Origin: Bacillus marasmi
GTDB lineage: Bacteria > Bacillota > Bacilli > Bacillales > Cytobacillaceae
Reading direction: 5' to 3'
Length of the DNA: 64,000 bases
NCBI RefSeq assembly: GCF_902168435.1
Contig: NZ_LR656168.1
Coordinates: forward strand, 62,001 to 126,000
Under the pieces are notes generated by a model. The model saw only the letters and a list, made by a program, of their open reading frames with translations. It was not told the origin of the DNA and ran no database searches. The translations under genes and the position numbers were made by a program. How positions within the stretch are numbered: the stretch's first letter is position 1; each line of letters starts with the position of its first letter. Shown here piece after piece: positions 1 to 64,000 of the stretch.

Positions 1-46
1 AAAAAGTGGAAAATTGACACACCATTCAAATCACCAAATGCTTCAT

Positions 47-82
47 AAAAAAGGCTGACACGAACTTGTCAGCCTTTTTTTT
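47..82. terminator. Rho-independent terminator of an upstream gene outside the window
   Basis: An 8-bp perfect stem (GGCTGACA at 53-60 pairing with TGTCAGCC at 67-74) is followed by eight T residues and preceded by an A run, so it could work in both directions. Nothing coding is seen in the first 177 bases, so it most likely ends a gene left of the window. Confidence 0.8.
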
Positions 83-177
83 CATCATTTACAATTTTCC
101 CATACTACACGCTAGATGCGAATAATTGATAGAAAAAAAGTAAAAACTAGAAAATATTTACACTGGGGGAATGTATC

Positions 178-528
178 ATGACTCAACATAAAAATCTTGA
201 AGATTTACCACCAAAAACCTGTACGATTGACCGACTTGTGACGAAATCTGAAGATATCCAAAAAGTCATCCAAGGCAAAAAAACAGCCACTCGCCGAAAC
301 GGACGTTATGCTGATGTAGGAGAGGTAATGGAGATAAATGGGGAAAAATTCGTCATTGTACGTGTTTACTCACAAACACTTGGAGATTTATCTGATGAAC
401 ACGCTCAACAAGAAGGATTTAATACAATTGAGGAATATAAAGAATCCATTTTATCGTACCACCCCGGGATGCCGTGGCTGCCAAAAATGCGTGTCTGGGT
501 CCATGAATACAAAGCTTTTAATGAATAA
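178..528 (+). CDS. ASCH domain protein
   Basis: This 116-residue soluble protein has the compact beta-rich ASCH pattern: a segment around residues 28-50 with KKTATRR followed by GEVMEINGEKFVIVRVY, then a short helix and a tryptophan-rich end. ASCH domains are PUA-like folds thought to bind RNA or nucleotides, but no specific substrate can be read here. The start is ATG 178, placed about 7 bases after a GGGGGA ribosome binding site. It stands alone between the terminator at 47-82 and a hairpin at 576-614. There is no signal peptide or membrane segment, so it is probably cytoplasmic. Confidence 0.75.
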   Translation: MTQHKNLEDLPPKTCTIDRLVTKSEDIQKVIQGKKTATRRNGRYADVGEVMEINGEKFVIVRVYSQTLGDLSDEHAQQEGFNTIEEYKESILSYHPGMPWLPKMRVWVHEYKAFNE

Positions 529-575
529 AACCTAAATGAAATATCTTTCAAAATAACTACTAATATAATAATTAA

Positions 576-614
576 GAGCCTGTTTCGTTATTTGATAAAC
601 TCTGAAACAGGTTC
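576..614. repeat. Inverted repeat downstream of the ASCH gene
   Basis: An 11-base arm (GAGCCTGTTTC) pairs, with one G-T pair, with GAAACAGGTTC at 604-614 across a 17-base loop. There is no T run after the stem, so it is a weak terminator candidate or an mRNA 3'-end stabiliser. Confidence 0.4.
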
Positions 615-802
615 AGACATTATTAACCTCATAAGCATAGTAACAACATAATTATTCTGAATTTTTAATTTATTACTCTGATCCTAGTACCTTTTCCCTA
701 CTTTTTTATGTATAATAAAATTATCAAATAGATCATTTTCAAACTCCTCCACATAATTCCTCACCACTTTCTGTCAAATCTTTTCAGAAAGGAGGTTACA
801 TT

Positions 803-1546
803 ATGCATTCAACCCGTCCGCTCGTACATGTATTTGGATTGACTTTCGACCTATCAATCATTCTTACTAGTACAGTCGCAGCACTTATCGTGCTCATTTT
901 CGTATACGCCTGCACAAGAAATATTACCAACAAAAAACCTGGAAAAATGCAAAATATCATAGAATGGATCATTAATTTTGTTCAGGATATTATGATGAAC
1001 TCCATTGGCAGTAAAGACAATTTCTTTATTTTAGCAGCCGGAGTTGGATTAATCCTTTATTTAATGATTGCCAACATTATGGGTATTCCATTTGCTGTTT
1101 TGATTGGTGAAGATCATACTTCTTGGTGGAAATCCCCTACAGCTGATGCGCACGTAACACTCACCTTAGCAATCATGATGATTGTTTACACCCACTTTAT
1201 CGATATTCGCTTAAATGGATTCAAACATTATATTAAAGGGTTCTTTAGGCCGTTTAAAGCACTCTTTATCATCAATATTTTGGAGCAATTTGCTACCACA
1301 CTGACACTAGGACTTCGGCTGTTCGGTAACATCTATGCTGGAGAAGTGATGCTTGCCATCCTTGCAGGAGCCGTTACTAACGGCTTTGACTCGGGCTGGT
1401 TAACCGGGATAGGCGCTGGGTTATTAACTGCGTTTCCAATGATTATTTGGCAAGCTTTCTGTTTATTTATCGGTGCAATCCAAGCATACATTTTTGTCAC
1501 ACTTTTCATGGTTTATATTGGTCAAAGATTAAACGAATCGGGTTAA
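803..1546 (+). CDS. Orphan F0 ATP synthase subunit a homologue
   Basis: This 247-residue polytopic membrane protein is recognisable as F0 subunit a. It carries the conserved helix LGLRLFGNIYAGE (about residues 171-183) with the essential arginine of the ion path, and a final helix ending in IQAYIFVTLFMVYIG. The start is ATG 803 behind a near-perfect GAAAGGAGG site. The length matches housekeeping subunit a. The context does not: the next genes are a short b-like protein and an AtpZ-like fusion, with no c, delta, alpha, gamma, beta or epsilon genes nearby. I infer a paralogue outside the main atp operon. It could act as an alternative stator for the housekeeping c ring or in a separate ion-moving complex. 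The family call is firm; the role is unknown. Confidence 0.85.
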   Translation: MHSTRPLVHVFGLTFDLSIILTSTVAALIVLIFVYACTRNITNKKPGKMQNIIEWIINFVQDIMMNSIGSKDNFFILAAGVGLILYLMIANIMGIPFAVLIGEDHTSWWKSPTADAHVTLTLAIMMIVYTHFIDIRLNGFKHYIKGFFRPFKALFIINILEQFATTLTLGLRLFGNIYAGEVMLAILAGAVTNGFDSGWLTGIGAGLLTAFPMIIWQAFCLFIGAIQAYIFVTLFMVYIGQRLNESG

Positions 1547-1559
1547 GGGGGTGTTATTA

Positions 1560-1946
1560 ATGGGGGATTTTGAAATCTTTGGAATGCCCGTCTCGTTGGG
1601 TACAATGATTTATCAAGCTATATTATTTACGGTGCTCATTTTTATTTTAAAAAACAAACTACTCAATAAAGTGGTCGAAGCGATGGAAAAGCGACGTGAC
1701 ACCATCGAAAATGAACTGAACCTTGCCGAAACATATAAATTGGAAGCAGAAGCGAATATGATGAGACAACGTGAGTTAACGGAACAGGCAACCCATGAAG
1801 CTCGAAAAACTATTGCCGCAGGTCGTGCCGAAGCAACTAGTATTGTAAAAGAAGCAAGGAAAGAGGCTTTAATGATTCGCACACAAGCATTCAATGATGG
1901 TCACCCTAAGAAGAAGAAGACGGTGCAAGGGGTGCGTGGTGCCTAA
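1560..1946 (+). CDS. Short F0 subunit b-like protein
   Basis: This 128-residue protein has one N-terminal membrane helix (about residues 12-32) and then a charged coiled coil (about 40-112) typical of F0 subunit b, including the EAMEKRRDTIENELNLAE stretch. Housekeeping b subunits are about 160-170 residues. This one ends early with a basic tail (HPKKKKTVQGVRGA) and so lacks most of the C-terminal part that contacts F1 delta. The start is ATG 1560, 6-8 bases after AAGGGGGTG; an upstream in-frame GTG lies inside that ribosome binding site. Its stop overlaps the next ATG by one base (TAATG), implying translational coupling. The short end may be real specialisation, since no F1 genes accompany it, or a decayed copy. 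Confidence 0.75.
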   Translation: MGDFEIFGMPVSLGTMIYQAILFTVLIFILKNKLLNKVVEAMEKRRDTIENELNLAETYKLEAEANMMRQRELTEQATHEARKTIAAGRAEATSIVKEARKEALMIRTQAFNDGHPKKKKTVQGVRGA

Positions 1947-2908
1947 TGAAATATGTATTCATTAAGGAACTCGGTAAAGTCGTTGAGAAGATTGATCTTG
2001 AGGAAGAAGCAAAATGGATTCATATCAAATATGCGAGGGGATCATTCCATAAAACTGCTTATATCCTTAGAAATGACCAAAAAGTTGCCCAAGACACGCT
2101 TGAAAAATTCCTTCGAGACTGTAATGCATCTGAGGAAATTATTGCAGACCTAAAAAATCCATTAAAAAAAGATGTGAAAAGTGCGGAAAAAAACTTCCAA
2201 GAATTTATTAATTTTCTGATTAAAACTTCCTCGGTCCATATCATGGGAGCATTCGCATTAGGTCTGTCTATTTTTGCTGGATACCTGCTTGGAGCAAGGT
2301 TGGACGAGCGGTTAAATAATTATCCATCCTTTACCGTTATCGGTTTAATGTTCGGGCTAGTGGTAGGCTGCCTCATTGGCTATGTAATGATGTATAAATA
2401 CTTAGGAATTCTTTCGAAAAAGCAAATTAAAAGTTTAGACAAGCGAAAAATCAGTCCAGAAAATGTTGAATGGCTAGTGATTGAAGCCACTTTATATGAT
2501 GTACAACGAGCGGTAAGAAATTATGCTGCAGATCTACCAAAAGGCATAAGTCGAACCATCCTAGTAAAAGAGGATTATAGTTTGGATTTTCAAAAACTTG
2601 CTCCATATTTAAAAGGAATTCCGAGTAAATCCTTTTATATGTCAAAAGAAACCTATGATATTTTTGAAGAAAAAGATAAACATATACCACCTATTATGGA
2701 TACCGTTCAAAGAGCGGTGAATATGTTTTATAGAGCTAATGAGAAGTATCCCTTAATGCCTTATGATCCTATGCACCGAGTAAACTATTATCAACTCTTA
2801 CAGGAGCACTACCTTCTGGAGAAACCAGAAATAGAGCTATATTTAACAGAATATAACGGCATTATTACCCATATTAAGCCTCAGAAAAAACGTGCTGGTG
2901 GATATTAA
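1946..2908 (+). CDS. AtpZ/AtpI-like membrane protein fused to an uncharacterised C-terminal domain
   Basis: This 320-residue protein has three parts. Residues 1-92 are a charged soluble region. Residues about 95-155 form two membrane helices with the pattern GYLLGARLDERL, then FTVIGLMFGLVVG, which resembles AtpZ (the small companion of F0 gene clusters). Residues about 165-320 form a soluble domain containing PYDPMHRVNYYQLLQEHYL, which I recall as similar to the Bacillus DUF3939 family, though I cannot confirm that. AtpZ/AtpI proteins are linked to c-ring assembly and Mg/Ca handling. The gene starts at the last base of the b-like stop codon, so the three genes form one unit. The fusion is unusual because AtpZ is normally a stand-alone protein of under 100 residues. 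Confidence 0.6.
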   Translation: MKYVFIKELGKVVEKIDLEEEAKWIHIKYARGSFHKTAYILRNDQKVAQDTLEKFLRDCNASEEIIADLKNPLKKDVKSAEKNFQEFINFLIKTSSVHIMGAFALGLSIFAGYLLGARLDERLNNYPSFTVIGLMFGLVVGCLIGYVMMYKYLGILSKKQIKSLDKRKISPENVEWLVIEATLYDVQRAVRNYAADLPKGISRTILVKEDYSLDFQKLAPYLKGIPSKSFYMSKETYDIFEEKDKHIPPIMDTVQRAVNMFYRANEKYPLMPYDPMHRVNYYQLLQEHYLLEKPEIELYLTEYNGIITHIKPQKKRAGGY

Positions 2909-3159
2909 TGTGTTTAATAAAAGTTGGCAGTTGCTGGTTCGTCAGTGGCTGCTTTTTATTTTTAGCCATAATGTTCCACCTCTTTTCGAGATGAAAAATA
3001 TCGACATTTTTCAACATAAATCGAATGTTTATATAGGAATTTTTGTCAGGATAATACGAATTTTCTTTATTTTTAAAAAACATTATCAAAACCCGTTTCA
3101 AATATGCTAAAATACTCTGTGGAAATATATATTAATTGAGATAAGGATAGGAGAAGAAT
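2909..3159 (+). other. Intergenic region before the RsbT-like gene
   Basis: These 251 AT-rich bases separate the F0-like cassette from the RsbT-like gene. A possible -10 element (TAAAAT near 3109-3114) lies about 45 bases before the TTG start at 3160. I see no convincing terminator, so read-through from the cassette is possible. Confidence 0.35.
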
Positions 3160-3567
3160 TTGTACAGGATTGTAATTGAACGAGAAGATGATGTTTACAT
3201 GGCGAGTACAATCGGTAAACGCGTTGCTGAAGATTTCGGCTTAAACAAAAGCGAACAAACCAAATTGGTTGTTTCCATCATGGAATTAACCCGCAACATT
3301 GTCTTTTATGCTGGCAAAGGTGAGCTTTTTATCAAGCCAATTCCTTCTTATGGAATTGAAATAGTTGCTGTAGATCAAGGTCCTGGCATTCCAAATCTTG
3401 AGCATATTTTAAATAATAAAGTGCGCTCCAAAACAGGCTTAGGGTTGGGCCTATCTGGAGTCAAACGTTTAATGAATGAATTTGAAATCACTAGTACCGT
3501 TAACCTCGGCACAAAAGTCAGAGCAGTTAAATGGTTTAAGGAAGGGCAGGTTAGTCAAATTGATTAA
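3160..3567 (+). CDS. RsbT-like serine/threonine kinase (GHKL ATPase)
   Basis: This 135-residue protein is a single HATPase domain of the anti-sigma-factor kinase type. It shows an N box (ELTRNIVFYAG), a G1 box (DQGPGIP) and a G2 box (GLGLGLSGVKRL). Length and motifs match RsbT, the kinase that phosphorylates RsbR and RsbS in the stressosome and then activates RsbU. The start is TTG 3160, six bases after AGGAG. The downstream kinase-STAS gene overlaps its end, so the two are probably translated together. No rsbS, rsbU or sigma factor gene is in the window. I infer that it acts with the fused RsbR-like module next door rather than with the main sigB operon. Confidence 0.8.
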   Translation: MYRIVIEREDDVYMASTIGKRVAEDFGLNKSEQTKLVVSIMELTRNIVFYAGKGELFIKPIPSYGIEIVAVDQGPGIPNLEHILNNKVRSKTGLGLGLSGVKRLMNEFEITSTVNLGTKVRAVKWFKEGQVSQID

Positions 3568-5434
3568 ATCACCCACCGCTCACGAAATCTCTTACGGATT
3601 AGTCGAGCTCAATCCCGATGGCACAATACAAAGAGCTAACGATGAAGCAAAACGGGTGTTAATTTCTGAGAATGGGGATTCTAATTACCTATTTCACAGA
3701 ATTAAGAACAACGAAATAAAAACAAAGCTCCATGAATGCTTTATGGGAAGAGCAAATGAGTTTATTGTTACAATCGATAATCAACCAATCTTCTTTTTGT
3801 TTCATCGCTCAACCAATGAACAGGCACAGGATAAAATCCATGTTTATATGTTCAACATCTATAATTTACTTACTCTCCACGATCATAATAACTGGAACAA
3901 TCATTTATTATCCTCTATTGGAGAAATGGCAGCAGGTATTGCCCATGAGGTTCGCAATCCCTTAACAGCTGTTAAAGGTTTTCTTCAATTAATGGAACAG
4001 ACCTATAAGGAAGAGTATTCACATATTGCGCAAAGTGAATTAGATCGGGCAATCCATATCCTTAACGATTTAATGAGTGTCTCAAAACCGGAATTTGTTC
4101 AGGAAGAAAAAACAGCCTTCAATGTTTGCTCAAAAATTGAATCTATTTTGTTATTATTTCAAAACCAGCTTTATGACATTAATGTTATTAAAAGCTTTCA
4201 AGATGAGACAGCTACAATCGTTGGCCGAAGAGATCAAATTAAGAAGGCTTTGTTTAATCTAATTAAAAATGCAATCGAGGCCATGTCAGAAGGCGGCACA
4301 TTGATGATTGAACAATATGAGGACGGTCATGAAGTTCATATCAATATTTCTGATTCAGGCGTCGGAATTCCTAAGGACAAGCTAAGATTGCTAGGAACAC
4401 CTTTCTTTACTTTAAAGCAAGACGGTAAAGGAATGGGACTTGCCCAGGTTTTTAATGCGATCCAAAGCAATCACGGAAAGATACGCGTTACTAGTGAGGA
4501 AGGGATTGGAACAACTTTTTATCTTTCTTTTCCAAAAACAAGCCAATATTCCACTCAATATATAGGAGGTAATTCAATGTTACAAGTGGTTGATTCAAAA
4601 ACTGATTTAACTGATTTCTTATTTAAAAACTTAGATTTCTACACTAGAGAATGGGTTCAATACTTAGAAAAAAATAAAAGCTATATCACCTCTTTATTAA
4701 AAGAAAATGGTGAGATGGAACAGTATGACCGAGCAGGTAACCCAATCATGAAGCTTGTTGCTCAAAACATCCTTGAATTGAAAACGGAATTAATTATGGA
4801 TGTGGCGAAAGAGAGAGGCGTCAAAAGTGCAAAAACAGAATTCCCGATGCACTTAGCTTGGGAGCTATTCCAATCATCACGTGGAATTATTTGGAATGCT
4901 ATTAAATCATTCTATCAAGAATCTCAAAACACTCTTTCAACTGAGGAATTCTTCACGTTAGAAAGAAATGTTAACGACATCATTGATTTATATATCGATT
5001 CATATACTGCTTACTACGTTAACTATAAAGAAGATTTATTAAAGAGCCACCGTGAAACCGTTGATGAATTATCTGTGCCGATCATTCCAATTGCGGAAAG
5101 AGTTTGCATTCTACCAATAGTGGGTAATGTGGATACGTATCGTGCGAAGAAAATCCGTGAAAAAACGCTTGTTCGTGTGAAAGAACTTAAGGCAAATCAA
5201 TTAATTATCGACATTTCAGGAGTTCCATTTGTAGATACTGCTGTTGTTAACCACTTGTTTAAGATTGTAAAAGGTCTTAAATTACTCGGTTGCTCTACTA
5301 TCCTTACCGGAATTAGCGCAGAAATCGCTGATACGATGATTGAACTTGGAATTGAAATTGATAATGAGTTAAAAACAAAATCAGACCTTCAACAAGCGCT
5401 ACAGGAAATGCAACAGTTTAAAATTGGTAAATAG
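3560..5434 (+). CDS. Histidine kinase fused in frame to an RsbR-like STAS protein
   Basis: From TTG 3560 this is 624 residues (an in-frame ATG at 3476 would give 652 but overlaps the RsbT-like gene by 92 bases). Residues about 8-100 are PAS-like. A sporulation-kinase-type HisKA follows, with phospho-acceptor His about 129 in AGIAHEVRNPLT, then an ATPase domain with N box (LFNLIKNAIEAM), SDSGVGIP and GKGMGLAQV. From about residue 340 the protein becomes an RsbR: an N-terminal globin-like helical region, then a STAS domain with both regulatory threonine contexts (ISGVPFVDT and ISAEIADT). A consensus ribosome binding site and ATG (4577) sit exactly at the junction, so a separate 285-residue RsbR-like protein can also be made. 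The fusion probably links a phosphorelay to a stressosome. No response regulator is adjacent on this strand. Confidence 0.75.
   Translation: MIKSPTAHEISYGLVELNPDGTIQRANDEAKRVLISENGDSNYLFHRIKNNEIKTKLHECFMGRANEFIVTIDNQPIFFLFHRSTNEQAQDKIHVYMFNIYNLLTLHDHNNWNNHLLSSIGEMAAGIAHEVRNPLTAVKGFLQLMEQTYKEEYSHIAQSELDRAIHILNDLMSVSKPEFVQEEKTAFNVCSKIESILLLFQNQLYDINVIKSFQDETATIVGRRDQIKKALFNLIKNAIEAMSEGGTLMIEQYEDGHEVHINISDSGVGIPKDKLRLLGTPFFTLKQDGKGMGLAQVFNAIQSNHGKIRVTSEEGIGTTFYLSFPKTSQYSTQYIGGNSMLQVVDSKTDLTDFLFKNLDFYTREWVQYLEKNKSYITSLLKENGEMEQYDRAGNPIMKLVAQNILELKTELIMDVAKERGVKSAKTEFPMHLAWELFQSSRGIIWNAIKSFYQESQNTLSTEEFFTLERNVNDIIDLYIDSYTAYYVNYKEDLLKSHRETVDELSVPIIPIAERVCILPIVGNVDTYRAKKIREKTLVRVKELKANQLIIDISGVPFVDTAVVNHLFKIVKGLKLLGCSTILTGISAEIADTMIELGIEIDNELKTKSDLQQALQEMQQFKIGK
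4564..4579 (+). promoter_or_regulatory. Internal ribosome binding site and start codon for a free RsbR-like protein
   Basis: AGGAGGT (4564-4570) lies six bases before ATG 4577, in the same frame as the upstream kinase. The following 285 codons match a complete RsbR in length and domain order. The site is as strong as any true gene start in the window, so the reading frame most likely yields both a long fusion and a short STAS protein. Confidence 0.75.
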
Positions 5435-5446
5435 ATTTTATAAAAT

Positions 5447-5490
5447 GAAAAAGGCAAAGTCGTTTAAAAAATTACGACTTTGCCTTTTTC
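5447..5490. terminator. Bidirectional terminator between convergent genes
   Basis: A stem of AAAAAGGCAAAGTCGT against its complement at 5474-5489, with A and T runs at its two ends, serves both the kinase-RsbR gene (+) and the histidine kinase at 5494-6900 (-). Confidence 0.9.
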
Positions 5491-5493
5491 CAT

Positions 5494-6900
5494 CTATTCT
5501 ACCTTTTTAAGCTCAAACCAAAATGTCGTGCCCTTGCATTTTTGACTATTAACACCAAAGCGCTCCTTATGAGCCTCCATTACACCTTTAACAATCGCCA
5601 GTCCAATACCAGTTCCTGTTGTTTTCTTCTCACTTGTTTTATCTGCTTTATAATAGCGTTCCCAAATATGTGGTAGCTCTTCAGCTGAGATTCCACTACC
5701 CGTGTCAGCTATTTCAACCCTCACCGAGTCATTTTTATCTATCATTTTAACCGTAATTGTTCCGCCTCTCGGTGTATGAGTACAAGCATTGTTAATCAAA
5801 TTATGCAAAACCTGACTTATCCTGACTTCATCAGCTTCGATCAATACATCAAATAAATCTTGCTTAATAATGTTAATATCATTTTTTTCACTTAGAAGAC
5901 TGTAGCTTTTTACCGTTGTTTGAATTAATTCCGACATATTAAACTTACTTATGGATAACAACACATTCCCTGATTGCAGCTGTGAAAGATTGAGAATATC
6001 ATCAACAATTTTACTTAAACGCTCAGTTTCTTCAATGATAATTCCTAGCTGCTTTTCTCTTTTTTGCGGGTCTTTTCCTGTCACATCTCTTAATGTTTCT
6101 GCATAGCCCCTAATTAAGCTTAAAGGTGTTCGCAAATCGTGGGAAACATTTGCGATTAAATCCTTTCTCAGTTGATCAATTTTAGATAGCTGTTCACCCA
6201 TATTATTAATTGTTTCAGCTAGCTGGCCTATTTCATCCTTTCTTTTAGTTGAAATTCGAGCCGAGAAATTACCCGAAGCCATCTGCTCAGAAACTCGTTT
6301 CATATCTAAAATCGGATTACTAAAGCTGCGGGATAAAAATAAAGTTATTAATAAAGCAGCAAATAACAACGTAATTGTAATATAGATAAGTTGACCTTTC
6401 AAAATTGAAGCAGTATCCTCCATAGGAGCTAATGGTGTAATAATCAGCATAGCATGAGTAATCTCACCAGAAATTTCTATTGGTATTCCAATCAAGGAAA
6501 ATTCACTACCAAACTGAGGATGAGTAACTGGTAACTCAACTTCTTCACCAGATAAAATTTCGTCAACAATTCCTTCCAGTTCCCCACTGTCAATAATCGG
6601 CATTTTGCCTGCCGACACAGACGATCCTGTCACATATAAACTTTCACCGTTTTTATCAATGACCTCAGCATATATATTATTATTAAATGCAAAGGTAGCT
6701 AGCTTTTCTTCAAAGTCTTCATTATATCCTTTTTCCAATACGTAATTTATCTTCACTGCCTCTGACTTAATGTAGGAAATCCACATCCTGTTATAGTATG
6801 TTTCCAAAAATACAATTTGAAAAAGCCACAACAGGAATAGGACAAAACAAACTAATACTACCATTCCAGCCCAAAGCTTAAAGCGAATACTCTTCATCAT
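5494..6900 (-). CDS. Sensor histidine kinase with HAMP domain
   Basis: This 468-residue membrane kinase has two membrane helices (about residues 10-32 and 168-190) around an extracytoplasmic domain, then HAMP (ending near KRKDEIGQLAETINNMG), HisKA with NVSHDLRTPLSLIRGYAE, and an ATPase domain with NNACTHTP, ADTGSGI and GTGIGLAIVKG. It belongs to the PhoR/ResE-like group. The start is the first ATG of ATGATG behind GAGAGGAG. It follows its response regulator by 41 bases and surely partners it. Nothing in the sensor region identifies the signal. Confidence 0.9.
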   Translation of the reverse strand: MMKSIRFKLWAGMVVLVCFVLFLLWLFQIVFLETYYNRMWISYIKSEAVKINYVLEKGYNEDFEEKLATFAFNNNIYAEVIDKNGESLYVTGSSVSAGKMPIIDSGELEGIVDEILSGEEVELPVTHPQFGSEFSLIGIPIEISGEITHAMLIITPLAPMEDTASILKGQLIYITITLLFAALLITLFLSRSFSNPILDMKRVSEQMASGNFSARISTKRKDEIGQLAETINNMGEQLSKIDQLRKDLIANVSHDLRTPLSLIRGYAETLRDVTGKDPQKREKQLGIIIEETERLSKIVDDILNLSQLQSGNVLLSISKFNMSELIQTTVKSYSLLSEKNDINIIKQDLFDVLIEADEVRISQVLHNLINNACTHTPRGGTITVKMIDKNDSVRVEIADTGSGISAEELPHIWERYYKADKTSEKKTTGTGIGLAIVKGVMEAHKERFGVNSQKCKGTTFWFELKKVE

Positions 6901-6941
6901 CTGCTCCTCTCTTCGAAAGGCTTCGAAGCAACAGCATAGTG

Positions 6942-7634
6942 CTACTTTGCAGTTGTTTCAAATTTGTAGCCTGTTCCCCAAACGGTTACGATTAATCTCC
7001 GATAATCCTTTAAACTTTCACGCAATGTTTTAATATGGGTATCTACTGTTCTATCTTCACTTTTATAATCATAGCCCCAAACCGCATTCAATAGCTGTTC
7101 TCTTGTGAACACACGCTTTGGATTTTGGGCAAATAAACAAAGTAATTCATATTCCTTTGGAGTTAAATTAACAGGTTCACCATCGACGTACACATTTCTC
7201 GATGCACATTCAATTACCAAGCCCTCTATTGTAATTGTTTCCGGTATTGACGGACTCTCATCTACTGTTGAACTTCTACGAATGATAGCCTTAATTCTTG
7301 CTAATAATTCTCTAGGGCTAAACGGCTTAACAAGATAGTCATCCACACCCAATTCAAATCCAAACAGCTTATCATACTCCTCGCCTCGTGCTGTTAACAT
7401 AATGATTGGAACCTGTGAGGTTTTTCGAATTTCCTTACACACACCCCAGCCATCAATTTTTGGCATCATGACATCAAGAATAATCAAGGAATACTGGTTT
7501 CTCATAAATTTATTTAACGCCTCTGCACCGTTTGCAGCTTCATCAACTTCATAATCCTCAACACTTATATACTCGCTAATCATCTCGCGCATCCGCTCTT
7601 CATCATCGACAATCAGGATTCTTTCCTTTGCCAT
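6942..7634 (-). CDS. OmpR/PhoB-family response regulator
   Basis: This 230-residue regulator has a receiver domain with acidic pocket DD10-11, phospho-acceptor Asp54 in ILDVMMP, a switch threonine in MLTA and Lys in VKPF. A winged-helix DNA-binding domain follows (TPKEYELLCLF and the RTVDTHIKTLR recognition helix). It is the first gene of a two-gene operon with the histidine kinase at 5494-6900. No target is evident; the adjacent DUF2202 gene is divergent and could be controlled from the shared 240-base intergenic region, but I see no clear repeat motif there. Confidence 0.92.
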   Translation of the reverse strand: MAKERILIVDDEERMREMISEYISVEDYEVDEAANGAEALNKFMRNQYSLIILDVMMPKIDGWGVCKEIRKTSQVPIIMLTARGEEYDKLFGFELGVDDYLVKPFSPRELLARIKAIIRRSSTVDESPSIPETITIEGLVIECASRNVYVDGEPVNLTPKEYELLCLFAQNPKRVFTREQLLNAVWGYDYKSEDRTVDTHIKTLRESLKDYRRLIVTVWGTGYKFETTAK

Positions 7635-7874
7635 TTAAATCACCTGCTTTCAAAGTTAATCAACTATCTAACTTAATCAAATTTACATATCGCTTCCTAA
7701 TTTATATTTTAAACCTAAAATGTTAAAAAAGTTTGAAATTTGTCGGATTTTATCCCTACACCACTTACTTTATTGACGATTCCCTAACTTCATCTATACT
7801 TCACTAAGTTTTCATTCTTATCTCACAAATATTAGTTATTATGAATCTGAAAAAAAAACAAAGGAGTGTGTCAA

Positions 7875-8432
7875 ATGAAAAAAATCTTCACTGCAATACT
7901 CTCATTTACTTTACTATTAATTTTTTCTGCTGGTTCTATTACTAAGGCAGAAGAAAACAGCGATTATGGTTCATCAGGAGCACTTGCCAAAACTGATTAT
8001 ACGCTGTTAGAAATGCTTACCTATGCTATCCAGGACGAATATACAGCAAGAGCTGAGTATGTAGCTATCATGGACGTCTACGGTGTCCAAAAACCTTTTT
8101 CCAACATAAAAATGTCAGAAGAAAATCATATCGCTATGTTAGTACCATTGTTTGATAAATATGGATTTGAGCTCCCAGCCGATACCGCAGCGGACCATAT
8201 TGTCGTACCAGGTTCATTGTTAGAGGCCTATAAAATAGGTGTCCAAGCAGAAATCTATAACATTGCCATGTATGATGCTTTTCTAAAACAGGACCTTCCT
8301 TATGATGTCAGAAGCGTATTTATTAAACTTAGAGATGCATCATACAACCACCTAAATGCTTTTGAAAACAAAGTAGCTCAGGCTGAAGGTGGCTCAACAG
8401 GTGGCGGCATGGGACGCTGCCGAGGAAATTAA
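7875..8432 (+). CDS. Secreted DUF2202 ferritin-like protein
   Basis: This 185-residue protein has a cleavable signal peptide (about residues 1-24, ending SAGSITKA) and a four-helix DUF2202 domain related to ferritin-like proteins. Candidate metal ligands are spaced as in such folds: YAIQDEYTARAEY, SEENHIAML, QAEIYNIAMYD and YNHLNAFENK. The start is ATG 7875, eight bases after AAGGAG; a GTG nine bases earlier overlaps that site and is unlikely. The tail is Gly-rich (GGSTGGGMGRCRGN). Its role, perhaps metal binding or oxidation at the cell surface, is inferred only from the fold. Confidence 0.75.
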   Translation: MKKIFTAILSFTLLLIFSAGSITKAEENSDYGSSGALAKTDYTLLEMLTYAIQDEYTARAEYVAIMDVYGVQKPFSNIKMSEENHIAMLVPLFDKYGFELPADTAADHIVVPGSLLEAYKIGVQAEIYNIAMYDAFLKQDLPYDVRSVFIKLRDASYNHLNAFENKVAQAEGGSTGGGMGRCRGN

Positions 8433-8656
8433 CTATTAATACGGTGTTTTTACAATCTAATAATGCTTATAGGGTAAAACCCTCATATTCCATTTAATTG
8501 TAAAAATTAAATTGAAATTTGTCGAAAATAGAGATAAATTTAAGTTGTCGGAAATACTTAATGAGTATTTTTTAATATATTGCATTTTTTCCAAACCCCT
8601 CTATTGGCGTTATTTGTAACAGTTTACTGTTATTCCCCTAGTCAATTGAGGAACCC
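8433..8656. other. Intergenic region after the DUF2202 gene
   Basis: AT-rich sequence without a convincing ORF. A small AGGGT/ACCCT hairpin near 8472-8485 lacks a T run. I see no other feature before the terminator at 8657. Confidence 0.3.
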
Positions 8657-8692
8657 AACACTCGGCCTTCATTGCACCGAGTGTTTTTTCTT
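8657..8692 (+). terminator. Rho-independent terminator
   Basis: AACACTCGG (8657-8665) pairs with CCGAGTGTT (8677-8685), followed by a T-rich tract. It is over 220 bases past the DUF2202 gene. Its stem matches the first nine bases of the stem after the next gene (9884-9910), so one may be a copy of the other. Confidence 0.8.
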
Positions 8693-8784
8693 TTTTACTA
8701 CGTGTTTTCCCTCATTTCCTTTTTTGTTTCCTGAAAGGTTTGACAAAATAATTGAACGGCAGTAAAGTTGAATTATCACTTTTA

Positions 8785-8804
8785 TATACCCTATAGGGTA
8801 TAAT
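8785..8804 (+). promoter_or_regulatory. CsoR-family-like operator overlapping a -10 box
   Basis: A perfect 18-bp palindrome, TATACCCTATAGGGTATA (8785-8802), runs into TATAAT (8799-8804), a consensus -10 element. ATACCC...GGGTAT palindromes are typical of operators for the CsoR/CstR/FrmR repressor family (copper, persulfide or aldehyde sensors). Its position would let a repressor block RNA polymerase for the transporter starting 39 bases later. No csoR-like gene is in the window. Confidence 0.65.
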
Positions 8805-8842
8805 AAATTGTCGGTGAATCAATTCTGAAAGGAGTATACCTA

Positions 8843-9838
8843 ATGAAAAAACTGTATACCTTCCCTCAAAAATATTTACTATTGAGCGTTCCATTAACGC
8901 TAATTCTTGGTTTTATCGTTGGAACTTTAACTGACACAAGCTTCCTGCAACCAACCATTCTTTTTGGGACAATCGTCATGATTTATGCCACAATGGTCGG
9001 GTTTAAATTTAAAGAGTTAACTAATTTTAAAGGGACGAAGGTACTTACTTATTCACTTGTAATCAATTTTGTTATTATTCCTTTAGTTGCACTTGTTCTT
9101 GGTAAACTCGTTTTAAACGACCATCCTATCATGCTTGCTGGCCTGGCATTATCGGCATTATTACCAACGAGCGGAATGACAATATCCTGGACATCAATCC
9201 AAAAGGGAAACGTTCCGTCTGCGATTAAGTTAACCGTATTCGGGTTGATACTCGGCTCAATTTTAACACCTTGGTACTTATTAGCAATGGTCGGCAAATA
9301 TGTTGATGTCAACATTTTTGAGACCTTTAGAACGATTGCACTTGTTGTGTTTTTACCAATGCTATTAGGTCATTTTACTTTCAAAATGCTAATGAAGAAA
9401 TATACGCCTGAGCAATTCCAAAAGAAGGTCAAGCCAAATTTTGGACCATTAAGTATTTGGGGTATGCTTTATGTTGTTTTTGTTAGCATTAGTATGAAAG
9501 CGAAAATGATTTTAGCCAACCTAGAATTAATCGCGATTGCATTAATTGTATTGATTGCTTTTTATGGTCTAAATTACTTAATTAGTACTATAACAGCTAA
9601 AACACTTTTAAATCGTGAAGACGGAATTGCTCTAGTTAATGGTACTGTGTTACGAAATTTATCCATCGCCGTTGGCTTGGCAGCAACTTCATTTGGTGCA
9701 GAAGCTGCCTTAATCGTCACAATTGCTTTTATCGTCCAACAGCAAAGTATTGCCTATTATGCGCGAGTTTCGAATAAATATTGGTTTAAACCTGCGCAAG
9801 CTCCAACAAAAGCTAATCAAGCGATAACAGTTTCTTGA
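8843..9838 (+). CDS. Arsenite/bile-acid-type (BART superfamily) membrane transporter
   Basis: This 331-residue protein has about ten membrane helices and the general layout of the bile acid:sodium symporter / ACR3 arsenite exporter group, including SALLPTSGMTISWTSIQKGN (about residues 94-113) and a late ALVNGTVLRNLSIAVGLAATSF helix pair. It lacks the cysteine I would expect in a true ACR3, so arsenic is uncertain. The start is ATG 8843 after AAAGGAG. The upstream CsoR-like operator suggests induction by a metal or a reactive sulfur or aldehyde species. Confidence 0.65.
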   Translation: MKKLYTFPQKYLLLSVPLTLILGFIVGTLTDTSFLQPTILFGTIVMIYATMVGFKFKELTNFKGTKVLTYSLVINFVIIPLVALVLGKLVLNDHPIMLAGLALSALLPTSGMTISWTSIQKGNVPSAIKLTVFGLILGSILTPWYLLAMVGKYVDVNIFETFRTIALVVFLPMLLGHFTFKMLMKKYTPEQFQKKVKPNFGPLSIWGMLYVVFVSISMKAKMILANLELIAIALIVLIAFYGLNYLISTITAKTLLNREDGIALVNGTVLRNLSIAVGLAATSFGAEAALIVTIAFIVQQQSIAYYARVSNKYWFKPAQAPTKANQAITVS

Positions 9839-9883
9839 TTTTGTTAGATTCTACTATCTCCTCCAAGTAGTAGATTTAAATAA

Positions 9884-9917
9884 AACACTCGGCAATGGTT
9901 GCCGAGTGTTAGTTTTA
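9884..9917. terminator. Bidirectional terminator between convergent genes
   Basis: AACACTCGGC (9884-9893) pairs perfectly with GCCGAGTGTT (9901-9910) across a 7-base loop. T-rich sequence follows on the + side and A-rich sequence precedes. It serves the transporter (+) and the histidine kinase ending at 9922 (-). Confidence 0.85.
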
Positions 9918-9921
9918 TTTA

Positions 9922-11289
9922 TTATTGCTTTAATTCAATTGTAAAAATTGTCCCTTTGCCCATTTTACTATTTACTGAGATCGTTCCACCATGGGCTTCA
10001 ACATATCCTTTAGCAATTGAAAGTCCAAGGCCGGTTCCACCTTCATTTCGATTTCTAGAGGAATCTCTTTTATAAAACCGGTCAAAAATATATGGTAAAG
10101 CATCCTCAGGTATACCCGGTCCAGTATCTGCTACATTTATTATAATATCCTTTGTTATCTCAACGGTTATTTCAACTACCCCATTTTCTTGAGTGTGTCT
10201 TAGCGCATTTCCGATTAAATTAACAAAAACCTGCACCATCCGATCTCCATCAAGTTCCACCATACAATCTTCTGGAATTTTTTCAAATCGTAGCGTTATA
10301 CCTTTTTCATCTGCCAGCCACTGCAAATGAGTGCATACTCGGACAATCAGTTTTTTTAGATTAACAGGTTGTTTATTTAAAGGAAGCTTCCCCGCCTCAG
10401 CAAGACTTAATTGCTGCAGGTCACTCACCAAACGATTTAATCGATACACCTCATCTGTTAGTTCAAGGATAACTTCTTCTGTGGCTTGAATGGCTCCCTC
10501 TTGTATCGACTCCAGCCTTCCCTGTAAAATTGCCAACGGAGTTCGTAATTCATGTGCAACATCTGCGACAAGCGTCTGTCTGATTTCTTCGTTTCGTGCT
10601 AAATGATGCGACATCTGATTGAATGCATCACCTAATTCACGAAATTCATCCTCTGTCTCAATCCTGACTTCATTTACCTTTTCACCACTGCCAAGTTTTC
10701 TAATACCCGTTACTAATATACGAAGTGGTTTCGTGATTTTCTTAGCAATCAAAATACTAAACAATACAGCAAGAGCTGCAGCTGCTAGCCCGCTAAAGAA
10801 AATGGCAAGATTAGCAGCACGGATAAACTCTTTCTCTAAATTTTGAAGTTTATGTTGATAAAGAATAAGAGTCCCCTTAAGTTCACCATCAATGATTATT
10901 TCTTGCGATTTACCATTAACATCTTCGCCACTATTGCCAATTCTTGTTCCTGATGTATCAGCAATTACTGTGCCATCCAAATCCAATAGCAATAAATCGG
11001 CATTTGCCATCGCCATATTCATGAGCATACCTTGCATCATCATGCCGTGACCTTGACCCATTCCTGAATTTCCTTCGAAATATGTTTCTTGTACATTTTC
11101 CCATGAACTGGTTTCTTCAAAATATAGCTCGAGATTTTGTTTCATCCGCTCCATGAATCCAAAATTATATTGTTCCAAATAACGATTAAAGGTTGCTTCA
11201 ATTCTTGCTTGTAAAAATATGGACTGACCTATTCCCATTAACAACACAATCGCAATAAAGGCGATAATCAGTTTTGTTTGAAGCTTCAT
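9922..11289 (-). CDS. Sensor histidine kinase with Met/His/Gly-rich extracellular segment
   Basis: This 455-residue kinase has two membrane helices (about residues 7-27 and 162-183), HAMP, HisKA (DVAHELRTPLAILQGRLE) and an ATPase domain (NLIGNALRHT, ADTGPGIP, GGTGLGLSIAKG). The extracellular loop holds a short segment (about residues 74-96) with eight methionines, glycines and a histidine, of the kind that binds Cu(I) or Ag(I). Its start overlaps the regulator stop by four bases (ATGA). The next gene upstream encodes a Met-rich secreted protein. I infer that the system senses a soft metal or the Met-rich protein itself. Confidence 0.88.
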   Translation of the reverse strand: MKLQTKLIIAFIAIVLLMGIGQSIFLQARIEATFNRYLEQYNFGFMERMKQNLELYFEETSSWENVQETYFEGNSGMGQGHGMMMQGMLMNMAMANADLLLLDLDGTVIADTSGTRIGNSGEDVNGKSQEIIIDGELKGTLILYQHKLQNLEKEFIRAANLAIFFSGLAAAALAVLFSILIAKKITKPLRILVTGIRKLGSGEKVNEVRIETEDEFRELGDAFNQMSHHLARNEEIRQTLVADVAHELRTPLAILQGRLESIQEGAIQATEEVILELTDEVYRLNRLVSDLQQLSLAEAGKLPLNKQPVNLKKLIVRVCTHLQWLADEKGITLRFEKIPEDCMVELDGDRMVQVFVNLIGNALRHTQENGVVEITVEITKDIIINVADTGPGIPEDALPYIFDRFYKRDSSRNRNEGGTGLGLSIAKGYVEAHGGTISVNSKMGKGTIFTIELKQ

Positions 11290-11984
11290 GTCTGTTTACC
11301 AAAGCGATAGCCAATCCCATATACTGTGTGAATATATTCCGGATGAGCTGGATCATTCTCGATTTTTTTCCTTAAGTTACTGACATGTGTATCAATCGAC
11401 CGCTCGTAATTGACAAACGCTTCGCCCATCACACTGTTCATTAATTGGAGGCGACTGTATACGCGGCCAGGTTTTTGCGCCAAAGTAACCAAAATTTTAT
11501 ATTCTGTTGGAGTTAAATTTAATTCTTGCCGATTCACCTTTACTTCATAGGTACTTAAATTGATTTCAATTTCTCCTCGAATAAGTAGTTCATCCAGTTC
11601 TTTCGTTTCGTCTTCGGGAGTACTCCTACGTAAAACAGTTCGAATTCTTGCAGCCAATTCCCTCATGCTAAATGGTTTCGTAATATAATCATCTGCCCCC
11701 ATTTCCAATCCTAACAGCTTGTCTATTTCTTCAGCTTTCGCAGTCAGCATAATTATCGGCATATTTTTACTAATCATGCGAATCTCGCGTAAAGCTTGTA
11801 GCCCATCCATGATTGGCATCATTACATCCAATATTACGAGATCAACAGTTTGATCTTTAACGAGTTTTACAGCAACTTCACCATTTTCCGCTTCAACTAC
11901 CTTAAACCCTTCATTAACTAAGAAAGCTTTAATCATATTGCGGATTTTTTCTTCATCGTCGACGACTGCAATCACTCTTTCCAC
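11286..11984 (-). CDS. OmpR/PhoB-family response regulator
   Basis: This 232-residue regulator has receiver acidic residues D9-D10, phospho-acceptor Asp53 (ILDVMMP), MLTA and ITKPF motifs, and a winged-helix output domain (LTPTEYKILVTLA; RSIDTHVSNLRKKI). It overlaps the kinase by four bases. The Met-rich protein gene upstream has two TTAACA direct repeats with 11-bp spacing in its promoter, the usual binding layout for this regulator family, so it is a likely target. A terminator at 12044-12074 separates the two units. Confidence 0.92.
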   Translation of the reverse strand: MERVIAVVDDEEKIRNMIKAFLVNEGFKVVEAENGEVAVKLVKDQTVDLVILDVMMPIMDGLQALREIRMISKNMPIIMLTAKAEEIDKLLGLEMGADDYITKPFSMRELAARIRTVLRRSTPEDETKELDELLIRGEIEINLSTYEVKVNRQELNLTPTEYKILVTLAQKPGRVYSRLQLMNSVMGEAFVNYERSIDTHVSNLRKKIENDPAHPEYIHTVYGIGYRFGKQT

Positions 11985-12043
11985 CTTTACCCCTCCTCAT
12001 TCCCCTTCATTATACCAATCGTTAATTTACAAGTTAAACGATT

Positions 12044-12074
12044 AAAAAACTCCGGAGAATCTCCAGAGTTTTGT
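12044..12074 (-). terminator. Terminator of the Met-rich secreted protein gene
   Basis: AAAACTCCGGAG and CTCCAGAGTTTT pair across a 3-base loop with one mismatch. On the - strand the stem is followed by a T run. Confidence 0.8.
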
Positions 12075-12099
12075 TTAAGAAAATTTCCTATGAAGCAAC

Positions 12100-12708
12100 T
12101 TAATCAATCTGTTGGTTTTCTACATTTTTATTGAACCAACCACCTTGGCCATTCTGACCCATTTTCCCACCACAATTACCATTCAATGGGCTAGCACCGC
12201 CGCCATTTTCAATCATCGCCTTCATTCTGCTTTCCATATTAGTAAGCATTCTATCCATTTGTTCTTGCGTAATTTTTCCTTCTTTTTTAAGCTGGTCTAA
12301 ATTGGCTTTACGAACTTCAACAAGCTTTGCTACTAAATCATCCGTACTAATCCCTTTTTCGGTAGCAAGGTCCGCAATGGTTTTTCCTTCACTTCGCGCT
12401 GCTTGCAACTCGTACACTGTCATTCCAAGCACATCAGCGACTGTTTCATGCATTTCCCCGCCAAATTGCATACCCATGCCCATTCCTTTACCCATACCAG
12501 CACCGCCACGTCCCATTTCTTCACCAGTCATCGGGCAAGTATACCCCTTCACATCATCTTTAGGAGTTTGCTCGGTTGCAGTATTCACTGCTTTCAAGAC
12601 TTGATTATTACTTGTTGTCGCTGCCGGCTCTCCAATCGGGGCAAACATAGCTCCTAATCCAAAAGCTCCTACAAACACACCAGCTATTAAAACCTGTTTC
12701 ATTTTCAT
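12100..12708 (-). CDS. Secreted Met/Gly-rich putative metal-binding protein
   Basis: This 202-residue protein has an N-terminal signal or anchor sequence (residues 2-24), then YTCPMTGEEM (about residues 56-65), similar to the YTCPMHPE motif of heavy-metal-binding domains, and a run of GMGKGMGMGMQFGGEM. The middle (residues about 95-165) is helical and charged, with ITQEQMDRMLTNMESRMKAM resembling DUF2680-type repeats. The C-terminal part holds a second cysteine and a Gly/Asn-rich tail. The start is ATG 12708 after AAGGAG. Methionine clusters suggest Cu(I)/Ag(I) chelation outside the membrane. It is encoded beside a kinase with a Met-rich sensor, which supports a shared metal theme. Confidence 0.65.
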   Translation of the reverse strand: MKMKQVLIAGVFVGAFGLGAMFAPIGEPAATTSNNQVLKAVNTATEQTPKDDVKGYTCPMTGEEMGRGGAGMGKGMGMGMQFGGEMHETVADVLGMTVYELQAARSEGKTIADLATEKGISTDDLVAKLVEVRKANLDQLKKEGKITQEQMDRMLTNMESRMKAMIENGGGASPLNGNCGGKMGQNGQGGWFNKNVENQQID

Positions 12709-12791
12709 AATAACATCTCCTTGTAATTCTAATGTCTATCTCTTTGACAACTTCATTGTAGCGAACAAGTTTCAGGAAGCTGTCGGGGAAA

Positions 12792-12808
12792 TGTTAAGAT
12801 AATGTTAA
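12792..12808 (-). promoter_or_regulatory. Direct-repeat response-regulator site (TTAACA x2)
   Basis: On the - strand, TTAACA occurs twice with 11-bp start-to-start spacing (TTAACA, 5 bases, TTAACA), as in PhoP/PhoB-type boxes. It lies about 85 bases before the Met-rich protein gene and overlaps the 3' end of the MFS gene. The neighbouring OmpR-family regulator or PhoP could bind. Confidence 0.6.
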
Positions 12809-14001
12809 GATGTCATCTTGTACGTGATTGTCTGTCTTTCTTTTTTTCCATGCAAAAAATAATAAAGAATGATCGCAAGAATAATTACACCTACTAAGAA
12901 TAAATAAAGGCCGCTAAAGCCTGTATAAGGTACAAATAATCCTAATAAGTAGGGACCTATACCAAATGCCATGTCTACTAAAATAAAAAATGTTGAGGTT
13001 GCCAGTCCCAGCCGGTCCGGTGGCGTGAGCTTAATCGCAACAGCTTGCGCTGAAGAGGTAAAATTCCCATATCCAAAACCGATAATGGCTCCTGCTAATA
13101 GCAGCGTCCAACCATTTTGGACCTGACTAAGGAGCAGCATTCCTACTGCAAAAATAATTAAGACTGGGTAGATGACAAAGTTAGCTCCCTTTATATCAAA
13201 TAGCCTACCAGCAAATGGTCTTGAAATAAGAACAGCAGCCGCATAAACCACAAAGAAAAAGCTGGCAGCGTCCATTAAATCTATTTCCTCTGCATAAAAG
13301 CTCATAAATGAAAGCACACCTGAATATGCAAGACCAACAAAAAAGGTGACAACTGAAATTGGTAGAGCATTGATTTCAATAAAACTACTAAAATGAAATC
13401 CTTTATGAATAGAAGTGTTACTAACTGAAGTTACGTTTGCTCTGACCTTAAGGAAAAAGGCGGTAATTAAACTAAATACACCTAAAACCAGGCAGAACCA
13501 GAAAATGACTTCATAACTAGTATGCTCCCTTAAATACATTCCAAAAAACGGACCGATGGCTGTCGCTAATATTGCACTTAATCCATAATAGCCGATTCCC
13601 TCGCCTCTCCTTGATGACGGAATAATTTGCGCAACAATCGTTCCAGTTGCTGTACTTGCCATCCCTAGTGCAATTCCGTGCACTAATCTATTTACCAGTA
13701 AGAGCCATAAATTATTGGCACCAAAATACAAACAAGTCGAAGCAGTAAAAAGCACTAAGCCAATAAACAGCAGTTTTTTTCGGCCAAACTGATCTATCAT
13801 TCTTCCAGAGAATAACCGCCCGACTAGTGCTCCAATGACAAATATTCCTGTGACAAGCCCAGCTTGACTAGTACTTGCATCAAATTTCTCGACTGCGTAT
13901 GTTGAAATCGTGACCATTAATAAATAAAAGATTAAGGTCACAAAGAAATTAATACCGGATACGATGAAAAAATCCTTTGTCCATAATTTTTCTTTATCCA
14001 T
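12805..14001 (-). CDS. MFS transporter
   Basis: This 398-residue major facilitator has twelve predicted helices and the loop 2-3 signature GRLFSGRMIDQFGRKKLLFIG (shown partly: RMIDQFGRKK near residues 68-77) plus SSRRGEGIGYYGLS, common in the YwoG/YfkF-like drug or sugar exporter group. The start is ATG 14001, after AGGAGG. It is divergent from the LysR gene at 14125, which probably controls it. The substrate cannot be told from the sequence. Confidence 0.82.
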   Translation of the reverse strand: MDKEKLWTKDFFIVSGINFFVTLIFYLLMVTISTYAVEKFDASTSQAGLVTGIFVIGALVGRLFSGRMIDQFGRKKLLFIGLVLFTASTCLYFGANNLWLLLVNRLVHGIALGMASTATGTIVAQIIPSSRRGEGIGYYGLSAILATAIGPFFGMYLREHTSYEVIFWFCLVLGVFSLITAFFLKVRANVTSVSNTSIHKGFHFSSFIEINALPISVVTFFVGLAYSGVLSFMSFYAEEIDLMDAASFFFVVYAAAVLISRPFAGRLFDIKGANFVIYPVLIIFAVGMLLLSQVQNGWTLLLAGAIIGFGYGNFTSSAQAVAIKLTPPDRLGLATSTFFILVDMAFGIGPYLLGLFVPYTGFSGLYLFLVGVIILAIILYYFLHGKKERQTITYKMTS

Positions 14002-14124
14002 ACTTCCTCCTGTAATCGTTATAAAGTATTTTTCATTTTAAGTATTATTATTCGATATGTAAAACATGGATTATTAATGGTATTATAAGATTCACTTATA
14101 TAAAAGGATCAAAGGGGTTTAGCG

Positions 14125-15024
14125 ATGAATTTTGAACAGATGGAGTACATAAAGGAAGTCGTTGAAACAAAATCCATGTCTCTTGCTGCTCACAACCTGC
14201 ACGTTTCTCAATCAGCTATCAGCCAATCGATCTCCTTATTGGAAAAAGAAATCGGAATTAAGCTCTTTAAGCGTTCTCGGTTTGGAACAACCCCAACTGA
14301 AGAAGGTAAGAATATCATTAAAAAGGTGCTAGAAATCCTTAAAAAGGTCGACGAAATGAAAGGGGAAGTCCAGGCAATTACCTCAAGCTACAAAGGCGAG
14401 TTAAAAATCGCTACTATATCAAGCTTGTTTTTAACGATTTTACCAAAAAGCCTATCTCGCTTTAAAAAGGATTTTCCGCAAATAAAAATGACAATTTTAG
14501 AAATGGAAAGTAAGGAAATCATTGAAAAAATCGAGAAACATGAGGTTGATTTAGGTTTTCTTGGAATTAATGCGGATTTAAAACCGAAGTTAACGGATGA
14601 AATTGCCTTTCAATCCTTACATTATCAAGGTGGAATCAAGGTCATTGTGCCACAGGACTCACCTTTAGCCTTTTATAAAGAATTAACCATAAAGGATATT
14701 ATCGATTATCCGTTTGTCATGTATGCCAGTCGTTATTGGGAAAATCTCAGCGAATATATTCAAAGCCATTTCGGACCAATAAATATTATGTTTGCAACGA
14801 CAAACACTGAAGTCATCAAAAGGACGGTTGCCGAAGGCTTGGGAATTAGCTTATTATCAAGTCTGATGCTACTTGATGACCCTTATGTGGAAAGTCAGAG
14901 AATCTCAAGCATACCGTTGGCAGACTATAGTTTGTACCAAAGTTTTTCTTTTGGGTGGATTCATTCTAAAAGTCACCCACATAGCATATTAGTCAAAAAA
15001 TTTATCGAATATATTGAGGGGTAA
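14125..15024 (+). CDS. LysR-family transcriptional regulator
   Basis: This 299-residue protein has an N-terminal winged helix-turn-helix (MSLAAHNLHVSQSAISQSISLLEKEIG, here residues about 18-44 in shortened form) and a C-terminal periplasmic-binding-like effector domain. The start is ATG 14125 with a GGGG site upstream. It is divergent from the MFS exporter with a 123-base shared region, the classic arrangement for a LysR regulator and its target. Confidence 0.9.
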   Translation: MNFEQMEYIKEVVETKSMSLAAHNLHVSQSAISQSISLLEKEIGIKLFKRSRFGTTPTEEGKNIIKKVLEILKKVDEMKGEVQAITSSYKGELKIATISSLFLTILPKSLSRFKKDFPQIKMTILEMESKEIIEKIEKHEVDLGFLGINADLKPKLTDEIAFQSLHYQGGIKVIVPQDSPLAFYKELTIKDIIDYPFVMYASRYWENLSEYIQSHFGPINIMFATTNTEVIKRTVAEGLGISLLSSLMLLDDPYVESQRISSIPLADYSLYQSFSFGWIHSKSHPHSILVKKFIEYIEG

Positions 15025-15090
15025 TAACAGTGCTTATTTATGCTCCTATTTCCCTAATTCATCAACCAAGCTATATAGAAGGGAGGGCTC

Positions 15091-16185
15091 ATTATCAAGC
15101 TTTCGGAGAAAATAAAACAACTCCCTACCACGCCTGGAGTTTATTTAATGAAGGATGCATCAGGCGGAATTCTTTATGTTGGCAAAGCAAAAAACTTAAA
15201 GCGTAGAGTTCAATCCTATTTTCAAAACAACAAAAACCACACACCTAAGACTGAAAAACTAGTAAAACACTTAACTGACTTTGACGTCATTCTTACTGAT
15301 ACAGAATTTGAGGCTTTCATGCTGGAATGTCAGCTGATCCATGAAATTAAGCCATATTATAATAGAAAAATGAAAAGCCCAGAGTCCTACTCATATATCG
15401 AAATCAAGCCAGATGGTGCGGAGTTACGGAGAATTACTACAACCAGCACTCCATCAATGAATGAGAATTCTTTATACTTTGGACCATATACAAGCAAGAG
15501 CACGGTTGAAAAAGTAATTCAGGCGCTTAAGGAAAGCTATCAAATTAACTGTACGAATCCTAGTAAAAGCAAGTCGAAGTCGGCCTGCTTAAACTACTCG
15601 TTGGGGTTATGCATTGGCATCTGTCTAGGAGGTCCTGCTCTCGAGCAATACAATCACATAATCGATAAAATAGCCGACCTGTTAAGCGGTAAGGACGAAT
15701 GGATCCTCGAGGATTTAACAAGTAAAATGGAAGCTTGTGCGAATGGGTTTGAATTTGAAAAGGCCGCAAAACTACGTGATACAATTGAAATGATACAGTT
15801 CCTACGTCATCGAGAAAAAGTGATTGATTTTATTGGAGAAAATCAAACGATCCTAGTACTAGAACAACTGCAGGAATCCTCTTGCAAGCTTTTTCTTATT
15901 AAAAGAAATAAAATCCTTTTAAACGAAAAAATCCGCCTCGATAATCAGGTTACAAAGACTGTCAGTACATGGATAAAATCAGTAATGAATTCTTATATAA
16001 AAAGCCATCACTCTAACCAAACAAAAAAACTGAATCGAGACGAAATCGATGAAGCACAGATAATTTATAGCTACTTAACTAGTAGCAACTGCAGCTACGA
16101 AATGATTCCAGACGAAGTATTTGCTGATGAAAATCAGCACAAATTAGTTGAACTGATCCAACAGCTTATTACAAAACAAGCCTAA
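15091..16185 (+). CDS. UvrC-like GIY-YIG nuclease, probably starting at ATT
   Basis: The protein resembles the N-terminal half of UvrC: a GIY-YIG domain (PTTPGVYLMKDASGGILYVGKAKNLKRRV in two parts, residues about 10-40), a cysteine-containing middle and a UvrB-binding-like UVR motif (FEFEKAAKLRDTIEMI). The RNase H-like C-terminal nuclease and HhH domains are absent. The first ATG (15148) would remove the conserved LSEKIKQLPTTPGVYL. Reading frame 15079-15147 encodes it but has no ATG, GTG or TTG. A strong GGGAGG site (15081-15086) sits just before ATT (15091) and ATC (15094), so a rare ATT start is likely. The short UvrC-like class may act in repair or on branched DNA; its substrate is unknown. 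Confidence 0.75.
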   Translation: MIKLSEKIKQLPTTPGVYLMKDASGGILYVGKAKNLKRRVQSYFQNNKNHTPKTEKLVKHLTDFDVILTDTEFEAFMLECQLIHEIKPYYNRKMKSPESYSYIEIKPDGAELRRITTTSTPSMNENSLYFGPYTSKSTVEKVIQALKESYQINCTNPSKSKSKSACLNYSLGLCIGICLGGPALEQYNHIIDKIADLLSGKDEWILEDLTSKMEACANGFEFEKAAKLRDTIEMIQFLRHREKVIDFIGENQTILVLEQLQESSCKLFLIKRNKILLNEKIRLDNQVTKTVSTWIKSVMNSYIKSHHSNQTKKLNRDEIDEAQIIYSYLTSSNCSYEMIPDEVFADENQHKLVELIQQLITKQA

Positions 16186-16211
16186 CTCCTATAGAAGGAA
16201 TTAGGCTTGTT
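16175..16211. terminator. Hairpin overlapping the end of the GIY-YIG gene
   Basis: AACAAGCCTAACTCC pairs with GGAATTAGGCTTGTT (one mismatch) across a 7-base loop. The stop codon lies inside the stem. No T run follows, so termination is uncertain. Confidence 0.45.
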
Positions 16212-16223
16212 AAAGTAATATCA

Positions 16224-16547
16224 TTATTTATTCAACAAATGCTTAACCGAATACACAGGATGATAAAGCAGCATCCAAGGTCCGGAATATCTCATAACCG
16301 CCTTCATTTGTTCACGGTAGTCTGGCTTATAGCAGTGGACCGAGCAATTTGAACAGGCAGTCTTTTCTTCGCCAAACCGACAGTAGGCTAATCTTTTATA
16401 TGCATAATTTATAAGAGCTTGGCACTCTTCACACAATTCATGCTGATGGTGTTTCTTTTTGCAATACAACTGAACCATTTTTGTTACCATCTCTTTTTCC
16501 TTCTGGATAACAGGTCCATTGTTAGGTTCTCTTCTTTTTGTAGCCAT
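16224..16547 (-). CDS. YgbA-type nitrous-oxide-stimulated promoter family protein
   Basis: This 107-residue Cys-rich protein has the YgbA_NO pattern: EKEMVTKMVQLYCKKKHH, CEECQALINYAYKRLAYCRFGEEKTACSNCSVHCY (given here only as a Cys series at about residues 29, 38, 41, 56, 64, 67 and 71) and a C-terminal RYSGPWMLLYHP. The cysteines suggest a metal or Fe-S site. The start is ATG 16547; an upstream in-frame TTG (16562) lies inside the GGAGG ribosome binding site. The family name comes from a nitrosative-stress-responsive E. coli promoter and does not define a function here. Confidence 0.75.
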   Translation of the reverse strand: MATKRREPNNGPVIQKEKEMVTKMVQLYCKKKHHQHELCEECQALINYAYKRLAYCRFGEEKTACSNCSVHCYKPDYREQMKAVMRYSGPWMLLYHPVYSVKHLLNK

Positions 16548-16698
16548 CGTCGAAACCTCCAAGTCATTGATTTACTTCAATTTCCGACGTTATCCCAATA
16601 ATTAAAGAATAGCATCAGAATAAGCAACATAACTGGAGCAAAGACAACAACTTTTCAACAATTTTAATCACCGTTAACCAAACTTAATATGAACAATA

Positions 16699-17307
16699 TT
16701 AGAATGATAATCGATAAATCAAAAATCTTTCGTTCTGATTACGCTCATATAAGCCCGGCACAATGACTTCCTTAGCTAATTCAAAGTTTGTTTGATTTTC
16801 TAAAAAATAAATATAGTCTTCAGAAACATAATACAAAACTAAATGAATCTCACGGGGATGGCTTTCTAGTGAGACTAAAATATGATTAACAATCACCCTA
16901 AAGATTTGAATAGAAAAAGGATTAAAGAAGTAAAAATAATTGTCGCTTGGGTCTATCAGATATTCTTCAGCTAAGCAGCAGTAAAAATCTATGTTCCCTT
17001 TTCGATGTTTATTTTTACGATAATATCGTTCCCGATTACTAATAGCCTCTTGATAAAATTCCTCGTTCATTTCAATCCCTACGACCTGGCTATTAAACAA
17101 ATGATTAATAAAGAAATTTAAGCGTCCCTTCCCGCATCCAAAGTCGACAACCCGGTCGTTCGAGGTTAAGGGATAATACTGGAATAATGCTTCCAAGGCA
17201 TGATATGGCGTTGGTTCATAGCGATGATAATGAAACGATTTCGTAAATCCTTTCTGGTCTCCACATGTTTTTATATTAAGCAATTCATCATAATACTGGT
17301 CATTCAT
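16699..17307 (-). CDS. Class I SAM-dependent methyltransferase
   Basis: This 202-residue protein has the SAM-binding motif VVDFGCGKGRLNFFI (residues about 53-67), an acidic second-strand end (VGIEMNEEF) and a further motif NYFYFFNPFSIQIF. The substrate is unknown. The start is ATG 17307, after GAAGGT, and it overlaps the end of the HlyC/CorC gene by eight bases, so the two are co-transcribed. Confidence 0.8.
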   Translation of the reverse strand: MNDQYYDELLNIKTCGDQKGFTKSFHYHRYEPTPYHALEALFQYYPLTSNDRVVDFGCGKGRLNFFINHLFNSQVVGIEMNEEFYQEAISNRERYYRKNKHRKGNIDFYCCLAEEYLIDPSDNYFYFFNPFSIQIFRVIVNHILVSLESHPREIHLVLYYVSEDYIYFLENQTNFELAKEVIVPGLYERNQNERFLIYRLSF

Positions 17308-18610
17308 CTTTTACGATTACCTTCACTTTCACTATTCGTCTTTCATTCATTTCCTCAATTAAAAATGTAATATTGCCAAATTCAATACTAGGTCGCTCTT
17401 GCGGGGCGGGAAAATACCCCAATTGACCAATAAGAAATCCACTTAAAGTATCGTAATCATCGGAAGGGAAATCCACCTTTAGGATTTCTTCAATCTCATA
17501 AAGATTGGTCATACCATCCATTATATATACACCTTCAGCAAGCTCTTCGACTTGGATGATTTCTGTTTCGGGATCATCATATTCATCAAAAATATTGCCG
17601 ACAATCTCCTCAATTAAATCCTCCATCGTCACAATTCCATCCGTACCACCATATTCATCCAAGACTATCGCCATATGTACCTTATTTTTTTGCATATCTT
17701 TAAATAAAAAATCAATTCGGATTGATTCCAGCACATAGTACGGTTCACGAAGCAGTGAACGTAATTTGAAGTTCCCAGCATTCCCACTTTCGATAAACTG
17801 AAGTAAATCCTTCATATGTATAATTCCAATGATCTGGTCAATATTCTCTTCATAGACGGGGAATCTTGTATATTTTTCACAGTTCACCAGCTTTAGGACT
17901 CCTGGCAAATCCGTATCCACAGGTATCCCGACGATATTAATCCGGTGTGTCATAATATCGGAGACCGTCTTATTATCAAACTCAAAAATGTTATTAATCA
18001 TTTCCTTTTCTGTTGCTTGAATTGTCCCTTTTTCTTTACCAGCATCGACCATCATCCTGATCTCTTCCTCAGTAACCTCCTCATCATGAGAATTCGGGTC
18101 AACCCCGAATAAGCGAACAACGAGATTCGTTGACATCGTTAAAAATTTTACAAAAGGTGCCGTCAGTTTCGATAGCCATGTTAATGGCATAACGGAAACA
18201 AAAGAAATAGCTTCAGCCTTTTGCAACGCTAGCCGCTTCGGTACTAGCTCCCCCAATACTAGCGTAAAATATGAAAGGATTAACGTAATGATAATCGTAG
18301 AAATCGTCTCCAGCGCCGCTTCATCTAGCGGGATTCCTAAATCGGCTAATACTTCAGCAAAACTGCTTGCGAAACTACCTGCTGCAAATGCACTCGCTAA
18401 AAAACCAGCCAAGGTAATCCCAATTTGAATTGTTGCTAAAAACCGGCTTGGTTCAGATAAAAGATTTAAGACTAGCTTCGCTCTTTTATCTCCGCCGTCT
18501 GACATCAACTTTATTTTATTGTCATTTAATGAAACAAGCGCCATTTCTGAAGCAGCAAAGAAAGCATTTATCAGTATAAGAACAATTAATATGATTACTT
18601 CTGCCCCCAA
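17300..18610 (-). CDS. HlyC/CorC-family (DUF21-CBS) membrane protein
   Basis: This 436-residue protein has an N-terminal DUF21/CNNM membrane domain (residues 1-about 190, with FAASEMALVSLN), two CBS domains (about 210-335; MTHRINIVGIP and LDEYGGTDGIVTMEDL) and a C-terminal CorC/HlyC domain. These proteins are Mg2+ exporters or Mg/Co homeostasis factors; the hemolysin label is historical. The start is TTG 18610 behind GGAGGGAG. Upstream lies a structured region (18680-18815) that may be a metal-responsive leader. Confidence 0.85.
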   Translation of the reverse strand: MGAEVIILIVLILINAFFAASEMALVSLNDNKIKLMSDGGDKRAKLVLNLLSEPSRFLATIQIGITLAGFLASAFAAGSFASSFAEVLADLGIPLDEAALETISTIIITLILSYFTLVLGELVPKRLALQKAEAISFVSVMPLTWLSKLTAPFVKFLTMSTNLVVRLFGVDPNSHDEEVTEEEIRMMVDAGKEKGTIQATEKEMINNIFEFDNKTVSDIMTHRINIVGIPVDTDLPGVLKLVNCEKYTRFPVYEENIDQIIGIIHMKDLLQFIESGNAGNFKLRSLLREPYYVLESIRIDFLFKDMQKNKVHMAIVLDEYGGTDGIVTMEDLIEEIVGNIFDEYDDPETEIIQVEELAEGVYIMDGMTNLYEIEEILKVDFPSDDYDTLSGFLIGQLGYFPAPQERPSIEFGNITFLIEEMNERRIVKVKVIVKDE

Positions 18611-18679
18611 ACTCTTACTCCCTCCTCTATTTCACCATTTTCACTACTATCATTATCTACATAAACATTATCGACTGTC

Positions 18680-18815
18680 ATTATATTTCAATATTTGTAC
18701 CAGTTTTGTACGAGGTTGTAGCATCACTGTCTTAGTATCGCTAAAAGCAGCAGCGATTATCACTTAGGAGCCTTTCTCCTTTACACCCCTTTAACACTAT
18801 ACTCATAGGGATAAT
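18680..18815 (-). ncRNA. Candidate structured leader RNA of the HlyC/CorC gene
   Basis: On the - strand three hairpins follow each other: AGGAG-AAAGG-CTCCT, ATCGCT-(9 bases)-AGCGAT, and GTAC-(7 bases)-GTAC. The pieces GGCTCCT and GCTGCTGC recall the core of the M-box (ykoK) Mg2+ riboswitch, but the conserved central part of that class is not present and I see no clear terminator or sequestered ribosome site. This is a guess at a degenerate or new leader, supported mainly by its position ahead of an Mg-related gene. Confidence 0.3.
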
Positions 18816-18847
18816 ATTCAATATTTGAAAAAGTTAGAAAAAAACAG

Positions 18848-18881
18848 TTGACTTCCTAACTGATAATGATTATCGTTATTA
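18848..18881 (+). promoter_or_regulatory. Fur-controlled promoter of the efe operon
   Basis: A -35 box TTGACT (18848-18853) and a -10 box TATCGT (18871-18876) are separated by 17 bases. A Fur box, TGATAATGATTATCGTTATT (18861-18880), covers the spacer and -10 and differs little from the GATAATGATTATCATTATC consensus. Iron repression of efeO-efeB-efeU is expected. Confidence 0.9.
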
Positions 18882-18911
18882 ACAGATAATTCACAAAGGT
18901 AGGTATAAAGT

Positions 18912-19766
18912 ATGAAAAATATCACTCGCATTACAGCATCTCTTATTCTTGCTGCTAGTTTATTAGTTGGCTGCAGCAGTAATGAAACATCAAATACAGA
19001 TGAATCTAAATCTACAACAACAAAAGCGGATTTAACTAAACAACAACAAGAATATAAGGATTTTGCTTTAGAACAATTAGATCAATTTGTCATCAGCACA
19101 GAGGAATTTGTAAAAGCCGTACAAGCAGGCGATGTTGAAAAAGCGAAAGAGCTTTATGCTCCAGCACGGATGTTCTTCGAACGCTCAGAACCTGTTGCTG
19201 AAAGCTTTGGCGACTTAGACCCACGCATTGATGCACGTCTTGCTGATGTTAAAGATGAAGGCAAAGGCGAAGATGAATGGTCTGGTTACCATAAAATTGA
19301 GTACGGTTTATGGGTTGAAAATACAACTAAAGGTTACGAAGAAGTTGCCACACAATTATTAAATGATACGAAAGAGCTCCGTGCCAAAGTAGAAACGGTT
19401 GAAGTCACTCCTGATTTAATGATTACTGGTGCAGTTGATTTATTAAATGAGGTTTCTACTTCTAAAATCACTGGAGAAGAAGAAATCTATTCCCACACTG
19501 ACCTTTACGACTTCAAAGCAAATATTGAAGGTGCAGAGAAAATCTTTGAAATTTTTAAATCAGAACTTAAAAAGAAAGATGCTGACCTTGTAAAAACATT
19601 GGATGCTAAATTTAAAGCAGTAAACGACCTATTAGCAAAATATGAAGATGGCAAAGGTGGCTATGTTTCTTTTGAGCAATTAACAAAAGAAGATACTAAA
19701 GCATTATCAGAAGCAGTCGATCAATTAGGTGAACCATTAAGTCAAATGGCAATCGTGGTGGAATAA
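18912..19766 (+). CDS. efeO: EfeO/EfeM-type iron-uptake lipoprotein
   Basis: This 284-residue lipoprotein has a signal peptide with lipobox LLVGC (Cys about 21) and an M75 (imelysin-like) domain with the conserved HKIEYGLW segment (the HxxE metal motif). It corresponds to B. subtilis YwbM. It binds iron outside the membrane and hands it to EfeU. The start is ATG 18912, after AAAGGTAGG. It opens an efeO-efeB-efeU operon; the B. subtilis order is U-O-B. Confidence 0.92.
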   Translation: MKNITRITASLILAASLLVGCSSNETSNTDESKSTTTKADLTKQQQEYKDFALEQLDQFVISTEEFVKAVQAGDVEKAKELYAPARMFFERSEPVAESFGDLDPRIDARLADVKDEGKGEDEWSGYHKIEYGLWVENTTKGYEEVATQLLNDTKELRAKVETVEVTPDLMITGAVDLLNEVSTSKITGEEEIYSHTDLYDFKANIEGAEKIFEIFKSELKKKDADLVKTLDAKFKAVNDLLAKYEDGKGGYVSFEQLTKEDTKALSEAVDQLGEPLSQMAIVVE

Positions 19767-19769
19767 GAA

Positions 19770-21032
19770 ATGAAACAACAATCCGTTTTTAATAAAGAAG
19801 TATCCCGACGTAATGTATTAAAAACTGCGGGGATTGGCGGCGCCGGCATTATTCTAGGCGCCTCCGGTCTCGGTGGTGCGTTATCGGCAATGGGCGTTAA
19901 CTTAAATATTAAAGATAATCCTAAATCAAAAAACAAAATCAACTTCTACGGTGCCCATCAATCCGGCATCGCCACCAAGAACCCTCAGCATGTTTATTTT
20001 GTTTCCTTAAATTGCATCGCTAAATCTAATAACGAACTGAAAGAGCTTTTCAAAACGTGGACAGAGGATAGTGTCCGTCTCATGAATGGCGAAGTAGCAC
20101 TAGATGGAAGCAACACTCTTCTTCCACCGAAGGATACTGGAGAAACAGAAGGTTTAGAAGCTTCACATCTAACCCTCACATTTGGTGTTGGACCTTCACT
20201 TTTTGAAAAACCTGAATTAGGTCTTCAAAAACTAAAACCGAAGGAATTGCAGGACTTACCTCATTTTCCAAAGGACCAGCTCGACCCTCATTATACCGGC
20301 GGGGATATCTGTATTCAGGCCTGTGCGGACGATCCACAGGTGGCTTTCCATGCTGTTCGGAATTTAATACGCAATGGCCGTGGGAAAGTAACAATGAAAT
20401 GGTCCCAAGCTGGATTCAATTCTTATCCTAAAATGGGTGGTAAACTAGAAACCCCTCGAAACCTGTTTGGATTTAAGGATGGAACAGTAAATCCAAATGT
20501 AGATGATGCAAAGGATATGAATTCAGTAGTTTGGGTGCAATCAGGTGATTCAAAAAATTGGCTTACAGGAGGAACATACCTCGCTGTAAGACGAATTCAA
20601 ATGCATCTAGAAACTTGGGATCGTACAGCGCTTAAAGAACAAGAAGCCACATTTGGTCGTCATCGAGATAGCGGGGCACCAATTGGAAAAACGGATGAAT
20701 TTGCTGATATGGATATTGATCGTAAAGATGAGGCTGGTAATCCAGTTGTACCAATAGACTCCCATGTATTTCTTGCTAAACAAGTGAAGGACAGGATGCT
20801 TCGTCGTGCTTTTTCATATTCTAATGGAATTCACTCAGAAACTGGTGCGTTTGATGCCGGTTTATTATTTATTTCTTTTCAAAAAAATCCTAGTCAATTC
20901 ATCAATATCCAAAATAGCCTAGGTGCGCTCGATAAAATGAATGAGTATGTTACTCATCGTGGCAGTGCTTTATTTGCCTGTTTTCCAGGAATAAAAGAAG
21001 GTAGCTTCCTCGGGGCAGGATTATTCAGTTAA
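19770..21032 (+). CDS. efeB: Dye-decolourising (DyP-type) haem peroxidase, Tat-exported
   Basis: This 420-residue protein has a twin-arginine signal (SRRNVLKTAG) and a hydrophobic stretch to about residue 45, then a DyP peroxidase domain with the GxxDG motif in FGFKDGTVNPN and late conserved segments (LRRAFSYSNG, GLLFISFQ). It corresponds to EfeB/YwbN, which oxidises Fe2+ or protoporphyrinogen outside the membrane to aid uptake. It starts three bases after efeO, so translation is coupled. Tat export of a folded haem protein is expected. Confidence 0.93.
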   Translation: MKQQSVFNKEVSRRNVLKTAGIGGAGIILGASGLGGALSAMGVNLNIKDNPKSKNKINFYGAHQSGIATKNPQHVYFVSLNCIAKSNNELKELFKTWTEDSVRLMNGEVALDGSNTLLPPKDTGETEGLEASHLTLTFGVGPSLFEKPELGLQKLKPKELQDLPHFPKDQLDPHYTGGDICIQACADDPQVAFHAVRNLIRNGRGKVTMKWSQAGFNSYPKMGGKLETPRNLFGFKDGTVNPNVDDAKDMNSVVWVQSGDSKNWLTGGTYLAVRRIQMHLETWDRTALKEQEATFGRHRDSGAPIGKTDEFADMDIDRKDEAGNPVVPIDSHVFLAKQVKDRMLRRAFSYSNGIHSETGAFDAGLLFISFQKNPSQFINIQNSLGALDKMNEYVTHRGSALFACFPGIKEGSFLGAGLFS

Positions 21033-21044
21033 GGAGTCTTATTT

Positions 21045-22790
21045 ATGAAAAAAATCATTATGATTTTTGCTCTATTATTTATATTTATCTCACCAATGCA
21101 CCATTTCGCTGCTGAAGAAAAAGTTGATTTCGGTCCAATGTTCATCAGAATCGGTGAAGCGATAATGGTTACAAAGGCATCAGATTGGACCGGCGCCGAG
21201 ACAGCAATAACAGAGTTAAAACTAGAATGGGAAAAAATCACAAAGACTGGCAGCAAGGAAGAAAAAGATGTGATAGATTCCCTTTTAGCCGCTGAGAAAG
21301 CCTTGAATGCGAAGGATCAAAAACTCCTGCTCGAGAAACTTTCTAATCTATCGAACGCACTTTTAGCCTATGACAAAAAGTTACATCCAGTTGACGTTGA
21401 GGCGAAGCGTCAGGAGTTTAAAACAGCAATTACCCCTGTCATGACTTCCCTAGAGGGAGCGATCGCAACAAAGGACGAGGAAGAACTCAATATAGTGTAT
21501 AAACGACTATCTGCTACTTGGACTAAAAAGGAAAAAATCGTCCGCGAGCAAAGCATTGATTACTATGGTCAAATTGAAACAAAAATGGGTTTCTTGCGAA
21601 TCGCCATAACAAAGGATGTTAAGGACTATTCCGAGATAGAACGGATTTATTCGGACCTTTCACAAACCATTAATGATTTTATCGATGGAAAAGAAACAAA
21701 ACAGGTTTCTAACCAAAATCATTCGGTTCAGACTCTAGTAGACTTATTGGAAAAAGCACTAAAATCAATTGATAATGGCGAACCTGAACAGGCAACGACA
21801 TCACTAGAAGAATTTCTAACGGTATGGCCATCTGTTGAAGGAGAAATCCAAACAAGAAACGGCGGATTGTATACGGAGCTTGAAAATAACATTCCAATTC
21901 TCGCTGGTAAGCTTTCATCTAAGAATACTGATTTGGAAGAGATTAAGGCTAAGATTCAGCAATATCTACAAGAGATTAGTTTAATCGAAAAGAAACAATA
22001 CAGTGTTTGGGATGCAGCATTAATCATGCTACGCGAAGGCCTTGAAGCTCTCCTAATTGTCGCTGCCCTAATCGCATTTTTAAAGAAAATGAATGCAACA
22101 AAAGAACAGAAATGGATATGGATTGGTGCAGGTTTGGGAGTTGTTATGAGTGTCGTTGCTGCCATTATCATCAATACGATTTTTTCAGCAGCGATGGCAG
22201 GAGCAAATCGAGAAATCATTGAGGGCGCGACAGGAATTATTGCGGTACTCATGATGCTCGGTGTTGGCATATGGCTTCATAATAAATCCAACATAAACGC
22301 GTGGAACAAATATATTAATTCGCAAATGGGCAAAGCATTATCTACTGGTAGTGTACTGTCTATGGCGTTTATCAGCTTCTTATCTATTTTTAGAGAAGGT
22401 GCTGAAACAATCATCTTCTACACCGGAATGGCGCCCTCCATTTCAACTGAAAAATTACTTACTGGTATTGGCATCGCGATATTAATCCTTGTGGGTTTTG
22501 CTTTTGTCTTTATTAAATTTAGTACAAAGATTCCACTTGGTCCATTTTTCAAAGTGGCAACAGTGCTCATCTATGCATTAGCCTTTAAAATACTAGGCGT
22601 AAGCCTTCACGCATTGCAGCTTACAAATGTGATTAGCACCAATTTGATTAAGGACTTTCCAGTAATAGATTTAATCGGTTTTTTCCCAACCTGGGAAACA
22701 CTCCTTCCTCAATTACTATTGATTGGAACCATTATCTTAACAATGGTAATTGTAGAGACTAAACATAAAAAAACAACCATAAGTGGTTAA
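21045..22790 (+). CDS. efeU: FTR1-family iron permease
   Basis: This 581-residue protein has a signal peptide, a long extracytoplasmic N-terminal helical region (to about residue 315), and a seven-helix FTR1 permease domain with both REGxE ferric-iron motifs (LREGLEALLI and FREGAETIIF). It corresponds to YwbL/EfeU with an N-terminal extension, seen in other Firmicutes. The start is ATG 21045 after AAGGAG, 12 bases past efeB. A strong terminator follows. Confidence 0.92.
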   Translation: MKKIIMIFALLFIFISPMHHFAAEEKVDFGPMFIRIGEAIMVTKASDWTGAETAITELKLEWEKITKTGSKEEKDVIDSLLAAEKALNAKDQKLLLEKLSNLSNALLAYDKKLHPVDVEAKRQEFKTAITPVMTSLEGAIATKDEEELNIVYKRLSATWTKKEKIVREQSIDYYGQIETKMGFLRIAITKDVKDYSEIERIYSDLSQTINDFIDGKETKQVSNQNHSVQTLVDLLEKALKSIDNGEPEQATTSLEEFLTVWPSVEGEIQTRNGGLYTELENNIPILAGKLSSKNTDLEEIKAKIQQYLQEISLIEKKQYSVWDAALIMLREGLEALLIVAALIAFLKKMNATKEQKWIWIGAGLGVVMSVVAAIIINTIFSAAMAGANREIIEGATGIIAVLMMLGVGIWLHNKSNINAWNKYINSQMGKALSTGSVLSMAFISFLSIFREGAETIIFYTGMAPSISTEKLLTGIGIAILILVGFAFVFIKFSTKIPLGPFFKVATVLIYALAFKILGVSLHALQLTNVISTNLIKDFPVIDLIGFFPTWETLLPQLLLIGTIILTMVIVETKHKKTTISG

Positions 22791-22796
22791 TTCAAG

Positions 22797-22849
22797 AAAA
22801 AGGACAGTCTTCACCAAATTAAAATTCCGGTGAGACTTGTCCTTTTTTT
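22797..22849. terminator. Bidirectional terminator between efeU and the TPM gene
   Basis: AAAAAGGACA-GTCT-CACC pairs with GGTG-AGAC-TGTCCTTTTTTT with small bulges. It serves efeU (+) and the TPM-domain gene (-), whose stop codon it touches. Confidence 0.88.
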
Positions 22850-23630
22850 ACCAACCACGCCCTGCACCGCCACCTCCAGAGGAGCCGCCTCCGCCCCCGC
22901 TAAAACCACCACCGCCGGAACCACCACCACCTCTGCCACCACGCATTAGAATTGACAAGAGAATGTGAGTAAGAAAGCCTCCGAAAAACTTAAAATCAAG
23001 AAACAAAACGACAACAACAATAATGATGAATAGCCAGGAAGGAATCCCCCCACCGCCATCTCCAGGATTCGCTACAGGTACTTGCGCTTGTCCTCCTGAC
23101 GGTGCTTGTAATCCTTCTTGTCCATACTCAGACAGCACTTCATTTGCCAATATTTTATAAGTTTCTATAATGGCTCTATTTGGCTGTTGATTTTGAAGGT
23201 AAGGAATGGCATATTGATCGAGGATTCTCCCTGCTTTTCCATCGGGAATTCGCCCCTCTAAACCGTACCCAACCTCAATCCTTATTTGACGATCACTCAA
23301 TGCTAGAACTAGCATAATTCCGTTATTCTCTTGAGCTGCCCCAATGCCATATTTACGAAACGCCTCATTCGCAAAATCGGTAATCGGAATATCTCCGGTT
23401 GTATCCACTGTTAAAACTGCCACTTGGGCAGAGGTTTGCTGCTCAAGCGCTCGACCCATGTTAATTAAATCGGCACGTTCCTGAGCTGTTAATATATTGG
23501 CAAAATCCTGAACGTAAATATCTCCAACCGGTGCTGGTATGTTTAGTTCTTCAGCCTGCCCTATTCCCCCAAAAAGAAGCAAAGAAATGCTGAGCATGAC
23601 GATTCCACGTAAGAACCGCAACCCGATCAT
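22848..23630 (-). CDS. TPM-domain (YgcG-like) membrane protein
   Basis: This 260-residue protein has a signal peptide (residues 1-26), an extracytoplasmic TPM domain (about 38-165, with VYVQDFANILT-like start and VGYGLEGRIPDG), a membrane helix (about 197-217), and a Gly/Ser-rich C-terminal tail. It is similar to B. subtilis YdjH. Its start overlaps the lemA stop (TAATG). TPM proteins are linked to photosystem repair in plants and envelope stress in bacteria; the role here is unknown. The Gly-rich tail is a normal family feature. Confidence 0.85.
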   Translation of the reverse strand: MIGLRFLRGIVMLSISLLLFGGIGQAEELNIPAPVGDIYVQDFANILTAQERADLINMGRALEQQTSAQVAVLTVDTTGDIPITDFANEAFRKYGIGAAQENNGIMLVLALSDRQIRIEVGYGLEGRIPDGKAGRILDQYAIPYLQNQQPNRAIIETYKILANEVLSEYGQEGLQAPSGGQAQVPVANPGDGGGGIPSWLFIIIVVVVLFLDFKFFGGFLTHILLSILMRGGRGGGGSGGGGFSGGGGGSSGGGGAGRGW

Positions 23631-24205
23631 TATTCATTTCCTCCAAAATCCACTTCAGGAGCTTCTTCCGCTTTTGGATCTGCTTTAAAATATTCTTTCT
23701 CGTCAAAGCCAGTAACACCGGCCACTACTACTCCAGGAAAGCTTTTTACTTTTTTATTATAAATCGCTACCTCATCGTTATAATCCTTCCTTGCGACGGA
23801 AATTCGATTTTCCGTACCTGCCAATTCATCCATTAACTGTGTAAACTGCTTGTCTGCTTTTAAATCCGGATAATTTTCAACAACAACCAATAAGCGGCTT
23901 AATGCTCCTGATAGCTCAGCGTTAGCGTTTGCCTCCTCTTCTGGGGATTTTGCCCCTGCAAGTCTTGCTCGTGCATCTGAAATGTCTGAAATAACATCTT
24001 TTTCATGGCTCGCATACCCTTTTACGGTATTCACCAAATTCGGAATTAAATCGAGCCGTCTTTGCAATTGATTTTCAATTTGACCATAAGACTGATTAAC
24101 ATTTTCCTCCAAGTCAACAAAATTGTTGTAGCTGTTCATTAACATCACGCCCATGATTACTAACGCTGCCACCACAACCCCAAATCCCAACAAAGCTTTT
24201 CTCAA
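23630..24205 (-). CDS. lemA: LemA family protein
   Basis: This 191-residue protein has one N-terminal membrane helix (about residues 4-24) and the LemA helical domain with ENVNQSYGQIENQLQRRLDLIPNLV (split here) and YNxxVxxFPGVVVA near the end. The start is decided by the ribosome binding site: an in-frame ATG at 24226 lies before AAAAGGAG, whereas TTG 24205 sits about ten bases after it, giving a normal LemA N-terminus (MRKALLGFG). It is co-transcribed with the TPM gene, a common pairing. Confidence 0.85.
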   Translation of the reverse strand: MRKALLGFGVVVAALVIMGVMLMNSYNNFVDLEENVNQSYGQIENQLQRRLDLIPNLVNTVKGYASHEKDVISDISDARARLAGAKSPEEEANANAELSGALSRLLVVVENYPDLKADKQFTQLMDELAGTENRISVARKDYNDEVAIYNKKVKSFPGVVVAGVTGFDEKEYFKADPKAEEAPEVDFGGNE

Positions 24206-24450
24206 AATAAACACACTCCTTTTCATTTAGTATGGATGTTTGAAATTTATTCTATTTAACGCCGAGAAATAATATTAATATAGAAAAGTTATTTGGACGT
24301 TGCATTCTCCCCTATACATAATTTGGTATTATTTTGTCCAAAATTAGAAGAATTAAGAGGATATTTGCTTTAGTATAGCGAAATGTTTATTGTGCCTATT
24401 TTTAGAAATGGTTACTTTTTATTATGGTAAAAAAATTAGGGGGATAATAT

Positions 24451-25623
24451 ATGACGGAAAAAGAACTGTTGCTTATACCTGGACCAACACCTGTTGTTGA
24501 CTCGATTTACGATGCGTTGGCACAAGAAACTTTAGGTCACACAGACCCTCGCTTTGCAGCGGTTTATCGCAATGCTATTAAGCAAACAAAGGATATGTTC
24601 AAAACTGACGGAGAAGTATTTGTAATTGCAGGTTCGGGAACAGTAGCGATGGAAATGGCCCTAGTCAATACAATTGCTGCCGGGGAAAAACTATTAGTCA
24701 TTAGCCATGGCTATTTTGGTGATCGTTTTATTAAACTTGGCGAAGCGTTTGGCATCGAAGTTGATGTTGTTCAGGCTGAATGGGGAAAACAAGTTTCACT
24801 TGAAGCTGTACAAGAAAAACTGTCATCCCAACAATTTAAAGCGGTTACAATCACCCATGCTGATACTTCAACTGGGGTAGCGGCAAATATAGAAGAACTT
24901 GTTCCTATTATAAAGGAGCATGGTGCTTTGGTTATTTTAGACGGGGTTTGTGCTACTGCAGCGATGGAAGAAAATATGAGTAAAGAATACGGTGCTCCTC
25001 ATGCAAAAATTGATATTGTCTTAACTGGCTCACAAAAAGCGATTGGTGTTCCACCAGGCTTAGCCGTTGTAGCTTTTAACCAAACTGCATTAGCTGCCCG
25101 TAAGCAATTGACACATGTTCCTGCATATTATTGCGATATCGAAAATTGGATTCCAATCATGAACGATCCACAGAAATATTTTGCCACTCCACCAGTAAAC
25201 CTAATCTACGCCTACGATGAGGGAATGAGATTAGTTTTGGAGGAAGGCTTAGAAACGAGATATAAGCGCCACGAGGCCTTCGGGCGCGCAGTTCGAGGAG
25301 CACTATCTGTTTACGGAATGAAGGCATTAGCTGATGAAAATGCAGCAGCTGCTACATTAAGCTGTATTTTATATCCGGAAGGAATGGATGACGCCGCATT
25401 CCGTTCAACATTAGCTGAGAAAGGCGTTGTCGTCGCTGGAGCACTTGCTCATTTAGCCGGAAAAGCCTTCAGGATTGGTCATATGGGTAACACTACCGAA
25501 GAAATGCTCGAAAAAGCAATCGGTTTAATCGGCGAAACGATGAATGAGCTAGGGTTTGAGGTGGACATTAAAGCGGCAACAGAACGATTCAATGAATTGG
25601 TCTCTGTTCGCGGAGCGGTTTAA
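24451..25623 (+). CDS. Class V PLP aminotransferase (PucG-like)
   Basis: This 390-residue enzyme belongs to the alanine/serine/ureidoglycine-glyoxylate aminotransferase group. It shows LIPGPTPV at the N-terminus, a phosphate-binding GSGTVAMEMA, the aspartate strand LVILDGVCATAA and the PLP-lysine motif TGSQKAIGVPPG. The closest remembered B. subtilis relative is PucG, (S)-ureidoglycine-glyoxylate aminotransferase, but no purine-catabolism genes are adjacent, so the substrate is open. The start is ATG 24451 after TAGGGGG. The next 500 bases hold hairpin repeats and a terminator. Confidence 0.85.
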   Translation: MTEKELLLIPGPTPVVDSIYDALAQETLGHTDPRFAAVYRNAIKQTKDMFKTDGEVFVIAGSGTVAMEMALVNTIAAGEKLLVISHGYFGDRFIKLGEAFGIEVDVVQAEWGKQVSLEAVQEKLSSQQFKAVTITHADTSTGVAANIEELVPIIKEHGALVILDGVCATAAMEENMSKEYGAPHAKIDIVLTGSQKAIGVPPGLAVVAFNQTALAARKQLTHVPAYYCDIENWIPIMNDPQKYFATPPVNLIYAYDEGMRLVLEEGLETRYKRHEAFGRAVRGALSVYGMKALADENAAAATLSCILYPEGMDDAAFRSTLAEKGVVVAGALAHLAGKAFRIGHMGNTTEEMLEKAIGLIGETMNELGFEVDIKAATERFNELVSVRGAV

Positions 25624-25776
25624 ATCTCTCGATAAATGTGTATAGGGATTTAAATTTAATCTGGAGTTAAATTGGTGCATGAAAGACTTCAGAAATTTAA
25701 CTAAAAGAAGCTGGGACAGAACTAAATGATTTTATGTTTAAATTCATTGGTGATTTTCAGGAAGGTATGAGAAAAA

Positions 25777-25968
25777 ATAAGCGGAGAATTTCCCGTTATT
25801 GTATGTAAGGGGCGCTAATTAATCCGAAATAAGAGGAGAATTTCCGCTTAACTGCTCCCAAAAAGACAAAATAAAGTGATTTTTATGAAATAAGGGGAAA
25901 AACTCCTGTTATTTAAAGGGAAATATGGGTATTTCCCAAAATAAGCGGAATTCTTCCGCTTATTTTTA
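25777..25968. repeat. Short 52-bp-period hairpin array (4 units)
   Basis: Four copies of an imperfect palindrome of the type AATAAGCGGA...TTCCGCTTATT start at 25777, 25829, 25890 and 25941 (spacings 52, 61 and 51). The last copy is nearly perfect; the others have lost part of the stem. Period and design match the long arrays at 31.9, 46.9 and 50.3 kb although the arms differ. Confidence 0.7.
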
Positions 25969-26061
25969 AATACAAGTAAATCAACATTCGGGTTAACAAA
26001 CTCCCGTGCAAAAAAATTTGCACACAGTTATTTCAAGGTAGTGCCTATTGAAAAAAAGAAT

Positions 26062-26121
26062 AAAAAAACCGAACTATTTGGGAATTCTATGTAAGAATTT
26101 CCTAATAGTTCGGTTTTTTAT
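26062..26121. terminator. Bidirectional terminator
   Basis: A long stem, AAAAAACCGAACTATT with inner GGAATTC, pairs with its complement ending ATAGTTCGGTTTTTT. It lies between the aminotransferase (+) and DUF4395 (-) genes. Confidence 0.88.
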
Positions 26122-26151
26122 TTAGCTGAAATACTTATGTCCCAGCCTCTT

Positions 26152-26577
26152 TTAATGTTGTGTTCGACGATATTGGAATTGCTTCCATTGAAACAAAATA
26201 AAGCAGCCGATGCAAAAACCAAGTAATGCAACTGACGCCGCAATCCCGACCATAGCAGTAAAAATATATCCAAGTAGATCAATATTAAACAAGAAGCCGC
26301 TATAACCTAATCCTAAACAAATGACTGCAATCGTCTGATTAAACTTTTGTTGTTCCCAATCTTCTGGTACATAGGCGTTAATGTCCTTTGTTAGAAATAG
26401 CTTAGCAACTCTCATAATTGGATTGAATTGAAACAAAAGACCGAGGAGTCCCGAAACAAACGGGATTAACAATATCCATTCCTTGCCAGTTAGCCAGGTG
26501 AAAACAACACTTAACACAATCACCCATTGATTTGTTGTTACCAGCGGACGAGGAATCGACTTAATCATATTGGTCAT
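26152..26577 (-). CDS. DUF4395 membrane protein
   Basis: This 141-residue protein opens with IPRPLVTTNQWVIVLS and has about four membrane helices, which fits DUF4395 (often encoded near sulfur-transfer or thioredoxin genes). The start is ATG 26577 after AAAGGT. It is a single-gene unit with no informative neighbours, so its function is unknown. Confidence 0.72.
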   Translation of the reverse strand: MTNMIKSIPRPLVTTNQWVIVLSVVFTWLTGKEWILLIPFVSGLLGLLFQFNPIMRVAKLFLTKDINAYVPEDWEQQKFNQTIAVICLGLGYSGFLFNIDLLGYIFTAMVGIAASVALLGFCIGCFILFQWKQFQYRRTQH

Positions 26578-26650
26578 TTTAATCCCGACCTTTCTTATAT
26601 GTTTTACTTATTTTATATATATTATTATATTATTAATTTTTTGTCTATAT

Positions 26651-26679
26651 AAAAAAAAGAAACCTCAGCTGAGGCTCCC
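26651..26679 (-). terminator. Terminator of the nnr gene
   Basis: The 12-bp perfect palindrome CCTCAGCTGAGG with flanking pairs (GAG...TTC) is followed on the - strand by eight T residues. Confidence 0.85.
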
Positions 26680-26689
26680 TTGATAAAGG

Positions 26690-28243
26690 TTAATATATTA
26701 ATCTTTTTAACTGCTCACAAACACCATTAATTATATCTAATGGTAATACCCCGTAACTTGATAATTCCTTTCCTTTCTCTACTCCTGCCCTCGCATGCAA
26801 ATAACTAGCAGCTACTAGTGAGTCCATCGGTTGTGCCCGTTGAGCAAGAAACGACGCTATCAAACCGGTCAGCACATCTCCGCTACCGCCTTTACCTAAT
26901 GCATCGTTTCCATGTGGATTTATGTAGAGTTCACCGTCTGGTGAAGCGATGATTGAGCGATGACCTTTTAACAGCAAATAAACCTGGTTTTCTTTTGCAA
27001 AGTTTTTAGCTATTTCAATTCGGTTTGCTTCTACCTCTTTTACGGTAGTATTAAGTAATGTTGCCATTTCGCCTGGATGTGGGGTAAAAATGACAGTGCC
27101 ATTGTATCGTCTAACCAACTCAAAATCATTCCTTAATAAATAAAGTGCATCAGCATCAACAACAATAGATTGACCTGTAAGTTTTTCAAAAAACGACCTA
27201 ATCCACTTTTCTCCATCAGGAAAACGGCTCATTCCTGGTCCTATCGCGATGCAATCGATTTGAGGTAGCTTTTCGCACAACTTTTCAATTGCTGAAAAAG
27301 CAAAATGTCCATCAGTTTCTGGTAGTGGTAAAAATAATGCTTCAGGATTTTGAGCAGCTGCCATATGATAAATGCTCTCAGGAATACCCAGTGTTACTAA
27401 ACCTGCTCCTGATTTTAGCGCCGATTTTGCCGTGAATAGAGGTGCTCCCACATATGATTTTGAACCACCTACAACTAGAACATGACCAAACGTACCTTTA
27501 TGACCATGCTGTGTTCGAGTTGGAATAGCCTGCATAACGAGTGCTTCTGTGATTAATTTTGGTAAAATAAAGCCTAAATCCGCAGCAATTTGTGGTGGCA
27601 CAGAAATGTCTACTGCTTTCCACTCCCCGATATACTTCGGTCCATCCTGGAGGAAAAAGCCCAACTTCGGAAAAACAAACGTAACCGTCTTTTCCGCTTT
27701 TATCGCTACTCCTTCAACCTTACCGGTGTCACTGCTGACCCCTGAAGGAATATCAACGGAAATGACTGATTTTTGTGGCGCAATTTCATTTACCAGTTCA
27801 ATTACCGCTTTGAATGGCTCACGAACGGGACCGTTCACACCAGTTCCCAGAATACAATCAACGATGATATCAGCACGTTGCAATTCTGTCTTTATTTTTT
27901 CAAAATCGGAATCTTGAAGGTGCAGAATGGGTAATTGCCGCTTTATGTATACATCAAAATGAACCTTGGCATCCCCTGTAATTCGCTCAGGGGGAACCAA
28001 TAGGCACAAAATTACATCCCTACCTAAATCAATTAATCTTCGAGCAATCACAAACCCATCTCCGCCATTGTTCCCTCCACCTGCTAGTACAACGATTCGT
28101 GCGTTTTCACAAGGGGCGCTATCTAGGATTTCATCAACCACTTTAGCCCCGGCGTTTTCCATTAACACAATCCCCGGCAAACCAAGTGTATCCATCGTAT
28201 AACGGTCCATTTGCTGCATTTCCTTTTGCCCAGCGATAAACAT
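26690..28243 (-). CDS. nnr: Bifunctional NAD(P)H-hydrate epimerase / ADP-dependent dehydratase
   Basis: This 517-residue protein has an N-terminal YjeF_N epimerase domain (residues about 1-215; VLAGGGNNGGDGFVIAR) and a C-terminal carbohydrate-kinase-like dehydratase (about 235-510; VVDADAL, TPHPGEMATL and the signature NDALGKGGSGDVLTGLI). It repairs hydrated NADH and NADPH made by heat or by GAPDH. The start is ATG 28243 after GAGGAGG. Length and domain order are as in other Bacillus two-domain enzymes. Confidence 0.94.
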   Translation of the reverse strand: MFIAGQKEMQQMDRYTMDTLGLPGIVLMENAGAKVVDEILDSAPCENARIVVLAGGGNNGGDGFVIARRLIDLGRDVILCLLVPPERITGDAKVHFDVYIKRQLPILHLQDSDFEKIKTELQRADIIVDCILGTGVNGPVREPFKAVIELVNEIAPQKSVISVDIPSGVSSDTGKVEGVAIKAEKTVTFVFPKLGFFLQDGPKYIGEWKAVDISVPPQIAADLGFILPKLITEALVMQAIPTRTQHGHKGTFGHVLVVGGSKSYVGAPLFTAKSALKSGAGLVTLGIPESIYHMAAAQNPEALFLPLPETDGHFAFSAIEKLCEKLPQIDCIAIGPGMSRFPDGEKWIRSFFEKLTGQSIVVDADALYLLRNDFELVRRYNGTVIFTPHPGEMATLLNTTVKEVEANRIEIAKNFAKENQVYLLLKGHRSIIASPDGELYINPHGNDALGKGGSGDVLTGLIASFLAQRAQPMDSLVAASYLHARAGVEKGKELSSYGVLPLDIINGVCEQLKRLIY

Positions 28244-28304
28244 AACGCAACCTCCTCCTCGTTATCATTTTACAAAAATTACAGTCTGTTCACTAATTTT
28301 AAGA

Positions 28305-28344
28305 GAAAAAAAGCATAACCTGCCAACTCGGCTGGGCTATGCTT
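28305..28344 (-). terminator. Terminator of the PepSY gene at 28365
   Basis: AAGCATAACC...GGCTATGCTT with inner pairs is followed on the - strand by seven T residues. Confidence 0.85.
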
Positions 28345-28364
28345 AAGCTCAAATCTATATATTG

Positions 28365-28847
28365 TTAATCATCATCGTTGTTGTCATCATATTTGTCGTC
28401 ATTACGATCATCATCGTATCTGTCATCATCGTACCAATCATCGTCATATCGGTCGTCATCATGCTCTTTTGATAAAATCTCACCAGTATTAGCATCAATC
28501 TTGTACTCGACTTTTGCTTGACCCGTAACGACATCAATTTCATAGTAGCCGTCATCATCTAATTCAACTTTTGCGACCTCTCCAGGTGTATCATCTGTTG
28601 CAATCTTAATCGCTTCATCCTTCGTAATTTCTACATTCTTTATTTGCTCAATTGCGATGTCACTATCGTCACCAAAAATGCGGTCGTCATCCAAATAATC
28701 ATCAACTTTATTAATTTTAACCTTAATATCATTTTTTGCACTTTCTATCTTTGTATTATCTTGTTCACTTGCAAGTGCACCGACACCTACAACTCCACCA
28801 AACAACACTAATCCAGTCATAACCCCAATTATCAGTTTACGTTTCAT
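28365..28847 (-). CDS. Exported PepSY-domain protein with Asp-rich tail (YkoI-like)
   Basis: This 160-residue protein has a signal peptide (about residues 1-26), then a PepSY domain (about 65-125; ITKDEAIKIA ... GYYEIDVVTG ... VEYKIDANTGEILS) and a C-terminal 30-residue tail made almost wholly of Asp with Tyr, Arg and Asn. The start is ATG 28847 behind AAAGGGGGA; a longer in-frame opening has no ribosome site. The acidic tail could bind Ca2+ or other cations. Promoter repeats upstream match those of the next PepSY gene, so the YkoGH-like system probably controls both, as in the B. subtilis yko cluster. Confidence 0.78.
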   Translation of the reverse strand: MKRKLIIGVMTGLVLFGGVVGVGALASEQDNTKIESAKNDIKVKINKVDDYLDDDRIFGDDSDIAIEQIKNVEITKDEAIKIATDDTPGEVAKVELDDDGYYEIDVVTGQAKVEYKIDANTGEILSKEHDDDRYDDDWYDDDRYDDDRNDDKYDDNNDDD

Positions 28848-28893
28848 TTGTTTTCCCCCTTTATTGTTGTTATCTACAATATAAACAACGAAA

Positions 28894-28933
28894 ATGAGGA
28901 AACTCATAAAGTAAAATGAGAATTTGATGAGAA
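28894..28933 (-). promoter_or_regulatory. 11-bp-phased direct repeats, likely response-regulator site
   Basis: On the + strand ATGAGGA (28894), ATGAGAA (28916) and ATGAGAA (28927) occur at spacings of 22 and 11 bp, so all three lie on one helix face. This is the usual pattern for OmpR-family regulators. The site lies 47-86 bases upstream of the PepSY gene at 28365-28847. Confidence 0.6.
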
Positions 28934-28946
28934 AAGGCTAAAAGTT

Positions 28947-29513
28947 TTAATCATCCCAGGAAATTGATACAACTTCTCCGGTAAGTCCATGAATTTGAAC
29001 GGTTCCCTCCTCGCCATCGTCCCGCTCCACTTCAACAAAATAATAAATAACGCCATCGATATCCTTTGTTTCGAACTCATCAATTGTGCCGTTAATTTGC
29101 TGTAAAGCGATCTCCTTCGCCTCTTCCTCAGAAATGAGTTGAGCCTGATGATCCGTTGGCGGAGAATTTGTATCCGTTTGTTGCTCAGTTGGCCCCTCCT
29201 TGTTCCCCTTATTTTCTGGTTGCTTGGAAATCTGATTATTAAGCTTTGTTAAACTACCAATCTCCCCTGTTTCCCGATTGATTTCTACTTCAAAGCTTCC
29301 TGCATCAAGTTCTAATTCAAACACAAATAATTGATTTTGCTCGCGAACCTTTACGATTTTACCATTATATAAACTTTCAACTTTACTCCTTGCTTGTTTT
29401 TCCGTTAACAATTCGGCTGCGGTCAGATTCGTAAAAAGCTGCCAAACCACCACTCCAGCAATAATTATGACCACTGCTATAAGCGCAAGGCGTTTCGGTT
29501 GTATTTGAGTCAT
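28947..29513 (-). CDS. Membrane-anchored double-PepSY protein
   Basis: This 188-residue protein has one N-terminal membrane helix (about residues 8-28) and two PepSY-like units (about 34-90 and 127-187; LTEKQARSKVESLYNG and ISEEEAKEIALQQING) joined by a polar linker. It lies between the histidine kinase and the YkoI-like gene, like YkoJ/YkoI in B. subtilis. PepSY domains are thought to inhibit proteases or modulate sensors. The start is ATG 29513 after ATAGGTGGG. It has its own promoter-region ATGAGAA motif. Confidence 0.78.
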   Translation of the reverse strand: MTQIQPKRLALIAVVIIIAGVVVWQLFTNLTAAELLTEKQARSKVESLYNGKIVKVREQNQLFVFELELDAGSFEVEINRETGEIGSLTKLNNQISKQPENKGNKEGPTEQQTDTNSPPTDHQAQLISEEEAKEIALQQINGTIDEFETKDIDGVIYYFVEVERDDGEEGTVQIHGLTGEVVSISWDD

Positions 29514-29565
29514 TTATATCCCACCTATCTCACTCATTCCTTTTCGTTTACTATACTAATTTAAA

Positions 29566-29583
29566 ATGAGAATTTACTGAGGA
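29566..29583 (-). promoter_or_regulatory. Second copy of the phased ATGAGAA motif
   Basis: ATGAGAA (29566-29572) and CTGAGGA (29577-29583) on the + strand are 11 bp apart and overlap the end of the kinase gene, just ahead of the double-PepSY gene. They match the motif at 28894-28933. Confidence 0.5.
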
Positions 29584-30938
29584 TTGGCGGGCAGCAGCAA
29601 TATTTTAGCCTTCGTACCAACCCCTTCCGTGCTTTCGATTTGAAGCTCTGCACAGGTTGCCTCGGAAATCTCCTTCGCAAGTGCTAAACCGAGACCAAAT
29701 CCACCTGTTTGTCGAGTGCGGGCTTTATCAACTCGATAAAATCGATCAAATATTTTTTCTAATTCAGCTGGCGGAATCCCAATTCCACGGTCACAAATTT
29801 CCACAGCAACCTTTTCTTTATTTTTCAAAATAACGACTTCAATAAAATCTTCGCTATATTTTCGGGCATTATCCAACAAAATGTATAATAGTTGTTTCAA
29901 CTTTTGTTGGTCGGCTCTTACATAATCCTCCGCCTCAATTCGCAGTTTAATTTCGCGCTGATAAGCTTTCTGAAAGGAACGCACCAGCTCGGTGATAATC
30001 GGCGTCAACCGTATATCTTCTAGCTCTATTTTCCATTGTTCATCATGCCTGGCCATTAACAGTAATTGCTCCGTTAAGTCCTTCATCCGGATCGCTTCAG
30101 AATGTATCGCCTGAACCGATTCCTCAAACAGCTCAGGCTGCTCCTTCCCCCTTCGTTTCAAAAGAGAGGCATAAGATTCAATCACTGTTAAAGGTGTTTT
30201 CAATTCATGGGAAGCATTCGAGATAAACCTGCCTTGTTTCTCGTAGTTCATCTCTAGCAATTCGATCATCCTGTTGAACGTCCTTCCCATCTGATACAGT
30301 TCATCCTTTGATTCCTTAGGCAAGCTAATTCGCTTAAAGCGACTACTTTCAATGATTTCACTCATAGTGATGATCATAGATGTGATGGGACGAGTAATAA
30401 AATTCCCGAGGAGCCGCGATGAAATTATAACCGGAACCGTCGCAATGACTGTCACAGCAATTAATATTATTTTTAGCATAGCAAGCATGTCAGCAGTCGT
30501 TTTTAGGCTTTCGGTCAGTTGCATCGCCACTACTTCTCCATCATTCCAAACGATGGGCATAGATACAAATGCATGGGGAATCCCATTCATTTCAACGATT
30601 TCATTTACTTCTTTTTGATAAAATTTAACTGGTGTGTCGCGGAGACTTTGCTGTTCGGGTACAACAACACCCGCTCCTCGCTTACCGTCACTTTTCACCA
30701 TTTGCAGCATCCCATTAATCGGTACATATGCCTGCAGTAGCTCTTTAGGTGGAACTGGGGTTTCAGTTTGGTTTATTCCCTTAACTGCCCGTGCCGCCTC
30801 ATCCATAGTCCGTTCCAATTCCTTTTGAAGCATCATCTTACTAAAAGAAAAATAGATAGACCCATTAATAAAGATGAGTAAAATGATAAATAGCACTGTT
30901 GTATAAAGATTGATTCGATTCTTTAGCTTCATATGCAT
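29574..30938 (-). CDS. Sensor histidine kinase (YkoH-like)
   Basis: This 454-residue kinase has two membrane helices (about residues 9-30 and 151-172), a HAMP domain (RPITSMIITMSEI to MGRTFNRMIELLE), HisKA (FISNASHELKTPLTVIESYA) and an ATPase domain (LLDNARKYS, CDRGIGIP, GFGLGLALAKE). It begins at the last base of the regulator stop codon (TAATG); ATG 30932 is an alternative. With the PepSY genes downstream it resembles the B. subtilis ykoG-ykoH cluster. The signal is unknown. Confidence 0.9.
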   Translation of the reverse strand: MHMKLKNRINLYTTVLFIILLIFINGSIYFSFSKMMLQKELERTMDEAARAVKGINQTETPVPPKELLQAYVPINGMLQMVKSDGKRGAGVVVPEQQSLRDTPVKFYQKEVNEIVEMNGIPHAFVSMPIVWNDGEVVAMQLTESLKTTADMLAMLKIILIAVTVIATVPVIISSRLLGNFITRPITSMIITMSEIIESSRFKRISLPKESKDELYQMGRTFNRMIELLEMNYEKQGRFISNASHELKTPLTVIESYASLLKRRGKEQPELFEESVQAIHSEAIRMKDLTEQLLLMARHDEQWKIELEDIRLTPIITELVRSFQKAYQREIKLRIEAEDYVRADQQKLKQLLYILLDNARKYSEDFIEVVILKNKEKVAVEICDRGIGIPPAELEKIFDRFYRVDKARTRQTGGFGLGLALAKEISEATCAELQIESTEGVGTKAKILLLPANPQ

Positions 30939-31642
30939 TAAGCATCCTTTAATACATAGCCTACACCACGTACGGTGTGAATAAGTGTCGTATTGTAAGG
31001 CTTGTCTATTTTGTTTCTTAAATAACGAATATACACATCAACAATATTTGTATCCCCATAATAATCGTAGCCCCAAACACCATTTAAGATTTGTTCCCTA
31101 CTGAGGACTTGGCGAGCATGCTTCAACAAATATGCCAATAAATCAAACTCTCTCGGTGTGAGTTCGATTGACTCTCCCATTATTTGCACTTCATGAGTCA
31201 TTTCACTTAGCTTTAATTCAGCGATTTGCAGCCAATTCTGTTCTATTTCAATTTGCTGTTGCTTCGGCTTGGGTTGATTCAACCTTAAGGCAACGCGGAT
31301 TCGCGCCAATAATTCTTCAATCTGAAATGGCTTAGTAACATAGTCATTCGCACCAAGGTCCAATCCTGATACTTTATCTTCAACAGATGATTTTGCCGTC
31401 AGCATAATGACTGGCGTCGATTGATCATTGCTGCGAATCCTGCGGAGCAGCTCTATTCCACTTATGCCCGGCAGCATCACATCCAATAAAATAAGATCCC
31501 AATCTTGTTCCTGAACCAGCTGAAATCCATTTAGTCCGTCCAACGCCTTGCCTACTTCATAACCCTCGTATGTAAGCTCTAGCTCCAAAACTCGGGCAAT
31601 CTTCTCCTCGTCCTCCACAACTAAAATCCTTGGCTTTGTCAT
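30938..31642 (-). CDS. OmpR-family response regulator (YkoG-like)
   Basis: This 234-residue regulator has receiver residues E10-D11, phospho-acceptor Asp54 (LLDVMLPG), MLTAKSS and VTKPF motifs, and a winged-helix domain (LTPREFDLLAYLL; NIVDVYIRYLRNKID). The start is ATG 31642 behind AAAAGGAG; an in-frame ATG 51 bases upstream has no such site. The likely targets are the two PepSY genes that share the ATGAGAA repeats. Confidence 0.92.
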   Translation of the reverse strand: MTKPRILVVEDEEKIARVLELELTYEGYEVGKALDGLNGFQLVQEQDWDLILLDVMLPGISGIELLRRIRSNDQSTPVIMLTAKSSVEDKVSGLDLGANDYVTKPFQIEELLARIRVALRLNQPKPKQQQIEIEQNWLQIAELKLSEMTHEVQIMGESIELTPREFDLLAYLLKHARQVLSREQILNGVWGYDYYGDTNIVDVYIRYLRNKIDKPYNTTLIHTVRGVGYVLKDA

Positions 31643-31754
31643 GCTGATCTCCTTTTTGAATGTTTTTTCTGAATTTACTGTTAATTTTATCATTTGTGAG
31701 GGGGTTTTTGAAATTTGCTGGAATGGGATATGAAGAGATGTACTTAGTTTTCCT

Positions 31755-31792
31755 CAAAAAAACGCGCATGGATTCACACCCAAGCGCGTTTC
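31755..31792 (-). terminator. Terminator between repeat array A and the response-regulator promoter
   Basis: AAACGCGC pairs with GCGCGTTT across an 18-base loop and on the - strand is followed by seven T residues. The nearest - strand gene upstream is the NERD gene, about 1 kb away beyond the repeat array, so a transcript running through the array would end here. Confidence 0.7.
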
Positions 31793-31862
31793 TCTCTAAT
31801 ATTTAGTTTCTATTACTCTCGTTACAAAAATCGCTATTGAGTCGTAACTGCCTCATAGTTTC

Positions 31863-32746
31863 TCTCTATGTGACCGTTTTCTATCCTCTACCCGAAAATC
31901 GGGCACGTAGGCCTTCTCTACGTGACCGTTTTCCACTCACTTTCCATGATTCGGGCACGTAGAATCTCTCTACGTGACCGTTTTCTATCCTCTACCCGAA
32001 AATCGGGCACGTAGGCCTTCTCTACGTGACCGTTTTCCACTCACTTTCCGTGATTCGGGCACGTAGAATCTCTCTACGTGACCGTTTTCTATCCACCTTC
32101 CGTGATTCGGTCACGTAGAATCTCTCTACGTGACCGTTTTCTATCCACTTTCCATGATTCGGGCACGTATACCTTCTCTACGTGACCGTTTTCCACTCAC
32201 TTTCCGAAATTCGGTCACGTAGAATCCCTCTACGTGACCGTTTTCTATCCACTTTCTATGATTCGGGCACGTATACCTTCTCTACGTGACCGTTTTCCAC
32301 TCACTTTCCGAAATTCGGTCACGTAGAATCCCTCTACGTGACCGTTTTCTATCCTCTCCCTGAAAATCGGTCACGTAGAATCTCTCTACGTGACCATTTT
32401 CTATCCTCTCCCCGAAATTCGGGTACGTAGAATCTCTCTACGTGACCGTTTTCCACTCACTTTCCGTGATTCGGGCACGTAGAATCTCTCTACGTGACCG
32501 TTTTCCACTCACTTTCCGTGATTCGGGCACGTAGAATCTCTCTACGTGACCGTTTTCTATCCTCTACCCAAAAATCGGGCACGTAGGCCTTCTCTACGTG
32601 ACCATTTTCTATCCTCTCCCCGAAATTCGGGCACGTAGAATCTCTCTACGTGACCATTTTCTATCCTCTCCCCGAAATTCGGGTACGTAGAATCTCTCTA
32701 CGTGTCCTATCTCCAATCACTCTCCAAAAATCCTGCACATAAAAGA
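31863..32746. repeat. 52-bp tandem hairpin array A (17 units)
   Basis: Units begin at 31863 and recur every 52 bp without any insertion or deletion to 32746. Each has a left arm CTACGTGACC and a right arm GGGCACGTAG or GGTCACGTAG; the right arm of one unit and the left arm of the next form a tight hairpin (11-bp stem, about 5-base loop), followed by about 25 bases of spacer. Two spacer types (CCACTCACTTTCC and CTATCCTCTACCC) alternate irregularly. In several units a G-to-T change makes the stem fully paired. There is no ORF across the block. Confidence 0.95.
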
Positions 32747-32771
32747 AAACTCATATGTAACCCATCCCATA

Positions 32772-33686
32772 CTATTCATAATAGACCCATTTACCATATC
32801 CAATTAAGCTAAAATGCTTTATTAAAATTTTCCTAATTACCTTTTTGGAATACAGCTTGTTACACCATTCATAAATTATACTTGTTGTTATTTTTATCTC
32901 CGGAAATAACAGCCGCACTTCCTCCACACTCCGCACAACCGCTGACTCAACACTTTCCACGGTTCCACAATGCAAACATTCCATCATAGACCCACTAACA
33001 TTAACAGCCAACGAACCACAGCAAGCTGACATAAGCCCTTTGCGCAGCGAATCCCAAGAATACCGCGGTAAATCCCTTATAGGAAAATCCGTAATATGCT
33101 CTTTCAAAAGAAAATCTGCTAACTTCCGATGACTGTCATTAAGAACGTCTGGCTTCGAATTTAATTCCTTAATAAAATTATTTAATTGTGGAAAATATAC
33201 AATGGGTTCATCAAGGGGAGCTTGGTATAAATAGAATTCTGGATTAATAAACACAACATATCCTTCGACATGAAGCGAAAATCCATTTTTACGCAATAGT
33301 TTTCGTAGCATTGTTTGAATGCGGTCTAGTTGATGTAGAGGATTTTTGATTTCACTTTTCGTTTTGCAGCTATAAAAATTGTTGTCTTGGTAATAGTAAT
33401 TTCCATCGGAGTTTTTAATTTCAAAGGGGATGATTGAATGTTGGGTAATGAGCGTTGAATCAATTTGAAAGATTGTACCGTCACACTTTAATAGCAAGTC
33501 ATTCAGCACATAAAACCTATTATCGAGTCCGGCCCTTTCTAATACTTGATCGAATTGAACCTCACCATCAAAGCCTTTTTTCATAAATAGATAGCGGTTT
33601 TTTTCTTGAGTAGTTAATTCCATTCTTGCATTTAATAACCTTAACATCTTTAATTCCTTAGATTCTTCACGATTCTTATAAGCCAT
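32772..33686 (-). CDS. NERD (nuclease-related) domain protein
   Basis: This 304-residue protein has a NERD domain (residues about 37-155; GFDGEVQFDQVL, then FYVLNDLLLKCDGTIFQIDSTLI and IIPFEIKNSDGNYYY, matching the D-ExK nuclease-like core) and a C-terminal region with a CxxC-type pair near HCGTVES and a helical end. NERD proteins are predicted nucleases of unknown substrate. ATG 33686 fits the AAAGGA site; upstream in-frame ATGs lack one. A 21-base palindrome lies about 47 bases upstream. No terminator is seen between this gene and array A. Confidence 0.75.
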   Translation of the reverse strand: MAYKNREESKELKMLRLLNARMELTTQEKNRYLFMKKGFDGEVQFDQVLERAGLDNRFYVLNDLLLKCDGTIFQIDSTLITQHSIIPFEIKNSDGNYYYQDNNFYSCKTKSEIKNPLHQLDRIQTMLRKLLRKNGFSLHVEGYVVFINPEFYLYQAPLDEPIVYFPQLNNFIKELNSKPDVLNDSHRKLADFLLKEHITDFPIRDLPRYSWDSLRKGLMSACCGSLAVNVSGSMMECLHCGTVESVESAVVRSVEEVRLLFPEIKITTSIIYEWCNKLYSKKVIRKILIKHFSLIGYGKWVYYE

Positions 33687-33732
33687 ATTCCACATCCTTT
33701 CTGTTTTTATTTTATAAAAATAAAGATAGCTA

Positions 33733-33753
33733 TTCACATGAACATTATGTGAA
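33733..33753 (-). promoter_or_regulatory. Palindromic operator candidate upstream of the NERD gene
   Basis: TTCACAT-7 bases-ATGTGAA forms a perfect 7+7 inverted repeat about 47 bases before the start codon. It looks like a dimeric-repressor site. No regulator gene is adjacent. Confidence 0.45.
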
Positions 33754-33778
33754 TTTTCAAAACACAAATCTCTCCCAT

Positions 33779-33806
33779 AAAAAAAGCACCCCACCTTGGA
33801 GTGCTT
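33779..33806 (-). terminator. Terminator of the amino-acid ABC operon
   Basis: AAGCACCCCACCTTGGAGTG closes on itself as AAGCAC/GTGCTT with inner pairs, followed by seven T residues on the - strand. Confidence 0.82.
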
Positions 33807-33825
33807 CAAAATCAACGATAAAAAA

Positions 33826-34572
33826 TCATTTATAACTCCGCTGCAAGAACGCCTTTGTCCGTTCCGACTTAGGATTCACAAAAAACTCATCAGGATGACC
33901 TGATTCAATGATTTCACCGTTATCCATGAACATAACACGATTGGCAACTTCACGGGCGAATCCCATTTCGTGCGTAACGACGATCATCGTCATATGCTCT
34001 TCTGCGAGCTTTTTCATTACCTGAAGAACCTCACCAGTTAACTCGGGATCCAACGCTGATGTCGGCTCGTCAAATAACAAAATTTCCGGATTCATCATTA
34101 ATGCGCGGGCGATTGCGACCCGTTGTTTTTGACCGCCTGATAAATTAGCAGGATAGGCTGCGGCACGCTCCTCTAGACCGATTTTTCGCAAAATTTCCGA
34201 GCTCCGTTTAGAAATCTCAGCCGAACTTTCCTTCTTGACTAGTTTCGGGGCAAGTTCAAGGTTTTCTTTTACCGTCAAATGCGGAAATAGATTGAAGTGC
34301 TGGAACACCATCCCCATTTTTGTTGTAATCCGCTTTAGCTCCTGTGGCTTCGAGTAAACGCCGTCCTTGACGAGGTAATCTCCGTCTACTTTAACTGTTC
34401 CACCATTTATTTCCTCGAGATGAACCAATCCGCGCAGCATCGTACTTTTCCCTGAACCGGAGGGACCAATGACGGCTACTACATCATTTTTATTTACTTC
34501 AAAGGTAATTTGTTTGAGGACTTCGACGTCGCCAAACGATTTCTTCATATTCGATACTTCAATGATCGCCAT
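33826..34572 (-). CDS. Polar amino-acid ABC transporter ATPase
   Basis: This 248-residue ATPase has Walker A (GPSGSGKST), Q-loop ([14 protein letters not shown]), signature [15 protein letters not shown], Walker B with [13 protein letters not shown] and the H-loop VTHEM, all as in GlnQ/HisP-type importers. The start is ATG 34572 behind AAGGAGG; a longer in-frame opening is not supported. It is the last gene of a binding protein-permease-ATPase operon. The substrate is not clear. Confidence 0.9.
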
Positions 34573-34589
34573 GTTTTGTTCCCTCCTCC

Positions 34590-35249
34590 TTATTGGAATG
34601 TATACCGCTTTTCGATCCATTTAAAGAATGCGCTCAAGATTAACGTCATTACTAGATAAATGACCCCCGCCACAAAGAACGGCACAATCGTAAAGTCACG
34701 ATTTACCGCGGTTTGGGCGAAATGCAATAATTCCGGTACGGCAACTGCATACAAAAGCGCGGTGTCCTTCACGAGCGTGATTGATTCATTCGCAACTGCG
34801 GGTAAGGCAATTCGAAACATTTGCGGAAGGATGATTCTCGTCGTTGTTTGCCATTTGTTAAAGCCAAGTACTTTTGCTGCTTCGTATTGACCTTTATCGA
34901 TTGCTAGCAGGCCGCCGCGGAAGATTTCCGCAAAATACGCTGCGTAGTTTAAAATAAAGCCGATACAGGCTGCGACAAATCGGTCAAACACCAAGTATTC
35001 TCCAATAACCGGAATCATCGGCAGACCAAAGCATATTAACAATAATTGAAGCAACAGCGGCGTTCCACGCATGACATAAATATAAGTTTGTGCGAGCCAG
35101 GCAAAAGGCTTAATACTGCTGCGCACCGCCAATGTTAAAATAAATCCAAGCGGAATAGATAAGACGATACAAATGACGAACAAAAGAACCGTCATTTGCG
35201 CGCCTTCAAGCATCGGCATAAGAATGGTACGAATGTAATCAAAAGACAT
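34590..35249 (-). CDS. Polar amino-acid ABC transporter permease
   Basis: This 219-residue permease of the HisM/GlnP type has about five helices and the EAA loop [22 protein letters not shown] (split, about residues 113-134). The start is ATG 35249 behind TTGGAGG. It is preceded by a hairpin that separates it from the binding-protein gene. Confidence 0.9.
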
Positions 35250-35325
35250 ACAGGATTCCTCCAAAAAGAAATAGGCAAGCCGCCATCCAATAGGCGAACT
35301 TAGTTAACCTCATCATTCAAAACAA

Positions 35326-35352
35326 AACAGGGTTCCCGGTGGAAATCCTGTT
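35326..35352 (-). terminator. Intercistronic hairpin after the binding-protein gene
   Basis: AACAGG-G-TTCC pairs with GGAA-AT-CCTGTT around a 4-base loop, and on the - strand TTTTGTTTT follows. A partial terminator here would give more binding protein than permease and ATPase. Confidence 0.6.
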
Positions 35353-35369
35353 CTGCTTCATCGTTTCTA

Positions 35370-36161
35370 TTATTTTAAAACCTTGTCTTCACCAAACCAT
35401 TTTTTCGAAATTTCAGCTGCGGTACCGTCTTCGTTCATTTCATCAAGCGCTTTTTGAAGCTTTTCTAGCAATTCTTCATTGCCTTTCTTCACACCAATTC
35501 CATATTCCTCTGGTGCAAGTGCTTCATCCATTACTTTGAACTTTTCATTTTCTTTTGTCATGAAATAATTAATGACGATTTCATCAATGACAACTGCATC
35601 GATACGACCTGATTTTAAGTCGCTTAATGCTAGGACATTATCTTTGAATTCTGTTACGGTTTTGATTTTTTCGTTAATAGGATTTGCGTTTAATGCATCA
35701 GCCGCTGAGGATAGCGCTTGAAGACCAACCACTTTTCCTTCTAAGTCAGCAAGCTTCTCAATTTTTGAGTCAGCTAAAGTTACGACAACTTGATCATTTT
35801 TTAAATAAGGCTTTGTGAAAAGTACCTTTTCTTTACGTTCGTCAGTAATAGTGTAACCGTTCCAAATTAAGTCAATTCGTCCAGAGCTAAGCTCAGACTC
35901 TTTCGTTTTCCAATCGATTGGTTGAAATTCAACTTCTACGCCCATTTTTTCAGCTGCTGCTTTTGCGTAATCAATGTCAAAGCCAACAATTTCATTCTTT
36001 TCATCACGGAAACCCATTGGTGCAAATGCATCATCAATTCCAATTACTATTTTTTCGCCTTTATCCTTATCACCGTTCTTAGATGAATCGGAATCTGAAC
36101 ATCCCACAAGGAGTCCGAAGATTGCTACGAGAGAAAATAACATAATCGCCAAACGCTTCAT
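35370..36161 (-). CDS. Amino-acid ABC transporter substrate-binding lipoprotein
   Basis: This 263-residue lipoprotein has a signal peptide with lipobox LLVGC (Cys about 20) and a family 3 solute-binding fold (IGIDDAFAPMGFRDE, GFDIDYAKAAAEKMG, SGRIDLIWNGYTIT). The start is ATG 36161 after AAAGGTGG. It heads the operon. The ligand is an amino acid but cannot be specified. The promoter region holds four 8-bp direct repeats (36222-36253). Confidence 0.9.
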   Translation of the reverse strand: MKRLAIMLFSLVAIFGLLVGCSDSDSSKNGDKDKGEKIVIGIDDAFAPMGFRDEKNEIVGFDIDYAKAAAEKMGVEVEFQPIDWKTKESELSSGRIDLIWNGYTITDERKEKVLFTKPYLKNDQVVVTLADSKIEKLADLEGKVVGLQALSSAADALNANPINEKIKTVTEFKDNVLALSDLKSGRIDAVVIDEIVINYFMTKENEKFKVMDEALAPEEYGIGVKKGNEELLEKLQKALDEMNEDGTAAEISKKWFGEDKVLK

Positions 36162-36221
36162 TAGTATGACTACCACCTTTTAATAAAATTATGATTAGTT
36201 CGATTTGCTTTAGTACGTTAA

Positions 36222-36253
36222 CATATTACCATATTATCATATTAGCATAATAT
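36222..36253 (-). repeat. Four 8-bp tandem repeats upstream of the ABC operon
   Basis: CATATTAC, CATATTAT, CATATTAG and CATAATAT follow one another without gaps, about 60-90 bases before the binding-protein start. They may be an operator or a slippage-prone promoter spacer. Confidence 0.6.
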
Positions 36254-36312
36254 AACGCTATAACAATATTTTAAAAAATCGCATTCAAAATCTGACAATT
36301 ACGATTATCCAT

Positions 36313-36349
36313 AAAAAAAGCTGAGGGATCCGTTCATCCCTTCAGCTTT
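36313..36349 (-). terminator. Terminator of the small gene at 36353
   Basis: AAAGCTGAGGGAT pairs with ATCCCTTCAGCTTT around a 5-base loop, with seven T residues after it on the - strand. Confidence 0.88.
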
Positions 36350-36352
36350 CGT

Positions 36353-36583
36353 TTATTTTTGTTTTAATTCTTTTAACTCATCCATTAACTGTTTCGTACG
36401 TTTGGCATTTCCTTGCGCAAAATTTTCGAGGCGTTCCTTTAGCTCGGCATCATCGTGGATTCTTTCAGCCGTAATTAAATAAGTTCTCATTAAATCCTCT
36501 TCGATTTCGATGGAATGCTTTATTACATCCTCTAAATTATCCATTTCTCCACCATTGCTTCCATTAAATACTTCTAAGCTCAC
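36353..36583 (-). CDS. Small helical protein of unknown function
   Basis: This 76-residue protein is acidic and almost wholly helical (VIKHSIEIEEDLMRTYLITAERIHDD, then ELKERLENFAQGNAKRTKQLMDELKEL, each shown in part). The Glu/His pattern faintly recalls one helical hairpin of a ferritin-like or DUF2383-type bundle, but I do not recognise the family. ATG 36583 has an AGGAGGG site. A terminator follows and the gene is monocistronic. Confidence 0.6.
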   Translation of the reverse strand: MSLEVFNGSNGGEMDNLEDVIKHSIEIEEDLMRTYLITAERIHDDAELKERLENFAQGNAKRTKQLMDELKELKQK

Positions 36584-36715
36584 CTGAATCCCTCCTGTTC
36601 TCCTAATATCCTTCTCAAATCAAGCGCTTTGCATACAAATTGGTTATATTTTTTCAAAACACGATCGATTCATTATTTTGACCATCTGCTCCAAAAGTCT
36701 TATAATAAAATTTAT

Positions 36716-36789
36716 GTCCCAGTAGCTCAGCAGGATAGAGCAACAGTTTCCTAAACTGTAGGTCGGAGGTTCGAATCCTCTCTGGGACG
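36716..36789 (+). tRNA. tRNA-Arg (anticodon CCT)
   Basis: The 74-base gene folds as a cloverleaf: acceptor GTCCCAG/CTGGGAC with discriminator G, D arm around AGCTCAGCAGGATAGAGC, anticodon stem ACAGT/ACTGT with loop TTCCTAA (anticodon CCT, reading AGG), and TPsiC arm GAGG-TTCGAAT-CCTC. The 3' CCA is not encoded. It is a lone tRNA with no integrase or repeat of its 3' end nearby. Confidence 0.96.
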
Positions 36790-36933
36790 TTTTCATTTTT
36801 TTGCAAAAAAATGAAACCTTTATTGTTCCAAAACGTAAATACATTGCAAACCTAGTTTTGAAGGTGAATCTTACTAGATTACTAGTAGACAACTTTCAAT
36901 TATTTTTATTAAAAAGCATGGAGGGAATATTCA

Positions 36934-37380
36934 TTGAAAAAATTTCTAGCAGCCGTTCTGACAGCAGCGTTAATCTTCTCACCTGTCGGAAACATCGTTT
37001 TCCAAGATCAAACAACAACAGTCGAGGCAAAAGGCTATAAATCAGGAAAGAGAAGCTTTAACACAAACAACAGTACAACTAAAAATAACAATTCTTTATT
37101 TCAAAATAAAAAGCAAGACACGAACACAAACAGCACAAAATCAACAACTTCTAGTGCGAAGAAGTTTAAACCAAGCGGACTGATGAAAGGGCTTATGCTC
37201 GGTGGACTCGCTGGTTTGTTATTTGGTAGCTTATTTGGTGGCATGGGCTTGCTTGGCTCTATTCTTGGTCTGATGGTTAACGTATTTGCGATTATTATTC
37301 TCTTTAGTATTATCCGTAAAATCTACACAATGATTAAGGATAAGAAGAAAAAAGAGGCTGCTAATCAATGGAGAAATTAG
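36934..37380 (+). CDS. Exported small membrane protein (Tim44-like label in Bacillus)
   Basis: This 148-residue protein has a signal peptide (residues 1-32), a low-complexity Asn/Thr/Ser/Lys region (about 35-78), and a Gly/Leu-rich hydrophobic region (about 82-128) ending in a basic tail. Similar Bacillus proteins carry a Tim44 label, though evidence for a translocase role is weak. The start is TTG 36934 after GGAGGG. It overlaps the YxcD-like gene by 13 bases, indicating an operon. Confidence 0.65.
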   Translation: MKKFLAAVLTAALIFSPVGNIVFQDQTTTVEAKGYKSGKRSFNTNNSTTKNNNSLFQNKKQDTNTNSTKSTTSSAKKFKPSGLMKGLMLGGLAGLLFGSLFGGMGLLGSILGLMVNVFAIIILFSIIRKIYTMIKDKKKKEAANQWRN

Positions 37381-37658
37381 TCATTTTTGAGCAGGATATC
37401 ATCAATGCATTATGCGTTTATGTATCCCGCAAAAAACAAGTAAAGCCTGAAGAAGTTGAAGTGGAATTAATGTTTGACGATGATTACGGCTTTTCTGCTG
37501 AGGCGTGGGTAGACGGACGCGAGCAAATCCTAATTGCCGCAAATATCATCGAGGCTTTACGTTTGTGGCTTGATGAATATTTAAACCGCGACCCATTCGC
37601 AGGAATTGAACTCGTATTAGATGACGAAGAAGGTATTATCGCATACGTTAACGGTTAA
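37368..37658 (+). CDS. YxcD-like DUF2653 protein
   Basis: This 96-residue acidic protein (FEQDIINALCVYVSRKK, VEVELMFDDDYGFSAEAWV, then ALRLWLDEYL) matches the small Bacillus YxcD family. It has no membrane segment. It is encoded directly after, and overlapping, the exported membrane protein. Its function is unknown. Confidence 0.72.
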   Translation: MEKLVIFEQDIINALCVYVSRKKQVKPEEVEVELMFDDDYGFSAEAWVDGREQILIAANIIEALRLWLDEYLNRDPFAGIELVLDDEEGIIAYVNG

Positions 37659-37704
37659 AAAACAAAAGCAGAAGCCCCCTAGGCGCTGGAGCTGAACGAA
37701 TATA

Positions 37705-37741
37705 AACAAACTCATCCTTTTGCCCGAGGATGAGTTTTTAT
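37705..37741. terminator. Bidirectional terminator
   Basis: AAACTCATCCT pairs with AGGATGAGTTT around an 8-base loop, followed by T residues, between the YxcD-like (+) and SDR (-) genes. Confidence 0.85.
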
Positions 37742-37744
37742 TTA

Positions 37745-38506
37745 TCAAAAATTCATTTTCGATTGGCCGCCATCAACGTTGATACTAGCACCAACCACCC
37801 ATGATGCTTTCGGTGATGCTAAAAAGGTAACGACATGGGCGACCTCCTCGGCTGTCCCAAACCGACCAGCTGGAATTTGGTTTTTAACAAATTGACCAAT
37901 TCCCTCAGGATCTGCCTCAAGACGCCGTTTCCAGTTACCTGTATCATGAAGAATGCTCCCTGGCGCGACGCTATTAACGCGAATTCCAAAAGGAATCATC
38001 TCATCAGCAAACGATTTTGTAAAACTGATTAACGCAGCTTTGGAATTATTGTAGGTCACCTTTCCACCGCTTTCTCGACCAAAAATCGAAGTGATATTAA
38101 TAATCGCGCCACTCATTGCGTCCTTCATCACCTCTGCTGCTAATTTACTCATGTGGACAGCCGAGAAATAATTCAGCTCCATTGCTTCATAAAACAACTC
38201 CATTGCCGTTTCAGCCCCATTACCGCCATTACTGCCACCCGCATTATTAATAAGCACATCAATTGTTCCTTTTTCACTTATATAATTAGCCATCAGCTTT
38301 TCACGCTCAACCGCTCTAGTTAAATCCGCTTGAAAAATGGAAACATTCCCACCCATTTCGATCCGAGTGTCCTCCAAAGCCTTCAGGTCACGCGCAACAA
38401 TTGAAACATTAGCCCCCTCTCGAACAAATTCCGCTGCGATTGCTTTACCAATCCCTTTTGAACCACCTGTGATTAAAATGTTTTTCCCATGTAATTGTAA
38501 ATCCAT
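37745..38506 (-). CDS. SDR-family oxidoreductase
   Basis: This 253-residue classical short-chain dehydrogenase has the cofactor motif TGGSKGIG (residues 13-20), NNAG (about 88-91), a catalytic Ser in NITSIFG and the YxxxK pair in YNNSK. VARD after strand 2 (about residues 37-40) suggests NADP preference. The start is ATG 38506 after GGGAG. The substrate is unknown and no operon partners are seen. Confidence 0.88.
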   Translation of the reverse strand: MDLQLHGKNILITGGSKGIGKAIAAEFVREGANVSIVARDLKALEDTRIEMGGNVSIFQADLTRAVEREKLMANYISEKGTIDVLINNAGGSNGGNGAETAMELFYEAMELNYFSAVHMSKLAAEVMKDAMSGAIINITSIFGRESGGKVTYNNSKAALISFTKSFADEMIPFGIRVNSVAPGSILHDTGNWKRRLEADPEGIGQFVKNQIPAGRFGTAEEVAHVVTFLASPKASWVVGASINVDGGQSKMNF

Positions 38507-38882
38507 AAAAACACTCCCAAAAAATCAAATATGAGGTCATATATAAAAATCATGATAATTGCACTCTTATTATATCGTTCTGAGAAAAACGAACAAATTA
38601 ATTCAATTTTAAAATAAACAAGTATCAACGATAAAGTAGCCATGGCACGATTTCCAACTACGTCTCAAGTCTTAGAGAAAATTCAGTCTCTACAAATTTA
38701 GAAAATTATGTAATATTTGGTACACGAAATAAATAAATGTAAAAGGTGCTCAGTGAGACAAAACCTAAGAGCGCCAAACAACAAGATATACACCTTGACC
38801 AAATATCTTTTCAGAAAGGAATGATGTCATAAGCTAGCTATGATGTAAATTTATATGTAAAATTTTGTAAATTAAGTCAAAT
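38507..38882. other. Long intergenic region ahead of the RND pump
   Basis: No gene is seen. A GAAAGGAATG ribosome-site-like stretch (38815-38824) is followed at once by ATG ATG TCA TAA, which would be at most a two- or three-codon leader. The region ends in a palindromic operator candidate at 38883-38901. Confidence 0.35.
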
Positions 38883-38901
38883 TATCACTGTACCCGTGAT
38901 A
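38883..38901 (+). promoter_or_regulatory. Palindromic operator candidate for the RND pump
   Basis: TATCAC-7 bases-GTGATA is an inverted repeat 42 bases before the pump gene. Bacillus RND pumps of this type are often controlled by a neighbouring TetR repressor, but none is present here. Confidence 0.5.
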
Positions 38902-38942
38902 TTATTTAGTACAACTATACCTTTCAAGGAGGCGATGATTAC

Positions 38943-41900
38943 GTGTCTTTACTCACCAAATGGTCCTTTAAAAACAAATCCGCAATAACTTTAATGACGC
39001 TCTTAATTCTCATAGTGGGAGTGATCAGTTATTTCAGGTTACCAATGGAGTTTCTTCCATCTGCTGATAACCCACAAGTAACGATTATCTCAATGGGGCA
39101 AGGAACAGATTCAAAAACGATGGAATCAGAAGTAACCGTGCCAATCGAAAATGCTGTTACCGGAATTAAAGGAAAAAAATCCACCTATTCAACAACTGGA
39201 GATGGATTTTCAAAAGTTGATATCTTCTTTGAGGCTGGCTCCGATATGAAGCAAGCCAAGCAGGATGTACAAGAGGCGCTAGGCAAAGTGAATCTGCCTC
39301 CATACATAGCCAAACCAATCGTATCTCAGCTGAATACCTCGATGATTCCGATATCCAACATCGCTGTTACGTTTGAAGATGGAATCACTCCTGAAAACAT
39401 TGAATTTTTCAAAGAAAAGATCCAGCCTTTATATAAAGACATTGATGGCGTAGCACAGGTTGAGCTTTATGGAGCAGATGCCTCAGCCATTTCTGTAAAA
39501 ATCGATAATAATAAAATGGCTGAAAAGCAAGTTTCACTGCAAGACGTCATGGCAATTCTTCAGGGACAGAATACTGCTATCGCTATCGGCGAGAAAATTA
39601 TCGATGGTAAAACAAGCAATATTAAGGTAATTGGTGATTTGAACAGTCTCGAAAAATTAAAAAGTCTCCCAGTAACAGCAAATGTTACACTTGCAGATAT
39701 CGCAAAAATCGAAGAAAAGAAAAGTAGCAATTATGTCAGTCGTTTTAACGGGAAAGATGCCCTAGATATCTCGATTACAAAAGATAGCAATTCAAATGCG
39801 GTCGCCATTAGCAAAGAAATTGAACAGGTAACAAAAGAAATTAATAAGAAATATGACGAGCAGGAATCAACGATTTATGTAGCTTCAGCTGATATGGTCG
39901 AGACCTCAGTACACACGATGATTAAAGAAGTGTTGCTAGGAGCTTTATTTGCAACAATTGTTATCATGATTTTCTTACGGAATATTCGAACGACCTTCAT
40001 AACGATTGTTTCGATTCCACTATCACTTTGCTTCACCCTAATCTTATTATCATGGTCTGGAGTCACGTTAAACATCCTAACACTCGGTGGCGTTGCTGTA
40101 GCTGTTGGACGTTTAGTTGATGACAGTATTGTTGTTATTGAAAATATTTACCGCCGCATGCAAACTGAGAAATTCTCTGTCGGAATGGTAATTGAGGCAA
40201 CAAAACAGGTAGGAGTAGCCATTACCGCATCCACATTAACAACGGTTGCCGTATTCTTGCCAATGAGTCTATTAAATGGTGGTCTACAAGAGTTCTTGTT
40301 ACCTTTTGCACTTACCGTTACTTATTCCTTGCTTGCTTCACTATTAGTTGCTTTGACAGTGGTTCCATTAATGAGTGCCGGACTAATGAAAAATACAAAA
40401 ATGCCAGAGCACAAGCCTGCTGTTCGCTTTCCGAAGCTTGTTACATGGTCATTGAATCATAAGTGGGCTGTCTTTACGATTTCAATACTATTATTCGCCG
40501 GTTCCATTGGTGCTTATTTTACAATACCTAAGGGCGCCGTTGACAACTCATCAGCTGACTATGTATACGCAACATTAAGCTATCCAAATGAAACACCGTT
40601 TGAGGAAGTAACACAAAAAACATTACAATTTGAAAAAACAATTAAAGAGTTGGATGAAGTAAAGGATATCTATACACAATTAGGTTCATCAGCTGATTCT
40701 GCTCAATATGGCTGGATTGGTTCCCCAACCGAAGCATCCTTTAGTATTTTATTAAAGGATAAAGATGATACCGACAAGGTGCTGGAGGAGCTTGAAAAGG
40801 AAAAGGATCAATATCCAGGTGCTGCTTTAGAGGTTGCTTCCGCATCATTTATGATGGGTGGGGGCGGAGCCAATATTACGATCGATGTGATTGGAGAAAA
40901 TCAAGCTGCACTTGAAAAGGTTGCCAACACAGTTAAAGAAAAAATAACCGATATAAAGGGCATTGAGAAGGTAACAACAAACCAAGATGAGAAGAAAACG
41001 GTTTACTCTTTAAAAGTAGATCCTACTAAAGGAAATACCGAGCAAATCGCCGGACAGCTTGGTGTTATGCTTAACACCACTCCACTTGGCACAATTAACG
41101 TAAATGGAAATCAAACAGCAGTTGTCTTGGAGCCACTTCTTGATACAAATACACCAGATGACCTTAGAAATATTCCAATCATGACTGAAACAGGTATGAC
41201 ACCAGTTTCTGAAATAGCCACCTTACAAAGCGAAGAAAGCTCAACCAATCAATTCCATAAGGACGGCGAAACATATCTGCAAGTTACAGCGGCAGTTGAC
41301 CCTGCCAAACTATCGGAAATCTCAACAAAGATCAATTTAGAAATTTTCGGAGATATGAAAGATAAAAAAGGAATTGACCTCCCGGACGACGTCGAAGTAA
41401 TCGTCGGTGGTGCGAGTGCGCAACAAGCTGATGATTTCACTGATCTATTTATTATCATGCTTGTTTCGATTGGGATTGTCTTCTTAATCATGGTCATCAC
41501 CTTTAAATCAATTAAAACACCAATTGCTATTTTGTTCTCACTTCCGCTTGCAGCAATTGGGGCAGTGCTAGGAATCATCGTCAGCAGAATCTCTGTGGAC
41601 ATTACCGCCCTATTAGGTGCGTTAATGTTAATTGGAATTGTTGTGACTAACGCCATTGTTTTACTTGATCGCGTGAAGCAAAACGAACAAACCATGACCA
41701 TTCGCGATTCACTTATCGAAGCAACATCCACACGAATGAGACCAATTCTGATGACTGCAGTAGCAACCATCTGCGCCATGCTTCCATTGCTGTTTAAACA
41801 GGCGGCAGCCGGAAGCCTAGTTTCACAAAGCTTAGCAGTTGTCGTAATTGGCGGCTTAGCGATGGCAACGCTATTAACACTAATAGTTATTCCTTGTATT

Positions 41901-41978
41901 TATGAAATGCTTTATTTTAAAAAATCACGAAAACAGCGTTTAGCCCAAACTTCATCAGAGGAAACTGTTTCATTATAG
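38943..41978 (+). CDS. SwrC/AcrB-type RND efflux permease
   Basis: This 1011-residue protein has the RND layout: helix 1 near residues 12-30, a large extracytoplasmic loop, helices 2-6 (about 330-480) with the GGVAVAVGRLVDDSIVVIENI region (split), helix 7 near 510, a second large loop and helices 8-12 (about 835-990). The proton-relay aspartate lies in LVDDSIV. B. subtilis SwrC (YerP) is the closest remembered relative, giving resistance to surfactin and other amphiphiles. The start is GTG 38943 after AAGGAGG. It is monocistronic, with a terminator after it. Confidence 0.9.
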   Translation: MSLLTKWSFKNKSAITLMTLLILIVGVISYFRLPMEFLPSADNPQVTIISMGQGTDSKTMESEVTVPIENAVTGIKGKKSTYSTTGDGFSKVDIFFEAGSDMKQAKQDVQEALGKVNLPPYIAKPIVSQLNTSMIPISNIAVTFEDGITPENIEFFKEKIQPLYKDIDGVAQVELYGADASAISVKIDNNKMAEKQVSLQDVMAILQGQNTAIAIGEKIIDGKTSNIKVIGDLNSLEKLKSLPVTANVTLADIAKIEEKKSSNYVSRFNGKDALDISITKDSNSNAVAISKEIEQVTKEINKKYDEQESTIYVASADMVETSVHTMIKEVLLGALFATIVIMIFLRNIRTTFITIVSIPLSLCFTLILLSWSGVTLNILTLGGVAVAVGRLVDDSIVVIENIYRRMQTEKFSVGMVIEATKQVGVAITASTLTTVAVFLPMSLLNGGLQEFLLPFALTVTYSLLASLLVALTVVPLMSAGLMKNTKMPEHKPAVRFPKLVTWSLNHKWAVFTISILLFAGSIGAYFTIPKGAVDNSSADYVYATLSYPNETPFEEVTQKTLQFEKTIKELDEVKDIYTQLGSSADSAQYGWIGSPTEASFSILLKDKDDTDKVLEELEKEKDQYPGAALEVASASFMMGGGGANITIDVIGENQAALEKVANTVKEKITDIKGIEKVTTNQDEKKTVYSLKVDPTKGNTEQIAGQLGVMLNTTPLGTINVNGNQTAVVLEPLLDTNTPDDLRNIPIMTETGMTPVSEIATLQSEESSTNQFHKDGETYLQVTAAVDPAKLSEISTKINLEIFGDMKDKKGIDLPDDVEVIVGGASAQQADDFTDLFIIMLVSIGIVFLIMVITFKSIKTPIAILFSLPLAAIGAVLGIIVSRISVDITALLGALMLIGIVVTNAIVLLDRVKQNEQTMTIRDSLIEATSTRMRPILMTAVATICAMLPLLFKQAAAGSLVSQSLAVVVIGGLAMATLLTLIVIPCIYEMLYFKKSRKQRLAQTSSEETVSL

Positions 41979-41986
41979 CTAAAGCT

Positions 41987-42033
41987 GAAAAAAGAGTAAC
42001 GAGGGACGTATCACTTTTCTCGTTACTCTTTTC
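41987..42033 (+). terminator. Terminator of the RND pump gene
   Basis: AAAAGAGTAACGAG pairs with CTCGTTACTCTTTT across a 15-base loop, followed by T-rich sequence. Confidence 0.85.
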
Positions 42034-42158
42034 TAATTGGACACTTATTATTCTTTGCTTAGTATAGTCTTTGCTTTGCCCTCCGATTTCATAGCGATTA
42101 TTTTTATGAAAAATAGCCATATTAATGGGTATGATTGAATACTTGAGGAGTGAAGTGG

Positions 42159-42461
42159 ATGCAATTTCTATCGAGGGAAGAAATTATCACCGATTTGCAG
42201 CAATCCTTCCAAACTTACATTAATAAGTTCGGATTAGATGACATTGGAATATATGAGGAGGAGGGACCTGGTAATCAGTATTTTATTGGATTTACAGCCA
42301 AAAAGGCAGGCAGAACTTATCACATTCATGCTCCCTTTTTAAAAAATCATAACGGTGAATTGGCACCTGCTCAGGCTGACTGGACTATTGAAACAGATGA
42401 ACCTGAGGGCGAAGATTATCACGGTTTTCACGATCCTGAAAGTGCTTTAAGCGAAATATAA
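42159..42461 (+). CDS. Small uncharacterised protein (possible DUF5634)
   Basis: This 100-residue acidic cytoplasmic protein (FLSREEIITDLQQSF, DDIGIYEEEGPGNQYF, YHIHAPFLKNHNGELAPAQ) looks like a conserved Bacillaceae family that I tentatively recall as DUF5634. ATG 42159 sits eight bases after GAGGAG; a GTG nine bases earlier overlaps that site. It has its own terminator. Function unknown. Confidence 0.6.
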   Translation: MQFLSREEIITDLQQSFQTYINKFGLDDIGIYEEEGPGNQYFIGFTAKKAGRTYHIHAPFLKNHNGELAPAQADWTIETDEPEGEDYHGFHDPESALSEI

Positions 42462-42511
42462 AAAGGATAAAGGGAAATGTTGAAATCATACATTTCCTTT
42501 TATCCTTTTTT
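42459..42511 (+). terminator. Terminator of the gene at 42159
   Basis: AAAAAGGATAAAGGGAAATG pairs with its complement ending CATTTCCTTTTATCC, then six T residues. Confidence 0.88.
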
Positions 42512-42656
42512 CATTATTGTGGACCACCGTTTATGGAAACAAACTCTTGCCCTTCGATTGGGATTTCAAAACATTGACCTAATTATAGCTTTGCACCTTC
42601 TCTTGTTGATTTTTATAAAATGAACATATCAAATAAAATCAATGGAGGTGTTTTCA

Positions 42657-43151
42657 TTGATTCATATAGTTAAGACAGGTGAAACACTTTATCAGATCTC
42701 AAGAGATTACCGGACACCGCTGTCTGAAATAATAAGAGCCAATCCTTCAATAAATCCAAATTCCCTCTACCCTGGTCAGCAAATTGAGATTCCAGGCTTC
42801 CCACCAATAAACTCTATCCCATATCGAATTGAAGTTTCCGTTAATCAACGATGGCTTAAATTATTTAGGAATGGCGTGCTACAAAAACAATATCCTATAG
42901 CGGTCGGGCGAATGCTCCATAACACTCCGACAGGGAATTTTATCATCGTAAATAGAGCCCCAAATCCAGGTGGACCTTACGGAACAATGTGGCTAAGTTT
43001 ATCAAAAGAAAGCTACGGAATTCACGGAACCAATGATCCAAGTTCAATTGGCAAGGCTGTTTCGAAGGGATGTATCCGTATGTATAACAAAGATGTTGAG
43101 GAATTGGCTTCAATTGTTCCGAATGGTACGCCTGTTGTGATACATCCATAA
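42657..43151 (+). CDS. ykuD: YkuD-type L,D-transpeptidase with LysM
   Basis: This 164-residue protein has an N-terminal LysM domain (residues about 2-46; [30 protein letters not shown]) and a YkuD catalytic domain with the signature [20 protein letters not shown] (catalytic His and Cys). Length and layout equal B. subtilis YkuD, a spore-associated peptidoglycan cross-linker. The start is TTG 42657, seven bases after GGAGG; an ATG at 42642 contains that ribosome site and is unlikely. Confidence 0.92.
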
Positions 43152-43241
43152 TCCTTTTGGTTTCAATTGGAAACACGAGGTTAATGAATCGAATCGAGAA
43201 TATCCGGGAAAGGTAAGATAAAAACGGTCTGGGTGGTATTA

Positions 43242-43883
43242 ATGAAATCCAGCACTTTAGCTCCCGCTATTTTTATTTGCGGAATCTTAAGTCCAATATT
43301 CTTTGTAACTGTGTTTTTAATTGATGGAGCAACTCGACCAGACTATGATCCATACTATCATTGGATTAGTCATTTGAGCCTGGGTGAACGAGGCTGGATT
43401 GGAATTGTTAATCTAATTGTTATGGGGATTAATATTACTTTTTTAGGAATCTTAGCAAGAAAATGCTTACGTGGTAAACGTACTAGTTGGGGACCAAGAC
43501 TAATCTTATTACTAGGAATTGGATTATTATTATGTGGTGTCTTTGTCATTGACCCTATGTTGGATTATCCTCCAGAAACTCAGGCTCATCTCTCATTAAT
43601 AGGCATTTTTCATTTCATTAGCAGCTTTGTGATGTTTGAGGCGTTAATCGCTACCTGTTTTGTGATGGCTTTTCGGTTTTCCAAGTGGTTTTCGGTTTAT
43701 TCGATTATTTCTGGGTCTCTCATCCTTTTGAGTATTATAATATGTGTTGGTTTTGTGGTTTTGGACTTTACTGAGACTTTTGTTGGCGGACCTGGTGGCT
43801 TATTCGAGAGGATTTCAATGGTAATTGGCTGTTTGTGGATTGTGGTATTTTCGTCTTTATTAATAAGGCGGATTCGTGATTAA
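43242..43883 (+). CDS. DUF998 membrane protein
   Basis: This 213-residue protein has six predicted membrane helices and the DUF998 layout (YDPYYHWISHLSLGERGWIG after helix 1, FVIDPMLDYPPE, HLSLIGIFHFISS). The family resembles the membrane part of cytochrome-b561-like proteins, but no haem ligands are clear and the function is unknown. ATG 43242 follows GGGTGG. Confidence 0.75.
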   Translation: MKSSTLAPAIFICGILSPIFFVTVFLIDGATRPDYDPYYHWISHLSLGERGWIGIVNLIVMGINITFLGILARKCLRGKRTSWGPRLILLLGIGLLLCGVFVIDPMLDYPPETQAHLSLIGIFHFISSFVMFEALIATCFVMAFRFSKWFSVYSIISGSLILLSIIICVGFVVLDFTETFVGGPGGLFERISMVIGCLWIVVFSSLLIRRIRD

Positions 43884-43932
43884 CATTTTTTTAGAATATA
43901 AGGGACAATTCAGGGGAATTTTCGAGATGTTT

Positions 43933-44045
43933 TGTCCGTATGAAGCTTTTATAAGGACACTTCTGCTTTATTTTTAAAGAAAAGTGTCCTTATGAATCCA
44001 CAGGGACACTTTTCCGGATTTTTACAGGGAGATTGTCCCTATGAA
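43933..44045. repeat. Minimal 52-bp-period hairpin array (2-3 units)
   Basis: TGTCC-TATG motifs occur at 43933, 43985 and 44034 (spacings 52 and 49). Each pairs with a following A-GGACA or A-GGGACACTT arm, for example AGTGTCC...GGACACT at 43983-44010. It lies between two convergent genes. The TGTCCCTATG core is the complement of the CTATGGGACA arm in array C. Confidence 0.65.
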
Positions 44046-44058
44046 TTAACCCCTTCAA

Positions 44059-45107
44059 TCATTGCTCAGCTTCCCATTTCCCCACTTCTTCCCTGACAAT
44101 TGGGGCTACCTCGGTTCCTAATAGTTCAATCGCCCGCATGACTTCCGCATGAGGCATTGATCCGACTGGCACGTGAAGCATAAATCTTGTGATCCCCACT
44201 TCCTTGCGAAGATGGATGATTTTTGCTGCAACGGTTTGCGGATCACCTACATATAAAGCACCATCAAAACTGCGCGCTGCATCAAAGCTCGATCGATCAT
44301 AATGGCCCCAACCACGTTCCCGACCTAGCACATTCATAACATACTGAGTGGATGGGAAAAATTTATCAGCAGCCGTCTCATTATCTTCTGCGACAAAACC
44401 ATGGGAATGTGACGCAACCTTTAATTTCGTAATATCATGTCCTGCCTTCTCCGCGGCACGATAATAAAGTTTAACCAAAGGAGCAAAGCGAACCGGACTG
44501 CCACCAATGATAGCCAATACCAACGGAAGTCCTAGCAATCCAGCCCTAACGACCGATTCACTGTTACCGCCACTGCCAATCCAAATTGGCAATGGATCTT
44601 GAACTGGCCGAGGATAAACACCCCGGTTATGAATCGGTGGACGGTGTCCGCCACGCCAGGAAACGACCTCAGACTCCTGTAGCTTCAACAATAGCTCTAG
44701 CTTTTCTTCAAATAGCTCATCATAATCCTTTAAATCATAGCAAACAACGGAAATGATTCGATAAAGGAGCCCCTTCCTGCCATTATTTCTGCTCTTCCAT
44801 TTGAAATCCCATCAAGCGAGGCAAAATCCTGGAACACTCTGACAGGGTCCGCTGAAGACAACACGGTAACCGCACTAGTTAAGCGAATTCGTTGTGTTTG
44901 CGGTGCAGCTGCTGCGAGAACGATTGCTGGATTGGAAGCTGCAAAATCCTCACGATGATGCTCCCCAACACCGAAAATATCTAATCCCACTTTATCTGCC
45001 AAGATAATTTCTTCAACTACTTCACGCAAGCGCTCAGCATGACTGATGACCTTGCCTGTCTTAACATCAGGTGTTGTTTCTACGAACGTACTAATTCCAA
45101 TTTCCAA
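44059..45107 (-). pseudogene. Frameshifted LLM-class flavin-dependent oxidoreductase
   Basis: Two frames together encode one luciferase-like monooxygenase: residues 1-125 ([14 protein letters not shown] to [10 protein letters not shown], start ATG 45107) and a C-terminal part ([41 protein letters not shown] and beyond). The break is near 44740, where an expected GGC-TAT (Gly-Tyr) reads GC-TAT, a one-base deletion leading to TAA at 44730-44732. A sequencing error is possible, since the rest is intact. The family reduces or oxygenates small molecules with FMNH2. Confidence 0.82.
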
Positions 45108-45212
45108 TGACCATTCCTCCTCAGTTTGTTGATTTTATACTCATAGCCATTCTTATTGCATAGTTCTATTTTAATATTTTTTAAAAAATAATAATTATAA
45201 AATGTTCATGCA

Positions 45213-45241
45213 TAAAAAAGCACCTAAATTAAAAGGTGCTC
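45213..45241 (-). terminator. Terminator of selO
   Basis: GCACCT pairs with AGGTGC around an 8-base loop; on the - strand six T residues follow. Confidence 0.85.
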
Positions 45242-45251
45242 ACGGACATGA

Positions 45252-46727
45252 TTAAGTACCACAAAACGTTTGATAAGGTCGTGCTGACGGTGCGGGCAAT
45301 TGGCAATATTCATCATGATTGGCGATGTACTCATAAGGTCGAGTCAAAACATTCAACAGTTTCATCATCACATTGTAATCACCATTCGTTGCAGCCTCTA
45401 ATGCCTCCTCAACTCGGTGGTTGCGAGGGATGACGACCGGATTTACGCTTCGCATCAACCGCTGTACATCCTGTTTTGATTCCTGTTGCTTCTCCAATCT
45501 CGTTTGCCATTGTTCATGCCATTTGCCAAAATCTGAACTGCCAAACATCGCTTCACTCTGCAGATTATAAGTTAACGAGCGAAACGTATTGGTAAAGTCG
45601 GCACGATGCTTTTTCATTAGGCTAAGGATGCCTTCAATTAGTGCCTCATCCCCAGTTTCTTCTCTATATAAGCCTAATTTTGCTCGCATACCCTTTGTCC
45701 AATTTTGACTAAATAGCTCATTGAACTTTGAAATCTCATCCTGTGCGATTTCCACCGCTTTATTTTCATCAGCATGTAATAACGGCAACAATGTTTCAGC
45801 AAACCTGGCGAGGTTCCATCCACCAATATATGGCTGATTCCCATAAGCGTATCGCCCATCACGGTCAATTGAACTAAACACAGTAGCAGGATCATAAATA
45901 TCCATGAAAGCGCACGGTCCATAATCTATTGTTTCACCGCTTATTGTCATATTATCAGTGTTCATCACACCATGGATAAATCCAATCTGCATCCATTTGG
46001 CGATTAACTCCGCTTGGCGTTGAATAACCGTCTGAAGCAGGCGCCGATATCGGTTTGACTCCGATTCACCTTCAAGCTCTGGATAGTGACGCTGGATTGT
46101 ATAATCCGCAAGTTTGCGTAGTTCATCTTCAGAGCACCAAGCCGCTGCATATTGAAAAGTGCCTACACGGATGTGACTCGCTGCAACCCGAGTTAATACG
46201 GCACCAGGTAAGATTGTTTCACGAATCACTTCCTCGCCGGTGGTAACGACCGCCAAACTACGGGTAGTCGGAATTCCGAGCGCATGCATCGCTTCACTTA
46301 TGATGTATTCGCGAAGCATTGGACCTAGGACGGCGCGACCGTCACCCCCACGTGAGTAAGGTGTCCTTCCTGAGCCTTTCAACTGAATATCGTATCGTTT
46401 CCCCGAAGGCGAGATATGTTCGCCAAGTAAATGTGCCCGCCCGTCACCTAATCGTGTAAAATGGCCAAATTGGTGGCCAGCGTATGCTTGAGCAAGCGGA
46501 GCAGCACCTTCGGGAATGATGTTTCCAGCAAAAATTTCCGCTCCGACCTTTCCCTCCAACTCTTGTTGGTTTAATCCTAGTTCTGCTGCTAATGCATCGT
46601 TGAAAATCACCAGCTTTGGAGAAGCTACTTGTGTCGGATTAAGACTTGTATAAAATGTATTGGGGAGCTTGGCATAGCTGTTATCAAAGTTCCAGCCTTG
46701 CTCCACTACTAATTGCTTTTTGATCAT
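45252..46727 (-). CDS. selO: SelO-family protein adenylyltransferase
   Basis: This 491-residue pseudokinase-fold enzyme (YdiU/SelO) has [25 protein letters not shown] (split, about residues 103-127), [11 protein letters not shown] and the DYGPCAFMD metal-binding region. SelO transfers AMP to Ser, Thr or Tyr of target proteins under oxidative stress. The C-terminus ends TFCGT, with Cys in the place where eukaryotic SelO has selenocysteine. ATG 46727 follows AAAGGGGAT; an upstream ATG lacks a ribosome site. Array B lies just upstream. Confidence 0.93.
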
Positions 46728-46882
46728 ACTATCCCCTTTTCGCCATTTGTCTTGATTGTAACAGGTTTTCACTATCAAAACCTTATTAACGAACTGAATC
46801 TCTGTAGCAATTTTAGTTTCTGTTTGAGCTTGCTTATTATTCCCTTAGGAAATATTTATAGATGCTGTTATTCAAACTTCTT

Positions 46883-47713
46883 TTATGTGACCGTTTTGTG
46901 TTTGGCGCTTTGGTTTGGGCACATAGAGAGCGGCTACGTGACCAGTCTGGGGTTTTTCGCTTCGATTTGGGCACGTAGAGAGCGGCTACGTGACCGGTCC
47001 GGGGTTTTTCGCTTCGTTTTGGGCACATAGAGAGCGGCTACGTGACCGGTCCGGGGTTTTTCGCTTCGATTTGGGCACATAGAGAGCGGCTACGTGACCA
47101 TTTCGGTGTTTATCGCTTCGATTTGGGCACATAGAGAGCGGCTACGTGACCGGTCCGGGGTTTTTCACTTCGATTTGGGCACATAAAGAGCGGCTACGTG
47201 ACCGGTCCGGGGTTTTTCGCTTCGATTTGGGTACATAGAGAGCGGCTACGTGACCGGTCCGGGGTTTTTCGCTTCGATTTGGGCACATAGAGAGCGGCTA
47301 CGTGACCGGTTTGGTGTTTGGCGCTTCGGTTTGGGCACATAGAGAGCGGCTACGTGACCGGTCCGGGGTTTTTCGCTTCGATTTGGGCACATAGAGAGCG
47401 GCTACGTGACTGGTCCGGGGTTTTTCGCTTCGATTTGGGCACATAGAGAGCGGCTACGTGACCGGTCCGGGGTTTTTCACTTCGATTTGGGCACGTAGAG
47501 AGCGGCTATGTGACCGGTTTGTTGTTTGGCGACTCAATTTGGGCACGTAGAGCTTGGCTACGTGACCGTTTTTTTGTTTGGCGACTCAATTTGGGCACGT
47601 AGAGCTCGTTTACGTGACCTTTTCGAGGTTTGTCGCTACAGTTTGGGCACATAGAGCTCGGCTACGTGACCGTTCCGTCCTTTGATCGCTTCGACTTGAG
47701 CACAAAAAGCTAA
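46883..47713. repeat. 52-bp tandem hairpin array B (16 units)
   Basis: From 46934 to 47662 the left arm CTACGTGACC recurs exactly every 52 bp; one earlier unit at 46883 is offset by one base. The right arm is GGGCACATAG or GGGCACGTAG. These arms match array A. The spacer (GGTCCGGGGTTTTTCGCTTCG) is different and GC-richer. The tight hairpin is GGGCACATAG-7 bases-CTACGTGACC. Edge units are the most divergent. Confidence 0.95.
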
Positions 47714-47726
47714 TAGATATGAACAC

Positions 47727-47765
47727 AAAAAAAGCACCTAGAGAAACTCAATTTTCTCTAAGTGC
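47727..47765 (-). terminator. Terminator of the isoprenoid enzyme gene
   Basis: AAGCACCTAGAGAAA pairs with TTTCTCTAAGTGC with one bulge and is followed by seven T residues on the - strand. It precedes array B in the direction of transcription. Confidence 0.85.
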
Positions 47766-47818
47766 ACATGTTTAATGGACTGACGTAGCAAACCTCACCT
47801 GCCCCCCAAAAAATAACT

Positions 47819-50203
47819 CTAATGATCTCGATTCACAATGTAATTCATTAAATGCTTAAAAAACGTAGTATTTCTCGGCACACTCTCCAACGTTTCAATG
47901 GCTAAACAATAATGCTCCCACATAGCTTTTTTGGCATCATCCACACCGAGAATCGACACAAAAGTCGACTGATTGTTTGCCGCATCGTTACCTATAGGTT
48001 TCCCTAACTGACTGAGTTCCCCTTCAACATCGAGTAAATCATCCTTAATTTGAAAGGCGATTCCTGCGTGACGGGCAAAAGTTTTCAAAGCATTAAGCTC
48101 AGCCGACTCTACGCCTGCGAGAATAGCCGGCATGACTAATGAGGCCTCAAAGGCAATTCCGGTTTTATAAAAGCACATCTCATTCAGCTGATCAACCGTC
48201 AACCACTTCCCCTTTGAATAGAGGTCCATTGCTTGGCCACGACACATATCGCCTACAGTATGAGCAGAATAATGTATTAATTTCAGCACCGTTTCAGCGG
48301 CAAAGCCCTGCAGTTCGGCCTGCTCCTCAACAGCCTTTTGCGTTAAAAATAAACCTGTTAATTCAGCTATCGCCGTATTGTAAACTTTGTGAAGGGTTGG
48401 TCGCCCACGCCGAATTGAAGCATTATCCTGTGCTGGCAAATCATCAAAGACCAGTGACGCTGTATGCATGTACTCTAATGATTTCAATAGCGGAATGATG
48501 GCAGATTCATTTAGTCCATATTCCTCCACCCCGATTACCCAAGTCATGATCGGCCTTAACCGTTTCCCGTCACTCTCAAGACTATAATTTGCCGCATCGA
48601 TAATTGGCTCCGCAAGCAAGGCATCAGCCCCATTTTGCTCGATTTTTAACAAATGATTAATCTGAGCTCGAACGGTCTTTATTTTATCAAAAAATTGCTC
48701 CTGCTCTGTACGCTCTCTTTGTAAAATCGTAATCATGTGGTCTCGGAGCAATTTGTCAAAGAAATCAATATCGACAGCCTTATTTACCATGGTTTGGACT
48801 AGCTTGCGAAAGCTTGGGCTTCCCGAGAAAAATAGCTCCATCACTTCCTGATACTTCTCGGTTCCATTCCGTTCTTTAAACCGCTTCAATCCATTGATTG
48901 CCCGAGCTAAAATAACCTCACGAACCTTGGAATCTGATTGGTAAACATGGTGGATTAAATAGGAGATAACGGTCCAATATAATTCATATGGATTGATTAA
49001 ATCGGAGCGGGTTTCATGATGTGTAATATAGTAGGTAAATGGTGTAACAGCTCCGGCCTCCAGGTCATTAAACATATCCGTGAAATCATCAGCAAGTTGA
49101 TTATATATTCCATACGCAAAGGTTCGCTGCTCAAACCCCTTATCCTCTGGGGCACTTAGTACAGAACGAGCAATTAATCTAGACGCTGACGATTTTAATA
49201 TGATTGGTACATACAGCTCTTCATCGCTATAGTTCGGATTAGCTAAATTCTTGTTGCGATCAAATTCCTGAGCTTGAAAGAACACATAGGCTTGTTCGAA
49301 AAATGAATCCAATTGAACTTCTTGCAGATGAGATTTTATATATTCAAAAGCTTGCTGCAGCTCACGATGGATAAAGCCAAGTAAGTCTGCATTTAAGCCT
49401 GGCCAGTCAGCCAATGCAGGCACAATACGCGTTGTTAAAGCCGAACGAATCATCGCAGAGTACTGTGGCTTTTCATCATTTGTTAATACTTGGGAATCTA
49501 ATAGGTCATCTATGAAGGGGTAGGTCAAACCATAGCAATATCCAAGCCGAACCGCCTCATCAAGCTTTCTTGCCCGCTGTTCTGGCGTTAATTGAGGGTC
49601 CATTTCTTCAACGGCATGAATGTAAACACCGCCAATGATTTTTATCAACTTCCGCTGTGCATGGACGGGATCCAATCCCTCGGGAATTTGCATAGATACC
49701 GTCTTTAATTTACCCATTAACCAATTAAAGGATAATTCAACGCCGTCCTGTTGTGCTTTCCGGTACATGGACACCATGCTGAAGGGTTCTTTTAGGATGC
49801 GATTTTCTTTATTTTGAGGTTGTGTCAGTTGCTTCTTCAAATATGCTGCTACCTGACTGACGCGTGCTTGGGTTTCAGGTGAATTCAATTCCTTCCCAAG
49901 GTCTCGCATAAATAAGTAAGCTATACTTCGTTCTAGATAGCTATCCAATTTCCCCCGATAATTAAGCCACTGTATATAAAGCTGATAATCATCAGAATTT
50001 GCTTCCCCTATCCCTTTTGATAATAAGGACATTAAAGGAATTTTTTGGAGATGGCTGTGTTTCCATGAGTGGATATCTTTTGTTAAGGTCTGAATATAGG
50101 ATTTTTGCATAACCTGTTCCTTCAGACATTGGAAATAATGAGCAGCCTTCTGCTCTGCGACTATATAGCTTGTTTCATTTTTTATCATTAACTCCTCTTT
50201 CAT
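47819..50203 (-). CDS. Two-module isoprenoid enzyme: N-terminal class I-like module plus polyprenyl synthetase
   Basis: This 794-residue protein has two halves. The C-terminal half (about 515-794) is a trans-polyprenyl diphosphate synthase with SDGKRLRP (545-551), first Asp motif DDLPAQD (587-593), RRGRPT and second Asp motif DDLLD (721-725). The N-terminal half (about 1-500) is all-helical and has its own pair of Asp-rich motifs, IDDLLD (231-236) and ADDFTDMFND (371-380), as in class I terpenoid synthases. The order recalls fungal chimeric terpene synthases. It probably makes and then converts a prenyl diphosphate. ATG 50203 follows GAGGGA. No cyclase, P450 or other terpene gene is adjacent. 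Confidence 0.75.
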   Translation of the reverse strand: MKEELMIKNETSYIVAEQKAAHYFQCLKEQVMQKSYIQTLTKDIHSWKHSHLQKIPLMSLLSKGIGEANSDDYQLYIQWLNYRGKLDSYLERSIAYLFMRDLGKELNSPETQARVSQVAAYLKKQLTQPQNKENRILKEPFSMVSMYRKAQQDGVELSFNWLMGKLKTVSMQIPEGLDPVHAQRKLIKIIGGVYIHAVEEMDPQLTPEQRARKLDEAVRLGYCYGLTYPFIDDLLDSQVLTNDEKPQYSAMIRSALTTRIVPALADWPGLNADLLGFIHRELQQAFEYIKSHLQEVQLDSFFEQAYVFFQAQEFDRNKNLANPNYSDEELYVPIILKSSASRLIARSVLSAPEDKGFEQRTFAYGIYNQLADDFTDMFNDLEAGAVTPFTYYITHHETRSDLINPYELYWTVISYLIHHVYQSDSKVREVILARAINGLKRFKERNGTEKYQEVMELFFSGSPSFRKLVQTMVNKAVDIDFFDKLLRDHMITILQRERTEQEQFFDKIKTVRAQINHLLKIEQNGADALLAEPIIDAANYSLESDGKRLRPIMTWVIGVEEYGLNESAIIPLLKSLEYMHTASLVFDDLPAQDNASIRRGRPTLHKVYNTAIAELTGLFLTQKAVEEQAELQGFAAETVLKLIHYSAHTVGDMCRGQAMDLYSKGKWLTVDQLNEMCFYKTGIAFEASLVMPAILAGVESAELNALKTFARHAGIAFQIKDDLLDVEGELSQLGKPIGNDAANNQSTFVSILGVDDAKKAMWEHYCLAIETLESVPRNTTFFKHLMNYIVNRDH

Positions 50204-50327
50204 AAGAAATCCCTCATTGTTTCGTTTTCTCGTCTTTATACTATTACGTATTCCTAAGCTTCTATTATATTACATTTTTATGAAAAGATATGTAGGGCGC
50301 AAGGTGTAAGTAAACTCTAGAAACCTT

Positions 50328-51019
50328 CTCTAAAAGACACTTTTTGCTTATCCTCATAGTGCATTGTCCCATACTGCAACTCTATAAGACACTTAGTGAA
50401 ATTTTTCATAGTGTTTTGGCTCATAAGGCATCTCTATGGGACAATTCTAGTCAATTTCCCTTTCCTTTTGGCTCATAAGGCATCTCTATGGGACACTTCT
50501 AGCCAATTTCCCTTTCCTCTTGGCTCATAAGGCAACTCTATGGGACACTTCCAACCAATTTCCCTTTCGTTTTGGCTCATAGGGCAACTCTATGGGACAC
50601 TTCCAACCAATTTCCCTTTCGTTTTGGCTCATAGAGCATCTCTATGGGACACTTCCAACCAATTTCCCTTTCGTTTTGGCTCATAGGGCATCTCTACGGG
50701 ACACTTCTAGCTAATTTTCCTTTCGTTTTGGCTCATAAAGACTCTCTATGGGACGATTCCAGCCAATTTCCCTTTCGTTTTGGCACATAGAGTATCTCTA
50801 TGGGACACTTCCAACCAATTTCCCTTTCGTTTTGGCTCATAGGGCAACTCTATGGGACGATTCTAGTCAATTTTCCTTTCGTTTTGGCTCATAAAGACTC
50901 TCTATGGGACGATTCCAGCCAATTTCCCTTTCGTTTTGGCACATAGAGTATCTCTATGGGACACTTCTAGCTAATTTCTTCTTGTTTTTGTTCCATAGCG
51001 ACCTCTACCGGGTCATCCG
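50328..51019. repeat. 52-bp tandem hairpin array C (13 units)
   Basis: Units of the type CTCTATGGGACACTTCCAAC...TTTTGGCTCATAGGGCAA begin at 50328 and recur every 52 bp to 50952 without indels; a decayed unit starts at 51003. The arms TGGCTCATAG and CTATGGGACA pair imperfectly (8 of 10) with a 7-base loop. The spacer core CAATTTCCCTTTCGTT is strongly conserved. It lies between the isoprenoid gene promoter and the lysine ABC terminator. Confidence 0.95.
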
Positions 51020-51035
51020 CCCTCACACCCATCGT

Positions 51036-51070
51036 AAAAAAAAGAGTTACCCATTTTAATGGATAACCCC
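51036..51070 (-). terminator. Terminator of the lysine ABC operon
   Basis: GTTACCCATT and GGATAAC (with flanking CCC) pair around an AT loop; on the - strand eight T residues follow. Confidence 0.8.
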
Positions 51071-51082
51071 CTTGGTAAACTT

Positions 51083-51820
51083 CTATGCTTTTAATGTCCG
51101 CTTCAAAAACTCTCTTGTCCGTTCCTCAGTAGGGTTGTTAAAAATCTGTTCTGGAGGACCTTCTTCGGCAATGACACCTTTGTCCATGAACACGACACGG
51201 TCTGAGACTTCACGGGCAAATTCCATTTCATGGGTAACGATGAGCATCGTTAAGCCCGATTGAGCTAAGTCCTTCATAACCTTTAGAACCTCTCCGACCA
51301 TTTCCGGATCAAGCGCTGAGGTCGGTTCATCAAATAGCATGACATCAGGCTCCATCGACAAAGCTCTAGCTATTGCCACCCGCTGCTTTTGTCCACCCGA
51401 TAACTGCTTCGGCTTAGCGTTAACAAATCGCTCCATTCCCACCAATGTTAAATATTTCATTGCCACTTTTTCGGCATCCTGCTTCGAGCGCTTCAATACT
51501 TTTATTTGTCCAACGACACAATTATTTAAGACATTGTGGTTATTAAAAAGATTAAAGTGCTGGAACACCATTCCTAGATTTTTACGGTATTCGTAAACAT
51601 CATGCTTATCGTCTAAAATATCTTCCCCATGATATATAATTTGACCGCCACTTGGCTTTTCAAGGAGATTGACACAACGGAGTAAGGTTGATTTTCCTGA
51701 ACCAGATGAACCGATGATACAAACCACTTCGCCCTTATTTACGGAGAAATTTATATCCTTTAATACTTCATGCGAACCAAATGCCTTGTTCAAATGCTGA
51801 ATCTCAATTACTTTTTCCAA
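51083..51820 (-). CDS. Lysine (basic amino acid) ABC transporter ATPase
   Basis: This 245-residue ATPase has Walker A (GSSGSGKST), Q-loop ([14 protein letters not shown]), signature [15 protein letters not shown], Walker B ([13 protein letters not shown]) and VTHEM. The start is TTG 51820 behind AAAGGAGGG. It is the last gene of a three-gene operon whose leader is a lysine riboswitch, which points to lysine import. Confidence 0.88.
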
Positions 51821-51838
51821 CTCGCAATCCCTCCTTTA

Positions 51839-52618
51839 CTATCGGTTTCCATTATGATTTTGCGCACGCCGCGCCATATCCTCAGGCGTTTCCACTTGCA
51901 TTTGATTCGCCATCAAAATATAATCCTCAGGACCATCAATCTTTCTTTCAATCCATCGTAAAATTCTCGTAACTGTGAAGGTCATGACAAAATACAGCAC
52001 ACACGCCACAAAGAACGATTCAAAATATCTAAAATTGTTCCCAGCAATCGATTTCGTTTGGAAGAATAATTCAGAAACAGAAATCACGTTAAGAACTGAC
52101 GTATCTTTAATGTTAATAACAAATTCATTCCCAGTTGCCGGTAAAATATTTCTAATAACCTGCGGAAGTACGACGTTATACATCGTTTGAAAGTGAGTCA
52201 TTCCAATCGCTTGGGCAGCTTCAAATTGTCCCTTATCGATTGAGACAATCCCACCACGAACAATTTCTGACATGTAAGCCCCCGTGTTAATAGAAACAAT
52301 GAACACCGCTGCATATAAACGATCCATATCAACCCCAAACGCTAACGCCGAACCATAATAAATGACCATTGCTTGAACGATCATTGGTGTACCCCGGAAA
52401 AATTCAATATAAATAGATAAAATAGCATTAACCACTTTTAACAGGATTTTCTTCGGTCCACGTTCAGGGCTTGGAATCGTACGAATCATTCCAATCAATA
52501 AACCAATTAGCGATCCGATAATCGTTCCAATTATCGAAATTAACAATGTAACACCAGCACCGCGTAAAAACATTGGCCAGTTTTCCGAGACAATTTGTAC
52601 TACCCACTCAAAGCTCAT
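51839..52618 (-). CDS. Lysine (basic amino acid) ABC transporter permease
   Basis: This 259-residue HisM-type permease has about five helices and the EAA motif EIVRGGIVSIDKGQFEAAQAIG (split, about residues 115-136). It is longer than the permease of the other ABC operon by a charged C-terminal tail (MQVETPEDMARRAQNHNG). The start is ATG 52618 after AGGAGG. A hairpin at 52636-52671 separates it from the binding-protein gene. Confidence 0.88.
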   Translation of the reverse strand: MSFEWVVQIVSENWPMFLRGAGVTLLISIIGTIIGSLIGLLIGMIRTIPSPERGPKKILLKVVNAILSIYIEFFRGTPMIVQAMVIYYGSALAFGVDMDRLYAAVFIVSINTGAYMSEIVRGGIVSIDKGQFEAAQAIGMTHFQTMYNVVLPQVIRNILPATGNEFVINIKDTSVLNVISVSELFFQTKSIAGNNFRYFESFFVACVLYFVMTFTVTRILRWIERKIDGPEDYILMANQMQVETPEDMARRAQNHNGNR

Positions 52619-52635
52619 TTTTTCCTCCTATAATT

Positions 52636-52671
52636 ACGAAACCGAATGCGTTCTTTTGCACCCGGTTTCGC
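52636..52671 (-). terminator. Intercistronic hairpin after the binding-protein gene
   Basis: ACGAAACCG pairs with CGGTTTCG around an 18-base loop. It lacks a T run, so it is more likely an mRNA stabiliser or processing site than a terminator. Confidence 0.5.
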
Positions 52672-52679
52672 TCGTATTA

Positions 52680-53531
52680 TTATTTAGCTGCTGGTTGATT
52701 TTTAATAGCATTGTCCATGATTTCTTGGCGTTCTTCTTCTGAAATCCCTGCCAGAATCTCATTAATCTTCTTCGTTAAATCGCTGTTTTTAGCAATTCCT
52801 ACGGCGATTGCAGTATCATCATCAGAGGTTTCAAAGCCATCTTCAAATTCAACCATGACAAAGTTATCATTTGCAGAGGATGCACTTACTCCTTCTGGTC
52901 GCTCTGACACATATCCATCAATTACTCCAGACTCAAGCGCCACACGCATTGCTGGGAAGTTATCCATTGCCGGTTGTTTTTGGACACCAGTAATTTGACC
53001 AATTACTGAGTAGTGGAAGGTATTCAATTGTGCAGTGATTTTTGCGCCATTAAAATCAGCTAACTTTTTAGCATTTTCATATTTTCCGCCCTTTTTAACA
53101 ACCATCACCAAATCGGATTTATAGTAGTTATCAGTGAAATCGATTGTCTTTTTACGTTCTGCAGTTGGTGACATACCCGCAATAATCGCGTCAATTTTTC
53201 CAGAAGTTAGAGCCGGAACAAGTCCATCCCATTCTGTTTTGACGATGACTAATTCTTTGCCTAAACCTTCAGCAATTCTCTTGGCGATTTCAACATCGTA
53301 GCCACCTGCATATTCCGCTGCTCCATCAATTTTCACGCCACCGTTTTTATCTCCATTTTGTGTCCAGTTGAATGGAGCATAGCCAGCTTCTAAACCAACC
53401 TTGAAGGTATTATCATCTTTTCCGCTTGATTCTTTAGAATCATTTGCGTTACCACTGTCTCCGCACCCAGTTAGTAGCAGCATCCCTGCAAGTACTACTG
53501 TTAAAAATAATACTAGTCTTCTTTTCATCAT
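52680..53531 (-). CDS. Lysine (basic amino acid) ABC substrate-binding lipoprotein
   Basis: This 283-residue lipoprotein has a signal peptide with lipobox LLTGC (Cys about 23) and a family 3 binding fold (VGLEAGYAPFNWTQN, YDVEIAKRIAEGLGK, SGKIDAIIAGMSPT). ATG 53531 follows GGGGGA. Control by the upstream lysine riboswitch supports lysine as ligand; the fold alone would only say amino acid. Confidence 0.88.
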   Translation of the reverse strand: MMKRRLVLFLTVVLAGMLLLTGCGDSGNANDSKESSGKDDNTFKVGLEAGYAPFNWTQNGDKNGGVKIDGAAEYAGGYDVEIAKRIAEGLGKELVIVKTEWDGLVPALTSGKIDAIIAGMSPTAERKKTIDFTDNYYKSDLVMVVKKGGKYENAKKLADFNGAKITAQLNTFHYSVIGQITGVQKQPAMDNFPAMRVALESGVIDGYVSERPEGVSASSANDNFVMVEFEDGFETSDDDTAIAVGIAKNSDLTKKINEILAGISEEERQEIMDNAIKNQPAAK

Positions 53532-53610
53532 AAATTCCCCCATTTAAATAGATTAATAGTATTTCAATGTAATTCATTTGATTGCCTACATTTTATTTTT
53601 TGTAACAAAA

Positions 53611-53878
53611 AAGGACCTGAGATGAACTCAGGTCCTTGTAGACAATAGTCAGTAGGCCAAGAATCCCTCAACAATCCCTTTTAGGAGATAGCACACCTCA
53701 ACAAACCGGGCAGTTTATTGAGACAGTCCTACAGTTCTTAACTGCAGGCCCAGCAAGCAATACTGAGAATATTACAAGCTTCGGCGACATTTCCTTCTCC
53801 GTAGTATCGTCGCTCCTCAAGCTCCACTACAGACTGTTAAATACCGCGCCTCTACCTCACAAGAAAAAGTGAGGTCAT
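53611..53878 (-). ncRNA. Lysine riboswitch (L box) with terminator
   Basis: On the - strand the leader holds the lysine-aptamer landmarks in order: GAGGTAGAGGCGCG, AGTGGAG, AAGGAAATGTCGCCGAAG, GCTGGGCCTGCAGTTAAG and CTGTAGGACTGTCT. An intrinsic terminator, AAGGACCTGAG/CTCAGGTCCTT followed by six T residues, lies at 53611-53638. High lysine should end transcription before the ABC operon that starts at 53531. Confidence 0.93.
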
Positions 53879-53989
53879 ATTCAATTGATATTATTAATAT
53901 TTTAGAATAACAAGATATATCTGTCAACTCCCTCGTTTTGGTAATAATAGATATATTAGGCTAGTCCACAATTTAGACCAGCCTCTACT

Positions 53990-55438
53990 TCATTCTTTAT
54001 TTTTATTATCATTATTTACTAACGCATCCAGTTCCTCAGCTAATTCCGTCATATAACTCGGTTTGGAACTTCGCATCATGTTTCTTTGTTCAGCTGCCGG
54101 AAGTGAGACGCGCGATCGTTTGAACAGGGTCATAAAATAATACACTCCAGCAAAGAAAAGCACCATGACAATACCAGAGATAAGTCCAATTTCCTGTCCT
54201 GGGATAAACGGCATACAAATCAGCACGATGATTAAAGAAATTAAAGCAATCCAGGACGTATACGGAAATCCCGGCATTTGGCAATGTCCATCAGGTGGAC
54301 AGCCATTTCTGCTGCGGAAGCGAATATGACTTGCCATTATTACAGCGTAAGTAAATAGAAGTGCAAATCCACCTGTTGAAATTAACACGAGATACACCCT
54401 TGGGAATAACAAGCCAAAGCCTAACCCCACAAGCATGACAAATCCCGAGAATAAAATCCCGCGGTACGGTACTTCATTTTCATCCTTCAGCCATTTAGGG
54501 GCATGTCCCTCATCAGTTAATGACCTAATCATTCTTCCTAAACCAAAAATCGCCGCCAGCATCGCTGATAATATCGCAAAAATCAAGACAATATTAATCG
54601 CTTCACCGGCCCAACCGATTCCCCACCGGTTTAAGGAGGCAACCATTGGGCTAATGTTTTCATTCAATGCTGAGGTAGGAATTAACGGAAGCAAGACAGC
54701 AGCATACGTTACATACAACCCCACCAATAAAATGACAGTATATCTAATTGCTTTAGGGATTGTTTCGCGAGGGTTTCTTGCCTCGGAAGCAGCTAGACCA
54801 ATAATTTCAAAGCCTGCATAGGCAAAAATAATGAGTAGCATACTTCCGGCAACACCTTTGACACCTCCCGGAAGTAAAGGTTCCCTAGCTAGTTCACCTG
54901 TCCCAATCGCACCAGCACCCGGAAACACACCTACTATCAACCCAATCGCCGCAATAATAAAGGCAATAATAGCTAAGATTTTCACACCGGACAATGCACT
55001 TTCAAGCTTTCCTAGCTTTTCTGCGCCAAGTAAATTAACAAGCGTGACACCGATAATAATGATACTTCCAAAAAGCCCAATCGAGATATTCGGAACCCAT
55101 TCCTGGACTAAAATTGTAATGGCCGCTGCTTCACTGGATACTGCTAAGACAATTCCAGTCCAATACAGCCACCCAACAATGAAACCCATGCCCTCACCGA
55201 GCTCCCTTGCCGCAAACGTACTAAACGAGCCGGATGTAGGATTGGCAACCGTCATCTCCGACAAAGCATATAGAATAAAATAGACCAATATACCGGATAA
55301 AATATAAGATAAAATTACGGCAGGACCGGCAGCTCGAATCGCAACAGAAGAACCCAAGAAGAAGGAACCTCCAATTACGCTCCCTAACGCCATCATTGAT
55401 AAATGCCATGCAGTCATTCCTTTTTGAGTTTTCTCCAT
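53990..55438 (-). CDS. APC-family amino-acid permease
   Basis: This 482-residue permease has twelve predicted helices and the family pattern WHLSMMALGSVIGGSFFLGSS at the N-terminus, with YALSEMTVANPTSGSFSTFA and FAYAGFEIIGLAASEARNP. It fits the YbxG/AapA-like basic or neutral amino-acid group; the substrate is open. ATG 55438 follows TTGGGAG; a TTG 15 bases earlier lies within that site. It lies just upstream of the lysine-riboswitch operon but ends before its leader. Confidence 0.85.
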   Translation of the reverse strand: MEKTQKGMTAWHLSMMALGSVIGGSFFLGSSVAIRAAGPAVILSYILSGILVYFILYALSEMTVANPTSGSFSTFAARELGEGMGFIVGWLYWTGIVLAVSSEAAAITILVQEWVPNISIGLFGSIIIIGVTLVNLLGAEKLGKLESALSGVKILAIIAFIIAAIGLIVGVFPGAGAIGTGELAREPLLPGGVKGVAGSMLLIIFAYAGFEIIGLAASEARNPRETIPKAIRYTVILLVGLYVTYAAVLLPLIPTSALNENISPMVASLNRWGIGWAGEAINIVLIFAILSAMLAAIFGLGRMIRSLTDEGHAPKWLKDENEVPYRGILFSGFVMLVGLGFGLLFPRVYLVLISTGGFALLFTYAVIMASHIRFRSRNGCPPDGHCQMPGFPYTSWIALISLIIVLICMPFIPGQEIGLISGIVMVLFFAGVYYFMTLFKRSRVSLPAAEQRNMMRSSKPSYMTELAEELDALVNNDNKNKE

Positions 55439-55529
55439 TATCCAATCTCCCAAGCATAAATTTTTAGCATGCTTAGTATTTGCACTGCTTGTAGAAAAGA
55501 TTCTTAGATGATTATTTTGAAGTCAAATT

Positions 55530-55572
55530 AAAAAAGGTAACTCCCCCAAATGTATACCTGGGTTTGTTACCT
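55530..55572 (-). terminator. Terminator of the NCS2 permease gene
   Basis: AGGTAAC pairs with GTTACCT, with an inner CCC/GGG pairing; on the - strand six T residues follow. Confidence 0.75.
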
Positions 55573-55584
55573 AAATCATCACTT

Positions 55585-56880
55585 TTATACGACGTAGACA
55601 AAATAGCCGATAAACGTTAAACAGAGAACATACATAATCGGATGAACTTCCTTCGTTTTATTCATCGCTATCATACTGATTGGATATAAGATAAAACCAA
55701 GTGCGATTCCTGTTGCGACACTGTAAGTTAGCGGCATCATAATAATCGTCACAAAGCTTGGGATAACAATATAAAAATTACTCCAGTTGATACGGCTAAT
55801 TTCTGTTGCCATCAGCGCTCCAACAATGATAAGAGCAGGCGCCGTTACTTCAGGGGTAACAATGGATAATAAGGGTGAAAAAAATAAAGATATTATAAAG
55901 CAGCCTGATATGACAAGTGACGTGAAGCCAGTTCGACCACCAACGGCAATTCCTGCCGACGATTCAACAAAAGAAGCAGTTGTTGAAGTTCCCAAAATAG
56001 CACCGGCAATCGTCGACATCGAATCAGCGAGTAATGCTTTACCGGCATTAGGAATTTCATTATTTTTCATCAGACCAGCTTGACTTGCTACTGCAATTAA
56101 CGCCCCTGCCGTATCAAAAAAGGCGACAAACAAGAAAGTAAAAATGACAGCTAAAATTTTGGGAGAAAAGATATCGTCTAAATGACTGAAAACCACTCCG
56201 AAGGTTGGCTCGAGACTAGGTATTTTCCCGACAATCGCTTTAGGTGTTTCAATAATTTCAAAAAAGACGCCAATGATGGTCGAGATTACCATTCCATAAA
56301 AGATCCCGCCCTTTACGCCTCTGTTTAAAAGAATAATCGTAATGATAAAACCAACGATTGCCAGAATTGTAGGAGCTGCTTTCAAATTTCCAATAGCAAC
56401 AAAAGTTGCTTCATTCCCTGTAACGATACCTGCATTTTTTAATCCGATAAACGCCACGAAAAAACCAATTCCTCCAGCAATCGCATGCTTTAAGTCCTGA
56501 GGGATAATATTAATAATTTTTTCACGAATCTTTAAAAGACTTAAGATCATAAATAAGACCCCGGCAATAAATACGCCGGCTAACGCCGTTTCCCAAGGAA
56601 TGTTCATCCCCATACAAACAGTAAAGGTGAAAAAGGCGTTTATCCCCATACTTGGTGCAATCCCAATCGGATAGTTGGCAATTAAGCCGATTAAAAGGGA
56701 CCCAATAATCGCAGACAATGCTGTCGCCGTAAAAACTGCTCCTTTATCCATGCCAGTTTGACTAAGGATAACCGGGTTAACCACTAGAATATAAGCCATT
56801 GATAAAAAAGTCGTAATTCCAGCAATACTTTCTCGCTTAAAAGTTGTGTTACGTTCTGCAAATTGAAAATAATTCTTCAT
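55585..56880 (-). CDS. NCS2 purine permease (PbuG/PbuO-like)
   Basis: This 432-residue transporter has about 12-14 helices and family motifs SMAYILVVNPVILSQTGMD (split), IGIAPSMGINAFF, FFDTAGALIAVASQAG and GTSTTASFVESSAGIAVGGRTG (split). It belongs to the hypoxanthine/guanine/adenine branch. ATG 56880 gives the usual N-terminus (MKNYFQFAERNTTFKRES); a longer opening reads through the riboswitch terminator. The purine riboswitch upstream has a C at the specificity position, which suggests guanine or hypoxanthine control. Confidence 0.92.
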   Translation of the reverse strand: MKNYFQFAERNTTFKRESIAGITTFLSMAYILVVNPVILSQTGMDKGAVFTATALSAIIGSLLIGLIANYPIGIAPSMGINAFFTFTVCMGMNIPWETALAGVFIAGVLFMILSLLKIREKIINIIPQDLKHAIAGGIGFFVAFIGLKNAGIVTGNEATFVAIGNLKAAPTILAIVGFIITIILLNRGVKGGIFYGMVISTIIGVFFEIIETPKAIVGKIPSLEPTFGVVFSHLDDIFSPKILAVIFTFLFVAFFDTAGALIAVASQAGLMKNNEIPNAGKALLADSMSTIAGAILGTSTTASFVESSAGIAVGGRTGFTSLVISGCFIISLFFSPLLSIVTPEVTAPALIIVGALMATEISRINWSNFYIVIPSFVTIIMMPLTYSVATGIALGFILYPISMIAMNKTKEVHPIMYVLCLTFIGYFVYVV

Positions 56881-56906
56881 GCTCGTCCTCGTCTCTTTAT
56901 GAAATA

Positions 56907-57047
56907 AAAAAACCCCCAGCAAAGCTGCCGGAGGTTCTGCAAAGGACAATAATCTTAAAGTAATATACTTCAATTGCCCCTTGTAGACAGGCTATTTACG
57001 GCAGCCAGGTAGAAACGTTCAAGCCATATTCTTGAACTTATACAAGG
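56907..57047 (-). ncRNA. Purine riboswitch, guanine type, with terminator
   Basis: The aptamer (56979-57047) has P1 CCTTGTA/TACAAGG, loop-2 region with AATATGGC, the J2/3 landmark GTTTCTACC and a 3' junction GTCTAC with C at the specificity position, so guanine or hypoxanthine rather than adenine. An intrinsic terminator (ACCTCCGGCAG/CTGGGGGT, then T residues) lies at 56907-56937. Ligand should switch off the NCS2 permease. Confidence 0.93.
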
Positions 57048-57183
57048 TTATTATTATTTTAGAATAACATAAATAGTAACAAGGACCATTGTATTCGTCA
57101 ATAACATATGCCGTTTTCAGCCTATTAAGTTTTTTCGAGATACTCAAGTATTTCAAACAATTCATACTGAAATCCTGTTATCT

Positions 57184-58614
57184 TTAATCCCGCTCCAATA
57201 ACGCTGCACCAGCGATGCCAGGATGCGTCATTTCGTAAGGATCCAAAATTAAATTCAACTCCTCTTCTGTTAAAACATCATATTTTAAGCATAATTCACG
57301 AACTGATGCTCCGGTTAATATCGCTTCACGAGCAATCCTTGCCGCAGCATCATAACCCAAATGTGGATTAATCGCCGTAATGACTCCCACGCTCTTTTCA
57401 ACATATTCCTTTAACCGCGCTTCATTTGCCTTAATCCCTTTTAAACAGTGGTCAGTAAAGGTCCGAAACGCATTATTCATAATGCTGATTGACTGAAGCA
57501 AATTAAATACTAAAATAGGTTCCATGACATTCAATTCGAATTGGCCTGCCTCAGAAGCTAGACAAATGGTATGATCATTACCAATTACCTGGAAAGCCAC
57601 CTGATTCATTAACTCCGGCAAAACAGGGTTCACCTTACCCGGCATGATGGATGAGCCAGGCTGCCGCGGTGGTAGACTAATTTCAGCTAATCCCGCCCGA
57701 GGTCCTGACGCCATTAAGCGCAGATCATTAGCAATTTTTGAAAGATTAATCATACATACTTTAAGTGCTGCTGATACTTCTGTGTAAGCATCAGTGTTTT
57801 GCGTGGCATCGACCAGGTGCTCAGCACCCTTTAAAGGAAGCCCGCTTATTTCAGCAAGATGCTTAACAACTAAGTTAATGTAGCGGGGATCTGCATTTAA
57901 TCCAGTACCTACCGCTGTTGCACCCATATTGATTTCGAATAAGTATTGTCTAGAAAGGTTAATTCTGTTGATGTCCCTCTTAATTACTCTGCTATACGCC
58001 TCGAACTCTTGGCCAAGACGAATCGGCACTGCATCTTGAAGATGGGTCCGCCCCATTTTTATGACTGCATTAAATTCCTGAGCTTTTTCTAGAAAAACCT
58101 GATGCATATCCTCCATCGTTGCTAACAATTTCTCAAGTAGTTTTAAAACAGAAATATGTATCGAGGTTGGGAAAACATCATTGGTCGATTGTGCCATATT
58201 CACATGAGTATTAGGACTGCAATGATAGTAATCGCCCTTTTCTTTACCTTGCAGTTCAATCGCTCGGTTTGCTAGGACTTCATTCACATTCATGTTTAGC
58301 GAGGTTCCAGCTCCTCCTTGAATCGGATCAACTATCACCTGGTCCACCCATTTCCCTTCAATCATTTCGTCAGCAGCCTTTACAATCGCATCACCGATTC
58401 CGGAATATAGATGCTTGATTTCCATGTTCGCCATAGCAGCAGCTTTTTTCACCATCACTACAGCTTTGATAAGCTCTTCATGAATTCGATAACCAGTAAT
58501 AGGAAAATTTTCAACTGCTCTAAGGGTTTGGATTCCATAATAAGCATGGGCTGGTACTTCTTTTTCGCCTAGAAAGTCCTTCTCCTTACGCATTTGTTCC
58601 TTGTTATTTGTCAT
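57184..58614 (-). CDS. aspA: Aspartate ammonia-lyase
   Basis: This 476-residue enzyme has the fumarase/aspartase signature GSSIMPGKVNP (about residues 324-334), the substrate-binding GGAGTSLNMNVNEV (about 100-113) and NTHVNMAQSTNDVFPTS. It converts aspartate to fumarate and ammonia. The start is ATG 58614 after GAGGAG. No ansA or ansZ gene is adjacent; sstT upstream has its own terminator. Confidence 0.93.
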   Translation of the reverse strand: MTNNKEQMRKEKDFLGEKEVPAHAYYGIQTLRAVENFPITGYRIHEELIKAVVMVKKAAAMANMEIKHLYSGIGDAIVKAADEMIEGKWVDQVIVDPIQGGAGTSLNMNVNEVLANRAIELQGKEKGDYYHCSPNTHVNMAQSTNDVFPTSIHISVLKLLEKLLATMEDMHQVFLEKAQEFNAVIKMGRTHLQDAVPIRLGQEFEAYSRVIKRDINRINLSRQYLFEINMGATAVGTGLNADPRYINLVVKHLAEISGLPLKGAEHLVDATQNTDAYTEVSAALKVCMINLSKIANDLRLMASGPRAGLAEISLPPRQPGSSIMPGKVNPVLPELMNQVAFQVIGNDHTICLASEAGQFELNVMEPILVFNLLQSISIMNNAFRTFTDHCLKGIKANEARLKEYVEKSVGVITAINPHLGYDAAARIAREAILTGASVRELCLKYDVLTEEELNLILDPYEMTHPGIAGAALLERD

Positions 58615-58730
58615 GATTATTGCTCTCCTCTTATGCTGAAATCAAAAAGCTCATTACCTATCATTATTAATTTAATGAACATTTCATTCTTCACAATATA
58701 CTCCTTGTTATATTTAGCCAAAAATAATAA

Positions 58731-58777
58731 AAAATGCATCTTATTGTTAGTTAGCTTCACTAACAATAAGATGCATT
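58731..58777 (-). terminator. Terminator of sstT
   Basis: An 18-bp perfect stem (ATGCATCTTATTGTTAGT and its complement) with a 7-base loop is followed on the - strand by six T residues. Confidence 0.9.
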
Positions 58778-58803
58778 TCAGTAATAGTTTGAAAAAATTT
58801 TAA

Positions 58804-60042
58804 TTATGCTACTTCTTGAATATTAATGTCTTTTCCGTCTTTACGCCATTCCTTGTACTCTGCAGCAGCCGTGAAAAGTACATCAGTGGAAGAGTTCAGT
58901 GCGGTTTCGAATGAGTCTTGTAACACACCGATGATAAATCCTACTCCTACAACTTGCATAGCTATATCATCAGGAATTCCAAATAAGCTACATGCAAGTG
59001 GTATTAATAGGAGTGAACCGCCGGCAACACCAGATGCACCACATGCACAAACTGCTGAAAGCACACTTAGGAGCAATGCTGTCGGGATATCAACATCAAT
59101 TCCGAGTGTATGAACAGCTGCAAGTGTTAAAACGGAAATTGTTACTGCGGCACCTGCCATATTAATGGTTGCCCCTAATGGAATGGATACAGAATAAGCA
59201 TCCTTGTTCAAGCCTAGTTTTTCACATAATTTCATATTAACCGGAATATTTGAAGCTGAGCTACGTGTAAAGAACGCCGTAATTCCGCTTTCTCTAATAC
59301 ATTTCAAAGTGAGTGGATATGGGTTTTTGCCGATCATAGCATATACCATGATTGGGTTAACAACTAGTGCCACAAATAGCATACAGCCAATTAGAACCGC
59401 CAAAAGCTTTCCGTAGCTTAGTAATGACTCAAGTCCGTTTGTTGTAATTGATTCAAAGACAAGACCCATGATGCCTAATGGAGCAAATTTGATGACCCAT
59501 GTAACCATTTTCGATACGGCATCTGAAACATTGGCAATCATTGTTTTTGTTGAATCAGCTGCATTTTTCAGTGCAAAACCGAGCACGATTGCCCATGCTA
59601 AAATACCAATATAGTTAGCATTGTAAATAGCTTTTACTGGATTATCGACAATGTTAAGCAATAATGTTTTTAGAACCTCCACAACACCGCCAGGAGCCGT
59701 CACTCCCTCAACGCCCTTTGCCAGCGTTATGCTGACAGGGAACACAAAGCTAGCGACTACCGCAACTAAACCTGCTAAAAACGTTCCTAATAGATAGAGC
59801 ACGATAATCGATTTCATATTCGTTTTATGCCCTTGTTTATGCTGGGCAATTGCAGACATAACTAAGAACAGGACTAGCACTGGTGCAACAGCCTTCAATG
59901 CACCAACAAACAATGTTCCAAAAATGACAATTGGCTTTGCTATTTCCGGAATCGCTACAGCAAGCCCGATCCCAATGATCAAACCGACAATAATTTGTTT
60001 GACCAGACTAACTTGATTCCACTTTCTCAAAAGCTCTTTCAT
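58804..60042 (-). CDS. sstT: Na+/serine-threonine symporter SstT
   Basis: This 412-residue dicarboxylate/amino-acid:cation symporter has hairpin HP1 [19 protein letters not shown] (split, about residues 266-284), [12 protein letters not shown] and the C-terminal [19 protein letters not shown]. These match SstT. The start is ATG 60042 after TGGGGGAAAG. It is monocistronic. Confidence 0.92.
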
Positions 60043-60214
60043 AATCTTTCCCCCACTGGATTTTTATAGTAGCTCTATTAAACTTGCTTATTAAGCTCGG
60101 TGGAGGATTGCCTTGTTTGAATCCACCCCAAAAATACATTTGTCTTTCTCTAGCATTATAAAAAATTTTTAGATATATTACAATAGTTTTTGAAGAACTC
60201 TCAAGCGACTTTCA
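60043..60214. other. Intergenic region between sstT and the 38-bp repeats
   Basis: AT-rich sequence that should hold the sstT promoter on the - strand. I see no gene, clear operator or other structure. Confidence 0.3.
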
Positions 60215-60281
60215 GGTGACAGGCACCACCCGATTTTTGTCGAATAATACTAGGTGACAGGCACCACCCGATTTTTGTCGA
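60215..60281. repeat. Two direct copies of a 38-bp repeat
   Basis: GGTGACAGGCACCACCCG-ATTTTTGTCGA occurs at 60215 and 60253. The first 13 bases are nearly self-complementary. A related copy lies at 61183-61213, so the repeats flank the rhodanese gene. Confidence 0.8.
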
Positions 60282-60420
60282 TTTAATTACACTTAGGGTT
60301 TTACGCCTGTTATCGATATTTTCTATTAGACTATTACCCCTCTTATCTATCTTTTCGATAAATTTGTTCGAGATTATCTATCATGTTATATTTTATTGGC
60401 ATAATAAAAAGGAAGAAAAT

Positions 60421-61181
60421 GTGAAAAACAAAGGTAATGCGTTAATCAGTGTATTATTAATCGGTTTCTTAATGGCATTAGTTGTAGGATGTTCAGATGA
60501 CAAGGCTAAGGAAGCTGATACATCAAGTGAAATAAAATCAACAGAAGTTATAAAGTTGCCGAAATCAAAACGATGTCTGGTGAGGAACTAGTAAAACATA
60601 ACTCAGGAAAAGATAAAGACAACGTCCTCATTATTGATGTTCGTTCTCCCGAAGAATATAAAGCTGGACATATTCAACATGCTATCAACATCAATATTGA
60701 TGGTTTTGAAAATAGATTAAGTGAAATTGAAGACAAAAAAAATTTCCCTGTTATCCTATATTGTAGTTCTGGTAACAAAAGCGGACAGGTTGCTGAAATC
60801 CTTGTAAACAATGGGTTTAAGGATGTTACTAACACTACAGGAGTTAAGAAATTCGAATACGATTTAGTGAAGTATGACGATGTTCGAGGAGCTAACTTCC
60901 AAAAGCTTATCGATGAAGATAAAGATGTCGTTGTAGTAGATGTACGGGAAGCCAAGCAAGCTAGTGAAGAAGGAATGATCAAGGGAGCAATCAATGTTCC
61001 TTTTAATGAAGTAGAAAAGAACCTTAATAAATTACCAAAAGACAAAACAAGCGCTCAATATTGTAATACAGGAACTAAGAGTGCTGAGGTTCAGAAGCAA
61101 CTAGAAGGTCTTGGTTACGAAAACGTAGTAAACTCTATTGAAGGTGTAAAAGAACATAGTTTTTCAGTAGTAAAAAAATAA
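60421..61181 (+). pseudogene. Frameshifted lipoprotein with two rhodanese domains
   Basis: The first frame starts at GTG 60421 (after AAGGAAG) and encodes a lipoprotein signal (LVVGC lipobox, Cys about 24) and linker. The second frame encodes two rhodanese domains with active-site loops YCSSGNKSGQV and YCNTGTKSAEV, both with the cysteine. The frames join if one A is restored to the AAA run at 60552-60554 (giving IKVAEIKTM). The gene is otherwise intact, so the change is recent or a sequencing error. Surface rhodaneses move sulfane sulfur. Confidence 0.82.
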
Positions 61182-61182
61182 A

Positions 61183-61213
61183 GTGCCTGTCACCACCCGA
61201 ATTTTGTCGAATA
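61183..61213. repeat. Third copy of the rhodanese-flanking repeat
   Basis: GTGCCTGTCACCACCCGA-ATTTTGTCGAATAATA matches the copies at 60215 and 60253, except that its first 12 bases are the reverse complement of theirs. Confidence 0.75.
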
Positions 61214-61215
61214 AT

Positions 61216-61256
61216 AAAAAGCTCATTCCTTTAAGTTTAAGGTTTGAGCTTTTTTT
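61216..61256. terminator. Bidirectional terminator
   Basis: AAAAAGCTCA pairs with TGAGCTTTTTTT with an inner CCTTTAA/TTTAAGG stem, between the rhodanese gene (+) and eutQ (-). Confidence 0.82.
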
Positions 61257-61273
61257 GCCTATCATTATATTTA

Positions 61274-61747
61274 CTAGGCCTGATTGGCCCAGTCAGCTGG
61301 ATAGGTTACATAGAGAAATCTAGCAAACTCTGGGACAGAAAATTGTATTCTACTTCCCGCTGGTATAAGAATTACTTCCCCTTTATCTGCCCTTATTATT
61401 CTCCCATCTATAATGATATCTAGATGTCCTTCAATTACATAATCGATTTCATCATAGTTTAATGTCCAGTCAAAGGTCGTCTCCTTCATCTCCATTAAGC
61501 CGCAACCTAATCTGGGACTTTCTTCAAGTGTAAACAAATCCTTTGTATACACGACATCCTCTTTCTCACCAGTATCGAGACGATCCTCCTCGCTCACCTT
61601 TAGCAATGGCAAACGCACCGAAGTCACTCCATTAGGACCAACTGTTTTATGAGGATCATCACCGGCGAAATTCTGAAGCTGCTCGGCGATGACGGTTCTA
61701 ATCAACTCCTCCAATGATGCTTTAGTTAGCTTTTGCAAGTTTCTCAT
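61274..61747 (-). CDS. eutQ: EutQ-like cupin
   Basis: This 157-residue protein has a C-terminal single-domain cupin (residues about 70-150; WTLNYDEIDYVIEGHLDIIIDG in part and KGEVILIPAGSRIQFSVP) and a helical N-terminus. It matches EutQ, reported as an acetate-kinase-like or structural factor in ethanolamine use. It overlaps the end of eutH by 26 bases and is the last gene of the operon. Confidence 0.85.
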   Translation of the reverse strand: MRNLQKLTKASLEELIRTVIAEQLQNFAGDDPHKTVGPNGVTSVRLPLLKVSEEDRLDTGEKEDVVYTKDLFTLEESPRLGCGLMEMKETTFDWTLNYDEIDYVIEGHLDIIIDGRIIRADKGEVILIPAGSRIQFSVPEFARFLYVTYPADWANQA

Positions 61748-62852
61748 CTCCGCCCTTGTTTTCAGTTGCTGTCTTTCCTAACATCCGGTTAGCAATAAAT
61801 ATTGCAACAAAAATGGCAGTTACACCACCGACTAACTTACCGACAATCATTGGGAAAATCATATCTTTAGCAACCCCAGCCGTAAATCCTAAATGGTCAC
61901 CAAAAACGAAGGCCGCTGATACACAGAACGCAACGTTAATGATTTTTCCACGGTCATCCATGTCTTTCATCATCGCAAACATTGGAATATTGTTAGCTAA
62001 AGTAGCCACCATACCTGCTGCCGCTATCTCATTCATACCAAGTAGTTTCCCAAGTTGTAGCAATGGCTTTTTAAACACCTTAGTGATGATATCAACCATT
62101 ACATAAGCACCTGCTAATACAATCGCAATACTTCCTACAACCTGAACCCCTTCCTCAATCGTAGCCGTACCAGGAATAATCGTTATATCTGTTAATGTAT
62201 GAACAATCCCAACGGCGAGTCCAAGTGTTGCCACAACCACAACCCCATGACCAAATATTGTGAACCCTTTGATCATTTTTTCCGGAATTTTCCATAAACC
62301 TACACAAATTAATGCGGATACTAAGATAATCGGAATAAGGTTTTTCAGAACCATTCCAATTGAAAAACCGGAAACTAAGCCCCCGACTAAACAGCCAATT
62401 GGAATAGTAATCATCCCTGCTAATATTCCAGTCGCTAAGAAGCGATGATCCTTTTTCTCGATAATTCCTAATGCAACAGGAATGGAGAATACGATGGTAG
62501 GTCCCATCATTGATCCTAAAATAACCCCTGAGAATAAACCTGCGTCCGCGGTTTCAGCCATTTCTTCAGCTAACTGGAAGCCACCCATATCAATCGCTAA
62601 CAAAGTTGTCGCAAACATCGAAGGGTCGGCACCTAAAGCACTATAAATCGGTACTATAACCGGACTTAATAAATCCGCTAACACCGGGGCAACAACAATG
62701 ATTCCGACCATGGCCAAGGTTAAAGAACCCATTGCCATTACACCTTCATCAAACTTGTCACCGAAGCCAAATTTATTTTTAAAACTCTTATCTAATGCAC
62801 CAAGAACCATAAAAATAACCATTAAGTACAAAATAATTTCATTAACACTCAT
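61722..62852 (-). CDS. eutH: Ethanolamine permease EutH
   Basis: This 376-residue protein has about ten membrane helices and the EutH pattern (GFGDKFDEGVMAMGSLTLAMVG split, about residues 30-51; MGGFQLAEEMA; FVFGDHLGFTAG). It moves ethanolamine into the cell. The start is ATG 62852 after AGGAGG. It lies 78 bases after eutN in the same operon. Confidence 0.92.
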   Translation of the reverse strand: MSVNEIILYLMVIFMVLGALDKSFKNKFGFGDKFDEGVMAMGSLTLAMVGIIVVAPVLADLLSPVIVPIYSALGADPSMFATTLLAIDMGGFQLAEEMAETADAGLFSGVILGSMMGPTIVFSIPVALGIIEKKDHRFLATGILAGMITIPIGCLVGGLVSGFSIGMVLKNLIPIILVSALICVGLWKIPEKMIKGFTIFGHGVVVVATLGLAVGIVHTLTDITIIPGTATIEEGVQVVGSIAIVLAGAYVMVDIITKVFKKPLLQLGKLLGMNEIAAAGMVATLANNIPMFAMMKDMDDRGKIINVAFCVSAAFVFGDHLGFTAGVAKDMIFPMIVGKLVGGVTAIFVAIFIANRMLGKTATENKGGDEKLAKAN

Positions 62853-62930
62853 GATCGGTTTCCTCCTATACGGAATTTTCCAGGAACCCTTTACCTGACA
62901 TCATGTCGTTTCTCGAGGCATTTTCTGAAA

Positions 62931-63200
62931 TTAATCCTCTTCAATATCGATGGAATCCACCACACCTACAACAACAGCGTCAACAGGAAGCTGAGGATTT
63001 TCCAATGATGCCCTCGCACCTCCACCAGTTGTAACTAGAACCGTGTCACTGACTCCAGCACCGGCATTATCGGCTGCAACAAAATAGTCATTTGCTCCGT
63101 CTTTTTTATAAAGAGGTTCAATCACTAAAAATTTTAACCCGTTTAATTTTTCGTCTTTTCTCGTTGCCCATAAGCTCCCGACTACTTTGCCGACAATCAT
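62931..63200 (-). CDS. eutN: Microcompartment vertex protein EutN/CcmL
   Basis: This 89-residue protein has the pentamer pattern: MIVGKVVGSLWATRKDEKL (start), VAADNAGAGVSDTVLVTTGG (split) and DAVVVGVVDSI. It caps the vertices of the protein shell. Its start overlaps the upstream stop (TAATG). Confidence 0.93.
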   Translation of the reverse strand: MIVGKVVGSLWATRKDEKLNGLKFLVIEPLYKKDGANDYFVAADNAGAGVSDTVLVTTGGGARASLENPQLPVDAVVVGVVDSIDIEED

Positions 63201-63874
63201 TATGAATTCCCTCTTTCCCTAATAATTGTTATTTGATGGGTACGGACAAAGTCCTGTGCAAGTGGAGTAATAATGCATTTTTTCCCAACAGTAATCTCTT
63301 TAATATTTTGAAGATACAATTTCTGTAAATCAGCCTCAGATATTAGCTTTTTTTGAAGCGAAAAGGACTGAGATAGGATTCGAGTGCTGTCTACCACCGC
63401 TTCAGCAGCTACAACGGGAGCTTCTGAAATATGTAATTCTCGTTTCTCCAATACCTCATCCTTCTGCAAAAACAGTACGCTATAGCCCTTTAATTTTCGC
63501 TCGTACTCTTCATACAGCTTGTAAAGCAACACAGGCGAGCTGCCCTTATAGTCGCGGTATTCAACTCCATCCTGGAGAACAACGACTCTTTTACCTTGTA
63601 ACATGTTAGAGAGCACAAACTGTTCTTCGTCTGTTGCACCGATTCCATTGGCTAAATTTGCGAGCATCGTAACCGTTAAATGCGGAATCACAATCAACTC
63701 AAAATATTTCATTTTATTCTTTTCTGAAAAATAATGAAGCTGATAGGAATCTACTAATATCTTTTCCAACTCATGTTCTTTCGTATCTGACATGATACAA
63801 ACATGAGGGAAACTGTTTACCATCTTTTGCACAATCTCTTGATAAACTAGCTCAACTAATCCATCCAAATCCAT
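63200..63874 (-). CDS. Ethanolamine-utilisation-associated protein of unknown function
   Basis: This 224-residue soluble protein has a Rossmann-like N-terminal half (HVCIMSDTKEHELEKIL, LIVIPHLTVTMLANLANGIG, GKRVVVLQDGVEY), a helical middle, and a C-terminal ITVGKKCIITPLAQDFVR. It resembles a Firmicutes family found only in eut/pdu clusters and sometimes labelled simply as ethanolamine utilisation protein. Its role is unknown. ATG 63874 follows AGAGGTGATG. Confidence 0.65.
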   Translation of the reverse strand: MDLDGLVELVYQEIVQKMVNSFPHVCIMSDTKEHELEKILVDSYQLHYFSEKNKMKYFELIVIPHLTVTMLANLANGIGATDEEQFVLSNMLQGKRVVVLQDGVEYRDYKGSSPVLLYKLYEEYERKLKGYSVLFLQKDEVLEKRELHISEAPVVAAEAVVDSTRILSQSFSLQKKLISEADLQKLYLQNIKEITVGKKCIITPLAQDFVRTHQITIIRERGNS

Positions 63875-63886
63875 AAATCATCACCT

Positions 63887-64000
63887 CTAGGTACCTTTTT
63901 TCTTGATTCGCCCTAAAGTACCTTTCTCAAAACCACAAGCATTTGCTTCATCATAATCGATATGCATATAGGTTTGGAATTTGTCGCTAACTCTTACCAA
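63887..64000 (-). CDS. PduL-like phosphotransacylase, C-terminal 37 residues (partial)
   Basis: The frame open from the window edge to TAG at 63887-63889 reads VRVSDKFQTYMHIDYDEANA then CGFEKGTLGRIKKKGT. The MHID-DEANA element is typical of PduL, which makes acyl-phosphate from acyl-CoA inside microcompartments. The rest lies outside the window. Confidence 0.8.
   Translation of the reverse strand: MVRVSDKFQTYMHIDYDEANACGFEKGTLGRIKKKGT

What the first reader, a model, noticed from the sequence alone, without database searches (positions are those of the whole stretch)
25777..51019. A family of five non-coding arrays with one shared 52-bp period
Seen directly: repeats at 25.8, 31.9, 43.9, 46.9 and 50.3 kb all have a 52-bp period (exact across at least 11 consecutive units in each long array). 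Every unit pairs a right arm with the next left arm to form a tight hairpin, followed by about 25 bases of spacer. Arms and spacers differ between loci, but length and design do not. This needs a mechanism that keeps unit length while sequence changes, such as a size-measuring protein, about five helical turns of phasing, or a copy mechanism with a fixed ruler. All five lie just past the 3' end of a - strand gene. I know of no named Bacillus element that fits.
Basis: partly seen in the sequence, partly recalled or inferred. Interest (0 to 1): 0.9.

Follow-up and report, generated by a model that had tools for sequence, protein, structure and literature searches.

The report
Phased 52-bp repeat arrays in Bacillales
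These non-coding arrays belong to a published but unexplained class of 52-letter repeats in Bacillus-like bacteria, and most of their seemingly unrelated sequences turn out to share one hidden mirror-symmetric design that looks like a row of evenly spaced protein-binding sites on DNA.

Summary
The three long arrays are real (period 52, no indels in the TRF fit); the 43.9-kb locus is a short degenerate member; the 25.8-kb locus does not fit. "No known element" is wrong: constant-length, variable-sequence 52-nt repeats in Bacillus are published (Subirana & Messeguer 2021), function unknown. What I add concerns the class. Most of 32 sequence families share a cryptic design: a dyad of ten positions per arm around about 7 bp, weakly paired at pairs 3-4 from outside, with G and C exactly 24 bp apart (454 of 493 units counted), then a purine-rich spacer of about 25 bp. 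A covariance model of it hits 41 of 61 same-order genomes and none of 148 others drawn from the phylum. Arm changes are compensated without the G-U excess of RNA helices, and length changes are rare, so the constraint looks like duplex DNA spaced by five turns. Polarity mostly follows the leading strand (30 of 36 arrays; G031 57 of 61 loci), but not in G015, G023 or for G001's 51-bp family. Y1 transposases do not track the arrays. Best guess: phased, polar sites for an unidentified protein; a self-amplifying satellite is the main rival.

The parts
31849..32760 (-). 52-bp array, 16.2 units by TRF (31861-32704); left arm GGTCACGTAG, right arm CTACGTGCCC on the minus strand
46906..47704 (-). 52-bp array, 15.3 units; arms GGTCACGTAG / CTATGTGCCC on the minus strand
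50305..51004 (-). 52-bp array, 10.9 units by TRF (50413-50978) plus degenerate edge units; arms TGTCCCATAG / CTATGAGCCA on the minus strand
43933..44040 (-). short degenerate member of the same class (about 2-3 units by eye, TGTCC...GGACA arms)
   Evidence: model match 28.7 bits, E 7e-7; no TRF row
25776..25964 (.). cluster of four AATAAGCGG-type hairpins, spacings 52/61/51; not shown to belong to the class
   Evidence: sequence by eye; no model match up to E 5
47734..47765 (-). intrinsic-terminator-like stem of the gene at 47819-50203, between its 3' end and the array
   Evidence: consensus scan; 7 found in 43.7-51.2 kb, 7.6 expected from shuffles

Best explanation
Each array is a row of double-stranded DNA sites, one per five helical turns, for an unidentified protein that probably binds as a dimer. 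Each site is an imperfect dyad, usually with G and C 24 bp apart; sites repeat every 52 bp so that bound units sit on the same face of the helix and can contact their neighbours. The purine-rich strand mostly runs with the leading strand, so the array can be read as polar. Arrays probably grow and shrink by slippage or unequal exchange, and families seed new places, while changes of length are removed by selection. SHOWN: architecture, dyad covariation, rarity of length change, spread over genera, non-orthologous positions for one family, polarity bias in several genomes. INFERRED: a protein, its dimer state, same-face binding, selection rather than mutation bias, any role in chromosome architecture, and the amplification route.
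For: Hidden consensus over 32 families: 14.0 bits against 3.1 (max 4.3 in 40 runs) for shuffled units. Unit level: G-12 with C+12 in 454 of 493 units; majority of units in 52 of the 54 arrays counted. Covariation on 25 of 36 three-unit windows: 80.5% standard pairs against 51.0% shuffled, score 0.637 against 0.160, 0 of 500 shuffles. No RNA-type wobble: sense G-T 114 against A-C 125, 21 against 24. Rare length change. The model hits 41 of 61 relatives, own genome included, and of 149 genomes in the phylum draw only the window's own. Consensuses printed in PMC8161180, not used to derive this: 19 of 27 have a dyad at p<=0.05; 15 of 27 have G and C 23-25 apart about the centre, 11.6% of shuffles. 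Polarity with the leading strand: 30 of 36; two-arc fit G031 57 of 61, G002 28 of 30, G034 30 of 34, beyond all shuffles.
Against: No protein identified. Arms differ between families in one genome, so one sequence-specific protein would need loose specificity. Polarity is no better than shuffled in G015 (11 of 16), G023 (19 of 28) and for G001's 51-bp family (10 of 15 best fit; 9 of 15 by GC skew). 18 of 65 arrays have period 51, 3 have 53, 2 have 54. 12 of 27 published families lack the G...C rule, the largest B. coagulans family among them. An array in G057 (L303) has, by eye, one loop larger by 11 bp, which fits whole-turn phasing but not a fixed 7-bp loop.
Confidence: 0.4

Rival explanations
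1. Self-amplifying satellite without a cellular role: hairpins stall replication and favour slippage or template switching, the polarity reflects hairpins on the lagging-strand template, and 52 reflects the geometry of the slippage intermediate.
For: Degenerate edges and more homogeneous centres by eye; TRF also reports 104 and 156 bp multiples; one family sits at 17 loci without a shared flanking ORF in three genomes; a leading-strand bias would follow from replication.
Against: Does not by itself explain the G/C rule shared across genera or why unit length is kept after the unit sequence has changed. No excess of G-T over A-C pairs on the purine strand (156 against 229 in 50 arrays).
Confidence: 0.27
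2. RNA function: arrays are transcribed as chains of hairpins that act as 3'-end stabilisers, protein sponges or small RNAs.
For: Reads from 52-nt repeats in B. coagulans RNA-seq are reported (PMC8625621). Polarity is sense to codirectional genes in 23 of 30 scorable arrays. Purine-rich spacers would stay unfolded.
Against: Compensated arm changes lack the wobble asymmetry of selected RNA helices. An unpaired spacer need not keep an exact length. No Rfam match on the arrays. In 2 of 2 scorable arrays between two lagging-strand genes the polarity is antisense.
Confidence: 0.15
3. Transcription insulator: on the pyrimidine strand each hairpin is followed by a short T run, so the array is a train of weak terminators against antisense or convergent read-through.
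For: A-rich flanks on the purine strand; 16 of 65 arrays between convergent genes, 38 codirectional; G-T pairs are ahead on the pyrimidine strand by cells (229 against 156; 25 arrays against 18, 7 ties).
Against: T runs are short; terminator-like sites in 43.7-51.2 kb are not above shuffles (7 against 7.6); no exact 52-bp spacing would be needed; the G-T lead is not seen in the aligned windows.
Confidence: 0.1
4. REP/BIME-like elements moved by a Y1 (RAYT) transposase.
For: Hairpins with a mid-stem irregularity near 3' ends resemble REP elements (recalled); the genome has two Y1_Tnp genes of 198 and 200 aa.
Against: Flanks printed for 2 own and 4 relatives' genes carry, by eye, GGGGGACnGTCCCCC-type repeats or nothing similar, not 52-bp units. 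G006, G007 and G021 have 51, 56 (the cap) and 24 model hits and no Y1_Tnp; G011, G038 and G047 have 17, 12 and 9 Y1_Tnp matches and no model hit.
Confidence: 0.03

Closest known systems
52-nt tandem repeats of Bacillus (Subirana & Messeguer 2021, PMC8161180)
   Same: Constant 51-53 nt length, variable sequence, several families per genome, non-coding; the paper notes short signals and their reverse within one repeat
   Different: The paper reports species-specific signals and no common sequence; here a shared dyad, a G...C rule, polarity and a cross-genus model. Parts 1-4 of 5 and the table section were read; the authors' 2020 J. Bacteriol. paper is not held and was not read, so some of this may be in it
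REP / BIME elements with RAYT transposases (recalled)
   Same: Imperfect hairpins with a weak middle, often 3' of genes
   Different: Regular long tandem arrays of fixed period; no link to Y1_Tnp genes here
CRISPR arrays
   Same: Regular array with a dyad in the repeat
   Different: Spacers are repeated, not unique; the whole 52-bp unit repeats
Iterons and other phased protein-site arrays (recalled)
   Same: Direct repeats at whole helical turns for cooperative protein binding
   Different: Many loci per genome (61 in G031), many sequence families, no known protein

Membership tests
52-nt tandem repeats of Bacillus (Subirana & Messeguer) | Repeat length 51-53 nt, constant within the array | tested here: met
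   3 arrays in the window; 63 of 65 arrays have modal lag 51-53, having been selected for period 50-54
52-nt tandem repeats of Bacillus (Subirana & Messeguer) | Several sequence families per genome with the same length | tested here: met
   36 families among 65 arrays, 16 of them with members in the window's genome
52-nt tandem repeats of Bacillus (Subirana & Messeguer) | Non-coding, at least four repeats | tested here: met
   Met for the three long arrays; not for 43.9 kb and 25.8 kb
REP/RAYT | Element flanks its own Y1 transposase gene | tested here: not met
   Flanks printed for 6 genes (450 bases up, 500 down), read by eye, none with a 52-bp unit
REP/RAYT | Genomes with the elements have the transposase | tested here: not met
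   G006, G007, G021
CRISPR | Unique spacers between identical repeats | tested here: not met
   The spacer is part of the repeated unit
CRISPR | cas genes | not tested
   No search made
Structured RNA family | Helices kept by compensatory and G-U changes on one strand | tested here: not met
   Compensation yes; wobble asymmetry no
Structured RNA family | Match to a curated RNA family | tested here: not met
   Rfam gathering search: 3 matches in the window, none on an array

The most novel reading that the evidence does not exclude
The 52-bp repeats, described as lacking any common sequence, are one order-wide, strand-polar chromosomal site system: five-turn phased dyads, dozens of arrays per genome, oriented along replication, bound by an unknown protein that measures or marks fork direction or domain structure.
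Probability: 0.25. Interest if true: 0.85.

Novelty: new member of a known kind. Interest (0 to 1): 0.6.

Why it matters
The published class is a standing puzzle: why would a bacterium keep the length but not the sequence of a repeat? The shared dyad, the G...C rule, the polarity and a covariance model that finds arrays regardless of family make this testable: a three-unit bait with defined point and spacing controls, and a phyletic profile to look for the partner gene.

Tried and rejected
RAYT transposase as the maker: rejected. RNA helix under selection: the wobble test gave no support in three counts. Co-occurring gene: only Y1_Tnp (41 genomes), Spo0A (60 of 61 genomes) and SbcD (61 of 61 with a match, 57 over the cut-off) were tried; the last two cannot discriminate. 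Phage carriage: one exact hairpin pattern of one family in viral contigs gave 0, which says little about other families. Replication versus transcription as the source of polarity: not settled. In one search, 2 of 2 codirectional-lagging contexts and 8 of 9 convergent contexts favour the leading strand; against it, of the 4 exceptional G031 loci two run with a lagging convergent gene and two against both rules, while another G031 locus (L364) runs with the leading strand beside genes called lagging; in G001, L227 and L282 run against both rules. Gene calls in scripts came from my own crude codon-score caller, so contexts carry errors; one 'divergent' case has a gene called 2 bp from the array.

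Selections: the alignment for the model used 25 of 36 windows; five arrays had been put aside by hand before the windows were cut. The 11 windows left out are near-duplicate own arrays, arrays of unclear orientation, and a few others, among them L213 and L259, which lack the G/C rule in that register, so 'invariant in 25 of 25' is partly chosen; the fairer counts are 27 of 32 families for G and for C separately and 454 of 493 units in 54 of 65 arrays (11 arrays with weak or even-centred hairpins not counted). One search dropped arrays with hairpin score under 5.5 before grouping, which left 32 families instead of 36. In one search, 14 of 65 arrays could not be scored, and only arrays in loci of 10 kb or more with absolute GC skew of 0.03 or more (36) entered the leading/lagging count. 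The GC-skew check of G031 covers 18 of its 61 loci, none of them among the 4 exceptions. Own-genome stretches were not a random draw: contigs and places outside C23 were chosen because one search had hit an array there, and all three contigs of the 738.5-kb survey (C23, C21, C41) had such hits. Loci in the 65-array set were likewise picked by match. The loci per genome were clustered by hand from the hit lists, best strand kept; the lists are capped (150 candidates scored per genome). G034 is reported as 12% contaminated. In one search only 56 candidates per genome, only 22, were scored. (flank search without masking) was unusable and was repeated with arrays masked. One search stopped with an error after its array count and was rerun.
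Full report
OBSERVATION. TRF on the window gives period 52 at 31861-32704, 46906-47704 and 50413-50978, each with 0% indels. The sequences show units made of a dyad of about 27 bp and a spacer of about 25 bp. A model made later (below) also finds 43933-44040 (28.7 bits) but not the 25.8-kb cluster. In 738.5 kb of the same genome, 23 of 34 non-coding tandem arrays (2.5 copies or more, period 10 or more) have periods 51-53; the stretches lie on three contigs that all had hits, so density is not a genome average, but the period distribution is clear. Array by array, the consensus hairpin beats the best of 60 shuffles for only one of the three window arrays; the case for the dyad is the comparison of families below.

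KNOWN CLASS. Constant 52-nt repeats of variable sequence are described in 176 Bacillus genomes by Subirana & Messeguer 2021 (PMC8161180; parts 1-4 of 5 and the table section read). They propose a nucleoid protein or small RNAs and leave the function open. Their Genes 2021 paper (PMC8625621; parts 1-2 of 3 read) reports reads from these repeats in B. coagulans RNA-seq. Of their 2019 paper (PMC6749651) I saw passages only ('52 nt' does not occur). Their 2020 J. Bacteriol. paper is not held, so part of what I describe may be in it. In the listings of six literature searches I saw no paper on a shared consensus.

ANATOMY. I collected 65 arrays of period 50-54 and three or more copies (own genome 35, G001 9, G009 8, other relatives 8, named records 5). 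Modal lags: 52 in 42, 51 in 18, 53 in 3, 54 in 2. Of 962 half-unit steps 20 depart from the mode, in 11 arrays, while neighbouring units differ at 3922 of 27599 bases. A global alignment counted 129 indel events, many of them paired +1/-1 in a few arrays, which I judge mostly alignment artefacts; the lag measure is the cleaner one. In TRF output the 20-21-bp arrays of these genomes carry 0-13% indels, the 52-bp ones mostly 0, at most 5. No neutral indel rate was measured here.

HIDDEN CONSENSUS. Grouped by sequence, the arrays form 36 families. Around the dyad centre, pairing over families is 0.64 at an inner gap of 6-7 nt, 0.81-0.89 at 8-15, 0.72 at 16-17, 0.56-0.61 at 18-21, 0.89 and 0.75 at 22-25, 0.36 at 26-27 and 0.44 or less further out; the centre was chosen per family for best pairing, so levels are inflated, but the dip is not built in. 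Oriented by the purine-rich spacer strand, 32 families give 14.0 bits of information against 3.1 (max 4.3 of 40) for shuffled units; G at -12 in 27 and C at +12 in 27 of 32. Families of one genome may share ancestry, so they are not fully independent. Per unit the G...C pair occurs in 454 of 493, and in most units of 52 of the 54 arrays counted. Consensuses printed in PMC8161180, not used to derive this, show a dyad at p<=0.05 in 19 of 27, and G and C 23-25 apart about the centre in 15 of 27, against 11.6% in shuffles; 12 of 27 do not fit.

DNA, NOT RNA. On 25 of 36 three-unit windows, aligned without gaps, 80.5% of cells pair against 51.0% after shuffling, and covariation is 0.637 against 0.160, with slid controls at 0.146 or less. 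Yet G-T pairs on the sense or purine strand do not exceed A-C: 114 against 125 (38 codirectional arrays), 156 against 229 (50 arrays), 21 against 24. RNA helices under selection are expected to keep G-U on one strand; sites read in duplex DNA are not (established knowledge, recalled). This is indirect, and units of one array are not independent.

DISTRIBUTION. A covariance model of the 25 windows finds matches at E<=0.001 in 41 of 61 genomes of the order, own included, 31 of 49 genera. In a phylum draw of 149 genomes only the window's own has a match at E<=1e-5 (stricter scoring, 22 candidates per genome; of the 20 other genomes listed 1 is of the same order and 3 of the same class, 128 are not listed). 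Hit genomes include many that gave no training sequence, for example G031 with 144 hits. One 51-bp family shared by G000, G001 and G004 sits at 17 places whose flanks (about 1.5 kb a side, 38 ORFs) share no gene: families disperse within a genus.

POLARITY. By a position matrix, 30 of 36 arrays in stretches with clear GC skew run with the leading strand (own 20 of 23). In G031 57 of 61 loci fit two arcs (100 shuffles reach at most 45), and GC skew of the flanks agrees at 18 of 18 loci checked, the 4 exceptions not among them. G002 28 of 30 and G034 30 of 34 also exceed all 200 shuffles; G009 12 of 13 agrees with its GC skew, but its best two-arc fit was reached by 19 of 200 shuffles. G015 (11 of 16), G023 (19 of 28) and G001's 51-bp family (9 of 15 by skew) show no such order. 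Genes are mostly on the leading strand too: polarity is sense in 23 of 30 codirectional contexts. Where the two can be told apart the leading strand wins in 2 of 2 and 8 of 9 cases, with exceptions in G031 and G001. I call it biased, not fixed.

PLACE. Contexts of 65 arrays: codirectional 38, convergent 16, divergent 2, undetermined 9; no background rate was computed. Two of ten further G031 loci looked divergent, so 3' placement is a tendency. In the window the array at 46.9 kb lies beyond a terminator-like stem of the upstream gene.

MECHANISM. The data favour a site in duplex DNA, repeated every five turns. 52 bp is 5 x 10.4 bp and the sister class of 20-21 bp is two turns; this is arithmetic, not proof. 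One G057 array carries, by eye, a loop larger by 11 bp, so that units of 52 and 63 alternate (period 115), which keeps the turn; it is a single case. A bound protein, its identity and its task are inferred. The satellite reading explains spread, homogenisation and a replication bias, but not the shared G...C rule. A REP-type transposase is excluded as a general cause.

VERDICT. Real, a member of a published class, with a shared design that I did not find described in the texts I could read; function unproven.

Noticed in passing
window 53681-53862 (-) and 56964-57065 (-): Lysine riboswitch and purine riboswitch aptamers (Rfam RF00168, RF00167).
   Followed up: no
L202 (G000:C27:246001-262000): A Y1 (RAYT-like) gene flanked by GGGGGACnGTCCCCC repeats; the frame after it resembles the start of a ComM/YifB-like protein (recalled), as if the element sat inside that gene.
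   Followed up: partly
L034 1794-1957, L042 3498-3590, L240 5103-5284: Non-coding 20-21-bp tandem arrays, the second published constant-length class, coexist in these genomes.
   Followed up: no
L042 5848-7130: Large near-identical tandem repeats of 228 and 346 bp with GTGAGGTCAGACCCC motifs.
   Followed up: no
L303 1287-1693 (G057:C28): Array of period 115 that, by eye, alternates units of 52 and 63 bp, one loop being 11 bp larger.
   Followed up: partly
L169 8096-8523 (G027): Period-65 repeat that looks like a CRISPR array by its repeat.
   Followed up: no
window 25776-25964: Four AATAAGCGG-type hairpins at irregular spacing, outside the 52-bp class.
   Followed up: partly
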